Part shown: positions 1-64,000 of the stretch, in pieces
How the letters are laid out: every line of letters starts with the position of its first letter
Numbering within the stretch: position 1 is the stretch's first letter
From: Sipunculus nudus
Taxonomy: Eukaryota; Annelida; Sipuncula; Golfingiida; Sipunculidae
Reading direction: 5' to 3'
DNA: 64,000 nucleotides
Assembly: GCA_026874595.1 (NCBI GenBank)
Contig: CM049308.1
Coordinates: 48,925,327-48,989,326 of the forward strand
Made by a program: the position numbers and the translations under genes
The notes under the pieces: model-generated
Databases searched by the model: none
Told to the model about the DNA's origin: nothing
The model's input: only the letters and a program-made list of their open reading frames with translations

Positions 1-382
1 AACTGCCTTACTCACCTATGCCTTATCAGCCCAGTGCATTAAACTCTGGGGAAGTTTGATGTATTGGACTGATATTTTGACCTGTCTATGTTTCTTTGAT
101 AGTATTCTCATTTACAAGACAGGTGGTGCCACCTACATTGACTTTTGCAGTGTATGCGCCTGCTTATTTCTAAGGAGGAATTTGATACATCAGCCTAAAA
201 TTGGGCATGTTTATACATATCGGGTAGCTTTATAGTGTACAAGACTGGTGGCGCCACCTACAATAATTTTTTCACAGTGTATGTCCCTGCTTATTTCACA
301 GGAGGGGTTTGACATGACAGTCTGGGCATATGTATATATCTCTTAGTTGTATATAAGACTGGTGGTGCCAGCTACAATCATT
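1..382 (+). mobile_element. Outer repeat F, copy 1, left part
   Basis: Left part of a dispersed repeat whose second copy is at 45387-45805. It contains about three units of roughly 115-123 bp, each with a GGTGGYGCCA-type palindrome (about 124, 247 and 361). The window edge cuts its 5' end. It is interrupted at 383 by element A1 and resumes at 2956. Confidence 0.7.
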
Positions 383-2955
383 GTATCCGCCAAAACAGAG
401 TTTTGCAGATACAATGTTTTCAGTCGGACGCCGACGCTGCCGCCATCGCTGCATAGGTATCCAGAGAACTCCTCCATAACCGCTGGGCAGAATTTTTTGA
501 AATTCGGAATTATGATCGGTCACATGTGAACTGCTGCGCCCTCATTTTTGGTTGACCTCTGACCTTTCTTCTCTGCCCAGCGTCCATTTGTGCGTCTGTT
601 TCCACACATAAACCCACATATCTCGGGAACCGTTTGACTGATAAGGCTTAAGATTTTGCACAAGTGTAGCCCTTGGAAAGCTTTATAACCTACACTAAAA
701 ATGGTGGCGCCATCTGCAACTATTTTTTGCACAGCATCCATCTGTTCATCTGTCTTGGGATAAAAACACTCATATCTGTGCATTAGTTGGACTTATCCAC
801 CTGAAATTTTGCAAGTGTATACATCCTGGGCAGCTTTCTTGATTTTATGACAGGTGGCGCAACCTACATTCACGTTTAAGCTGCAGACATCCAAGCTCAT
901 ATCTCAGGAACCATTTGATCAGATGGGCCAAAATTTTGCATTTGTATAGATCTCCCATAGCTCTTCATACGCAAAATTGGTGGTGCCACCTGCAACCATT
1001 TTTGCACATCGTCCATCTGTTCATCTGCCTCAGGATAAAATCACTCATATCTAAGCAGTGGTTTGACTTATCCACCTGATATTTTGCACGTTTATACATC
1101 CTTGACAGCTTTCTTGATTTTATGACAGGTGGTGCCACCTACATTCAAATTTACGCAGCAGACATCCAAGCTCATATCTCAGGAACCATTTGACCGATTG
1201 GGCAAAAATTTTGCATGTTGATAGATCTCACATAGCTCTTTATCATACACAAAACTGGTGGCGTCACCTGCAACCATTTTTGCACAGCGTCTGTCTGTTT
1301 GTTTGCCGTGGGATAAAATCACTCATATCTCGGCAGTGGTTTGACATATCTGCCTAAAATTTTGTATGTTTATACATCTTGGATAGCTTTCTGGATTTTG
1401 TGGCAGGTGGCGCCACCTACATTTATGTATATGCTGCAGACCTTCAGGCTTATATCTCAAGACTGGTTTGACATATCCCCCTGAAATTTTGCATTTGTAT
1501 AGATCTCACATAGCTCTTAATCACACACATAATTGGTGGCGCCACCTGCAATCATTTTTGCACAGCATCTGTCTGTTTGTTTGCCGTGGGATAAAATCAC
1601 TCATATCTCAGCAGTGGTTTGATATATCTGCCTAAAATGTTGTATGTTTATACATCATGGATACCTTTCTGGATTTTGTGGCAGGTGGCACCACCTACAT
1701 TTATGTATACGCTGCAGACATTCAGGCTTATATCTCAGGACTGGTTTGACACATCCCCCTGAAATTTTGCATGTGTATAGATCTCGCATAGCTCTTAATC
1801 ATACGCAAAATTGGTGGTGCCACCTGCCACCATTTTTGCACAGCGTCAGTCTGTTTGTCTGCCGTGGGCTAAAATCACTTATATCTCACTAGTGGTTTGA
1901 CTTATCTGCCTAAAATTTTGCATGTTTATACATCTTGGGTAGCTTTCTGGATTTTGTGGCAGGTTGCGCCACCTACATTTATGTATATGCTGCAGACCTT
2001 CAGGCTTATATCTCAGGACTGGTTTGACATATCCCCCTGAAATTTTGCATTTGTATAGATCTCACATAGCTCTTAATCACACACAAAATTGGTGGCGCCA
2101 CCTGCCACCATTTTTGCACAGCGTCCGTCTGTTCATCTGCCTCAGGATAAAAACACTCATATCTCTGCATTGGTTGGACTTATCCACCTGACATTTTGCA
2201 TGTGTATACATCATGGACTTGCTTTCTTGATTTTATGACAGGTGGCGCCACCTACATTCATGTTTAAGCTGCAGACATCCAAGCTCATATCTCATGAACC
2301 ATTTGACCGATTGGGCAAAAATTTTGCATGTTTATAGATCTCACATAGCTCTTTATCATACGCAAAACTGGTGGCATCACCTGCAATCATTTTTGCACAG
2401 CATCTGTCTGTTTGTTTGCCCTGGGATAAAGTCACTCATATCTCGGCAGTGGTTTGACCTGCCTAAAATTTTGCATGTTTATACATCATGGATAACTTTT
2501 TGGAATTTTTGGCAGGTGGCACCACCTACAATTATGTATACGCTGCAGACATTCAGGCTTATATATGAGGACTGGTTTGACATATCCCCCTGAAATTTTG
2601 TATGTATATAGATCTCACATATCTCTTAATCATACACGAAATTGGTGGCGCCACCTGCCACCATTTTTGAACAGGGTCCATCTGTTTTTTCTGCCGTGGG
2701 CTAAAATCACTCATATTCTCAGTAGTGGTTTGACTTATATGCCTAAAATTTTGCATTTTTATACATCTTGGACAACTTTCTGGATTTTGTGGTAGTTGGT
2801 GCAACCTACATACACATTTCGGCTGCAGACATCCAGGCTATTATGCAACACACCTCACTCTATTCCCCTTGCCACTCAATCCATACCTCACTTCACCTTT
2901 CCTACTCTGATTTTGGAGGATACACGTAGTCGTTTGTTGACTACCCATATTCTAG
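383..2955 (+). mobile_element. Helentron-like non-autonomous element A1, 8 internal units
   Basis: The 5' end is an imperfect hairpin at 383-412 (arms GTATCCGCCAAAAC and GTTTTGCAGATAC). The 3' end has an inverted copy of the 5' terminus (ATTTTGGAGGATAC, 2910-2923), then a hairpin GTAGTC/GACTAC with a 7-base loop (2926-2944), then CTAG at 2952-2955. It lies in a T tract of outer repeat F (two T before, five T after) with no target-site duplication. This matches the Helitron/Helentron 3' signature (hairpin just upstream of CTRR). There is no Rep/helicase reading frame, so it is non-autonomous. Two shorter copies, A2 and A3, define the same ends. Confidence 0.75.
690..2830 (+). repeat. Internal tandem repeat of A1, ~277-bp dimeric unit x 8
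   Basis: The core repeats every 274-282 bp. Each unit has two half-units of about 139 bp that both carry the GGTGGCGCCACC palindrome: one followed by CTGCAA (about 703, 979, 1257, 1534, 1812, 2091, 2369, 2645) and one followed by CTACAT (about 849, 1126, 1406, 1683, 1960, 2239, 2515, 2788). Copies A2 and A3 have only three units each. Open frames on either strand here are translations of the repeat. Confidence 0.85.
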
Positions 2956-3148
2956 TTTTTGTGTTGTGTGCACCCATGCCAGTATTGCAGCAGTGATGTT
3001 TGTTTAATTGTTTCTTGTTCTAAGTGTTTAGTACTTGCATTGTTCATATACATGTTACACATGTTCTTGAAAAGTAATGGTCCAGCATTGAAGCATTATA
3101 CCTGGTGTAATCTCATTGCACAGGTTTGCATTAGGACTGTAGGCCTTG
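2956..3148 (+). mobile_element. Outer repeat F, copy 1, right part and 3' end
   Basis: Matches 47095-47268 closely. It ends in an imperfect version of the AGGCCTATAGGCCT palindrome seen in copy 2, running into CTTG at 3145-3148 and then TTTA. The end therefore has the same palindrome-plus-CTTG/T layout as the elements nested in F. Confidence 0.65.
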
Positions 3149-3149
3149 T

Positions 3150-3850
3150 TTAAAGTAATGTATGTTTTATCTTCAAAATTAGACACACTAGTTGTTTCTG
3201 CCATGTTCGCAGAGGAACTGGAAACTGGAGACCTTGACCTTTATCTTCTCATCCAAATATGTGGAAATTTAAAATATTGTGACCCCTACAACTTTTAAGT
3301 AGGGAAGATTTTAACCTCAATTTTGACACACAAGTTGTCTCAACAATGCTCTTTTTAAATGATTAAAAAATACTGATGACCTTGACCTTTATCCTCAAGG
3401 TATAATCCGAAGAATCTAGAATAATTGTGACCCCTATAACTTTTGAAGTACTGAACATTTCCCCCTCAACATGAACACTTACCAGTAAGCAGTATCAACA
3501 ATGCTCTTTGACAACGTCAGAAACTGGTGTTCTACAAGGTCAAATCAGCAAAAATGTCAAATTTTTTGGAACCTGATAAGTATTGCATATTTTGTCCTCA
3601 AATTTGATAGACAAAATGTTTCAACAAGTTCTCAGAGGACTTTATCTTAAAGGTGAAACAGCCAGATTTTATTTTGTCTTCAGCATTTTTGTGATGCATT
3701 AACTTTTTAAATTTTTGCCTATATGTCCCTCAAATTTGACACTCAGTTTGTTTCCACCAAGTTCTCGGTGGAATTTGAAAACTGGTGACCTTGACGTTGC
3801 CTTATTCTCCTCTTGTACAATCTGTATAGACCAGTCATGATTGCATTGAA
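3150..3850 (+). repeat. Degenerate tandem repeat, ~130-147 bp period, about 5 units
   Basis: Recurring blocks contain GACACACAAGTTGT-like sequence, a CAACAATGCTCT/AAGTTCTCAG-like stretch and often GACCTTGACCTTTATC, near 3182, 3326, 3473, 3607 and 3737. Units are strongly diverged. It starts directly after the F 3' end and may be the core of another old element; I could not fix its ends. Confidence 0.55.
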
Positions 3851-4568
3851 TCTTCATATGTGTTACCCATCACTAACTGAAGAAGTGGTATCAGAAGGTC
3901 AAAGGTCAAGATCACATTTGAAGTTAATCTCAATTTGATTTTCAGATGACAAAATATGCTGTTTTGAATGAGTGTCATGACACATGGCTCAGGCAGAAGG
4001 TCTATCTATGAATATCTAAGATAAACCTCCTGTATAAAATCTTTCACTCACATTTACACGAAATCAAGCTGTTGTGCATGGGAACTGTACATTACAATAA
4101 TTAAGACAGTGGAACAAATATAGAGCATGCATTGTCAACATTCATAACAAATTAATAACAGTTATAATAAATATTTTTGCCTTTTTTTATGCTTGAAATG
4201 TCTTAAAACTGGGGGAACTACATTTTGGCATGATATTGGTGATAGAGGTGTAAATGTATACAAACTAATACCTTGTGGCACCTGGTTTAAACACGTTTGG
4301 TACATGGGCGTTATTTTGGGGTGACGTCCGGGTCCCACTCCGAACACCTCATCTTATCTTTGAGTGGTCTCAGGAGAATACAAATTTGGCCGATTTTCCA
4401 AGTGGTCAAAATCCATGTGGTTCACCATAGTTGTATACAGTGGTTGCCTCAAGGCCACTGAAGTAGTGTGCTGGGTGAACAAGCAGTTGCAGGGGCCTAT
4501 CATCTGCCTCAATAGATCTTGACCCTGTGCATAGGTTGATGGCTGACATGTTGAATATTTTGTGTTTG
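3851..4568. other. No recognisable gene
   Basis: Mostly unique AT-rich DNA. A less AT-rich patch at about 4250-4550 has short minus-strand frames without splice context or recognisable motifs. I see no supportable feature. Confidence 0.5.
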
Positions 4569-4790
4569 TATTCATTAAAATTGTGTGTGATCCCTGTTAT
4601 TTCATTTAAATAAATGTGTGCCTTTTTGTCTCAGAATTCATTTCAAACAGTATGCCAGTTTTAAATTGTGCAGAGGTTTGTATTCATTAAAATTGTGTGT
4701 GATCCCTGTTAATTCAGTAAAATAAATTTGTGCCTTTTTGTCTCAGAATTCACTTCAAACAGTATGCCAGTTTTAAATTCTCATTATTGC
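4569..4790 (+). repeat. Tandem duplication, 112-bp period, 2 copies
   Basis: The block beginning TATTCATTAAAATTGTGTGT at 4569 is repeated at 4681 with few differences, ending near CAGTATGCCAGTTTTAAATT in both copies. No function is apparent. Confidence 0.85.
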
Positions 4791-5611
4791 ATGTTCAATT
4801 GTTATATATTCATATATGAAAATGTTCAAATAATGCAGTGTGTGCTTCATCAGACCACTTTGGTGTGTATAAATATGAAGGGGAGGGGTGGGGAGATAAT
4901 GTCTGTTTTGATTATGGTACCACCATACATCTCAGAAAGGTGTGATTTGATCAATTTAGTTTATGAAACCTTGTAAATTAACAAGATTTAAACAGATAGG
5001 ATTGGTTTAAGAGACCCTTAACCATAAGCTGGTGGTGACACCTGTTGAACAGGATAGGTATTAGACCATAGGCTTCTTGCATTTTAATGTCTATCTCATT
5101 TGCAGATAATATTGGCCCTGTGCCAACATTGCGTTTCTTGCAGTGAATTGGGTACCTGAAAGCCCAAGAAGTGTCATAAATGTTTAGAGGTATTTCAGAA
5201 CATTAAAAATACAATACTGAAATTTGAATTCGCCCAGTAATTTTTAGATATTTATCATGATTACGGTAATTAACCACACTCTTTCACACCTAAGCATTAG
5301 CATTTAGTTCATAACATTTTCTGTATGAGAATATTTCTGGCTCTGACCAAGCAGTAAATGCTTCAGTTCTCTTGTTCCAAAAGCCAGTCCTAATCAAAAG
5401 ACAACAATTACAAGGATACTCATCATCATACCCCAATAGCCCAGAGGGTGAGATTGTAATTGAATGGGTTTTACCTGTCTGTATGTCCATTGATCAGTCC
5501 AGCCACTGTTCTTGTCCAGAGGATTATTTCAATTTTGCTGGAGATTTTTAAATGAAACTGTGCAGACATGTTTGTCAGGACAAACATCACATATTATTAA
5601 TTGCCACATTA
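4791..5611. other. No recognisable gene
   Basis: Unique AT-rich sequence with short frames only. Nothing with splice sites or family motifs was found. Confidence 0.5.
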
Positions 5612-6705
5612 TTAGGGCCCCGCTTGACAAGCTGTGCCCTAAAGTGATCACCATGTCACTCTGTCCTTCTGTCCATCCGTTTTTCCGTCAGGGATGATTG
5701 GTACCTATGAGTGCTCCAGACCTATTGAATTACAGATCTGTCAGAATTCCAATATGGTTGCCACAGCCTGATCGCTGTTTTCCTTTCGCGTGCCATAACT
5801 CAACAACATCCTGCTGCAGCTTTCCAAAATTCACAGGAATGATTGGTACCTATGAGTGCTCCAGACCTATTGGATAACAGATCTGTTGGAATTCCAATAT
5901 GGCCTCCACAGCCTGATCGTTGATTTTCTTTCACATGCGATAACTCAACAACAACCTGCTGCAGCTTTCCCAAATTCAGAGGGATGATTGGTACCTATGA
6001 GGGCTCCAGACTTATTGAATTACAGACTTTTCTGAATTCCAGTATGGCTGCCACAGCCCGATTGTTGATTTTCTTTCTCGCGCGATAAATCAACAACAAC
6101 CTAATGCAGCTTTCCCAAATTCACAGGGATGGTTGGTACCTATGAGGGCTCCAGACTTATTGAATTACAGACCAGTCTGAATTCCAATATGGCCACCACA
6201 GCCTGATCGCTGATTTTCTTTTGCACGCAATAACTCAACATCAACCTATTGCAGCTTTCCCAAATTCACAGGGATGATTGGTACCTATGAGAGTTCAAAC
6301 CTATTGAATTACAGACCTGTCGGAATTCCAATATGGCCACCACAGCCCAAACCCTGATTTTTTTCACGCGCGATAACTCAATAACAACCTACTGCAGCTT
6401 TCCCAATTTCACAGGGTTCACTGGTGACTATGAGGGCTCCAGACCAATTGAATTACAGACTTGCTCAAAATCAAATATGGCCAGCAGACTACAATTGGTG
6501 ATTTTCTTTTGCACACATTATTTAAGACATATCTTCTTTAATATCATTTGATCCATTTGATTTTTTCCCTCATGCATATGGATAAAAACCTGTTTTTGTT
6601 TGTCATATTTTTCAAATTTAACTTAATTTTTCACCCACATGTAAATTAGTCCAGCACTATCAGAAATGCGGGGACCTCTGAGGACCATTGTCTGACCACA
6701 TCTAG
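5612..6705 (+). mobile_element. Helentron-like element C1 with six ~146-bp units
   Basis: The 5' hairpin has arms TTAGGGC and GCCCTAA (5612-5642). A GTCC/TCTGTCC-rich stretch follows, then six units of about 146 bp recognised by GATGATTGGTACCTATGAG-like sequence near 5692, 5838, 5983, 6129, 6275 and 6421. The 3' part has GCGGGGACCT, a diverged inverted copy of the 5' end, and the terminus ATCTAG then TT at about 6700-6707. C2 shares all these parts. There is no coding potential. Confidence 0.7.
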
Positions 6706-7585
6706 TTAAGTTTTATCGTCTAAAGCTAATAAGACACATTTATTTAACTCATTATTGATGCCAGCTATTTCAAAAAAAGCTTTTAGTACATACTCATTGG
6801 GGCTATTCACAATGTTTTCTTAACTTTTCATAATATCTTAAAATCAGTTACACTCTCCTAAATCAGGAAATGTGTCTTAGTAAAAGTAAACACATGAAAC
6901 CACTTAAGTTCTTAAATCATACAGTGTTTTAGACAGTAACACTAACTTTTCCATTCCTCAGTGTTCTGAGACTTATGAATTTGTTTTTAATGTTTGTTTT
7001 GTTTTTCAACAGTTTGATATAAAATTGTCATGTAAGTGTATTCAAGCCTTTTCTCTGGCACTTGATTCATTTTTTAATGTTAAAGAATATGTATCATCCC
7101 GTGAGAATATTCCTTTCATCAGGCGAATATTTAGCAAATTGGATGAACCAGTTCTTCAGGAAAAACATATATTTGGAACATCTTGGTGCATCATTTTACC
7201 CAATGTGTCCACCAAGGCATTGTTCTTAATCCAGTTTAGGTCATTTTGTTTGCTTTGTCATCGGGGTGTAAGCTTTAATTCAGTCCCTTTACTCTTGTGT
7301 TAATAGGGTCTAATCAAAATGTAATTTCTCAACTCTGTTAAGGACTCTGGACTTTTTCTGGAGTGTGTGCAAATATTTTTCTCACTGTTTATTAATGCAA
7401 AACCAATATGATAATTAACCACAATCACAAACTTGATTTACTTTCACTTATACAAACTTGCATTAAATAAAAACTGTTTATTTTCCATTTATTCTCTTTA
7501 GTTCGGGTATTTGAACTAAGCAAGCTCTTCAGACTATATTTATCTGGAAGCAAAATGTGAAAATGGAACATTTTCATGCATTTAA
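6706..7585. other. No recognisable gene
   Basis: Unique AT-rich spacer between the two family C copies. A CAACAG ... GTAAGT pair near 7010-7030 would frame only about 19 bases and is not convincing as an exon. Confidence 0.5.
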
Positions 7586-8786
7586 TTAGGGCCACACTGG
7601 AAAAGTGGTTGCCTACAGTGATCACTGTGTCAGTCCGTCCACCCGTCCTTCCATCTGTCCAGTGATGCTTTCTTTCGTTCACAATATCTTAATAGGATTA
7701 TGCTTCATCTTTCTCATACTCACAGGGTTGATTGGTACCTATGAGTACTCCATCTTCAAATTATGAAAGAACAGACATTTTGAATTTCAGTATGGCCTCC
7801 AGAGCACAATCAGTGATTTTCTTTCACGCGTGATATCTCAACAAGAACATGCTGAATCTTTCTCATATTCACAAATGATTGGTACCCATGACTGCTCCAC
7901 CAGCAAATATCAGACCTGTCAGAATTCCAATATGGCCACCAGATTGCAATCCGTGATTTTCTTTCACATATGATATCTCAACAAGAACCAGCTTGACCTT
8001 TCTCAGAATCACAGGGATCATTGATGCCTATGAGGGCTCTAGACCTGTAGAATTCCAGACCTGTCAGAATTCCAATATTGTCACCAAGGCCTGATCGGTG
8101 ATTATCTTTTGCTCAAGGTATCTCAACAAGATCATGCTTGAACCTTCTTATATTCACAGGGATGATTGGCACCTATGAGGACTCCATCTCTTTCGAATTA
8201 CAGACCTATTGGAATTTCAGTATGGCCGCCAGAGCACAGTCGGTGATTTTCTTTCATGTGTGATATCTCAACAAAAACATGCTTGATCTTTCCCAGATTC
8301 ATAGGGATGATTGGTGCCTATGAGGACCCCATCCCTATCGAATTACAGACCTGCTCAAAATCAAATATGGCCACAAGAGGCGATTGGAGATTTTCTGTCA
8401 TTAATTTTGACATAACAGACCAGAATCAGAAATTTTCTGTCGCACACATTTTCACAAACAGAATACTTTTGATCTTTGTCAGATTCACAAGAATGATTGG
8501 TGTGTATGAGGACTATTGCTGTCAAATTACAGACCCATCCAAAATCAAATATGGCAGCTAGAGTACAATGTGTGTTTTTCTCTATTGCACACATTATCTC
8601 AAACATATCCACTCTAATATGATTTGAACCAGTAGGATTTTTGTTCCCTCATGCACATTGCTAAAAACCTGTTTCTGTTTGTCATATTTTTAAACTATAA
8701 ACTTAACTTTTTTCCCATATGTAAACTAGTCCTGCACTAAAAGAAATGGGGGGGCCTTCTGAGGACCACTGTCTGACCACATCTTG
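7586..8786 (+). mobile_element. Helentron-like element C2 with about six ~146-bp units
   Basis: Same plan as C1: TTAGGGCCACAC at the 5' end, a GTCC-rich stretch at 7630-7660, units near 7735, 7868, 8015, 8163, 8306 and 8495, and a 3' end ATCTTG followed by TTTT. The terminus is CTTG here and CTAG in C1. Only about 880 bp separate the two copies, in the same orientation. Confidence 0.7.
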
Positions 8787-9387
8787 TTTTTCTAAGGTTC
8801 ACCAAAAATATTTGATCAGAAAACAAATGGCATGCACAACATGAGATGACACTACCGGTATATATACATGTATTTAAAATCATAGGCCATGGCACCATAT
8901 TGTTACAACACCTTATCTGACAAACTATTGAGTGTTCAGGGATGGATGAAGAGGGGTGTGTGCTTCCCTATTTCTCAACCTAAAATAAATCAGGGGAATG
9001 ATTAATTCATGTATCACCCAATTTTGCTTGTCATGTAGTTTGCTTCCATATACTTCTGCATACATGACGTAACATGAGTTATGTATTTAGTCTGCTAGTA
9101 TTCCTGAATCACTTGTTGCCTTGGGTCAAGGTGCTAGACCCCCTTTTCTACATTCCTGTCTGCCCCTGGAGTTGGTGACAAATTTATATAGGCTCCACCT
9201 GCTTCCTGGATGGGGGTTTCATGCCCTGAGTGAGGGGTGACATTTAGATGAAAACTGAATCAGAAAACACAGTTTATTTGCTTTGACTACTGACTATTGA
9301 AACATATTATTTACTCTTCTTTTCAATTCAGAAATGTCCTCTTAATACTGAATGAACAAGTGTGCAATATAAAAGTATACTTAGAAG
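8787..9387. other. No recognisable gene
   Basis: Unique sequence; nothing supportable on either strand. Confidence 0.5.
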
Positions 9388-9590
9388 CAGGGGTAGGACA
9401 TGGCCTGGTGGTTGGACTTCTGAGCCAAAGGTCCCTGGTTCGAACCCCGCTGGTACCTCAATTGCATAATGGTGAATCATTATCACATTGAACTTGAGAG
9501 ATTCACTCTGATGTCTTAATGAGAGGTTGACCTCTAGATTATTCCTAACCCCGTGTGTATTAAACCTGAAGTCCAGAAGGCTTAATAATA
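9388..9590 (+). mobile_element. tRNA-derived SINE
   Basis: The head resembles a tRNA gene: an A-box-like TGGCCTGGTGG at about 9401 and a B box GGTTCGAACCC at 9437-9447, 36 bases apart. The T-stem and acceptor stem do not pair properly, so it is not a functional tRNA. A non-tRNA body of about 120 bp follows, ending in an AATAATAAGATATT-like stretch. Internal pol III promoter boxes plus an unrelated body is the standard tRNA-SINE layout. Exact ends and target-site duplication are not certain. Confidence 0.65.
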
Positions 9591-12500
9591 AGATATTCTG
9601 ATTTTACTATTTACTTCATCCTCATTCAAAAGACAGTGCCACCAACAGGCCATGGACCTATCCTTTAAAAAAATTAAAATAATGTATTAATTTAAAAATC
9701 ATAGATTCAAATGATTTTCATAGTGATCAGAATATGACCAATATTAACTAGCTTTATTCTTTCATAACCAAGAGAAGAAAATAGTTCAGAAAAAAGTCTT
9801 CAGCTCCCAAGTAAAAGTATGTTTTAGTAAACTTTCTTTCAAGATCTTGAATTTGTATGATTTAAATGATGGTGTTATGTGACAAATGCACAATGGATCT
9901 TTTTGGCTGAGAGGCACAGTAAAGTATGTGTAAAATATGCTCAATAGATGCATATTACTGCCAGTGAATTTAACTGTGTTTCTCTTTGTATCCTGGTCCA
10001 TGTGGTTAGTTAATAATTCTGTACTGTACACAGTAAGCCTTAATGCCTTTATTAATATGATCAGCATTGCCCCTGGGCCACTTATTCTTGCAAAAAAATG
10101 CAGACCAACATAGAATGAACACTGACTGACATTTTTCATGATTGATTAAATTTGATGATCGTCTGAAAGCTTCTTCCTGTTTAAGCCTGTAAAACAATTT
10201 AGATGCATGATCTCCCATATTAAAAACTCGCTGGTTACCCATATATGTTTGTTAAAACCAGCCGACCACAGTGAAACCACAGCTTACATGTTAAGCAATT
10301 AGTGGTGAATGTTGAGTAAACATGTTGGGTTGAGGGAGGGTGTAAAGATAAGGAGCCGCCTGCATCACATAGGTAAACATTTCACATCATGGGGGTATTT
10401 GGTAATCATTATTTTCTCTCATCTTAATCAAAATAATATGCAAATTACTTGATTGCTATTACCACCACCATTTCACCACATATGGGTTTCTAAACTGCAG
10501 ACTTGAGCAGAGATAAAATTAAATGTATGGTTTTTACAATTTGAAAATGACCAAATATATCAAGTACCGGTACATGATGGCAGTTGACTATTTTTAGCAT
10601 TGTTCCACAAATATTCTTATATGAGTAAGTATTCTTATTGAGTAGAATAAGTAGGTACAGTTTACCATGTTTTTTATGTGTGTGTAACTTACAGGACCAG
10701 GTTTGTAGCTAAATTCTCAGTCTGCTGCATATTAACTGGCTGACATTTATCACATGAACATACATGTTTTTACAAAGATTGCAAGGGATTTCAGCAGTGT
10801 TAAAAATGTTTTAAATATTTTACTTCTATGTGTGTGAATGAAGATAACAGTAATTATAATCAGAAATTCTCAGGGGTTTTTATTTATGGGAATAACTCTT
10901 TCACAGGTGAAAAATATTTTGCACATGGTTGCTGTAGATATGGAACACAATACATAAAATGCAGGTCATTTCACATACCATGAGCTTCTTAACATAATCA
11001 GTCCATAGATAGTTATAGTTATTCACTGATGTATTTAAGTGTTATGAATATCTTATGTATGGAGTAATTTCTTTGGTCTTTTTGGGGTGATTTTTCACCA
11101 GGTGTGAAATATTTCTGTATAAATATACCCCTTTTGGTATACATCCTTATCACCAACATCTGAACCCCCTACATAGGTATAGTGGAAGCAGAGTCCAAAA
11201 GCTTCACACCTCACCTGTACAGGCAGCCTGTAGCTGTCAATTGTACTTTTAATAAGCCTAACTGGCCTGATATTTTGTGATTATAAAGCAATTGTTTAAG
11301 ATATTTTTTCACAGCCAACAACATGTATTTAACCTGTGGCTTAAGAATATTTTCACATTAACTCACGGTTACCTTTCAGGTTAAACTTTGGATTTATAAT
11401 ACAATGTTCATGATTGATTATTTAATTAATAAAAAATGTTTGTTGTAAGATTAATAATTCTTGTGTCCATCTTTACGAAATAATCCCAAGGAGAACATTT
11501 TTATTTGAGTCAAAGATTTTATCATTTTTTATTTTCTGCCAATATTTGATTTTTTTGTGTCTTATCAATATAATCACTGTAATTGTGTGTCTTATTTTCT
11601 TTTAGGTTTCAACTTAAAAAAAAACATAAAATATAATCAAATAGTAATGATTATAGGTGACCATAACAAATGCACCACATGACCTGACATGCTGCTGAAT
11701 GGTCTGTGAGGTTGTTATCATGGTGTGGATACTGTACATGAAGTAGTCCTTGGTTATTTGATTGCTGTAATGTTCTTCATTAGTGATGACATCATGGACT
11801 ACATTGATGCTCATGTTGTGGTAATGGGTTCGTTTGTGGCTCATCAGTGTTCCTATCAGTGGAGAACAATAACTGTGATTGAATTGGCTTCAGTGCAAAA
11901 ACAAAATGCTAATTGATTCATGTCCACCTTTTGTAAGCTCTGATATTCCTAGATCATCATTGATAGGAAAGTAAATTAGCAAGAAAAAATGAGCCCCTAA
12001 AACCCTGTCCTCCCATGGCAATGTGATCTGTACAGTGTTGTAGATACAAGGTCTGCCTCATGGTTGAGTTGTATGATTTGTTACAGTTGATTTGACTAAT
12101 GTAGAACCTGAATGAGTACAAAGTGGAGTGACAGTGGGACGCCTGGCCTCCCAGTGCTCAGCCTCCAGGGAGGATGGACTTCCTTCTCTACCTGTGACTT
12201 TGGCTGAATTGTAACCACTTCCAATCAAATTTGCTACCAATTGTGGCAGAAAATGCAGTAGAGAATATATTTTGACTGGATGTCATTTTGATGAATGCTT
12301 TGTTGGGGCTCTGACTGCTTCAGTGTTTGTTTATAATACAGTGATGAACATTGTGCTTCATATGCTGTGATGCAAGGCTCTAACAGTATGCTTTCTCTAC
12401 AAATCAATTTCAATTTTTATCATTAACATAATTATATATCAGTAAATATAAAATGCATGTATTAATGTTCTCTCATAAAACAACTTGTACCAAGAGAGTT

Positions 12501-13001
12501 TAAAGAGGTCATATTTTTTCTCTGTTTACTCACCAACTGTTATTATAAATGGCTCTTATTCCAGGTTTTGGGGGCAGCCATAACATTTTTTATCACTCTC
12601 AGTCTTAATGATGAGCAGAGCGTGTTCATAAGTCAAAACAGCTTCCACGCAACTTCAATCTGAGAAGATTAATACAGAGAGCACCAACACATTCCACAAG
12701 AAAGCATTAACACTGAATGATAGTCCTTCAGTGATTAAACAAGTGATTGCTGAATTGTTAATGCCTTTTTATTGTGAGTAATTTATTCTTTTACAAAACA
12801 GTATTTTTATATTATTTTTAAATAATTTCCCACCAAATGTAAAAGGAGACCTGTCATTTTTGAGTGATTGTGATGGATGTTCTTCTGGTATGGTTATCAT
12901 TAGTCTTGATATAATCATGCCATGCTTCCCCATTTTATTTTTTAAGATCCCCATCTTTTGTTGGTTATTTCTCTAATGCTGATTTTTTTTCTGTGTTTCA
13001 G
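9591..13001. other. Probable intron, mostly unique sequence
   Basis: AT-rich, without recognisable repeats of the families seen elsewhere. It ends at the acceptor site of the 13002 exon. A less AT-rich patch at about 12050-12250 has no open frame with splice support. Confidence 0.5.
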
Positions 13002-13088
13002 TGTAAGCAATTGGAGAGTGAAGTATTAAGACTGCAGCGTCAGAGTCGTGAACTCTCTCAGATGAAACAAAACTTACAGCTCTTACAG
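13002..13088 (+). CDS. Internal exon of a coiled-coil protein (gene not identified)
   Basis: An 87-bp exon, exactly 29 codons, open with phase 0 at both ends. It is preceded by a T-rich tract ending in TGTTTCAG at 12994-13001, with a plausible branch-point stretch about 25 bases upstream, and followed by a near-consensus donor (CAG then GTAAGC) at 13086-13094. The peptide begins CKQLESEVLRLQRQ and ends NLQLLQ. It is rich in Gln, Glu, Arg and Leu, with leucines at residues 4, 11, 18 and 25, a perfect heptad, and V8 in the complementary position, so it should form a parallel coiled coil. Codon-like composition and splice sites set it apart from every other frame in the window. I do not recognise the protein; golgin, centrosomal and scaffold coiled coils all look like this. 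No partner exon was found, so the upstream intron would exceed 13 kb and the downstream one 50 kb, unless other exons were missed. Confidence 0.72.
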
Positions 13089-13179
13089 GTAAGCCATCCT
13101 TGCATCACATTGCTAAAAATCCAGATTTAATATTGGCATCAACACTTTATCATTCTTTTTGATTATCTTTTTAATTTTT

Positions 13180-14355
13180 GTATCCGCCAATACGAAGTTT
13201 TGTGCATACTGTGTTTTTGACCAGGTTCTGCCGCCGCCGCCGCATTCATTTCAGGAGAAATCCTCTGAGACTACTGGACGATTTTTCTGAAACTTACACC
13301 AGTTATCGGGTCACATGTGAACTAGTGCCCAACCAATAGGCATTGACCTCTTACTTTTCCTCTCTGCCCAGCGTTCATTTGTGCGTCTGTTTCCACACAT
13401 AAACCCACATATCTCAGGAACCGTTTGACCAACCAGGAAAAAAATTTTGTACAAATGTAGCCCTTGTATAGCTCTATAACATAACAAAAAATGGTGGTGC
13501 CACCTGCAACCATGTTTGCACAGTGTCCATCTGTTTGTCTGCCTTGGGTTAAAATCATTCATATCTCTGCAGTGGTTTGACTGATTCACCTGAAATTTGG
13601 CATGCGTTTACATCCTGGATAGCTTTCTTGATTTTATGACAGGTGGCACCACCTACATTCACGTTCATGCTGCAGACATCCAAGCTCATATCTCGGGAAC
13701 CTTTTGACTGATTGGGCCAGAATTTTGCATGTGTATAGATCTCGCATAGCTCTTTATCATATGCAAAACTTGTGGTGCCACCTGCAACCATTTTTGCACA
13801 GCATTCGTCTGTTTGTCTACCGTGGGATAAAATCACACATAACTCGGCAGTGGTTTGACATATCTGCCTAAAATGTTGCAGGTTTATACATCCTGGACAG
13901 CTTTCTTAATTTTATGACAGGTGGTGCCACCTACATTCTAGTTTACGCTGCAGACATCCAAGCTCATATCTCTGGAACCTTTTGACTGATTGGGCCAAAA
14001 TTTTTCATGTGTATAGATCTCACATAGCGCTTTATCATAAACTGGAAGGGCCACCTGCATCCATTTTTGCATAGCATCCATCTGTTTGTCTGCCGTGGGC
14101 TAAAATCACATATATCTCAGTAGTGGTTTGACTTATCTGCCTAAAATGTTGCGTGTTTATACATCTTGGTTAGCTTCCTCGATTTTTTTTGGCAGGTGGA
14201 GCCACCTACATATACATTTGGGCTGCAGACATCCATGCTAATATGCAACACACCTCACTATATTTCCGCTTTCCACTCAATCCATGCCTCACTTGACCTG
14301 TTCCACTCTGATTTTGGCAGATACACGTAGTCCCTTGTCGACTACCAGATTCTAG
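13180..14355 (+). mobile_element. Helentron-like element A2, 3 internal units
   Basis: Starts GTATCCGCCAATAC after five T. The imperfect hairpin runs 13180-13209. There are three ~277-bp dimeric units (GGTGG-type palindromes near 13494, 13640, 13772, 13919, 14048 and 14194). The inverted 5' copy ATTTTGGCAGATAC is at 14311-14324, the hairpin GTAGTC/GACTAC at 14327-14345, and CTAG at 14352-14355, followed by TTTT. Length 1176 bp. It begins about 90 bp downstream of the coding exon. Confidence 0.78.
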
Positions 14356-14371
14356 TTTTCAACACAAATTA

Positions 14372-17300
14372 AAGTATTCAACCTAATAAGCGCCCCTTCC
14401 CTAATAAGCCCCCCCCCCCCAAATAATATCCTGGGGCAATGTAATGCTTTCACTTCTCCGTGCCAAGCTTAAAAGTTACCGCCAGTTTTTATTCTATCTC
14501 CGTTAGGCTTTATCATCTAATAAAATAATAATATAAGTTTCACAGAAAAGAATCAGTGATCAAGTGTGTCATAGATTACATTGACTGACTGTCTGTGAAG
14601 GCTGACCCTGCAGGTGGCCATGCTGATCTGGTGACCTGAATTCAGGTATGTGGATGTATTATGCAATGAAATATTTATACTTATCCAATTTGCACATGTA
14701 CAGGACAATAAACTTTATCCTTAAAACTATTTGGCAAAAAAGAGGCGCCATCTTATATGGGTACAAGGTTTCAGCATCCTCAGGGCCGCCAAGGATAATT
14801 TACAGCAATCAGCATTATTACGTTGGTCAAAAAGGATGCTGTAAATATCAGTGACCATGTCCGTTTGGTTAATATATACATATAATAGAGAACATTACAA
14901 TGCTTTGTTTTTGTTTGAATTTATAGTTTTTACATCAGATGCACATAGTTAAATAATTGGTAAGAAAACTGAATCAATATATGAAAGCCCTTCTGACAGT
15001 AAAGCCAGTGATTTTCCGCGGTCGCGGACGGAATCGGAAACTGACAGACCAAAACGGAATTCCCAATCCTAAAAATATATGTTTTAATGTATTTTGTTTC
15101 TGCAAAAAATATCTTGGCAATTCACTTGAAACGTATGCAGTGATATAATTGCCGATGCCTCTGAAAGAGTGCAGGGCTTACCGATGTACTCAAGATCCCA
15201 GAGCCCTGGGTTTATTTGTGTATACAGCGCTCGTGCAAGGGATGCTGGGACTTGCCTGTTTGGCTAAATGCCATCCACTAGCACTTAATATGCATAATAA
15301 AACAAGGATGATTTTTAGCCCTCAGCCCTTAGGCTGATGGGCTATTGTCGTCACCCAAGCTTTCCGTCCATCCGTCCGGCGTCCGTTAACTTTTACCTTG
15401 TGAGCGGGATATCTTGAAAAGGATTCACCGTCAGAATTTTATTTCCTCGGTAAAGATGTATATCTAGATTATCTACAAAATCTCGGTCAAGTTCGAAGAT
15501 GGGTGACCTTGACCTATTTTTGTACATTTTAGAGCTGATTATAGAAAAACACTTAGATGCTTATTACTCAGGAACCATATGGTGGATTTTCACAAAACTC
15601 ACTATGATTATTGGGACTGATCCTCTGTACCTGCTTCACAAGTTTGGTGGCGCCACCTACAATTTCTGATTTTTAATGAATTTTTATCGGATTTTTCAAC
15701 TTTGGGCTTGTGAGCGGGATATCTCTAAAAGGATTCACCGTAGGAATTTTATTTTTTCGGTGAAGATGTATATTGACAAAATCTCGGTCAAGTTCGAAGA
15801 TGGGTGACCTTGACCTATTTTTCTACGTTTTAGAGCTGATTATAGAAAAAATATTTAGAAGCTCATTTCTTAGAAACCATTGGGTGGATTATCACAATTC
15901 TTACTATGATCATAGGGACTGATCGTCTGTAACTGCTGCACAAGTTTGGGGGTGCCACCTGCAATTTCTGATTTTTAAAGAATTTTTCTTGGATTTTTCA
16001 ACTTTGGCCTTGTGAGCGGGATATCTCTAAAAGGATTCACAAGAGGAATTTTATTTCTTTGGTGAAGACGTATATCTACGAAATCTCTGTCAAGTTCGAA
16101 TATGGGTGACCTTGACCTACTTTTCAAGGTCACAGAGCTTATAATAGAATAAAACTTAGAAGCTTATTTTTCAGGAAGCATTTGGTGGATTGTTATGAAA
16201 CATGGTACATACCTCTCCATTTTAAATTTATAACTGAGACATGTACAGATATACATCCATGTGAGAACAGATATTTAGTACTTGTAACTGTTACCACCTC
16301 TAAACACTGTTGTTTTGGCTGAGGGCTTTTGTCAGCTTCTGCTGATATTCTAGTTTCATATGGTGCCGTATTTACCGCATAAAATGTTCATGGGTCCAGT
16401 GAATGCGGACGCTGTCAGCTGGCTTGCACACGGACATACACGGAGACTTGCACATGGCACTTTGATTACAAGACAACCAGAAGCGCTTTATAATGATAAA
16501 TATGAAGCGGCCTTTCCTCAGGTGACGTGAAATTCAATGTTTGTCAAGCTTGTATTATTTTGCCTTGGTGCAAGGCTGAGAATAAGACACTGGGGGACCC
16601 GGGTCATACAAAATCTCATTTCAGTTATTAACCCATAACAAGTATAATTGGACTATGTCAAGAAATGAATGTATTATAACGGGTCAACAAAGTTCAAGGA
16701 AGGGACCCTGTTTCCGCGGGATATAAATATGACGAATTTCCTTACAATTTTTAAACATAAACCCGGATTTGGTGCGTATACGCACTGATATTAATATAAA
16801 ACTTAGGAGTCTGAGGGCCAGTATTTCAGCTTTTTTTTAACTTTTGCATGTAATATCAAGCACAATGAAGGTCAAAAAGGACAATTATTGGCGATGCCAT
16901 TCCATGTCATACATCGGCTCAGCTGTCAAAGGTATTTGCGCAAGGTGGCTGACATAATCGGGGTGCCGATGTACCTTATTATATTTTCTCATCTATCAAA
17001 TAAATACTGTTTTACCTACCTTTATATGATCATTTTATATATTTTACTACCTTATTAGGCGATGACATTTATTAAAGAGTGCATTTATTACCATCCTTAT
17101 TTTTCCTCTTCACCTGCAAAGGAAATCTCTAACTGCAGTCATTCATAAAATTCTCTCATACAACACAAAATAAAATTGTCTGCAAATTGGTATCACTTGG
17201 ATTAGTTATTATTTTTCAAAACTTCACACAATCATCGCTAAAACATTGTTGTTTTTTCTGAGTTGTCCTGAATCTGCTGTGAATTTAAGCACGTGTACAC

Positions 17301-17428
17301 AAGCAGCAGTGTTGAATTAAGAGGACCGTAAAGCACTTTGGAAGTTGGCAGATGTTGGGGGGGGGGGGCGCTTATTAGGAAAAAATTAATTTTGAGAGCG
17401 CCCGAGGCGCTTATAACGTCGAATACGG
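14372..17428. mobile_element. TA-target inverted-repeat DNA element, interrupted by D
   Basis: The right end reads inward from CCGTATTCGACG and includes AAGCGCC (17404-17428). The left end at 14372 has the same order with about 20 of 25 positions matching, counting the flanking TA. Both ends are flanked by TA (14370-14371 and 17429-17430) and carry subterminal C/G runs next to CTAATAAGC. Length is about 3.06 kb, or 2.0 kb without nested element D. No transposase frame is seen. The left end is the more diverged, so the pairing is moderately certain. Confidence 0.5.
15317..16353 (+). mobile_element. Helentron-like element D, 3 internal units
   Basis: After five T comes a 5' hairpin with arms AGCCCTCAGCC and GGCTGATGGGCT (15317-15343), then a GTCCATCCGTCC stretch. 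Three units of about 305 bp follow, marked by TTGTGAGCGGGATATCT near 15399, 15709 and 16010. A perfect inverted copy of the terminus, GGCTGAGGGCT, is at 16317-16327, then a TCAGC/GCTGA hairpin (16332-16345) and CTAG at 16350-16353, followed by TTT. Two units carry the GGTGG palindrome (exact near 15643). Confidence 0.75.
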
Positions 17429-17675
17429 TAATGATCTGATTGGGGTGGGCAAGTGACATTGCCATTTGCACCTAGTCACATTGCCAAGCCTTAGTGACAT
17501 CTGTTGGACATTTTAGGTACTGTAGATTTGATGCTGCACTGGAAGTTGCCCATTTGTAAGAATATGTTCATAAGTTGCATATATTTAAGAATATGTTCAT
17601 TCTCCACCTTAGCAGAGTGGTTGATATGTAGAAAAGCTCTGTCCTCCTGTCCATCGACTGTCTGTCCATAAACTG

Positions 17676-17935
17676 AGCAGATCCTGGACGACATCTCCTA
17701 TACTGTTACTCAGATCCTGGACGACATCTCCTATACTGTTACTCAGATCCTGGACAACATCTCATATACTTTTATTGACAGCTACTGGACAATATCTCAT
17801 ATACTGTTACCCAGACCCTGGACAACATCTCATACACTGTTAATTAGATCCTGGACAACAATTCATATACTGTTACTCAGACCCTGGACAACATGTCATA
17901 AACTGTTACTCAGATCCTGGACAACATCTCATATA
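17676..17935 (+). repeat. 33-bp minisatellite, left segment
   Basis: About eight units of CAGATCCTGGACAACATCTC plus about 13 more bases (CATATACTGTTACT-like), period 33. It is interrupted at 17936 by a TA-target element and resumes at 19385. Confidence 0.88.
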
Positions 17936-19382
17936 CCGTAAAGTCTCCACTTAAAACCGCGGTTTAATCAAGAAATTCAAAATCTTGAAATCAGGTTGAT
18001 TTCCTGAAAGCACTGTGCGGTTTATACTAGAAGGGTTTCCTGAATATCTTCCTGACAGTCATAGTTTTTGGGCCGGCGAGTGAGCGATAATATTGCAACT
18101 TTCAAAGGCCGTTCTTAGCAGCAGTCTCGCTAGTCCATACATGGACCTCTATGTCCTATGATGCGTTATATGCGTATTTGATAAGAATATCTTTATTTCT
18201 TAACAAATACGACATTTTCAGACGAAATATAAGAATTTAATTGTCATGTGGAATGTCTCCAGTTTCCTCAAATTATCTTCTAGGGCTCTTGCACAGCGTA
18301 GCGTAGTAAGAGAGGACGGGCGCTAGGGCTAACAGCGGCCCACATCGTTGGGCAAGCAAACTTGAAATAAAAGCCTACTATAAACCCATTTGCGGCATTA
18401 TTTAGGAATGATTATTTGTTTAAAACGTAAAGTAAATAAAAAGCTGACATCGCAAAGAGTCACATAATGGCAGACGATCGTTTTAAAATCAAGTTTGAGT
18501 GCCGCCATGTGCTGAAACGCCCCGGTATTCTGCTAAGCATATTTTGAACGGCTGTACGCGGTGGGTGGTAAACAGAACAGCCACCTATTTCGTCCCAGCG
18601 TGCCTTGCGCGAACACTGCCTTGACAAAATGGCTCCCCACGGAAACTTTCTTCAGGAAAAAAACTTGCTTACCCCGACTGGCCACTTTAATTTTACCTAA
18701 AAATCACTCGTTTTCAAGTGTCATGTTTCCTATACGTGCGTATCTCGACAAGGTAACTTCAGTTACTTTGATATTTAGTTAAGGTGACCAGCGATGTTTT
18801 CAAACGAACCAGCAAATTGTAACCTGGGGCGATGTCAACGTACGATGTGACGATGATAATACCGAAGTAACCGGTATGAAAATGATTTGAATCTTCCGAG
18901 TAATTCCAGAAAATGGAATTTTCATCAGAAATTAAGATTTCAAAATATTACTTTTAGAATTGAAATATACAGTGACTTGAAGTGGATAAGCAGAATATTT
19001 TTTCCAAAATATAATGACAAATCAGTAGCAAACAAGAATACGGCACGGAATATAAAATCTGTATAAACAGGCAGAGGTTCACCGGCCCTTGCGTCTTCCC
19101 AAACTTCATGCTTGAGTGACCCTGCAAAAAAAGTCTTATGATGAGTTCAAATAAAATGCCCAAGGAATTTTAAAGTGGATAGTAATGGCCGAGCCGCAAC
19201 CTACGCGTGTTCATTTCTAGATGATAGCTTGATTGTTGTCAAATCATTCCGTAGCGAAAGTTGGTGCGGTTTTAAAGGGGGGTTTTTAGTATTTGAGCCC
19301 CTCGCGGTGTCTCACCTGGAATTTCGGCGAAGTCTGGGTGCGGTTTTAATCGGAAGTGCGGTTTTAAGTGGAGATTTTACGG
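17936..19382. mobile_element. TA-target MITE-like element, 1447 bp
   Basis: Terminal inverted repeats of about 25 bp (left begins CCGTAAAGTCTCCACTTA, right is its complement with one mismatch) are flanked by TA at 17934-17935 and 19383-19384. The insertion split a minisatellite unit of the CATATAGTTACTCAG type, which survives intact at about 19672. Internal frames are short and unrelated to any transposase I know, so it is non-autonomous. Confidence 0.82.
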
Positions 19383-19384
19383 TA

Positions 19385-19962
19385 GTCACTAATATTCTGG
19401 ACAACATTATATATACTGTTACACAGATCCTGGATGACATCTCATATACTGTTACTCAGACTTGGACAACTTCTCATACTGTTACTCAGATCCTCAACGA
19501 CATCTCATTTACTGTTACACAGATCCTCGACAACAACTCATATACTGTTACTCAGACCCTGGACAACATGTCATATACTGTTACTCAGATCCTGGACAAC
19601 ATGTCATATACTGTTACTCAGACCCTGGACAACATTATATATACTGTTACTCAGATCCTGGACAACATCTCATATAGTTACTCAGATCCTGGACAACATT
19701 ATATATACTGTTACACAGATCCTGGATGACATCTCATATACTGTTACCAAGACCCTGGACAACATCTCATACACTGTTAATTAGATCCTGGACAACAACT
19801 CATATACTGTTACTCAGACCCTGGACAACATGTCATAAAATGTTACTCAGATCCTGGACAACATCTCATATAGTTACTCAGATCCTGGACAACATTATAT
19901 ATACTGTTACACAGATCCTGGATGACATCTCATATACTGTTACTCAGATCCTGGACAATGTC
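19385..19962 (+). repeat. 33-bp minisatellite, right segment
   Basis: About 17 units of the same 33-bp repeat, with some 28-30-bp variants. All three forward frames stay partly open because 33 is divisible by 3; the apparent 184-residue protein here is repeat translation (ILDNISYTVTQ-like 11-mers) joined to the MITE end. Confidence 0.88.
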
Positions 19963-20385
19963 TAATTTATGTGGCAGGAATATCAGCAGAATCTTCCCAC
20001 CTCACTTGGTTGATTTGCATAATTAACGCAGTATTTTTCCAGTTGTAAAATTAAAATTTTTTCGGTTTTCATGATGGCCTGGGTGCCTCCAACAGCATTA
20101 AGATGTAAGATTCGCAATCTTAGTTTTATACAAGATAAGCTCTTAGTGGAGTTAGGTCAGGGGTCAAAATGCCTTCTTTCCACCTGTCTCAGACAGGCAA
20201 ACATGTGCATGGAAAGTCATTTTCCATTTTGTACCAATCTTTCAAAAGGTGAATACCTAGATGTGCTTCACTTTAGTAGCCAATAAGTAGTAACAAACAT
20301 GACACGAAAATGAAATATTTTACAGGTGGTCTTCCACTGACTTCCTTTATTTCCTATATTTCCCTATAAAAATAGTCTATAATTT
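19963..20385. other. No recognisable gene
   Basis: Unique sequence between the minisatellite and the 20.4-kb insertion. One 71-residue frame at 20071-20286 has no splice or family support. Confidence 0.45.
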
Positions 20386-20809
20386 CTTATACATTCCAGC
20401 TTGCCGATGAAGAAAAAACTTGTTAACTTGCATAACTGGGAAACTGGTTAAACGGTCCAAATGACCGAAAACGCAAGTAAAAGGGCTTTGTGTCTCGAAG
20501 TAAAGTCGTTCACAATGATCGAGTTCGGCTCTCGAATGGCATGGCTGGGTCTCCGCTGCTGGGATCGGTAGAGGGAATGCGGGTTGCTTCGGGCTTTGTG
20601 GCTGTGGGTGCTGTAGCTTTCTAACAAGGACTTCAACCCCGGAGAGAAGAGGGCGCCCCCTATGGCTCCTTGCTTGGCTTGGCGTGGCACTGCGACTGTT
20701 GGCTCAGAGAACGTGCTTAAGGAGCGCACAGGGCTGAGGTCTTGACCGCAGCAACCTGTAGCTGCTCGATGAGCGTATACTTCTTTTGGCTTGGCTTATA
20801 CATTCCAGC
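20386..20809. mobile_element. Retroposon-like insertion with 15-bp target-site duplication
   Basis: A 394-bp stretch (20401-20794), clearly more GC-rich than its surroundings, is flanked by a perfect 15-bp direct repeat CTTATACATTCCAGC at 20386-20400 and 20795-20809. A duplication of that length is typical of target-primed retrotransposition. No clear poly(A) or pol III boxes were found; GGGGTTGAAGTCC on the minus strand is a poor B-box match. The minus strand is open for 93 codons but matches nothing I recognise. It could be a SINE, a processed pseudogene fragment or a retroposed non-coding RNA. Confidence 0.65.
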
Positions 20810-21269
20810 ATTTAGGTCCTCATCTCCTATATTTTCCTGTTTTTTTCAACTGCACAATTATATTTCAGATACAAAAGTGTTACTGTTGAAAACATTCAAT
20901 TCTTTTTTTCATGCTAATGTGCCTATAGGATGGCCTGTAAGCTGATAGAATCATGTTTACACTGGTGAAGTGTGACTGAAAGTTTGATATGATGGTAGGA
21001 CACATCTTTAGTGGAAAGGCAAATTTATCTGCAGAAAGGCAATCATGTATTTTTGCCTTTCTGTTGGATAGGTGAAATTTTAAAGTATTATGGTCCCTGT
21101 AGATTCTGAGCATCTGAATGAGTAGGATCCCTGTGCCAACTGACCATTGTTCATTATAATGTTAAATTATGACGTCTGTCAGATAAATTGTGTGTATGGC
21201 AGACACTCCATACTCCCACCTAAACTTAAAATTATTTTGAAATGTATGATCTTTTATTTTTTTAATTTA

Positions 21270-22080
21270 AAGAACATTTGTCAATGGATACTGGCCATAT
21301 TAGAGCTAGGGTTATAACAGGTTAACTAATATTAATATTAATAACATTAATAATTAAAGTTAAGCTCCATGTGATTATGTAGGTCCATTTGGAAAAAGGG
21401 CGATTTAATTAATATTTGGCAAATTCTGATCATAAATCAATATGGTACTCTTTGTAACAGTTGTTTAGGTTTAATAACACTTGGCACAGTGGTAAATGAT
21501 ATAGTACTATTAATGCAGTGAAATAAATAATATATGGACCATTCTGGTCATAATGCAGTACATTATAATATTTGGCTTATTCTGAGCATTATGCAGAACC
21601 ATATGTAAAAGGGTAATTGACATAAATTTAGGTTATCTATAGCCATAATTCAGTACAAGTAATAGCTATTTAATTCAATAAAATTTGGCTCATCATGACC
21701 TTATTACAGTATAATTTTTAACATAGTTATTAAATAAATATATGTCTTTATATTAAAGAGTATTGGCGTAATTTTCATTTTGTATTTATAAGATACAAGT
21801 TCTGAATATAATTGAATAATATTTTACTCATTCTGGCAGTGGCAATAACACAGAACAATCTGTAACTGTGTAAAAAATTAAATAACATTTGACATTCTGG
21901 CCATGAAGCAGTATAAGTTATAAAATGTACTAATATCAAACACCCAATTTTCTATTCGTGATATCCAAAAAAAAACAAAGTTATTACAAAGTAATTAAAT
22001 TTACTCAATCTGGCCATATTACCGTCCAATTTGTAAAAATGAAATAAAATGGACTCATTCTGGTTTTAATAAAAAAAAAA
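21270..22080 (+). repeat. Degenerate AT-rich tandem repeat
   Basis: Blocks resembling ATTTGGCTCATTCTGGCCAT followed by AATGCAGTACAATTTGTAA recur near 21415, 21529, 21571, 21628, 21680, 21820, 21885 and 22000 with irregular spacing. It is a decayed minisatellite; units are too diverged for a firm period. Confidence 0.5.
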
Positions 22081-25000
22081 CAGAATATTATTCAGTAAGA
22101 TGAAAATGCATTAACATCTCCTCAGTTAGATTTTATACCCATACCCACATACGAATATGTAATTTTTATCTAAAAATATAATCTAAATTAATTTTGTGTG
22201 AAAACATTACACAAAGGAAATAAAGAATTACTCAGGTACATAGCAGTTTGTTCAGTGAAATAATTGAGACATTGTTATATTTGATTTGTGTTCTTTATGC
22301 CGTTATTTTAACAATTGACATCACAACCATCATCATTTATTCTCACACTTTGACTATTGCTGTGACCCACAATACTCAGATTTTAAACTAAATTTAATTC
22401 CCATACAGCCAGCCAGTGCTGAAGAAGCTGTTTCATACAGACAGGTGTATGCACATATTTGTACACCGGTTTGTATGGGAGGTAATGATTGTAGGGATGT
22501 TATGATATGGCTGTGGTAGGGCTTCAATCAGGCAGGTATCAAGAGGCCGCTCAATACTGTTTGAAGCCTACAATAATACAATAGCATGCCTGACTCTTAA
22601 GAGAAGATTGCTTCTTTATAGCTTGGATGTTCAATTCAGCCCATCTGAAGGAGATAGTTTATATGTGGAATTTATATTTATGACATGTACTTGAGCTGGT
22701 TGAATAAGAAGGCTATGTAAGGTCAGGAAGCCCTTGTGTTATTTGTATCTCCATGAACCTGTGTCCTCACTCACTCTCCTGGTATTAACAATAATATTTG
22801 TCCAATCCACCCGTGGAAGTACGCTGATGTTGAAACTCTGTGGCAGACAAACCATGGACAAAGTTTGATGGTTACACAAACGTGGATGATGCTATGAAGC
22901 TTGCATGTTCTTGGCTACAACACCGCTAATATTTGTAGTGATTTATCTTGCTTGAGTAGCAAACACTCTCCAGCCAAAACAACCCTTCTCCCACCACAGA
23001 TAACCCGAGAGAATCAACACTGCTTAACCTTCATGATCAACTTCTACAAGAGGCAATGCTCAAGAAATTATTGACACTTCTGAGTCAAACAAATTTGGAA
23101 AAGCAGTAATATGACAGATGTAGAGAGACAGAACATGCCCTCAAGTGTGAAATGTGTGTGCTGTGTCCACTTGTTCTTGTTAGCTCCAACCAAAGAAATG
23201 TATATTTGATGGCTGCTCATAGGTCTATTTGTGTAACAATTCACTCAACAAGCTATCACACAGTGTTGTATTTAATTGTGTCTTTTGCACTACCATTAGT
23301 CTTTAAACCATAAGGTCTAGTTGTACTTTCTTTGCTTGTAAGTGTTGTCTCTGAAATGATCTGTTTTCACATGTGAAGCTTACATCACACTTAAGATACA
23401 GTTTATTTGGATATCTGTTACAGATGGTCATGGAGAATTTAATGTTATGAACTCCCTTGTATCATTCAGTTAATGTGTACAAGAAGTATCTGTGTTTTTT
23501 ATCAGGTGTATGCTAAATGATGAAACTAAATGTGCACAGGTAGAAAAAAAAATCAATAAAAGCCAATCAGTACAGTCAAAATTAAAGATGTCATGATTAT
23601 TTGAGCATAATTTTTTTTCACAGCACAGCTATTAGGAGAGCAGAATGATCATGGAAGACACGGTTTATATCTTTATATTTGTAAGCTGTTTAGGGTAGGG
23701 CTCAGCCCTGTGTATGTCCCTGAGTGGTTGTAGGTGTCAAATGTAATAACAGATGTGTTTACCTTTTATATATCATCTCAACCAAATAGGAGCCAAAGAA
23801 GCAGCTTCTCATGGCTTCTTAGGCTGTTGGTTTTGGCTTCTTCTCAGAAGCTGTTGGAGCAAGCTCAAACTCCTATTCCTTCAGGCCAGAAAGAATATTC
23901 ATTGAAATATTCATAGATCATACCTTTCTGTCTCTATTTTATAATATTCTAACACTGATCATTCTCTTTTATAATGAAAAAAAAATCAGTAATTTGTTTA
24001 TTCCTGGGACCAGACTGATGGAAATTGACAGTTAAACAACGACATGTCACTCAGTAGCCATAGAACTGGTGGGTCCAGGTATATATATATATTGTCAGCA
24101 CACCACTGCACTGAACATTGTGTCTGGTATAGATCCAGCTAGAAGCTGTGTTGATCAATAAGGGTACATTCACAAATATGACATCCACATTAAGGAACAA
24201 AAATTCATGAAATGAAAGAAAAATCTGGTAATTTTTGTTGCCGTCATTATTATGAAATATGATTTTGTATTTAAACTTTATTATGAAAATTTAATGTATA
24301 AAATGTTCCTTGCAATAACTTACCCAGATCTAAAGCTGACTTTAGGACAGCAGCAGGTTCAGTAACAAACTTGTGAAGAATCATGAGCCATTTTATCCTG
24401 TCCCAGTATAACAGTTAATACCTGTGATACTTACTTCAAGTCTTCATTCATACTTATCTACAGGAATTCTTTATACAAGAGTAAAGGTAGCAGCCCCAGC
24501 AAAAACCCCTCCATTTAAAATCAGTCCAAAAGCTGCTTCAGATTCATATAATGTATTTATCATTTGAACCCTAGGTCACTGTTCTTTCTGACTAAATATG
24601 TAGTTATGAATTCACATTATTTTTTATATGATATTTTAATATATTTGAAAGTTCATTTAAAAAAGTACACCATTTTGAGCACCCAGGAACAGAAAAGCCA
24701 CATATTCGTGGGCTAATGTTCAACAACAATATCAGTTTTTATTTTTCCTCTACTATTTTCTTTTACACACATGTTTAAAAATGAAATTTTAACCATTTTT
24801 TATTGAATAAGAATTTTTAAAAAAATTATAAGTTTTATCATCCAACACAGAAAATTTGATATTGTTTTCATAGTATAATCTGTAATATATTTACAAATCA
24901 GTTAAATTAGAATAAAGACAAATAATATTTCCTCCTTGTATATATTTGTTTGACCTTTTATCTCAGTAAAAAATGTTGTTCATCAGTTTGAGAGGTGATG

Positions 25001-26660
25001 ACAGTTTATTTGAGCATGTTGTCATGAATGTGTGATGGTTACTTGGATATCAGTTGAACTTCTGCTGCACGGAATACTAAGGAGCGTCTGATGATCGTGT
25101 TAGTGTGTGTATAACCTGCTGTTCACCAGAATATCTCACTGTTTGTGTAGTCTATAGTTACCAGTGTAATTTTATCAAATGCGGGTGGGGTGCTTCCCAG
25201 GCTGCTGAGAGGCTGCATATGAAATTGGATGTCATGGGCACTCTGTCAACCTAACCTGCACTGTCCATACATATTTCATCATGCTCTAATGCAGTTGTCA
25301 CTCCCTCCGTTAGATTTTCACTGTTTGTTTGAGTACCTTGTCATTGAGCAGGCTTGTGTTCATATTGAGTCTCATACAGACCAAACGCTTGGTCCCAGTC
25401 CTGAGAACCCAGGTCCTGAGTCCATTAATGTGGCACAATGGTCAGTAAGTGGACACTGGTTTTGTGGCTGCAGTTCACCAAGCAACGGCACTAACGCACT
25501 TGTGTTTATCATACCAGATATGTCAGATCTTCAAGTATAAACCCTTTCTTCTGTGTGTGTGTATGTTTGCATAAAATTTTCAAATTTATTTTTATTTAAA
25601 ATACAGTTAATAATTAAGACTTAACTCTTATTTCATAAAAAATCTGATCTACTTTTAAAAGCGGAATGGAGTAACAGTTATATACTTGACATTGATGCTT
25701 AGAGGAAAAAGTGAAGAAAAATAATTTCCCGTTGAAACATTGTATAAAATTTTATAATTCATACAGTAAAAATTGCCTGGTCATATAATTCAGGTTTATT
25801 TTGGAAATATCATAAAACCACACAAAGTGAAACTTTAATACCCTATATAAAATGTCTGAGGTATGTTAAGGATATGCAGTATAAAAGCTGATTGGTTTGT
25901 GGCTTCAGGTGTGGAGAAAGCACTGTGATGGTAAATTACCTGGCTAAATGTCAGGTCGTAAGATAAAACCCTAACACTTGAATGTGTCAGCCAAGTCCCC
26001 TAACAAACACTAACAGGAGATATGGGAACAAAAACCTGGGTTATGTCACCAGGGCCAGGATGAAAGGTGCAGCTTGAGTAATGAGGGCATGATTACAGTG
26101 TTTGTGGTGGACCTCTGACCATCAGTGACCATTGTCCAGTCCCCACACCTGTTGGTGCTACCCACCTGTAAGTCACACCAAGTGCTTGTCTTGTGATTTG
26201 GCTGAAAATGAAGTAGGCAAAAGTCAACATAAGATTGATTAGTGTGAGGGTATTATATAAAGCCAGCCTGCTTGGGACAGGTTATACCTGATTAGTACCA
26301 ACCTTACTCACTGTCATAACAGTACTACCACTTAAAACAGCTGGTTGTTGTTATGGTCATCTGCATGTTTATATTGTCCACTTCTCTGTGTACCTAACAT
26401 TTCACCTTCGTCTAATATACAGGAGATTACAGGAGCTCTCATTGTGAAATTAAAGTGTCCCAGGTAGCGTGTATTGGTCAATTAGTACCAGAGTTAAATA
26501 GACTAGCTGAGTAATGAAACACAGATGACATTAATTCCACCTTCTGATACCACAAAGTATACATGACTTTTTCGGTCTATGTTCACAACTCTTAAAATAC
26601 TTAAATATTAATGCTGATACTTTGAATAATTTTTTTAATTTTTTTTAGATACAATATTAT
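22081..26660. other. Probable intron or intergenic DNA, mostly unique
   Basis: No genes recognised. Patches of higher complexity occur at 22430-22620 (with GGCTTCAA and TTGAAGCC as an 8-bp inverted repeat around 22519-22568), 22790-23060 and 25160-25540. Short frames there lack splice sites. A short AT microsatellite lies near 24081. Confidence 0.45.
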
Positions 26661-26699
26661 TAGATTGTTACCTGCCTACGTTATAGTATAACAATAACC

Positions 26700-26960
26700 A
26701 TGATAGAACACAAAAGTATAGAACACGACTATCAGCAAAAGGTCATTTGGCTGAGGGCCTCCAGCTGCCAGGCTGATAACGTGGGTCAGGGCTCCCAGCA
26801 ATTAACAACTGCAGATAATTTTCATGAAAAATTGAAGGAGGACTTGAGGCAGTCACATGCGAGAAGGCTGCATAAAGCAGTCTTATCTCCACACCTGCTG
26901 CTCATGAAATATTGCCGATATTACTCACAGTGAGGCTGTGACAAGGGCAGCAAGTGGTTA
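26700..26960. promoter_or_regulatory. Candidate conserved non-coding element
   Basis: A high-complexity block in AT-rich surroundings. It combines CAGCTG and CAACTG E-boxes, CAATTAACAAC, and CAGATAATTTTCATG, a mix common in animal developmental enhancers. A 77-codon frame spans it without splice signals or recognisable protein features. The regulatory role is inference from composition only. Confidence 0.25.
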
Positions 26961-29900
26961 CACAGGGTACCCACATTTATTATACCTGCACAGGGTCCTT
27001 GGAAGCTGGGGAAGGCCATCAAGTAGTTTCTATGGCAACCAGGTAGCTTGCTGTAATATCTCAAGTTTTTGTAAACACAAAAACACTGTAACAAATTTTC
27101 ATGGCTGCAAGCTTTAAATTGAATTGTTTCCTATATCAGACCTTCATATTACTCTGTAGAATTATTGTGTAGACACTCAAGTAGGAATAAAGCATGCTTT
27201 GGAGAATGAGCAGTAGTTGAATGAATCAGGAGCTTCACAGAACACTGTTATCTGAACCAAAAATGAACCTGGAAGCAGATATTTCAGAGCTGTGAACGGG
27301 AGACTTTCATCTAGTATATTACAGTTTGTTTTTTCTGATATGCAAGACATACCCGCTCTCTTATGTTTAACAAGGGTACCACAAGGGTACTTTTTAATAG
27401 ATTTTGCCGCAGGACAAATCTTGTGACTAGCATACAACTCCTCAAATTATAATCAAGGTAAACCATTCATGAAAAAAGCAACCGCTTTTGTAGTTGAAAA
27501 AATAAATGGCACTCAGGGGTTCCTCAATGCTGACACTCACTGAACCTTACAAATCAACTGTGTGAGAGTTTCGTATTTCAGAAAATTACTCTCAGCCAAG
27601 TTAAAAAAATGTATTTAATATTTGTGCTGGAACTCCTCCAAAGGCCGCTCCATATTGCCCCCATAACTTTGGTAGGGTTTAAGTGGTTCTCTTGTTTCTG
27701 CCAACCAAGGATTGTGGATGATCCCAGTGTTTGCTAACTTTCTCCAGTTTTGATGGTAACAAAAGGAGAAGGACTTCATTTGCTTTGGGAGAGGGGTCTC
27801 AGTGAAGGAAAAGGGTGTTGTAAGGCAAGCCAATGTCGAGGGGAATCTTTTGTGGTGCTAAAGTCTTTGCAAACACTGGGAGCTGATCACATTGTACTTG
27901 AGAGTTTGTGTGGTGCCTCTACAGCGGAGAACAGATCTGCCATGCAAAAAGACGTTGTTGTGGTGAGGCAGGCATGAGAGGCACTCCTCCTGGCCTCTCG
28001 AGTCTTTATTTCCTGCACTCTCCATATCCCGCTTGCTTTCTCTTGACCCACCACCCATATATCATGCACTTGAGACATTTGCCATTTCCTGCCCGGCCTG
28101 TTCAACAAATTTATAACCTGCACCTTTTTTCATAACTTTGTTTTGAAACATTTCAGGGATTGTCATTTTTTTGTGTGGATATCATTCCTGGCAGACTTTT
28201 CATTTGAATCTTCCATCAGGACCAATTTAGACATGACCTTTTTGAAACTGGTTGCATGGAGGTTGTCTTGATGTGTCACTCCATAGTGATAAGCAGACAT
28301 GTTGGCTATCCTGGTGTGGTGTTTGCTAAGGTCCTTGGTTCTATGTCCATGACAAACAGCTCAATTTGCCCAGCTTGTTCAGGTGTATGCCTAAGAGTTG
28401 TAATAGATCTTTCTTCTAGGGAGAGTGGAATTTGAAGAATCAAGTTATTGGTGATTAGTTGAGCAGTGTAACAGAGTTGTATGATAAACAACTAGCCACA
28501 CTTCCTGATTATCCAGTATTTGCTTGACAGATTATTGAAGGATGGGACATTTTCTTAGATGTTTAAAATGTTAATAATTTCCAGTGGCCACCATGATGAG
28601 ATAATTCTGCACAATGAGCAGTAAGTCACTAATTGTCATGTTTAGATTGGGTGACCTTTCATTAGAGGTTAATGCTTATGTAGGATGATTGGACCTCAGG
28701 ATAATCCTGGGAAGACTTCCTCTTGTCATATGTTTCCATATATAATTCTGTCCCTGAAAAGGACAATTACTTTACACATGATAAATGCGGGATAAGAAGA
28801 CCTCTTAAAGCAAGGCCATACTTGAAAGGGAAATACAAGTATATAAATTATATCAGTGATTATTAAAATTAAATAGAAGTACATCTCAACTTGACTAGGA
28901 TATAGGTCACCTATTAGGGGAAATGATGCATATTGGTGTCTAGTAATATATCTTCTAATTCTGTACAGTAGTAACAGAAATGATACCAGAAACATGTTTT
29001 GCAAAATAATTTTGTATATTTAACCAGCCTATTTTGTATTATAATTTATACATGCAGTTTAAAACTGAAAGGGATTGACTTGAATGTGACTTGATTGTTC
29101 TTATACTTCTCACCTGATGACATTCAGTTATGTGTAGAAGTGCCGTCATATTTCCATGTATTGTCCAGCATACTGTTAAATCTTTGTTACTGCATGGTCA
29201 ACCATTAAGTATTTTATTTTAAGCAAAATAGCACGAAGCATGGAAGAGTTAATGTTTTGTGTAAAATGACTTTAATTTCAGCTAAAAGTCATCAATCTTG
29301 GCATATCGTAATGCTATTATGGTTGCATTATGTTTTTTTTTTAATTCCACATATTAAATGTAATCCAGGATATCTCTTAGGTCTACTGTACTACACCATT
29401 TTGCTTCCTTTTAACATAGCATGTTTTTGCTGTGTGGCGGTATTCATTAAAGGGGTGATTGTGCCTGGTTTTCTTGTGTTAACAAGGGCATGGCAACTGT
29501 TTAAGTAAAGAGAATGACTCTAACTCTGCCCTAGTCACTGGCATGATAAGAGACGTTTACAAGCACAAGGCCACAAGCCTACTTTGGTGCTACCACGTTC
29601 ACCGACACCTGAGTGCTTACCTGTGCTGGTACCTTTCCATGAATCATTTGGAGGTCAGGCAAGGTCAAGTGGCCAGACTGGATGGTTTGCCACCAAATTT
29701 TAAAAGTCAGGCAGGCAGTACAATGTTGCTTTGTTTTAATATGTGCTGGGGTTATTGAATATTTGGACTGCCTTGAGTAAAAGGTTATCCTGTTGATAGA
29801 AACCCTGTTGGGTCAAACATTTTCTAGGCTAGCTAAAATGAAGTGGCACACTTATCTCTTCATGGAGTAGCCCCTGTCAGCAGACTTCTGCCCGTTATAA

Positions 29901-30445
29901 AGTGCTTTTATGGTTGCAGAAAGAAATTGCTGCCTGGCAGAGATAAGAGGGTCAATATAGTTAGAGGGCCACTAATTCTGATCATCGTTTATTATGTCAA
30001 GACATTTCTTGGATTCATAAAGTACTTTGAGAACTAAAATTCTTGGCAGCATTGATGAACCCACTTCAAGCTATCCAAAAAAAAAATTAAATGATTTGTT
30101 AACAATGGAATAAATAAATGTAATGTTGCCAGAAACTTATAATTCACATGTTCTGATGGGCGTGGTTGTGAATTTACCAACAGTCAGAAAAAAATGTTTG
30201 AATTAAATACTGATATTATAGAAAAAATCTTATAGAACCTGTCCATTGGAGGAAGGAGAGTTTGGAGGGAGAGAGGGGAGAATCTCTGGTTTCTGGCTGC
30301 CTGACCTGGGTCAGCTCCTCCAGACAAATAACATGTCCAGCCCGTTCTGGCCACATCACCACTGCAGTAAACTGACCTAATGTAAACAACAGCTATTTAA
30401 AAATTACATGGTCTTCTAAATACCTGAATAAAAGCTATAATTTTT
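26961..30445. other. Mostly unique; possible decayed coding stretch
   Basis: From 27600 to 28500 several minus-strand frames run end to end with protein-like composition (for example 27615-27833 and 28306-28491). This would fit an old frameshifted transposon or processed gene, but no domain is recognisable. The remainder is AT-rich unique sequence. Confidence 0.3.
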
Positions 30446-31279
30446 AGCTCAGCTGACTGAAAGTCATCTTAGCTATAGCAATCACTCTTTTTTCTGTTTT
30501 GTGTCTATTTGTTTATCGGTCTGTTCGTTAACAGGGCACAAATTGTCACCTCTGGACCTAGAATCTTCAGAATATTTAAAAATATGCTACAAAAGCTTCA
30601 GTATCTGAAAAACTAATGCATTGTTCACCATGATTCTTTGCATGCTTATTTATCATGGAGTGTTTCATCATTTCCTGTAGACTGGTGGTGCCACTTGCAT
30701 TTTTTTTCAAATTTTAACGTAATTTTTTCTCAATTTTTGAGACCTTCAAAGACGTGGATATCTGTTAACAGGGCACAAATCGTAACCATTGGACCTAGAA
30801 TCTTCTATCTTGACATTCAGGGAGGTCCATGAAAAATCTCCTTGGAATCCTGAAATTAGGTCTCTGTTACCCATATTCTGTGAGCTATGGGGCTCAAATG
30901 AACTCCCCAGAATAACTTAAAATTTGTTACAAAAGCTCCGGTATCTGAACAACTAATGCATTGATCACCATGCTACTTTGCATGCATATTCATTATGGAG
31001 TGTTAGAGAGTCATCATGGAGAGTCAAATTTTACACTTTTTTTTCTCTTTTTTTGAAAAATTGTTACCATTGCACCTGGAATCTTCTAACTTGACATCCA
31101 GGGAGATCCATGAAAAATCTCCTAAGAAACCTTAAATTAGGTCTCGGTTTTCCATATCCTCCAAGCTAAGCGTCAGTTGAATGGGGATACCACTTACAAA
31201 ATTTGGCTTTCAGATGATACAATTCATTTTGTAAATGTCTTCTCAGAAGGCTGAGCATCATGACCCATGATTCATTTGT
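30446..31279 (+). mobile_element. Helentron-like element B1 (diverged)
   Basis: Begins AGCTCAGCTGACT after five T and continues AAAGTCATCTTAGCT, the 5' hairpin partner. Two or more B-type units carry GGGCACAAAT, TGGACCTAGAATCTTC and a GGTGGTGCCACTTGCA variant (about 30684). The 3' end AAGGCTGAGCATCATGACCC is diverged, and the final palindrome and CTTG are eroded to ATTTGTTT. It is the oldest-looking plus-strand B copy. Confidence 0.65.
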
Positions 31280-31584
31280 TTATCAATTGCTTTCAAATTT
31301 CAGACTTTAAAAGCTTAAATCCATACCTGTTACTTGCATAAATAGTGCTAACAGGAAAAAAACATGCCATTTTCAAAATAGGGCAAACTTTATGGCTTTT
31401 TCATTTAAGCTTATAACTTTGAAAAATTTAAACATCCTGGTCAGCCTTATTTCTTATGTACACTAAAATAAATCAACTGTAATTATATTCTTGGGAAAAA
31501 AACTCTAGCTTCAATAGTTTACATATTAAGTGAGAAAATATCTTTCCTGTTGTCTTTACTAAGTACATTATGTCCCAACCTGTA

Positions 31585-31921
31585 AGGCCAAAAAAATAAA
31601 AGGTATGGTTCTCAGGCACCGCCCGCATAAAGTTTAAACCCCCGCATCAAAAATTTTTATTTTGATATTCCAAAGTAAGTTACCAATTTTGAGCTACAGC
31701 CACTCAGACATTTCTTTCAAGAAGATAAAATCATACACTTTCCTTTGTTATGTAGTACTTTTACTTGTTTAGCAAAATAAATCTGTTATAATCATGCTCT
31801 TCTCTTATCATTTGACATTTTTATCAAAACATACCAAAAAATTAAAAATAAAAAAAACGCCCGTCCGCATTAATTTCTGAAAAAAAGTGCCTGAGAACCA
31901 TACCTTTTTTTATTTTGGCCT
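31585..31921. mobile_element. MITE, 337 bp, ~35-bp terminal inverted repeats
   Basis: The left end reads AGGCC, an A/T-rich run, then AGGTATGGTTCTCAGGCAC. The right end is its complement (GTGCCTGAGAACCATACCT, an A/T-rich run, then GGCCT), differing only in the A/T spacer. No open frame. I could not define a target-site duplication with confidence, so the superfamily is open. Confidence 0.78.
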
Positions 31922-32149
31922 GACTTCTACAGATTTTGTTAAATGTTGCAAAATTCACTTAATTCCATACATGTACACAGTAAAATTATTGAAGAATCTT
32001 TTTGCCAAAAATGGAAGGATATTAAAAAAATGCCCTTGAAGTGTAACAATGGGAGGTATTTGCTTAATTTCTTGGAGGAATGAGATAACATTACCCTAGT
32101 TTCATTAATGGAAATAGTTTTTGCCCTACCTGTATGCAAAATTCCAGGT

Positions 32150-32262
32150 CTGAAACTAGAAAAGTTTTGATTTGTGCCCTGTTAATGTATGTCTGGCCAG
32201 ACAGATGGACGATGGACAAAAGGTGATCACTATAACTCAGATGATTTTTAGGCAGTTGAGAC
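32150..32262 (-). mobile_element. Family B 5' fragment, minus orientation
   Basis: On the minus strand the sequence reads CTCAACTG ... ATCATCTGAGTTATAGTGA, then TTTGTCCATCGTCCATCTGT, then TTAACAGGGCACAAATC, matching the first ~110 bases of family B with substitutions. No 3' end was found. It is the only repeat of this group that I see in reverse orientation. Confidence 0.6.
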
Positions 32263-33823
32263 AAAAATTGATGGATATTTTTAAATCAACAATAGCACAA
32301 TATTCAAGGCTACCACCTAGTAATTTTCCTGTCTTGACAAAGCTTCAGTTGCACATGAAAACAGTGTAGGTAGTTTAACTTAAACCATTTGAAATACTTC
32401 TGTGAAATTTATAATGTCCACAGTGAATCAGAAGCCAAGGCCTGTTTACAGTGCAGCCATTACTCTGGCTGTGACAGATCTCACTAACTTGACGTGTCAA
32501 TGTTTTAGGAAAAAATTTATACAAAAAGATCAGATTTCTCAAAAAAGACCTGATGGATCATCTTAAAATTTCCATTGAAGAAGGCCTTTAGAATGTGAAG
32601 TTTGACCTACATCCAGGTTTTTATAGAATTTTTAACTTTTTCCTTTCCTCAGGAATGGCTTTATGGTTTGTGTAAATTTAGAAATTTAGTGTAAACTTTG
32701 GTCTTGGATAGGTCTATCCATTGAACAAAAGATGGGGTTCTAAGTATAAGACATTATCACATAATTGTGAGAAATTTGTAGATTATCAAAAATTTGGTGA
32801 ATTTATTGATTTTGGATTGTTTTTGCCATTAACTGGGACTTTTACACTAAGTGTGATTGTAAAAACAATTGTAGGAGATTTACAAAAAATGAGGCACTTA
32901 CAATATTGAAATATAGCTGTTATTAAGATACCTTTTTTTATGTGAATTTTATAAAAAAAAAAATGTTTTGAAATTTGTAAAGATAAAAATACTCCACTGA
33001 CAATACTGCCATGCAAATTTCCTTTTTTTTTAGTTGGCATTGTTTTTGTTTTAGCTCATTGATTTGTATTGGCTTGCAGGCATAAAGCAGTTGTTTCCTT
33101 CTTGGTTCAGTTCGTAGAAAGAACTCCTAGTCAAGAGTCATTGTCATATCCTGTTGAGGTCTCAAATTAGATGTCTGGAAATCCTGTGATGAGGTGAACA
33201 TCCTGGGAGCTCGTGACTTCTACCTCCTTCAGTTGACATGAGGAATCCACTGAGAAAAGAACTTAGATTTCTTATATCAGTTAAAGTTCATCAGATGAAT
33301 TAAGCTTTCTACTTTTTACTCCTATTTGAATGAGTTCAGTCCTTTTTGAAAAGCTGCAGATAAACTATTCATTTCGTATTGGCTTGACTATCCCATGAAG
33401 TTGCCTTTAAATGCATTTCTAGTTGCATTTTATTAGTAGATTTGGTATCCCATTATTAAAAAAAAAAAATTTAATATCCTGATACTGAAACATGTCAAAG
33501 AATAACTTACTTTTAATTTTTGTGTAACTAAAGATTATTTTCCTGTTCTTTGAGATGGAGTCAGTAAAGTTTTTCTACCGAGAGACCCTGTCCTGTCTCA
33601 GAATAAGAAGTTAATTACTGTAATAAATATTGAGTGTAAGGTTCATCAAAGAGTGTATTAATTATGCAAGTTTTTTCAAAATCACAACAAATACTTCTTC
33701 TCCTTTGTTTCATGACTGATTTTGGTCCTGTTTGTTTGATCTGACAGGGCTTGATGCCACCTTCTAAACTGCTTCACAAAATTTGAACCAGCAAGTGGGG
33801 CCACAAGGGATACCTGCTTTTTT
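32263..33823. other. No recognisable gene
   Basis: AT-rich unique sequence. Frames at 32721-32909 and 32786-33040 lie in low-complexity AT-rich DNA and lack support. Confidence 0.5.
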
Positions 33824-34049
33824 AGCTCAGCTGACTGAAAGTCATCTGAGCTATAGCGATCACTCTTTGTCCGTCGTCCGTCTGTCCGTCTGTCCGTCTG
33901 TCCGTCTGTCCGTCCGTTAACCAGGCACAAATCGTAACCGCTGGACCTAGAACCTTGTAACTTGGGATTCTGAGAGGTCCATAAAAAATCTCCTTGGAAA
34001 CCAGAAATTAGGTCTCTGTTACCCATATCCTTCGAGCTATTGGGCCCCA

Positions 34050-36055
34050 AAGTACCCCCCAGAAAAGTCAAAAATTTCATACAAAAACTTCAATATCTCA
34101 TTAACTACTTGACTGATGGTCATGATTTTTGGCATACATATTGATCATGAGATGTTACATCACTTCCTGCAGACTGGTGGCGCCACCTGTATTTTTCAAT
34201 TTTTTACGAATTTTTTTCTCTATTTTTGAGACCTTTAAAAATGTGAACATCTGTTAACAAGGCACAAATCATAAAGACTGGACTTAGAATCTTAATTCTT
34301 GACACACTGAGAGGTCCATGAAAAATCTCCTTGGAAACCAGAAATTAGGTCTCTGTTACCCATATCCTTTGAGCTATCGGGCCCCAAAGTACCCCCCAGA
34401 ATAGTAAAAAATTTCATACAAAAACTTCAATATCTCAATAACTACATCACTGATGGTCTTCATTTTTGGCATACATATTGATCATGAGATGTTCGATCAG
34501 TTCCTGCAGACTGGTGGCGCCACCTGTACCGTTTGATTTTTTAGGATTTTTTCCTCTATTTTTGAGACCTTTGAGGATGCTGTCATCTGTTAGCGTGGCA
34601 CAAATCGTAACGACTGGACCTAGAATCTTCATTTTCGACACACTGAGAGACCTATGAAAAGTCTCCATGGAAACCAGAAATTAGGTCTCTATTACCCATA
34701 TCCTTCGAGCTATGGGGCCCAAAATTACCCCCCAGAATAGTCAAAAATTTCATACAAAAACTTCAATATCTCATTAACTACATCACTGATGGTCATGATT
34801 TTCGACATACATATTGATCATGAGATGTTTCATCAGTTTTTGCAGACTGGTGGCGCCACCTGTATTTTTCAATGTTCACGAATTTTCTCCATTTTTGAGA
34901 CCTTTAAGGATGTAGTTATCTGTCAACAGGGTACAAATCGTAACGACTGGACCTAGAATCTTCGTTCTTGACACACAGGGAGACCCATGATAAGTCTCCA
35001 TGGAAACCTGAAATTTGGTCTCTGTTACCCATATCCTTCGAGCTATGTGGCCCCAAAGTACCTCCCAGAAAAGTAAAAAATTTCATACAAAAACTTCAAT
35101 ATCTCATTAACTACTTGACTGATGGTCATGATTTTTGGCGTACATATTGATCATGAGATGTTACATCACTTCCTGCAGACTGGTGGCGCCACCTGTATTT
35201 TTCGATTTTTTACGAATTTTTTTCTCTATTTTTGAGACCTTTAAAAAATGTGAACATCTGTTAACAAGGCACAAATCATAAAGACTGGACTTAGAATCTT
35301 AATTCTTGACACACTGAGAGGTCCATGAAAAATCTCCTTGGAAACCAGAAATTAGGTCTCTGTTACCCATATCCTTTGAGCTATCGGGCCCCAAAGTACC
35401 CCCCAGAATAGTAAAAAATTTCATACAAAAACTTCAATATCTCAATAACTACATCACTGATGGTCTTCATTTTTGGCATACATATTGATCATGAGATGTT
35501 CGATCAGTTCCTGCAGACTGGTGGCGCCACCTGTACTGTTTGATTTTTTACGATTTTTTCCTCTATTTTTGAGACCTTTGAGGATGCTGTCATCTGTTAG
35601 CGTGGCACAAATCGTAACGACTGGACCTAGAATCTTCATTTTCAACAGACTGAGAGACCTATGAAAAGTCTCCATGGAAACCAGAAATTAGGCCTCTGTT
35701 ACCCATATCCTTTGAGCTATGGGGCCCAAAATTACCCCCCAGAATAGTCAAAAATTTCATACAAAAACTTCAATATCTCATTAACTACATCACTGATGGT
35801 CATGATTTTCGACATACATATTGATCATGAGATGTTTCATCAGTTTGTGCAGACTTGTGGCGCCACCTGTATTTTTCAATGTTCACGAATCGTTTTCTCC
35901 ATTTTTGAGACCTTTAAGGATGTAGTTATCTGTCAACAGGGTACAAATCGTAACGACTGGACCTAGAATCTTCGTTCTTGACACACAGGGAGACCCATGA
36001 TAAGTCTCCATGGAAACCTGAAATTTGGTCTCTGTTACCCATATCCTTTGAGCTA
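34050..36055 (+). repeat. Higher-order repeat in B2: ~1007 bp x 2
   Basis: Three ~336-bp units at about 34050-35055 are repeated almost without change at about 35056-36055, offset 1006-1007 bp, while neighbouring units within one block differ much more. This is a recent tandem duplication of a three-unit block. Confidence 0.85.
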
Positions 36056-36902
36056 TGGCACTCCAAAGTACAGCTCAGAATAATGGAAAATTTGATACAA
36101 AAGCTAAAGTATCTGAACAACTAATGCAGAGATAACCATAATTGTTTGCATGGATATTGATCATGGAGTGTTTCATAAGTTTCTGCAGACTGGTGGCACC
36201 ACCTGTATTTGTTCGGTTTTTTTTTACGAAATTTTTCTGTATTTTTGAGACCTTTAAAGATATGAACATCTGTTAACAGGGCACAAATCATAAAAACTGG
36301 ACCAAGAATCTTCATTCTTGACACACAGGGAGACCCATGAAAAGTCTCCATGGAAACTTGAAATTAGGTCTCTGTTACCCATATTCTTTAAGCTGTATGG
36401 GTCCAAAATACCCCCCCCCCCCCCATGAATAATGGAAAATTTGATACAAAAACTGCAGTATTTCAATAACTACAACACTGATGGTCATGATTTTCGGCAT
36501 ACATATTGATCATGAGCTGTTCCATCAGTTTCTGCAGACTGGGTGTGCCACCTCTATTTTTTTTTCAAATTTTTACGAATTTTTTTCTTTTTTTTGAGAC
36601 CTTTAAAGATGTGGTTATCTGTCAACAGGATACAAATCGCAACAACTGGACCTAGAATCTTCATTCTTGTCATGCAAGGAGGCCCATGAAAGGTGCCTGT
36701 GGAAACTTGAAATTAGGTCTCTGTTACCCATATCCTTCAAGCTATAGGACTCCGAAGTATCCCTCAGAATAATGGACAATTTGATACAAAAACTGAAGTA
36801 TCTGAACAACTAATGCAGAGATCACCATGATTTTTTGCATGGATATTGACCATTAAGTGTTTTTATTAGTTTCTGCAGACTGGTGGAGCCACCTGTATTT
36901 TT

Positions 36903-38073
36903 GTATCCGCCAAAACGAAGTTTTGCGGATACTATGTTTTTGACCGAGTTCCTCCGCCGTGGCGGCGTTCGTTTCCAGAGAGCTCCTCAGAGACTAATGG
37001 ACCGATTTTTCCCAAACTTACACCTATTATCGGGTCACATGTGAACTGGTGCCTAACCAATTTGCATTGACCTCTGACCTTTCCTCTCTATCCAGTGTCC
37101 ATTTGTGGGTCTGTTTCCACTCATAAACCCTCATATCTTGGGAACCGTTTGACCGATCAGGAAATAAAATTGATACAAATGTAGCCCTTGGATTGCTTTA
37201 TAACATACACAAAAAATGGTGGCGCCACCTGTAACCATGTTTGCACAGTGTCCATCTGTTCATCTGCCTTGGGTTAAAATCACTCATATCTCTGCAGTGA
37301 ATTGACTAATTCACCTGAAATTCGTCATGTGTATACATCCAAGATAGCTTTCTTGATTTTATGACAGGTGGCGCCACCTATGTTCACGTTCATGCTGATG
37401 ACATCCAAGCTTATATCTCGGGAACCGTTTGACCGATCAGGAAATAAAATTTATACAAATGTAGCCCTTTGATAGCTCTGTAACATACACAAAAAATGGT
37501 GGCGCCACCTGTAACAATGTTTGCACAGCGTCTGTCTGTTAGTCTGCCGTGGCCTAAAATTACTCATTTCTCTGTAGTGGTTCGACATAACTGCCTAAAA
37601 TTTTGCAGGTTTATACATCGTGGACAGCTTTCTTGATTTTATGACAGGTGGCGCCACCTACATTCTAGTTAACGCTGGACACATCCAACCTCATATCTCA
37701 GGAACCATTTGACCAATTGGGCCAAAATTGTGCATGTGTTTAGATCTCACATAGGTCTTTATCATACACAAAACTGGAGGGGTTACCTGCAAAGATTTTT
37801 GCACGGTGTTTGTCTGTTTGTCTGCCATGGGCAAAAATCGCTCATATACATGTAGTGGTTTGACTTTTCTGCCTAAAATTTTGCAGGTGTATACAACTTG
37901 GACAGATTTCTGGATTTGTGGTAGGTGGCACAACCTACATACACATTTAGGCTGCAGACATCCATGCTAATATGCAACATACCTCACTCTATTTCCCCTT
38001 GCCACTCAATCCATGCCTCACTATCCGATTTTGGCAGATACATGTAGTCACTTGTCGGTTACCCGTATTCTAG
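36903..38073 (+). mobile_element. Helentron-like element A3 nested in B2
   Basis: The 5' hairpin arms are GTATCCGCCAAAAC and GTTTTGCGGATAC (36903-36932), the best preserved of the three A copies. Three dimeric units follow (palindromes near 37218, 37366, 37499, 37647, with degenerate ones near 37778 and 37924). The inverted terminus ATTTTGGCAGATAC is at 38028-38041, the hairpin GTAGTC/GGTTAC at 38044-38062, and CTAG at 38070-38073. Five T precede and four T follow; another B2 unit has a nine-T run at this position (about 36557). Confidence 0.8.
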
Positions 38074-38339
38074 TTTTAAAAGTTTACACAATTTTCTCTA
38101 TTTTTGAGATATATAAAAACAGACTAAATCTTGGCCTGTTGGTTAATCTGTTTGATGCTTCAGTTGAATGGGTATATACTACCATTCTGGTGATAAAATT
38201 TCCTTTTGTGAATCTCTTCCCAGTCAGCTGAGCGTCATGACCCATGGGTCACTTGTTGTGATTAAAAGCTCATTTCATACATTTGTGAAGATTGCATAAT
38301 TTTATATTCCAAGACCACCAGTTGATCACTGTGTGCTGG

Positions 38340-38750
38340 ACCTTCTGGTAAAAAATGGCATTCATCAGACAGTATATTCTGATGGTATGTAAAATGGCAT
38401 TCATCAGACAATATATTCTGATGGTATGTAAAATGACATTCATCAGGCAGTCAGACAGTATATTCTGATGTTATGTAAAATGAAATCCTCAGACAGTATA
38501 GTCTGATGTTATGTAAAATGACATTCATCATACAGTATATTCTGATGTTATGTAAAATGACATTCATCAGACAGTACATTCTGATGTTATGTAAAATGAC
38601 ATTCATGAGACAGTACATTCTGATGTTATGTAAAATGACATTCATCAGACAGAATATTCTGATGTTATGTAAAATGACATTCATCAGACAGTATGTTCTG
38701 ATGTTATGTAAAATGACATTCATCATACAGTATACTCAGATGTTATGTGA
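38340..38750 (+). repeat. 39-bp minisatellite, about 10 units
   Basis: Units combine GATGTTATGTAAAATGACAT and TCATCAGACAGTATATTCT, period 39. Because 39 is divisible by 3, both strands have long repeat-derived open frames of 13-residue repeats. No evidence that they are translated. Confidence 0.88.
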
Positions 38751-39369
38751 CAAAGGCAGCCAAACTAGTACATGCACAGATGTTCTTATGTCTTACATGT
38801 TTATGAGATATCTGATATAGGTAAAAATGAAGCAGAATATTTTGATTTATATGTAAAATAATGAGATTTGTAAATAAAACAACATGTATACAAAGGACTC
38901 AGATTTTTTTAACTGCATCCTATATTTGATTTCATTTTAGTTATATAGGCAGGAATTGAATAAGCAATGAACTGAATTTTGACATTAATTAAAGTAGGCC
39001 AAAGCAGTTGAATATACTAATATTAAGAATGAATGTGTATGAAGATTAAAAAGTCAAAAATAAGTTTAAGAATAATCAAGGAATAGCCAGTGCAAGTGAG
39101 GGTTTAGCAGTATATAAACATTTGGCCTTCTTCATTGTAATTTGTTCTATAATAACCAGGTCACACAAACTTAGGACCCTTCATACACTCTTTCTGTTAA
39201 CGTTGATAGTTTAACCCAGATAGGTGTTCATAGTTTGTTTCTAGTTAAATGACCACTTGAGATTTTTTTTCCACCTCTGATTTTGCAGAACTCACACATG
39301 TTCTTCCTGAATCAGAAATGCAACTGACAGATTGATAAAACACTATCAACTTGTAACTTCATTATTTTT
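38751..39369. other. No recognisable gene
   Basis: AT-rich unique sequence between the minisatellite and element E1. Confidence 0.5.
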
Positions 39370-41996
39370 AGCTCAGCTGACTATAAGTCATCTGAGCTAT
39401 AGTCGTGGTCCATTGTCCGTCGTCCGGCTGTCTGTCCGTCCGTCCGTAGATGTGGCACGTTTTGAAACCATAAGACCTAGGAACCTAAAATTTGGCATAA
39501 TGTTAGATGTCCCGAAGATCTCCTGCCAAGCCGAAAACTGGGTCTTTGCCACTTTGTTCCTTTGAGAAATTAAGGAAAAACCTCAATTTTTTATTAAAAA
39601 CCTATTTTCACACTTCAGGGCTGCCTAATATCAAAACCATTCATCTGTTGTTCCTCATATTTACCATAAATATTCCTCTATATAGTTCCTATGTACATGT
39701 CTGAAATTATGTCTGTATTATATAATTTGAGAAAGTTATGGGCCAGAACATAATGCATTTTGTAAAAAATCAGGAAAGATATTTGATCACTTAACACAAA
39801 ACTAGTTTAAGCTAAGGACTTTTTTTCAAGTAATATAACTTTAATTAATCAAAATTAAATTGTATACCCAAAATTAGATCAAAATCTTTTAAATTTTTTA
39901 AAAATATGAACAAAAATAAAAAATTGGTACCTTAAATTTTGCCTTACTTTGACCATGGCACGTTTTTTTCCTGTAAGTACTGTGGATTTAATTTATCAGC
40001 ATGTTTTTGTTAGCATTTTGTCTGTTAACAAAAATAATTTGAAACCAGTTGATCAAAAACTGTAGATTTTATTCAAGTTTTCAAGCACCATGTAACATAT
40101 TGTTTACATCAGGCTAGTGTTATGCAGTTTGCAAGAGCTCAGCTCCCCAGCTTAAGCTCTCAGTTCGTAAAATTTGGCATACAATTAGATGTCTCCAAAA
40201 TCCCCTATCATGCCAAGAATTTGGTCACTAGGACTTAATACCTTTATGATATTAATGAAAAACTTCATTTTTCAATTAAAAACCCATTGTTACACTTCAA
40301 TACTGCCTAATATCAAAACCACTGATCTGACTTTAATCATATATAATATACATGTTTTTCTATACATTCTCTGTGCACATGCCAGAAATTATGTCAGTAT
40401 TGTGTAATTGTTTTAAGTTATGGGCCCAAACATAATGCACTTTGTAAAAAAAATCAAGAAATATATTTACTCCCTTAACAAGGGGCTTGCTGAAGCTAGA
40501 GGTTTTTTGTCAGGAATGTAACATTATTTAATCAAGATTCAATTGAATACCCAAAATTAGTTCTGAATTTTTAAAATTTTATAAGTTATTAGTATAAATA
40601 TAAAATTAGTACCATAAATTTTGCCCAACTTTGACCATTTCACTTTTGTTTCATGTGAGCTCTGTTTTTATAATTTTCATATCATGCACACATAAGGATT
40701 TCAGCTTTTTAGTTTAGAAAGCTGAAAGAAATTGGCCAAAAAATGTAGCTTTTATTAATGTTTTTATGAGACCATGTCAGACCTTGGCTCTCTCCAGCCA
40801 CTCTTTAGTCACCTGTATGTTGAACTTGTTGAACTTTCAGCAAATTATGCACGCTTGAGGCGAGGCATATACCTGGGCAGCCAGGCAGCTTATGGCCAGC
40901 CACAGTTGATCCAGGTGTCCAACCCAACTCATCTAGTAGTTTTATACAACAACATAACAATAAACAATAAATTAATCAATTTTTATTGGTTTTTAATAAC
41001 AAATTAAAGAAAAATAGAAAAGGAATTTGTTAGTTTATAATAATAGGGAATTAACTTGCAGTTACTGATGATATAAGAATCTTGTATCGATGGATAGAAT
41101 TTCACATATTCCAAATAACACCATGCATTCACCTATGGCATTTTTCAGTTCAGTTTTAATAATAAAAAAGTAAATCATATTATTCATTACTAATCATAAG
41201 GGATCATATGAAGGAAATTAATGATAGACAAAGATGCAGTTGATAATATTAATCTAGATTCCTACTGTGTCTAGTGTGTACATTGATATGAAATTAGTCC
41301 AAAATGAATATATCACATTTATTTTTTTTTAATATAAATAAAAGCCATAAAACCAGGTACTTATGATCATTATTCAAATGTGTGAATTTTGTACATTCTG
41401 GATTCTCAACACCATTGTTTGGTGAAAACTGAATAAATACCAGACATGGTGGGAATACTTTGCAATTGGATTTAAATACGAATATGAATATGTACTCCAT
41501 TATAAAATTTCTTGCATAAAGAATGGGAATTCAGGTAAAAATGAAAGTATATGAATACCAGTGCAAATACTTTCCAAATGTATTCATGAATGCATTCATG
41601 AATATATTCTTTAATATTATTTTAATAATCATTTCAGTTATATTTCATTTTAAAAATCATACGATTCTCTTATTATTTTTAATAAAAATTATATCTGGGA
41701 CAATATTTGTAATTTTTTTTAATAAATAGTTAAACTCTTATATTATATGTTCTGCTTATAAGTTATATGGCCAAGTCAAAATCTGTGTGACAATAGCACT
41801 CCATTTGTTAATAAAATAAATGAAATCAATTCTCTTCTCTGTCTCCAAAGGTACTATCAAAATCATACATAAGCTAAACAACAACTCATAATACAGCTTA
41901 TACTTATTACCACACAAAACCAGCATGTGCCTCATTTCTAAATCATATTTTTTTATCATATATAACAGCTGAGCGCTGTGACCCATAGGTCCCTTG
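39370..41996 (+). mobile_element. Helentron-like element E1
   Basis: Family B-type ends on an unrelated core. The 5' hairpin AGCTCAGCTGACT / AGTCATCTGAGCT follows five T; then a GTCCGTC-rich stretch (39415-39450). Two diverged ~690-bp core units start near 39485 and 40170, followed by ~1.2 kb of single-copy sequence. The 3' end is CAGCTGAGCGCTGTGACCCA, TAGGTCC and CTTG (41993-41996), then TTTT. The copy E2 at 59881 confirms both ends. Confidence 0.75.
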
Positions 41997-42872
41997 TTTT
42001 ATACAGGTGGTTCTGTAAAGATCATAATAGTTTATGCTATTGTATTCATATCTGCCGATTCATTAACAGGTTTGGACAGAATAGAATATTATTTTGCCTT
42101 CATAAAGAGCTGGCTTCCATTTGATTTCAGTCCAGTGTGAAAATTATAAAGTGAACAGTTCAAAATTGACTTGTTTTGCTATAACACTTTGCCTGTTCCA
42201 TCTAATACTCTGTTACTGTCCACTTTGCAATCTTCTCTGACCTATCCAAGAAATGCTAAACATCAGAAGACCACCTGTAATCAACTTCATACATACCAGT
42301 ATAGCCTGGTTTCCATGACCCCTGAGTACCCAGTGGATTATGTGACAGGTCATGTGATTACAAAATGTGCATGTCAGCACCAAATATCTCCCCCCCCCCA
42401 AGGATTTTAATGATAATTAAGTGAAAGACTGTACATTTTGTATGTTCTACAGTAACAGACTCTTCTTTCTGCACCAGCATTTATTTACTCTTTCCCCAAA
42501 TTTATTCATTAGCTAATTTAATTTTAAATGTTTTTATTGAACATATATTGCAGACATTAATCTCAACTATTTGTCAGATTAAATCATCACTCTACAACAA
42601 AGATGTATAAATTAAAAAAGAGGGTGATACCAATCATATTTAGCTCTGTGCCTTTCTCATAACATTTTCAACATCTTGGTTAGTATCACGTTTTGTTTAT
42701 CAATGGTGAGCTTGTTGACACTTTCATTATCATGCATAGACAAACTCCATGGATAAACAAAAGTTCCATTTACATCATGGTTTAAATTTTCATAGATTGT
42801 AAGAAATATCTTCCTGGATTGACGGTCTGTTCATATTTTTTAACACCACTAATTTGAAATTTTACTATTTTT
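41997..42872. other. No recognisable gene
   Basis: Unique sequence with a short C run near 42391. Frames at 42171-42410 and 42213-42401 are opposite-strand shadows of each other with no support. Confidence 0.5.
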
Positions 42873-45000
42873 AGCGAACCTGTGAGCTTATGCGATGGTG
42901 TGGTGTCTTCTGTCGTCTGTACGTTAACCCATACTATCTTGAAAACGGGAAGAGTTTGCATCACAAAATTTTATGCAAAAAATTAATCATCTGAAAAACT
43001 CAGATGAAAAACTTATTTTTTGGCTAACTGCATTTTCTTAGATTTTATAGGGAAAAAGCTAAAAAAGCTTTAAAAATCTTCTTCTCCGAAACTGTTCAGC
43101 CAAATTGTTTAATGTTGCACAGAAATGATCCTAGGGTAGTGCTTTCTGAAATTTGTTCAAATGGTCTCAGTTCAGTGACTTTTGGCTGAGTTACGGGAAG
43201 CTGAATTTAGTCATATGCCATAACAGCCCATTTTAGCTCAGTGGCTACAAAGATCTTCTCAAAAACCACTGGGCCAAATTCTTAAATCTCACACATTAAT
43301 TATCCTTAGATGTTGATAATTCAGGTTTGTTCAAATGATTTTGGTTCAGTGATTTTTGGCTGAGTTATGGGAAGCTTAAGCCATTTCGCTTTATTTTCCC
43401 ATATGAGATATAAACCTGCAAAACGTTTTTTGACTGACGCCACTGAGGCCAATTTGTTTAATATTTTACAAAAATAATCCCCTAAATAATTCTTACAATA
43501 ATTGTCTTTTATGGTTCCAAAGAATGAATTTTGGCTGAATAATAAAGATTGAATTGAGTCATTTTACCATATATGTTAGCTGTGTGAAGCAGATACATTT
43601 AGCCTGGAACCAGTTTATCAGCATCCGTATCATCATGCCTCCAGACATTTAGATTTCAGGTTATCTATGGTTAATATTGACAAGAATGTTTTTTAAAAAC
43701 TTTTAAAAAATGTAGATTTATGATTTTAGATATTCCTCATGCCAGGCAATGTTTACAATCACAGGTATACATTAACCCATACTATTTTGAAAGCGACTGG
43801 AGCTAGCATCATGAAATTTAATGCAAAAAATTAGCCATCTGAAAAAATCTGCATTTTCTCATATTTTATAGAGAAAAAGCTAAAAAAAACTTTAAAAATC
43901 TTCTCCTCCGAAACGGTCAAGCCAATTTGTTCAATATTTCACAGAAATAATCTTTTATACCATCTCTCTCAAGATTGTTCAAATGGTTAAAGTTCGGTAA
44001 ATTTTGGCCAAATTACATGAATATGAACTTAGTCATCTGTCCAAAAAAGCATACTAAAATGACAATCTCAGAAACGGCCAGAGCTATCCTCACCAAATTT
44101 TATGCCAGTGTTGGTCACATGAGTCATATATGAAATTTTGGTGGCGCCACCTGCATTGACCTTTTTTTTGTACGGGGGTCATTGGTCATCTGTATATCAA
44201 CCTATAATTTCTCAGGAATAGCAGGAGCTACCATCCCGAGATTTGATCTGTCACATATCAAATGTTGTGGGATTCAGCTTATTTTTTGCTATCTGCTTTT
44301 ACTTAGAATTTATAGGGGAAAAGCTGAAAAATCTTTAAAAGTCTTCTTGTAAACGGTCCAGCCAAATTGTTCAATATTTTACAGAAATGATCCCAGAGGC
44401 TATGGTTTGCATTTGATGAATTTTAGTGGAGTTAAACAAATTTGAATAGTCATTTGGCCAAGTAAGCATACTGACATAGTTATCTCAGAAATGACAGAAG
44501 CTAGCATTACCAAGTATTGTGCAAATGTTGGTCACATGAATCATATTTGAAGTTGCAGATTTTGTGGTGCCACCTACATTGACCTATGGGCAAAAACCTC
44601 ATAATTTTAGCCTCTTTCAGCTTAAAATGTTTATGATGAAACTGTCAAGTTGAATCGTTCAATTTTTCATAAGAATTATCCTAGGACATGGTTCTTTCAA
44701 TCATATCAGAAAAGCTTAAGTTGGTCTTATGGCCATTATTATGTCTAACTCAAACTGAGGACTGCAAAACTGTTCTTCTACAAAATTATTGTTTCAATTA
44801 TAACTTCTGTAACATGGCACAAAAATTATTATTAGGTGGCCTTTTTTCAAGTTTACTTGAATGATTTTTGGCAGAATTGTTGGACCTTTAACAATGAAAG
44901 AACTGCATCTTTTATTATTCTAGATATTTTGATAAAAAGTTTATGAATATTTCAGCTTGAAAAAAAGCATTTTAGCCAAAGTCTTTCAGTATGTGTAAAC
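42873..45000 (+). repeat. Family H: decayed tandem-cored element
   Basis: Starts AGCGAACCTGTGAGC after five T, then a CTGTCGTCTGT stretch, matching the plan of the other families. Diverged units contain AGCCAAATTGTTCAATATTT and ACAGAAATGATCC near 43087, 43265, 43430, 43908, 44348 and 44643. GGTGGCGCCACCTGCATTGA near 44139 and a GGTGCCACCTACATTGACC variant near 44565 carry the shared palindrome. I could not find its 3' terminus, so the end is approximate. Confidence 0.5.
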
Positions 45001-45054
45001 AGATTTGCCAACAGGCCAAGATTGTGTCTGTATATTTAAATAGGTTAAAAAAAT

Positions 45055-45386
45055 GCCAACCGTTAAAGATTTGTCAATAGATCAGGAGTTCATTCAGTGC
45101 AGCTAGATATAGGTCAAGAGTTCAATCAGTGCAGCCAAGCACAAGGCATGTGATCACCTCATGGGTGACATGTGAACACCTCATGAGCACCATGTGATCA
45201 CCTCATGGGTGTCATGTCCCTCAGGGCTGCATGTGGAGCCAATCTATTTATAGCTTTGGCAGACTGCCGACTGTATCAGATTAGGCAACAGGTCAAAAGT
45301 TCACCCAGTCTAGCCAGGTGCAGGTCATGAGTTCACTCAGTGCAGTAGCCTGAGCCAGCAAATTTGTCACAGTTCACTCAGGGCAA
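45055..45386 (+). repeat. Short local repeats
   Basis: About three units of CATGTGATCACCTCATGGGT-like sequence, period 22-24, lie at about 45145-45215, and AGGTCAAGAGTTCA-like blocks recur near 45090, 45110, 45292 and 45327. This may be the 5' part of outer repeat F, whose first copy is cut by the window edge. Confidence 0.5.
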
Positions 45387-45805
45387 CTGCCTTTCTCACC
45401 TAAGCCTGGTCAGCCCCATGCATCAGATTCAAGGTAAGTTTGATGTATTGGCCTGGTATTTTGACCTGTCTATGTGTCTTTGATGGCTCTCTAGTTCACA
45501 AGACAGGTGTCACCACCTACAATGACATTTGCACAGTGTGTGACTTTTGTGCTTGCTTATTTCTATAGAGGAATTTGATATATCATCCTGAAATTTTTGC
45601 ATATTTATACCTATCATATTTTAATTATCGTATACTTGTCGTATACAAGACTGGTGATGCCACCTACAATAATTTTTTGCACAGTGTGTGTCCCTGCTCA
45701 TTTCTTAGGAGGGGTTTGATATATCAGTCTGAACTTGGGCATATGTATATATCTCTGATAGCTTTGTTGTTTACAAGACTGGTGGTGCCAGCTACAATCA
45801 TTTTT
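45387..45805 (+). mobile_element. Outer repeat F, copy 2, left part
   Basis: Aligns with 1-382, including the three GGTGG-type units and the final GCCAGCTACAATCA before the T tract. Interrupted by B3 after five T; resumes at 47095. Confidence 0.7.
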
Positions 45806-47094
45806 AGCTCAGCTGACTGTAAGTGAACTGAGGTATAGGAATGGCACTTTGTCCGTCGTCCGTCGGGACGTCTGGGCGTCCGGCTGTCCATTAGCAGAGC
45901 ACAAATCATAACGGCTGGTCCTAGAAACTTCTAAGTTAACATCCAGGGAGGTCAATAAAAAAATCTCCTTGGAAACCTGAAATTAGGTCACTGTGAACTA
46001 TATCCTTCGAGCTATGGGGCTTGAAAGTACCCCCCAGAATAGTAAAAAATTTGATACAAAACCTCCAATATCTTGATAATTAATGCCTGGTTTGTCATGA
46101 ATCTTGCCTTGAATATTGACCATGACTAGTTTTGTCAGTTCCTGAAACGTGGTGGTGCCATCTATATTTTTTCCTATTTTAACGAAAATTTTTCTATTTA
46201 TTTACTATAAAATGACAACAATCATGTCAGTTTCTCAGCTGTGATTACATCTTGTGTCCCCAAACCTGATGTGTTTATTGATCACAAGTGGATGCCCTAT
46301 ACTAATCACCCTGTCTGTCTGTCTGTTTGTATGTCTGTCTATCTGTCAATCCGCACAAATTTGTTTCCAGACGATAACTCCAGGTTGGATTAGCACATGG
46401 ATTTCAAACTTGACTTACACATGGCCCACCACTAAAGCAAGAACCTATATGATTTTGGGGTCATGAGGTCAATGGTCAAGGTCACAGGACCCATTTCTTT
46501 AAAAGGAATGTGTATGCATTTGATGCCAAACTTTTCATTGCAAACCTTCCATCTTCAAGAGATTGCTTACCTGCCACTAGTGGAAGATTCTGTTTGATTT
46601 TTGGGTCATAGGTCAAAGGTCAAGGTCACAGGGCCCATCCATTCACAAATTAGTTTATGGATGATAATTCTGCTTTGGATAGACAGACTGGCTTCAAACT
46701 TGATTTAATAATGACCAACCACATAAATAAGTTCATTTTGATTTTCAGGGTCCAGCGATCTAAGTTGAAGGTCACAGAAGCCACATCTTTAAAAAGATTG
46801 TGGATGCACTGTAAATCAAACTTTTCATCCTGAACTTTCCAACATTCACACATGGCTTACTTGCCCAAAGTGAGGAAACCTGTAGAATTTTAGGTTATCT
46901 GGTCAGTGGTCAAGGTCAACTTTTAAAAGATTGTTACAATAATCCTAATGCTGCAAGTTCAAGGATATTAAGTTCTAAGATTTTTTGGTCACAAGGTCAT
47001 TTGTTAAGGTCACAGGACTGTCATTCTGAAAAATTTCTTTAAAAAATATCCTTATAGACAAATTCAGCTGAGCTTCGAGACCCATGGTCCCTAG
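45806..47094 (+). mobile_element. Element B3, apparently chimeric with another core
   Basis: The first ~380 bp are family B (AGCTCAGCTGACT, GTCCGTCGTCCGTC, GGGAGGTCAATAAAA, a GGTGGTGCCATCT variant near 46151). From about 46220 the sequence changes to an unrelated core with a CTGT-rich microsatellite (46311-46346) and repeats of GGTCAAGGTCACAGG near 46474, 46620 and 46990. The 3' end is CAGCTGAGCTTCGAGACCCA, TGGTCC and CTAG (47091-47094), where other B-type ends have CTTG. Confidence 0.6.
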
Positions 47095-47268
47095 TTGTGT
47101 TGTGTGCACCCATGCCAGAATTTCAGCAGTGATGTTTGTGTAATTTTCTTATTCAAAATGTTTAGTACCTGCATTGTTCATATACATGAGAAGTAATGGT
47201 CCAGCATTGAAGCATTATACCTGGTGTATTTCCCAATGCACAGGTTCGCATTAGGCCTATAGGCCTTG
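47095..47268 (+). mobile_element. Outer repeat F, copy 2, right part and 3' end
   Basis: Aligns with 2961-3148. Ends in the perfect palindrome AGGCCTATAGGCCT (47253-47266) overlapping CTTG at 47265-47268, then TT. Confidence 0.65.
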
Positions 47269-49685
47269 TTAATTCATGCCACACAGGGGAAAAATTGTCA
47301 CTACTTAAATATTGTTTAACCTTAAATTGCACTGTGTTAATGGATTTTATCTTATCATATATTTTTTGTTTAGTTGGGTACTAAAAAATCACTCATGATA
47401 AAAAAAATAATTAACTATGATTCATTTTGGAAAAAAATAGGGTTACTCGTGTGTATATTAGCAATCGACCTACAGTGTGTCAACAAACTATTGAAGTTAG
47501 AAGACATTTGCAGTAATTCAGGTTATTTGTAAAATAATATAAAAATTCCAGTTCCTTTTATATATATCATGTAAATTGCAAACAAAGGTACTCTAAATTT
47601 TGCTGATGATATTGCTCTTATCTTGAAAACCCTTTTTCTTTAAAATTGAAAAAAATGGAAATATGAATATCTCCTTCCTTCCCTACTGCCAAGATTTTTA
47701 TTATTTTACTCTGTCATGAGATAATGAGTTTTTTTTAGGATCACCGTACACATACTATAGATCTGTTGTCAAGTAATGACAGATAAGACCTGAGTGTTTT
47801 TAGATCACATAGTTAACAGACTTGAATGTTTAATGAGTGTGTGTGTGTCACAACTACCTGGATGATTGACAGGTTGTGCTGAAATTAACTCTGCTGGGTA
47901 TGCACATTTCATTTGTCCTTTCCCCAAGGGATTATCCAGGCTACCAGTGTTTGGTTTTTGTTTGTAAAACAGTTTGGAATCAATCAGTTGGCTGTGTCAC
48001 CAGCCCCTTGGGAATGACTGTGGATGTTAATATAAGACAGGATGAGAGTATAATATAAGCTGAGAGATCAGGTAGCTAGGTCTGATTTGTGATTGTGAAG
48101 AATGTCATCAGCAGGAGAAACCAATGAGAACGGTATGCTGTCAATTAGTGGAGGACCATATAGCACACAGCATGTCACTCTGTTTGACTAGCATACATCT
48201 ACAAGTGCCCCACACACTTTGGCTTTGACCTCTGGGCAATTCTGTGCCTTGACCCTTTATCTTGTCCAAATTTAAAAAGCATCATTAGGGCAGCTTAGAC
48301 AACTAGTTGAAACTAATAGTTTGACTGCCAGATCTTGGCTGAAGTGGTTAGAAAATATTGTCTTTAGATAAGCTGTTGAGGGGCGTAATGACAGACACCA
48401 GTTTCAGTAGCAAGAAATGCATATTGACTCTCCCAGACCAAGTAAATACAACATACTTGTGGGAGGTTTACATTTGGCTCTTGATTGTCTTTGTATATTT
48501 ATGTAAGCTGTGTTGTGTGTAACTTTGCCTCACCTTCTTGTGTTATATTGGGCTTAAGCAGGGTAACTGAATGATGTAGGCAAAAGCTGAATTTGGCTTA
48601 TGTTTGGAACAACTCAAACCAGTTAAGGGAACCCAGATTGCTTCTTTCATGATATAACCTTATTGAAACATCAGTAGATATATCTTATGGATGACTCACC
48701 ATGGAAAGTCTGTATGATTTTGTTAAGAACCATGAGGAAAACCTCAATTCTGATTATATGAGCATTTTCAATTTTACCTTTAGCTTGACTTAGCATTTTT
48801 GGCCTTCCTTTTTTTGCCCACATAACAGGTTGCAGTAGATACTAAGGCAATCCCACATTAATACTTTATAATTGCCATGAGACTTTTGTTACCTTTATTG
48901 ACTTTACAAGTGCCCAGGATGCTAAAATATATCAGAATGTGATATTTCAAGTTCCTAAAGAGTTGCGCCCCCCCCCCCCCCCCCCCAACCCAAAATTCCC
49001 TGACTTGAATGACTGACCAAGTGAAGTTGTGCAAGATACAAGGATGATTGATACGATCATTTAAGACTGAAAGGAATAGCCACTTTGGTTTGCAGGTTTG
49101 CCAGGATCCACAGAATCATGGAGGGAGCATATATTACAGGAGGGACATGTATTAGGTTGAATGAGGTATATGGTCAGACAATATTGCTATATTTGCTCAT
49201 GAGACTATACTCATGCAGATTTCTTTGTCTTTTCAGTATCCTCAGTTTAACATATTTTATTTGCAAAGGCTAGTTGTGTGTCTTGATTTTAATATATTTT
49301 AAATGAATAATCTCCAACTTAAGTTCATCATGACTTTTGAATTTACAAAGGCATTGTCTTTGTTCTGATATTGTTAACACTTCAGTGATTTCCATCATGC
49401 AGGTCAGAGGTGTAACAGGCATTCTCTCAAGTGTATTTGTGAATGTCTTATGGCTGTCTCAGTCTGGTTTAACAATGTTGGTATGTCTTCACAGTCTACA
49501 CCCAGGGCTTCACTAATCATGTGCTGGAACAAAGCTTATGTCAGGGATTTATGCAGAAAAGTACACACCATGGGTTGGATTAGTTTAGAGTGGGCCAGCA
49601 CATACCTGAGGATCTAGCTTGCTGTCTGGCACCAGAGAATGCATGTCTGGTTTTGATCCAAACTATATGCTAATTAGGGTGACAC
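47269..49685. other. Mostly unique sequence; one long C tract
   Basis: No gene recognised. A run of 19 C lies at 48968-48986. A CAG/GTATGC pair near 48110-48135 would frame only about 21 bases and is not called. Confidence 0.45.
48968..48986 (+). repeat. Poly(C) tract, 19 bases
   Basis: Uninterrupted C run outside any element I recognise. Confidence 0.95.
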
Positions 49686-49689
49686 ATCA

Positions 49690-50575
49690 GATTCCTAGTG
49701 GCTATCCTGGTTACTGAGGACCTGAGGGACAACAACAGGGTGTCACCCTACTTGCTTTTCTGAATCATGTTCTTGTGCCAAACCTGGTTACTAGAAACCT
49801 GACAGACATGATCAGGGTGTTACCCCTTCCTGGTTTCCTGATTCATGTCTTAGTGCTGATCCTGGTCACCAGAAACCTGACAGACATGATCAGGGTGTCA
49901 CCCCTTCCTGGTTTCCTGATTCATGTCTTAGTGCCTATCCTGGTCACCAGAAACCTGACAGACATGATCAGGGTGTCACCCCATCCTGGTTTCTTAAATC
50001 CTGTCCTAGTACCAATCCTGGTTACTAGAAACCGGACAGACATGATCAGGGTGTCACCCCATCCTGCTTTCCTCAATCATGTTTTAGTGCCCAACCTGGT
50101 TACTAGAAACCTGACAGACATGATCAGGGTGTCACTCCTTCCTTCTTTTCTGAATCATGTCTTAGTGCCCAGCCTGGTTACTAGACACCTGACAGACATG
50201 ATCAGGGTTTTACTCCATACTGCTTTCCTGAACCATGTCTTAATGGCCATCCTGGTTACTAGTAGAAACCTGACAGACATGATCAGGGTGTCACCTCTTT
50301 CTGGTTTCCTGAATTGTGTCTTAGTGTGCATCCTGGTTACTAGAAACCTGACAGACATGATCATGGTGTCACTCCTTCCTGCTTTTCTGAATCATGTCTT
50401 AGTGCCCAGCCTGGTTACTAGAAATCTGACAGACATGATCATGGTTTCACACCACACTGCTTTCCTGAACCATGTCTTAATTGCCATCCTGGTTACTAGT
50501 AGAAACCTGACAGACATGATACTGGTGTCACCCCTTCCTTGTTTCCTTAATCAGGTCTTCTTATGTGTATGGCAT
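49690..50575 (+). repeat. 78-bp minisatellite, about 11 units
   Basis: Units contain CCTGGTTACTAGAAACCTGA, CAGACATGATCAGGGTGTCA and a CTTCCTGGTTTCCTGAATCA-like part; the starts at 49801, 49879, 49957 and 50035 are exactly 78 bp apart. Some units are 81 bp because of an added TAG/AGT triplet. As both lengths are divisible by 3, a 267-residue repeat frame stays open; it is hydrophobic and matches no family I know. Confidence 0.88.
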
Positions 50576-52291
50576 TGATTCTATCATTGCTTACCATGAT
50601 GTTGAGTGGAGTGGGAAGGCCCGTACAGCAGAAGACAGAAAGCTTCTACCATATCTTTTTTCTACTGCCAGAGTTAATTTAAAGATATCATATAATTTAT
50701 ATGGTCAAGTTAACTGATGGAGATTTTGAGGAGGGGCAGAGACAAGGAAATACCACCATGTTCCATATCTTGTCAGTTTCACCAGGTGGAGACCAGTTCT
50801 GGACTCTCAATTTTCCAACACATACTCTTAATGATGTACAAATGGTCATGGCAGTTAGGTTGTAGTCACAAGGAAAAGAGAATGAGTAAGCAAGTCAGCA
50901 TTAAAGCCAGTAGCACAAGTCTACAGGACATGTATGGGCTTGCTGTAACTGCTGTGGTATCAGGCAGCACTGGTCAACTGTAACATGATGTTCTGTCATT
51001 TAATATAGTGGTCTGTGGTGGCTGGCATTGTGGCTACAGTTTCAAGGAAACGGGGGGGGGGCACGTGCTGGTGTGTCCATACCAAAAGAGAGTTGAATAT
51101 GAGGTTTGTGTTGTGTTTGTTTGTTAACTAAACACCAGGGCGGTCGAGATGGGGCCCACTGGACCTGGCAATATTGCTTTTATTGATTGTCTCTAAATTA
51201 CTGCTCGATAAAATGAATCCACTTTTGCAGTGTGCCATCCTGGTTTTCAGTCTCATGTAGTCTGGTGAAATTGATCCCAGACCAAGTGGACAGGTTGTGT
51301 TGCTATGACAACAGCATGACCACTTTACCACTCAGTGATGACCAATAAAAATGTGTTGACCTTCTGTTTAGGGATCATGTTACCTGAGGCTTGATTCTGG
51401 TCAGTCAGACAGGAAGAAGACCTAGGATGGAGGCGTCACAATGACTTGACAGGCCTTAACAAGCATGTCAAGACAACATGACCCAGACTAAAGCCCGCTT
51501 CAAAGGCCAAAGAATTATTACATTTTATACAAGCATCAATTGTCTTTTATTTTACATTATGCCATTTTTTTGGTCATAAAAAATGTCCTGTTAGATTGAA
51601 TGAACTGTATCTGTATCATTCATTAACTTTAAAAAAATTATATATCTGCTAAAGTCATGAGCAGTTTTTGTTTCTCTTTAATTTGTGGTGATCCTTATGA
51701 AATGTTTTTTTCCATGAATGTTATTGTCTGGAACAGTTTTATTTATTTTTTTTGGGGGGGGGGGCACAGTTGTTTTGAGGAAAATCATCATGGCACTGAT
51801 TTTTCTGCAAAAAGGTCTAGGAGACATAAATGTAACTTTAATGGTTTAACAACTGGAGTGGACTATAGACTTATAATGGAAACACCATCACAAGTGGTTT
51901 ATTCATTGATACATTTGGAATTTAGAATAAATGCACCCTGTTTTTGGTTATAAAGTATCATAAAGGTTTAATGACATATTGTTTATAGTTGTGCATCCAA
52001 ACAGGTTAAAATTCTTGGGCCACAGTCAGATGTCAAAAGACATAACCCTGATGTTTATAAGTCTCTTGATAAATCAGTCCTAATCAGTTTAATATAAAAA
52101 GTCTTTTCTGTGTTTGGGAATCTTTATTAAATGATTTCATAGGTATGAAATGGAAAAAGGAATATTTTCTTGTGTAAACAGAATCTTGATTTAAATTATA
52201 TCATGCCTCATATTGAGAAAAACAAATATGAATGACAGATCATGTAATATAGCCAGCATTAGATATAACATTCAAGTCTCAGGGTATATTT
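50576..52291. other. No recognisable gene
   Basis: Mostly unique sequence with G runs near 51052 and 51755. The frames at 50717-50983 and 51657-51953 lack splice sites and recognisable motifs. Confidence 0.45.
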
Positions 52292-53400
52292 AGCTCAGCT
52301 GACAAAAAGACATCTGAGCCATTGGATCACTCTTTGTCCGTTAGCTGTTAACAGGGCACAAATCTCTATTTTTGAGACCTTCAGATTAAGCTGTCATCAG
52401 TTAACAGGGCACAAAACATATCCATTGGACCTAAAGGTCAAGCAAACATATTCCAAATCTCATTATAGTATCATATAACATAATTGCCTATGAAAAAAAT
52501 ATTAATATAGATTTTACATAAAATAAGCCCAATTCCTGGAGCAAAAACATTTTTTCTTTCTATTTTTTCCACTAAAAACATGAGGTTGTGTGATTTGTTC
52601 AAAAACTATTGGCACATCTATGAGCACTGTCAACTCGGCAGTGATGTCACACACTGGGAAATCCCCTGTGACTAAAAATTCTAGATCTCAGTAAAAGCAC
52701 AGTATTTCTGCCTCTGTCAGTCCCAAATTTTCAGCAGAGAATAAAAACAACATGCATTACTAGATCTGAGTTGTTGATAAAATTCAGTCCATGATGTCAC
52801 ATATGTACCAGCCAATCAAATCTGGACAAAGTCTGGGATCTGGATGAAATCCTCTCATCACACAACAAATGCACATGGAATAGGTTTACTTAACCTAAAG
52901 TCGTCTTACTTGACATCCAGGGAGGTTCATGATAAACTTTGAAACCTGAAATTAGGTCATGGTGACCTATAATTTGTGAACTTCATGCTGAAAACATGAT
53001 TTTTAGCACCCTGTCAGTCAGACCAGGCACAAATTGTATCAGCTAAGCCCAGAATCTTCTCACGTTACACCTATGGAGGTCCATACAAAAACTCTTTCCA
53101 AACCTGAAATTAGGTCACTGTGACGTATATACTGCGAGCTATGGGGCTTTAAAATAACACCTCCCCTCCCCCCCCCCCCCCCGGAATAATTAAAAATTGA
53201 TACAAAAGCTCTTATATCTGAACAACTAATGCATTGATTGCCAGGATTTTTTCTGTGCAAGTTGATCATGGAGTGATCCATCATTTCTGAAGACTGGTGG
53301 CACCACCTGTATTATTTCTAATTTTAAGTGTTTCTTTTTTTTTTTTTAGACCTTTAGATGAAGCAGTCCATCCATTAACATGGCACAAATTGTAATTTTT
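52292..53400 (+). mobile_element. Element B4, 5' part only
   Basis: AGCTCAGCTGAC then ACATCTGAGCC marks a diverged B 5' hairpin, followed by CTTTGTCCG, TTAACAGGGCACAAAT twice, and at least one full B unit ending with GGTGGCACCACCTGTATT near 53296. It runs directly into the 5' end of B5. No separate B4 3' end is present. Confidence 0.6.
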
Positions 53401-55253
53401 AGCTCAGCTGACTGTAAGTCGTCTGAGCTATAGCGGTCACTCTTTGTCCATCGTCTGGCCGGCTGTCTGTCTGTTAACAGATCATAAATAGTTACCACTG
53501 GACCTGGAATCTTCTAACTTTACATCCAGAGAGGTTCATGAAAAAACTCCTTGGAAACCTGGAATTAGGTCTCTGTTACTCATATTCTTCAAGCTAAGGG
53601 GCTCTGAAGTACCCCCAGTATAATGAAAAATTTGGTGCAAGTATCTGAACAACTAATGCATTGATCACCATGATTCTTTGCATGGGTATTGATCATGGAG
53701 TGTTTCATCAGTTTCTTTAGACTGGTGGCGCCACCTGTATTTTTTCGATTTTTTTTTTAACCATTTTTTCTCTCTATTTTTGAGACCTCAAAAGATGCCG
53801 TCATCTGTTAACAGGGCACAAATTGTAATCGCTGGACCTGGAATCTTCTCACTTTACATCCAGAGAGATCCATGAAAAGTCTTCTTGCAAACCTGGAATT
53901 AGGTCTCTGTTACCCATATTCTTCCAGCTATTGGGCTCCGAAGTACCCCCCCCCCCCCCCAAAAAAAAAACTATATTGAAAAATTTGATACAAAAGCTCA
54001 AATATCTGAACAACTAATGCATTGATGGCCATGAATCTTTGCATGGATATTGATCATGCAGTGTTTCATCAGTTTTTGCAGACTGGTGGCAAACTGTATT
54101 TTTTCAATTTTTTATGATTTTTTTCCCTCTATTTTTGAGACCTCAAAAGATGCCGTCATATTTTAACACGTCATCTTCAAAACCAGAAAGTAGGTCTCTG
54201 TTACCTATATTCTTCCAGCTATGGGGCTCCGAAATACCCCCAGAATAATGAAAAATTTGATACAAAAGCTCAAGTATATGAACAACTAATGCATTGATCA
54301 CCATGATTCTTTGCATGGATATTGATCATGGGGTGTTACATCAGTTTTTGCAGACTGGTGGCACCACCTGTATTTTACAATTTTTTTATCTTTATTTTTG
54401 AGACCTTAAAAGATGCCAATCTGTTAACAGGGCACAAATCTTAATGACTGGACTTAAAAGTGACCTTGGAAACCTGGAATTATGTCTCTGTTACCCAAAA
54501 CCTGTGAGCTATAGGGCTTCCAAGTACCCCCCCCCCCCCAAGAATAATAGAAAATTTTATACAAAAGCTCAAGTATCTGAACAACTAATGTATTGATCAC
54601 CATGATTCTTTGCATGGGTATTGATCAAAGAGTGTTCCATCAGTTTCTGCAGACTGGTGGCACCTCCTGTATTTTTTTTTATTTTTACTATTTTTTTCTC
54701 AATTTTTGAGACCTTAAAAGATGAGGTCATATATTAATAGGGCACAAATCGTCACGGCTAGACCTAGAATCTTCGTTCTTGACATGCTGGGAGGCCCATG
54801 AAAAGGCTCCTTGGAAACCTGAAATTAGGTCCCTGTCACCCATATTGTCTGAACTATGGGGCTTAGAAGTACCCCCCCCCCCCAGAATAATTGAAAATTT
54901 GATACCAAAGTAGGGCACAAATCATAACCATGGGGCCCAGAATCTTCTAAATTGACATTCTGAGAGTTCCTCAAAATTTCTCCCCAGAAACCTGAAATTG
55001 GGTCACAGTGACGTATATTCATAGAGTTTTGGGGAAAGTTTGAGCACCCCAGAAATAATGCAAAATACAAACAAAATTGCCAGATTCCTAATGAAAGGCT
55101 GGTTTGATTGTCATCAAATTTGTTGTGCTTATGGGTCTTGATCAACTTAAGCTAATATGCATGAACGATGCCACCCATCTTAATTAGTTGTCTGTGCAAG
55201 GACATATTATCATGATGTCAGTCGGCTGACCATCATTACCCATGGGTCACTTG
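53401..55253 (+). mobile_element. Helentron-like element B5
   Basis: Complete B ends: AGCTCAGCTGACT / AGTCGTCTGAGCT hairpin after five T, then about five units with CTGCAGACTGGTGG (about 53716, 54078, 54350, 54650), then AGTCGGCTGA, the palindromic ACCCATGGGT and CTTG (55250-55253), then TT. C runs at the same point of successive units are expanded to 12-15 bases. Confidence 0.72.
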
Positions 55254-56747
55254 TTCTAGTAATTTTTTATGATTAAAAGTATCAAAATTTATCTTTTGGT
55301 TAGATTGAAAAAACAAGCGGCTGTAACTTTCCCCTAATCCATATTTTTATATATATCATTTGAAAAAATTGTCAAGAGCAGTTACTTTTAATCTTCCTGG
55401 TACATATATAAAATATCGTGTTTTATGTATATAAATATATTCAAGCCTCTCTATGGATGTAGTAATGTTATTCCCATGGTAAAATGTAGTCGTCAGTTGT
55501 ATTCGGATAACCATATTTATAAAATCAATCATACATTAAAATAACTGCGTTGGTACTATTTCTGGTAATTTTTACACCTCTGTTGCCAAAAGCACTGTTG
55601 GTCTGGGTCATAGAAATGGGTGGCATCTATCTGTCTGGGTCCTGAAATGTACAGTGGAATTTTATATATATATATATATTTACTAGCAGAGAAGAGGTTA
55701 AGGCCCTCAGCCCTGAACTTGGTGCTGCCCCCCCCCCCCCCCCCCAATCTTTAAATCCTGGATACACCACTGATATTATTGGCACAGGTATGAGTTTGCA
55801 TTTTGTTATATTCTCTAATATATATGTATAAGTTTCATATTTTCATGCCAATCCGGAAACAATTAATGATTTAAAACATGGATATTTATAAACTAAAATT
55901 CTCAGATTTTTAAAAATAAATATAAGATATCATCATGATCTGTTGTGAATGTAAATGTAACCATATATGATTAAATCTGTCTTGTAATTAAAGGATAATT
56001 TACCTTGCATAATCAAAACAGCTGCCAACATATATTATAATAATTTTATCAAGAACTTATGTACAAGATGACACATGTTATGAGTCATTTCAGTTATTCA
56101 GTTACTATTAAACATTAGCCAGGACATGAGGGGCACTGAGGTGAAGAAGATGGCCTCCCTCATATTGCTGCCATTATGTGAAGTTGTGAACCCATATTAT
56201 CAACAGGTCCTGGTCTCCCTGTGTCTTATCAGTGCTGATAATAACAGCCATTACCTCAGTTCAAGACTGGGAGAGGATGTGCTTGCTGTAGGTTAGCTCT
56301 TTACTCCTGTGTTAACTATAGGACTACCAGTTAATTTGTATTTGTACAAACAGTGTTTGATTTACTTTCCTGTTTCTGGTGTTTGTACTGACTGGATGAC
56401 CATTTGCTGCCTTACCCAGCAGGTAATTATTTATCCTGTGTAAATTCATTACTGGCTGCTCATGTAATTTGGGCAGGCCAAGGGAGTGCATTAATTGTTG
56501 TATAGTTTTTGTATCAGCTATTAAGCCACAAGTGTGTGAGAGAGGTTAGATTGGAGAGATCCTGTTTGAGTGTAAGGTTCATTATCATCAGATATACAGA
56601 CACAGAAAGAAAATTAGGGCTGAATGCTTTGAATTGTAAGTTGAAGCATGCATATCCTTTGAATTCAAAGAGTTTTGTTCCTGATAGATAATAGTTTATT
56701 AATACAGTGGATGGTGGTTAATTGAAGCTGGCCAGAAATTTCAAATA

Positions 56748-56750
<3 letters not shown>

Positions 56751-56802
<52 letters not shown>
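56751..56802. repeat. (AT)n microsatellite, ~26 copies
   Basis: An uninterrupted AT dinucleotide run of about 52 bp. Confidence 0.97.
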
Positions 56803-56805
<3 letters not shown>

Positions 56806-57357
56806 AGAAATGTGACAAAATATTGGTTATAAGGTACAGCCAGATATACATTAAAAACAACACTATTTTACAAGGATTAAGCAGTTGCATGGACCCTCTT
56901 GATATATATATATAAATCACCAGGTACAACCAGGGATGTGACAGCAGCAGTTCATTTGTTAAAGAAGATGATAAGGTCAATAGCATATTTAATAAAATAA
57001 AGGATAAATACCAAAGGGAACAAAGACTCTGTTGAGAAAATAAAAGGATTACAAACATGTTCCTTAAACTGCAGCATCTCACTGAACAAATCTTTTGTAC
57101 TTCTTGGAATGCACACAAAAAGTGTATTGGATTAAAGGGTGGTATTAAGTTTTCTGTATAGCTACCCCCATGGACAGTATGTGTTACTGCTGTTAAAGCC
57201 TATCATAGGTGATTGTCAGGAGTCCTGTGAAATGGCTGAAATTGTCTTTACTTGCATCAGACAGATTAGTAGATGTCATAGTTGTGTTTCCAGTAAATTA
57301 GACAGCGGGTAATAGAGCATGATTACTGTGCAGGGAGGATGTGAGATATGGTATGAT

Positions 57358-57472
57358 TGTGGCCTGTCACTGCTTATCACAGCTCTGACTGTTAAATATG
57401 GGAATGACGAGGTGCCACATGATTACAGAGGTAATGATGTTTTATCATTCCCTTGTGGCACCTCAGGCCACA
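57358..57472. other. Nested and crossing perfect inverted repeats
   Basis: TGTGGCCTG (57358) pairs with CAGGCCACA (57464); inside it GAGGTGCCACA (57409) pairs with TGTGGCACCTC (57454); innermost AATGAT and ATCATT flank a five-base loop (about 57433-57449). GGGAATGA (57400) can also pair with TCATTCCC (57445), crossing the second stem. It lies in a higher-complexity block without a reading frame of note. It may be a structured RNA, a palindromic regulatory site or a decayed MITE. Confidence 0.55.
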
Positions 57473-58025
57473 GGTTGATCAAGATAAAGTACATGATGTT
57501 GTCCCCTTATCTGTGTACACAGGGGCATGAGAGGTAATTTGAGCAATTGGCGACAATCCTGCTTGTCAGGTCTAATTGCGTCATGTCTTCATCATGCCAT
57601 ATATTTTTCAATTATTCCTGTAATTTTCATTACTTTGCTACCAAAACATACTTTTGTGCATTTATAAAAAATAATAAATTATTTCCTTGCAAAAGAGGTG
57701 GATAAGTTAACTAGAAAACCACTGAGTTTGTCCCATACAAAGGATTTCACATTATATGTTCAGTGTTGCTGTATTCCCTAACAACCAAAATGTATATATG
57801 AATAGATGTTCACAAAAGTTCAAGATTTTTCCTAATCTTTTAAAGACTTTTTTGTAGGAGATACCTCTTGTTACCATCCATTTCTTCATAATGTTGGCTG
57901 TCTGTCATGTTTGTGTGGCATTGTCTTCTCCATGTATGAACTTTCAAGATGTTACCGAGTATCAGAAATATGGTTTGAATATCAACTGATATTAACTGAT
58001 TCCCCTCAGAATCACATACCATGCT

Positions 58026-59122
58026 CATCAGATGGCCTTAAATCTCCTCCTTAGAGAAACAGACCCTGTTCATCAGATAGCCTTAAATCTCCTCCTCAGA
58101 GAAACAGACCCTGCTTATCAGATGGCCTTAAATGTCCTCCTCAGAGAAACAGATCCTGCTCATCAGATGGCCTTAAATCTCCTCCTCAGAGAAACAGAAC
58201 CTGCTCATCAGATGGCCTTAAATCTCCTCCACAGAGAAACAGACCCTGTTCATCAGATGGCCTTAAATCTCCTCCACAGAGAAACACACCCTGTTCATCA
58301 GATGGCCTTAAATCTCCTCCTCAGAGAAACAGACCCTGCTCATCAGATGGCCTTAAATCTCCTCCACAGAAAAACAGATCTTGCTCATCAGATGGCCTTA
58401 AATCTCCTCCTCAGAGAAACAGATCCTGCTCATCAGATGGCCTTAAATCTCCTCCTCAGAGAAACAGACCCTGCTCATCAGATGGCCTTAAATCTCCTCC
58501 ACAGAAAAACAGAGCCTGCTCATCAGATGGCCTTAAATCTCCTCCACAGAGAAACAGACCCTGTTCATCAGATGGCCTTAAATCTGCTCCTCAGAGAAAC
58601 AGAGCCTGCTCATCAGATGGCCTTAAATCTGCTCCTCAGAGAAATAGATCCTGCTCATAAGATGGCCTTAAATCTCCTCCTCAGAGAAACAGACCCTGTT
58701 CATCAGATGGCCTTAAAACTCCTCCTCAGAGAAACAGACCCTGCTCATCAGATGGCCTTAAATCTCCTCCACAGAGAAACAGACCCTGTTCATCAGATGG
58801 CCTTAAATCTCCTCCTCAGAGAAACAGACCCTGCTCATCAGATGGCCTTAAATCTCCTCCACAGAGAAACAGACCCTGTTCATCAGATGGCCTTAAATCT
58901 CCTCCTCAGAGAAACAGACCCTGTTCATCAGATGGCCTTAAGTCTCCTCCTTAGAGAAACAGACCCTGTTCATCAGATGGCCTTAAATCTCCTCCTCAGA
59001 GAAACAGACCCTGTTCATCAGATGGCCATTAAATCTCCTCCTCAGAGAAACAGAACCTGCTCATCAGATGCCTTAAATCTCCTCCTCAGAGAAACAGGCC
59101 CCGCTCATCAGATGGCCTTAAA
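58026..59122 (+). repeat. 45-bp minisatellite, ~24 units
   Basis: Units join CAGATGGCCTTAAATCTCCT and CCTCAGAGAAACAGACCCTG plus CTCAT, period 45. Two variants (CCTCAG with CTGCTCAT, CCACAG with CTGTTCAT) alternate in part of the array, giving a 90-bp higher-order unit (about 58745-58910). A 366-residue frame is open throughout because 45 is divisible by 3; 15-residue repeats of the MALNLLLRETDPAHQ type match no known protein. Confidence 0.9.
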
Positions 59123-59837
59123 ATTAGCATAATGATATTGTTCAACCAACAGTGTGTATACTTTATTTGAAAAGATGTTTTTATTTTACCAAATTTACTG
59201 AATCTTTTATTTTATTTCGGTGAATAAGATTAAGCATGTACTGGAAACTCCAATGTGCAAAACTTTTTAATAGTGATTCAAGGAATAATCTTGTAGATGC
59301 CATGTTGTGGCATTATTTTCTTTTAAATTCAGTTTAAACATTTGTGATTTAAAAATAATAAAAATATGTGTATGCATGATATGACCCGATATGAGCTACA
59401 CTCTGGATATATAATGATTGCAACTTAGAATTCTAATATTTTAACTTATATTTTCAGTGTTTTTAATGCAAATTTATAAAACTTGTAAATAAAAAAAAAT
59501 AATCAGATAAAAACTATTTTAATGGAAAAAGTGGATATGCTTAAATAATAGGCTTATATATAAACTTAAATGCATTATTCCCTTGAAAGTGAAATAAAGG
59601 TATTAGTCCATTCTGTCCACTGGCCTGTCCATCTGTAAATTTTTCATATACATCACAGTATCTCAAAACTTTTACTGTTTTTCTTCATGACTGTCTTGTC
59701 AGAGTATTAGTTTGCATATATTTAGAACTTTACTATAACCAAGTAGGAGGGCCTCTTTCCTCTTAGCTTCTCATATGCTTATATAAATGAAAAACATTAA
59801 AATAGAATATTTTGCATTTGCAAAAATTTCAAACTTA

Positions 59838-59867
59838 AGCTGAGCGCCGTGACCCATGGGTCCCTTG
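59838..59867 (+). mobile_element. Isolated family B/E 3' end
   Basis: AGCTGAGCGCCGTGACCCAT followed by GGGTCC and CTTG, then TTTT, lies just 13 bp before E2. The element it belongs to is not evident upstream; a GTCC/CTGTCC patch near 59618-59636 could mark a short, decayed body. Confidence 0.6.
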
Positions 59868-59880
59868 TTTTACAATTTTT

Positions 59881-62800
59881 AGCTATAGTCGTGGTCCATT
59901 GTCCGTCGTCCGTCTGTCCGTCCATCTGTAGATGTGGCACGTTTTGAAATTGTAAGACCTAGGAATCCAAAATTAGGCATAATGTTAGATGTCCCCAAGA
60001 TCTCTTACCAAGCCGAAAACTGGGTCTTTGCGACTTTGTTCCTTTGAGAAATTAAGGAAAAACCTCAATTTTTTATTAAAAACCTATTTTCACACTTCAG
60101 GACTGCCTAATATCAAAACTACTCATCTGTTTTTCCTCATGTTTACCATAAATATTCCTCTATATAGTTCCTATGTACATGCCAGAAATTATGTCTGTAT
60201 TATATAATTTAAAAAAGTTATGGGCCCAAACATAATGCATTTTGTAAAAAAATCAGAAAAAATATTTGATCACTTAACACAAAACATGTTAAAGCTATGG
60301 ACTTTTTTCCAGTAATATAACTTTAATTAAAAAAAATAAATTGTATACCCAAAATTAGATCAAAATCTTTTAAATTTTTTTAAATATTAACAAAAATAAA
60401 AAATTGGTACCTTAAATTTTGCCCAACTTTGACCATGGCACGTTTTTTTCCTGTAAGTACTGTGGATTTAATTTTCTCAGCATGTTTTTGTTAGCATTTT
60501 GTCTGTTAACACCACAAATTTGAAACCAGTTGATCAAAAACTGTAGATTTTATTTAAGTTTTCAAGCACCATGTAACATATTGTTTACATCAAGCTAGTG
60601 TTATGCAGTTTGCAAGAGCTCAGCTCCCCAGCTTAAGCTCTCAGTTCCTAAAATTTGGCATACAATTAGATGTCTCCAAAATCCCCTACCATGCCAAGAA
60701 TTTGGTCACTAGGACTTAATACCTTTGAGATATTAATAAAAGCTTCATTTTTCCATAAAAAACCCATTGTTACACTTCAAGACTGCCTAATATCAAAACC
60801 ACTGATCTGACTTTAATCATATATAATATACATATTTTTCTATACATTCTCTATGCACATGCCAGAAATGATGTAAGTATTGCGTAATTGTTTTAAGTTA
60901 TAATGTACTTTGTAAAAAATCAAGAAATATATTTACTCCCTTAACAAGAGGATTGCTGAAGCTAGAGATTTTTTGTCAGGGATGTAACATTATTTTTTCA
61001 AGATTCAATTGAATACCCAAAATTAGTTCTGAATTTTTCAAATTTTATAAGTTATTAGTATAAATATAAAATTAGTACCTTAAATTTTGCCAAACTTTGA
61101 CCATGGCATGTTTGTTTCCTGTGAGCACTGTTGATATAATTTTCATATCATGCACACCTAAGGATTTCAGCTTTTTAGTTTAGAAAGCTGAAAGAAATTG
61201 GCCAAAATTGTAGCTTTTATTAATGTTTTTATGAGACCATGTCAGACCTTAGCTCTCCCCAGCCCCTCTTGAGTCACCTGTATGTTGACCTTTCATCAAA
61301 TTATGCAAGCTTGACACTAGGCATACACTGGGGCAGCCAGGCAGCTTATGGCCAGCCACAGTAGATCCAGGTGTCCAACCCAACTCATCTAGTAGTTTTA
61401 ACTAACAACATAACAATAAACAATTAATTAATAAATTTTTATTGGTTTTTAATAAAAAATTAAAGAAAAATGGAAAAGGAATTAGTTAGTAGTTACTGAT
61501 GATATAAGAATCTTGTATCAATTGATAGAATGTCATGTACCGTAGATCCGTGTTTTGCCGCCGCACTTCGTCTAATGGCCTCACCCCATGTTCGTAAAAT
61601 ACCAGGAAGGCTCCTTCACTGGAGTTAAAAATACCCAAAACCTTACTTAATGGCCACACCACATTCTCACCACGTTCCATTGCTGGGTGGTGTATGGAAA
61701 CATAACGTAAAAAGGTTTCCCTCAAAAGCTAGACTGCAGCTTGGAAGGCTGTGGTATGCTGATATGCGATCAGGCATAACAGTTTTGGGAAACTGAGCAA
61801 GTTGCAACTGTGTATGTTACTTGGCTTTGTTAATTAAACAGCCTGATCTACCCAGTTAGAATAGATGACAATTTGTTCGATTTATGACAACTCATCCAAG
61901 ACGAATCCTAGTAGGGCCGCGAAATTAATTTGACACATCACTGCATGCTGGAGAATCTTGCGCCTTTAACTTTGTTAATTAAACTTCAATGGGACATCAA
62001 CAGATCAAAGCATTGTATAGGATGACGGTACTTGTATTTAGACTTTATACATCATCGGTCATTTAACAACAAAATCTCTAAATAAACAACACCCGCGTCG
62101 GTGATCATACCACTTGAACCCCCGGGTCCTGCTGTTCATAATATATGCAAAATGGTGTCTGCACGGTCTACCGGCAAAACATGCCATATAAAATGATTAC
62201 GAAACAAGCGTGCCTTGAGATACCTTGTGCCATTACACTGACAAATTAAACTTCAGTGGTACATCAAAGCATTATATAAGCCAACGGTACTCTTTGTGAT
62301 GACAAACTTTAATTTGGACTCTATATAACGCCGGTCAGTTAACAACCTTGACAAAACCTTTGAATAAACGAATCCCGCGTCGATATTCAAACACAGCCTG
62401 TACGCGTACTCCCAGGGTCCTGCTGATCATAATGTATGCACACTGGTGCCCGAACCGTCTGCTGGCAAAACGTGCTATATTGAATGATCATGGAACTAGC
62501 TGGTGAGGTAATGACCTTTGAGCGCCATCTATTAACAATGTGATGAACGAAGAAGTAGCTGAACGTGAACGCAGGTTTAATTGCCGAAGACCGTATGGTC
62601 TTTGGCTATCTTTTGTTTTACAGTTTATTTTAAAAGAAAGGATATGTTCCAGAAATATCTTTAAAAAATGTTTTACCGGTATTGCAGCCATGCTCAAAAT
62701 TAGGTACAACCGTTAGAGTGCATAATTTGGTGAGTGAATATCGATCATTTATCAGTCATGGCTTGAAAATGGCTGTGGTTTATGACTGACTCAAAGAAGT

Positions 62801-63979
62801 TTGTTAATACATATAAGCCTGTTTAAAATATAACTTTACATTTTATGAAATTAACAATGAATAAAATTAATACACAAATATGCAGTATCATTAAATATAG
62901 GTTCTTAGTATTCACTTCAACCTTCCTCTGCCAAATATCTCCCCTTGCGCGTCGTCGAGTCTCTTGCACATGTTTGGTTTTAGCCTAACCTGCCTTTTAT
63001 AGCCCATCCCTTGTCGAGTAAAATTAGACAGGATTTTCGGTTCTAAGTCTCATTTTATGGCCGCGGCGGCAAAACGCGGATCTACGGTATTCCAAATAAC
63101 ACCATGCACTCACCCATGGTATTTTTCAGTTCAGTTTAAATGATAAAAAAATAAATCATATTATTCATTACTAATCATTAGGGATCATATGAAGGAAATT
63201 AATGATAGACAAAGATGCAGTTGATAATATTAATCTAGATTCCTGCTGTGTCTAGTGTGTACATTGATGTGAAATTAGTCCAAAATGAATATATTACATT
63301 TATTTTTTTTTAAATATAAATAAAAGCCATAAAACCAGGTACTTATGATCATTATTTAAATGTCTGAATTTTGTATATTCTTGATTCTCAACATCATTGT
63401 TTGGTGAAAACTGAATAAATACCAGACTTGGTGCGAATACTTTGCAAATGTATTTGAATACGAATATGAACATATACTCTATTATAAAATTTCTTGCATA
63501 AAAATGGGAATTCAGGTAAAAATGAAAGTATATGAATACCAGTGCAAATACTTTCCAAATGTATTCATGAATGCATTCATGAATATATTCTTTGATATTA
63601 TTATAATAATCATTTCAGTTGTATTTTATTTTAAAAAATCATATGATTCTCTTATTATTATTAATAAAAATTATATTTGGGACAATTTGTAATTATTTTT
63701 AATAAATAGTTAAACTCTTATATTATATGTTCTGCTTATAAGTTATATGGCCAAGTCAAAATCTGTGTGACAAAAGCACTCCATTTGTTAATAAAATAAA
63801 TGAAATCAATCCTCTTCCCTGTCTCCAAAGATACTATCAAAATCAAACATAAGCTAAACACCCACAACTCATAATACAGCTTATATTTATTTCCACACAA
63901 AACAAGCATGTGCCTCATTTCTAAATCATATTTTTTTATCATATATAACAGCTGAGCGCCGTGACCCATGGGTCCCTTG
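59881..63979 (+). mobile_element. Helentron-like element E2, 5' hairpin lost, with insertion
   Basis: Collinear with E1 and very similar throughout, ending CAGCTGAGCGCCGTGACCCA, TGGGTCC and CTTG (63976-63979). The start reads five T, AGCT, ATAGTCGTGG: relative to E1, 25 bp between two AGCT tetranucleotides are missing, which removes the hairpin. A 1548-bp TA-target element is inserted at 61540. Apart from the insertion the length is close to E1. Confidence 0.78.
61540..63087. mobile_element. TA-target MITE-like element, 1548 bp, inside E2
   Basis: Terminal inverted repeats of about 25 bp (left CCGTAGATCCGTGTTTTGCC onward; right the complement with one mismatch), flanked by TA at 61538-61539 and 63088-63089. 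E1 has the empty site (ACATATTCCAAATAAC near 41107), which confirms the boundaries and the TA duplication. Inside, a block of ~260 bp is duplicated (about 61965-62215 and 62225-62490; shared GGGTCCTGCTG and ACATCAAAGCATT). No transposase frame. Confidence 0.85.
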
Positions 63980-64000
63980 TTTCTCTTATGAGACCTCCAA

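Follow-up and report, generated by a model that had tools for sequence, protein, structure and literature searches.

Two copies of a repeat, F, lie within a 64,000-nt stretch of the Sipunculus nudus genome (GenBank assembly GCA_026874595.1, contig CM049308.1, positions 48,925,327 to 48,989,326 of the forward strand; hereafter the window), and each is interrupted at the same short T tract by a different element, called A1 in one copy and B3 in the other. This arrangement raises the question of whether a single tract inside F was entered more than once, whether one element replaced the other, or whether both sequences are native to F. In copy 1, the left part of F (1..382; all features are on the forward strand), whose start is upstream of the window, ends in ATCA (377-380) and TT (381-382). 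A1 then occupies 383..2955 (GTATCCGCC...CATATTCTAG) and is followed by TTTTT (2956..2960) and the right part of F (2961..3148), which opens with GTGTTGTG (2961-2968). Copy 2 covers 42873-47268 as a whole. Its left part (42873..45805) begins with AGCGAACCTGTG after T5, carries monomers of the GGTGGTGCCACC type toward its right end, and runs up to the docking tract (ATCATTTTT; ATCA at 45797-45800 and TTTTT at 45801-45805). There B3 begins (45806..47094, AGCTCAGCTGA...GTCCCTAG), and TT (47095..47096) separates it from the right part (47097..47268), again opening with GTGTTGTG (47097-47104).

The letters confirm this junction layout, which had been given in a preliminary description of the window, and the flanks of the two copies are homologous on both sides. 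The left flanks (the 1..382 side and 45385-45802) share 77% identity over 418 bp, and the right flanks share 83% identity over 193 bp. A1 and B3 have no similarity to each other at E 1e-8. A1 and F show some relatedness, because a 278-bp unit of A1 is about 70% identical to F's own monomers. Outside F, the window also holds further A1 copies (about 13180-14355 and 36903-38073) and, for comparison, a solo B-family element at 39370..41996, which has T5 before AGCTCAGCTGA and an end reading CTTG-TTTT, the start and end being assumed to belong to one element.

The anatomy of F, A1, and B suggests that they are three families of HINEs, that is, non-autonomous Helentrons that move by rolling-circle replication. 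F, A1, and B3 each carry subterminal inverted repeats of 11-13 bp, a palindrome near the 3' end, a CTAG or CTTG terminus, and a T-tract target. The repeats are GTATCCGCCAAAA and TTTTGGCGGATAC for A1 (of 27 sampled A1 ends, 14 have an exact 3' member, and the window A1 has one mismatch in it), AGCTCAGCTGA and TCAGCTGAGCT for B, and GCGAACCTGTG and CACAGGTTCGC for F. The palindromes are GTAGTC...GACTAC in A1, GACCCATGGGTC in relatives of B3, and AGGCCTGTAGGCCT in F. The F palindrome reads AGGACTGTAGGCCT in copy 1, where the following TG completes CTTG, and AGGCCTATAGGCCT in copy 2, also followed by TG; TT comes next in both. A1 and B3 themselves end in CTAG. A1 has a core of 7.7 tandem copies of the 278-bp unit, and a GTCY-type microsatellite is located close to the B 5' end. 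Judged by open reading frame length only, coding capacity is small, with maxima of 99 amino acids in 1-3148 and 83 amino acids in 42873-47268. Away from the docking site, true F and B starts are preceded by at least two T. To the right of F ends, at least two T are present in 80 of 91 rows and one T in 11, once reverse-strand matches to 3' ends had been set aside by eye.

Canonical Helitrons have a 5' end of TC and insert between A and T. The 5' ends of the elements described here read GTATCC, AGCTCA, and AGCGAA, and the sole match to a canonical Helitron at the ends is the 3' CTAG of A1 and B3. An insertion with two T on its left and five on its right, denoted (2,5), can be read as insertion between A and T with two T brought by the element; a (5,2) insertion cannot. 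Proteins of the Helentron type are encoded in the genome, which has 143 matches to PF14214; the two frames scanned carry Helitron_like_N together with PIF1 and Exo_endo_phos. None of them was linked to the three families through shared ends: in three 14.7-kb stretches around Helentron proteins, beyond which full elements may extend, no end convincingly matched that of A1, B, or F.

Because F is repetitive, its copies document both the occupied and the empty state of the tract. A 22-base sequence from the right flank of F occurs 6,294 times genome-wide with at most two mismatches, and its reversed control does not occur. Occupancy was scored in 97 copies, taken as exact matches to the 22-mer within the initial 28.5 Mb of a single contig, with 15 rows assigned by eye and T counts recounted. 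Of these, 58 are empty, 27 carry A1, nine carry B3, two carry other B elements, and one carries an F end. Exactly five T are present in 43 of the 58 empty copies and seven in none; an exact T7 tract has three instances genome-wide. The empty site is ATCA-T5-GTG, and not the T7 site that had been proposed by adding up the T on both sides of each element. Relative to T5, A1 (2+5) and B3 (5+2) each show a gain of two T, with A1 placed after the first TT of the tract and B3 after the whole tract. These positions are consistent among copies. The left junction is ATCATT|A1 in nine of 10 long stretches (it was not found in L046) and ATCATTTTT|B3 in all seven examined, and the right T-run is T5 for 25 of 27 A1 and T2 for eight of nine B3. 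The two additional T could have arisen by duplication of a TT or could have come in with the element. Two irregular copies were also observed: L047 has an altered first base at its A1 left junction, and L044 is a rearranged copy. The T7 copies L118-L120 were considered as footprints of A1 excision, an explanation that is not favored because their flanks are without the letters of the A1 lineage.

A majority of uninserted F copies had been named in the preliminary description as an outcome that would speak against insertion. By number this majority exists (58 of 97), but it leaves insertion intact, as the empties represent the pre-insertion state. It is scarcely credible that A1 and B3 are instead native parts of F that were lost elsewhere by deletion. 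Although occupied copies are numerous and the A1 unit distantly resembles F monomers, most empties are scarless T5 sites spanning more F lineages than the occupied copies do, A1 and B have ends of their own and are found solo in unrelated flanks, and the base occupied by A1 is not the one occupied by B3.

Occupied copies are abundant, with at least 1,192 A1-occupied and at least 509 B3-occupied F copies genome-wide, both counts being lower bounds. A tree built from 116 flanks on the right side of F is weakly resolved, with 89 of its 110 inner branches left open and not one starred. In it, the 27 A1 rows require four label changes compared with a shuffled mean of 24.5, and the 12 B3 rows require two compared with 11.6. 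The 16 rows with CTTG-ended B require 15, against 15.2 when shuffled. Median within-group flank distances are 0.040 for A1 and 0.035 for B3, compared with 0.087 for empties. The A1- and B3-occupied copies thus form compact lineages, and each insertion therefore probably happened once, after which the composite spread with both F ends. The F 5' start, of the kind seen in window copy 2, is joined to unrelated 5' flanks in seven of 10 A1 composites (L041-L043, L045-L047, and L050), and the 3' host flanks of different F copies are non-homologous past the F end (CTTG, TT). The suggestion that the window copies are themselves the insertion events is not supported: the events probably took place in ancestral F elements, and both window copies belong to composites that had multiplied. 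The right flank of window copy 1 is of the A1-lineage type.

The same compactness makes it very improbable that A1 entered F anew each time, in about 1,200 independent insertions with no spreading founder. That scenario would gain something from the (2,5) base shared by A1 and CTTG-ended B, which indicates a re-usable site, and from one A1 left junction with T5 (L160), but four label changes among 27 rows fit a single lineage. Nor is replacement of one element by another, the other option raised earlier, needed, because A1 and B3 occupy different F lineages. The one exception is L010, in which an A1-type end lies beside a flank of the other F lineage; exchange between F copies therefore occurs.

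Repeated entry at one base is most apparent for the CTTG-ended B elements. Six subtypes, defined from the last 90 bases by single linkage under 15% difference, are present in the docking T5 of unrelated F lineages, and five of them have T5 on the right. When left and right junctions were paired, 24 of 26 were exactly (2,5); of the two exceptions, one is (2,2) and one, (2,3), was paired falsely, its left end being elsewhere in F. Among the 100 matches listed for CTTG-type right junctions, 66 have T5, 30 have T2, three have T3, one has T6, and none has T4. Among the 100 exact matches listed for B left junctions, 83 have two T after CAATCA, and of 16 of these that were fetched, 13 match the docking site on both sides, two fit on the left, and one is elsewhere in F. 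The earlier proposal that a hot spot received independent insertions, three bases apart, is supported, with more events than the two first recognized.

A simpler explanation would be an ordinary preference for T tracts, whereby HINEs enter any TT, F is merely abundant, and its T5 is not special. A preference for T-rich or TT targets has been published (PMC4067079; PMC7492417), and other insertions into F are present (L034, L044, and L124). However, uniform choice within T5 should also yield 3+4 and 4+3 arrangements. A control TT site in the right part of F, GTAATTGTT, has only seven B junctions genome-wide despite being the commoner string (47 versus 20 of 97 sampled copies), which gives a docking excess of about 25-fold per exact site, with the shorter T-run of the control as a confound. 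A closer match is the paralogous monomer tract AATAATT, with 20 exact internal instances in the 97 sampled copies. Of its 29 B junctions, 16 are preceded by T5 and 10 by TT, so that the docking excess over a matched T-run is 3- to 15-fold and falls to about threefold when all left classes are counted. The 15-fold figure derives from the 10 TT-left junctions, and for at least five of these the partner junction is at the docking site. On balance, ordinary T-tract preference is a rather improbable account of the data.

Gene conversion between F copies might also have spread a few B insertions, making recurrent events fewer than they appear. Both flanks are homologous among F copies, and L010 looks like such an exchange, but six B subtypes, five with T5 on the right, would still need several entries. 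The right flanks of B-occupied F are also no less diverse than those of empties (median 0.114 versus 0.087, in a set that includes one long row, L121). We therefore regard conversion as unlikely to account for the pattern. A stem exposing T5 as a single strand was considered as well and is unsupported: folding yielded a z of -0.46 at the docking tract, compared with 0.74 in a control monomer.

Overall, the best explanation, to which we assign a probability of roughly 80%, is that three HINE families are involved, that the T5 tract in F was re-entered, and that two composites spread. HINEs would be mobilized as rolling-circle copies by a Rep-helicase-endonuclease acting in trans; F carries an internal A-TTTTT-G tract, which would serve as a target for A1, B3, and CTTG-ended B. 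An integrase may recognize the F T5 with its surroundings and join the element at the tract edge, with two extra T arising at joining by TT duplication or from the element, and each composite would trace to about one insertion. The stronger proposal that F is a true docking site, a context-specific T5 entered at one fixed base by several families that serves as a platform for new composites whose replication passes the inner terminator, is tentative and somewhat doubtful.

Elements of this kind are already known; what is new is the base-precise, re-used site and the composite families. PMC4067079 describes HINE / DINE-1-like non-autonomous Helentrons as making no target site modification and having a variable number of T. 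They share with the present elements the subterminal inverted repeats and 3' palindrome, a T-rich or TT target (usually with no fewer than two T at either side), central tandem repeats, the lack of a long open reading frame, and Rep-helicase-endonuclease proteins in the genome. In contrast to that account, paralogous empties here show a two-T gain, and one internal site is entered repeatedly at a single base. Bivalve Cg_HINE / Pearl elements (PMC7492417) are combinations of flanks and arrays, exceptionally with two arrays in a row. They likewise have satellite-like arrays at the center, framed by short conserved flanks; a GTCY-type microsatellite lies close to their 5' end, as it does in B; and they enter T-rich sequence and other repeats. 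Composites formed by a HINE inside a HINE are described here and not in the accessible portion of that text. A re-used Helentron insertion site was not found in a literature coverage of mostly non-subscription sources, some available in part (including PMC4067079, PMC7492417, PMC5148889, and PMC12628747).

These gene-less elements are stacked like Russian dolls, one HINE within another, and two of the stacks then appear to have multiplied as new units. Composite formation is a concrete way in which HINEs could gain new satellite-like cores, and thousands of paralogous empty and filled copies amount to a natural experiment on the effect of Helentrons on their target (the two-T gain) and on the precision of target choice.

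Composites could also serve to test whether an internal 3' palindrome halts rolling-circle copying. PMC5148889 reports composite FoHelis formed by self-insertion, likewise with one rolling-circle element inside another and the composite mobilized, and proposes a product with two 5' ends that terminates where the first 3' end is reached. Sampled F composites differ from this scheme in keeping the outer 3' end past the inner one. Copying would thus run from the F 5' end to the F 3' palindrome, passing over the 3' end of the inner element. Products stopping at the A1 end could not appear in the F sample, because it was chosen by the right part of F. Among 18 A1 ends outside that sample, none clearly stops at A1's own 3' end (L178 was left uncalled), and 13 run on into one common other module.

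The elements A1 (window positions 383–2955) and B3 (45806–47094) and their host repeat F (copy 1 ending at 3148, copy 2 at 42873–47268) are of a known kind, and it is their arrangement that is new. This novelty consists of a re-used, base-precise insertion site within one HINE family, and of two composite families apparently founded at this docking site, a run of T after ATCA in F. A1 starts with GTATCCGCCAAAA, whose reverse complement lies about 32 bases short of the A1 end (one mismatch in the window copy, none in 14 of the 27 A1 ends sampled) and is followed by a hairpin, GTAGTC...GACTAC, and then CTAG. B3 starts with AGCTCAGCTGA and carries TCAGCTGAGCT 20 bases before its end, followed by a palindrome and CTAG. 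F starts at 42873 with AGCGAACCTGTG, preceded by T5, and ends in CACAGGTTCGC-ATT-AGGCCTATAGGCCT-TG and then TT; similarity among aligned F copies from different places stops directly past CTTG-TT. The A1 unit is distantly similar (~70%) to the F monomers, and no open reading frame above 99 amino acids overlaps the window copies. PMC4067079 and PMC7492417 describe this anatomy for HINEs, elements without genes that are the partners of Helentrons.

The preliminary description read the host tract as two T before A1 and five after it, and as five before B3 and two after it, which is exact for both junction pairs. Its further proposal of an empty site with seven T does not hold. Searches covered 1.43 Gb on 153 contigs and, allowing up to two mismatches, gave at least 6,294 occurrences of the F right flank GTGTTGTGTGCACCCATGCCAG. 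The genome-wide tally of F copies suggested in the preliminary description was carried out in part: 97 copies (loci L001–L040 and L061–L117) were fetched from 100 places listed for this flank, with occupancy assigned by script and by eye for 15 rows. These comprise 58 copies without an insertion, 27 with an A1-type end, nine with B3, two with other B elements and one with an F end. The empty copies carry exactly T5 in 43 cases, T6 in one and T7 in none, and the other 14 have an altered letter or a shorter run. Genome-wide, ATCA-T5-GTG occurs at least 3,748 times (up to two mismatches) and the exact T7 form three times. Because empty copies have T5 and filled copies 2+5 (A1) or 5+2 (B3), each insertion added two T to the tract.

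A1-type junctions number at least 1,192 and B3-type junctions at least 509, each with up to two mismatches. In longer stretches, ATCATT directly precedes A1 in nine of 10 (the left junction was not found in L046, the first A1 base is changed in L047 and L044 is rearranged), and ATCATTTTT precedes B3 in seven of seven. A second F site agrees with the T gain: L044 reads CTTATT[A1]TTTC, against CTTATTTCTC in other F copies, or five T against three. Additional HINE insertions elsewhere in F (L034, L044 and L124, listed jointly) include B at TTCTTGTT and F at AATTGTT; for A1 at CTTATT, the empty tract is T3 and the filled tract 2+3. Outside the docking site, among fetched loci and the window with false matches removed by eye, the T-run left of F starts is T5–T7 in 11 of 13 and exactly T2 in two, and that left of B starts is T5–T7 in seven of 11, T2 in three and T3 in one.

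A tree was built from 116 F-right flanks, most of its branches being weakly supported. In it, the 27 A1 rows need four label changes against a shuffled mean of 24.5, and the 12 B3 rows two against 11.6; for each, none of 500 shuffles was as low. Most A1 rows are further marked by shared letters peculiar to them and by a stretch of 15 bases, the latter missing from B3 rows but present in some empty F copies. These patterns suggest that A1 and B3 each probably entered F in one founder insertion and then spread with it. The mobile unit would be F carrying its passenger, since F 5' and 3' ends adjoin unrelated flanks: in seven of 10 A1 composites the sequence read reaches the F 5' end, with unrelated DNA ahead of it, and what follows the 3' end is likewise unrelated. 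Upstream stretches were shorter for the B3 composites, of which the window copy alone showed the F 5' end. The F sample was selected by the F right part and is blind to how frequently copying stops at the end of A1. Among 18 other A1 ends, no clear product stopping at A1's own end was found (L178 is ambiguous); L175 is an F with A1 and a worn right part, and L184, L188 and L190 are solo A1 copies with both ends present.

Thirteen of these 18 further 3' ends (L173–L190) run into one common module, TTTTAAAATGTCC..., which in L138 leads on to the 3' palindrome that F also has. The module appears to represent a sister family of F that, like F, hosts A1; the 5' end of A1 is often missing there. In L010/L059 an A1-type end adjoins an F flank of a lineage otherwise empty or B3-filled, which looks like exchange between F copies; L009 lies 1,310 bp from L010 in the same orientation. 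Two F[B3] right junctions, L055 and L056, are 2,023 bp apart in the same orientation and are possibly tandem composites.

The docking tract also holds B elements ending in CTTG. The genome has 131 right junctions that fit CTTG-TT(N0-4)-GTGTTGTG; the 100 listed have T5 in 66, T2 in 30, T3 in three, T6 in one and T4 in none, and in two rows a different base comes after the run. The set includes A1 or B3 copies with an altered letter (e.g., L019, L134–L136), and of seven T2 or T3 rows that were read, two (L138, L139) are F ends. A B start follows CAATCATT and zero to two further positions at 101 left junctions; in the 100 listed, the left run is exactly TT at 83 and four T at 12, two of the three four-T rows read being of B3 type (L157, L158). 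By a matching search, A1 has three to five T on its left in one place. Left junctions on contigs C1–C9, from the searches at the docking tract and at the monomer tract AATAATT, were matched to listed right junctions no more than 12 kb away. This yielded 26 pairs, and 57 left junctions had no partner. From these listed junctions, the T counts left and right are (2,5) in 24 pairs, (2,2) in one and (2,3) in one, the last a false pair whose left junction (L156) lies elsewhere in F. All 13 pairs fetched and read are (2,5), having been picked from rows already listed as such.

The ends of 17 B copies define six subtypes, and five of these subtypes have T5 on the right. The F flanks of 16 B-occupied copies are scattered, with 15 label changes against 15.2 when shuffled, and one such flank (L071) is identical to that of an empty copy (L063). 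The CTTG-ended B elements are best read as repeated entries at one base of the docking tract. This repeated entry supports the hot spot suggested in the preliminary description, and its alternative, replacement of one element by another, found no support.

Of the 97 sampled copies, 20 contain the exact docking string, which has ~78 B junctions (83 listed, with 15 of 16 read located there), whereas 47 contain the control GTAATTGTT in the F right part, which has seven exact B junctions genome-wide. The docking excess is thus ~25-fold per site over a control whose T-run is shorter. Within the 97 copies, a paralogous monomer tract, AATAATT, is present as 20 exact internal strings; it has 29 junctions (TT in 10, T5 in 16), and at least five of the 10 TT junctions are the docking site itself in F copies whose final monomer reads AATAA. 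Relative to this matched T-run, the excess is ~15-fold for TT-left junctions and ~3-fold if all left classes are counted. The weaker figure slightly lowers the odds that the T5 in F is a true docking site for rolling-circle elements, to which we give roughly one chance in three. It also slightly raises those of a plain preference for T tracts, an unlikely explanation of the insertions. The predicted single-stranded DNA fold of the docking site showed nothing unusual.

The genome has 143 matches to PF14214, a Helitron Rep-type domain, several within long open frames; two frames scanned carry Helitron_like_N, a PIF1 helicase and a C-terminal Exo_endo_phos, which is the Helentron arrangement. Convincing A1, B or F ends occurred in none of three stretches read around Rep-type genes. 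Most likely, a Helentron Rep-endonuclease would act in trans to copy out A1, B and F elements and join them at TT. At the docking T5, the join would fall behind the first TT (A1 and CTTG-ended B) or behind the last T (B3). The two T gained per join could be a TT duplication or T carried in by the element, both of which fit the T counts. Thomas et al. (PMC4067079) report variable T numbers and an unmodified target. Copying of F[A1] and F[B3] would run from the F 5' end to the F 3' palindrome, past the inner CTAG, whereas a published model for nested Helitrons (PMC5148889) predicts that copying ends at the first 3' end reached.

The window also holds two tandem repeats. One, at 58014–59122, has 24.6 copies of a 45-bp unit, a length that is a multiple of three, with 93% matches; the other, at 49696–50559, has 11 copies of a 78-bp unit with a 237-bp higher-order period.
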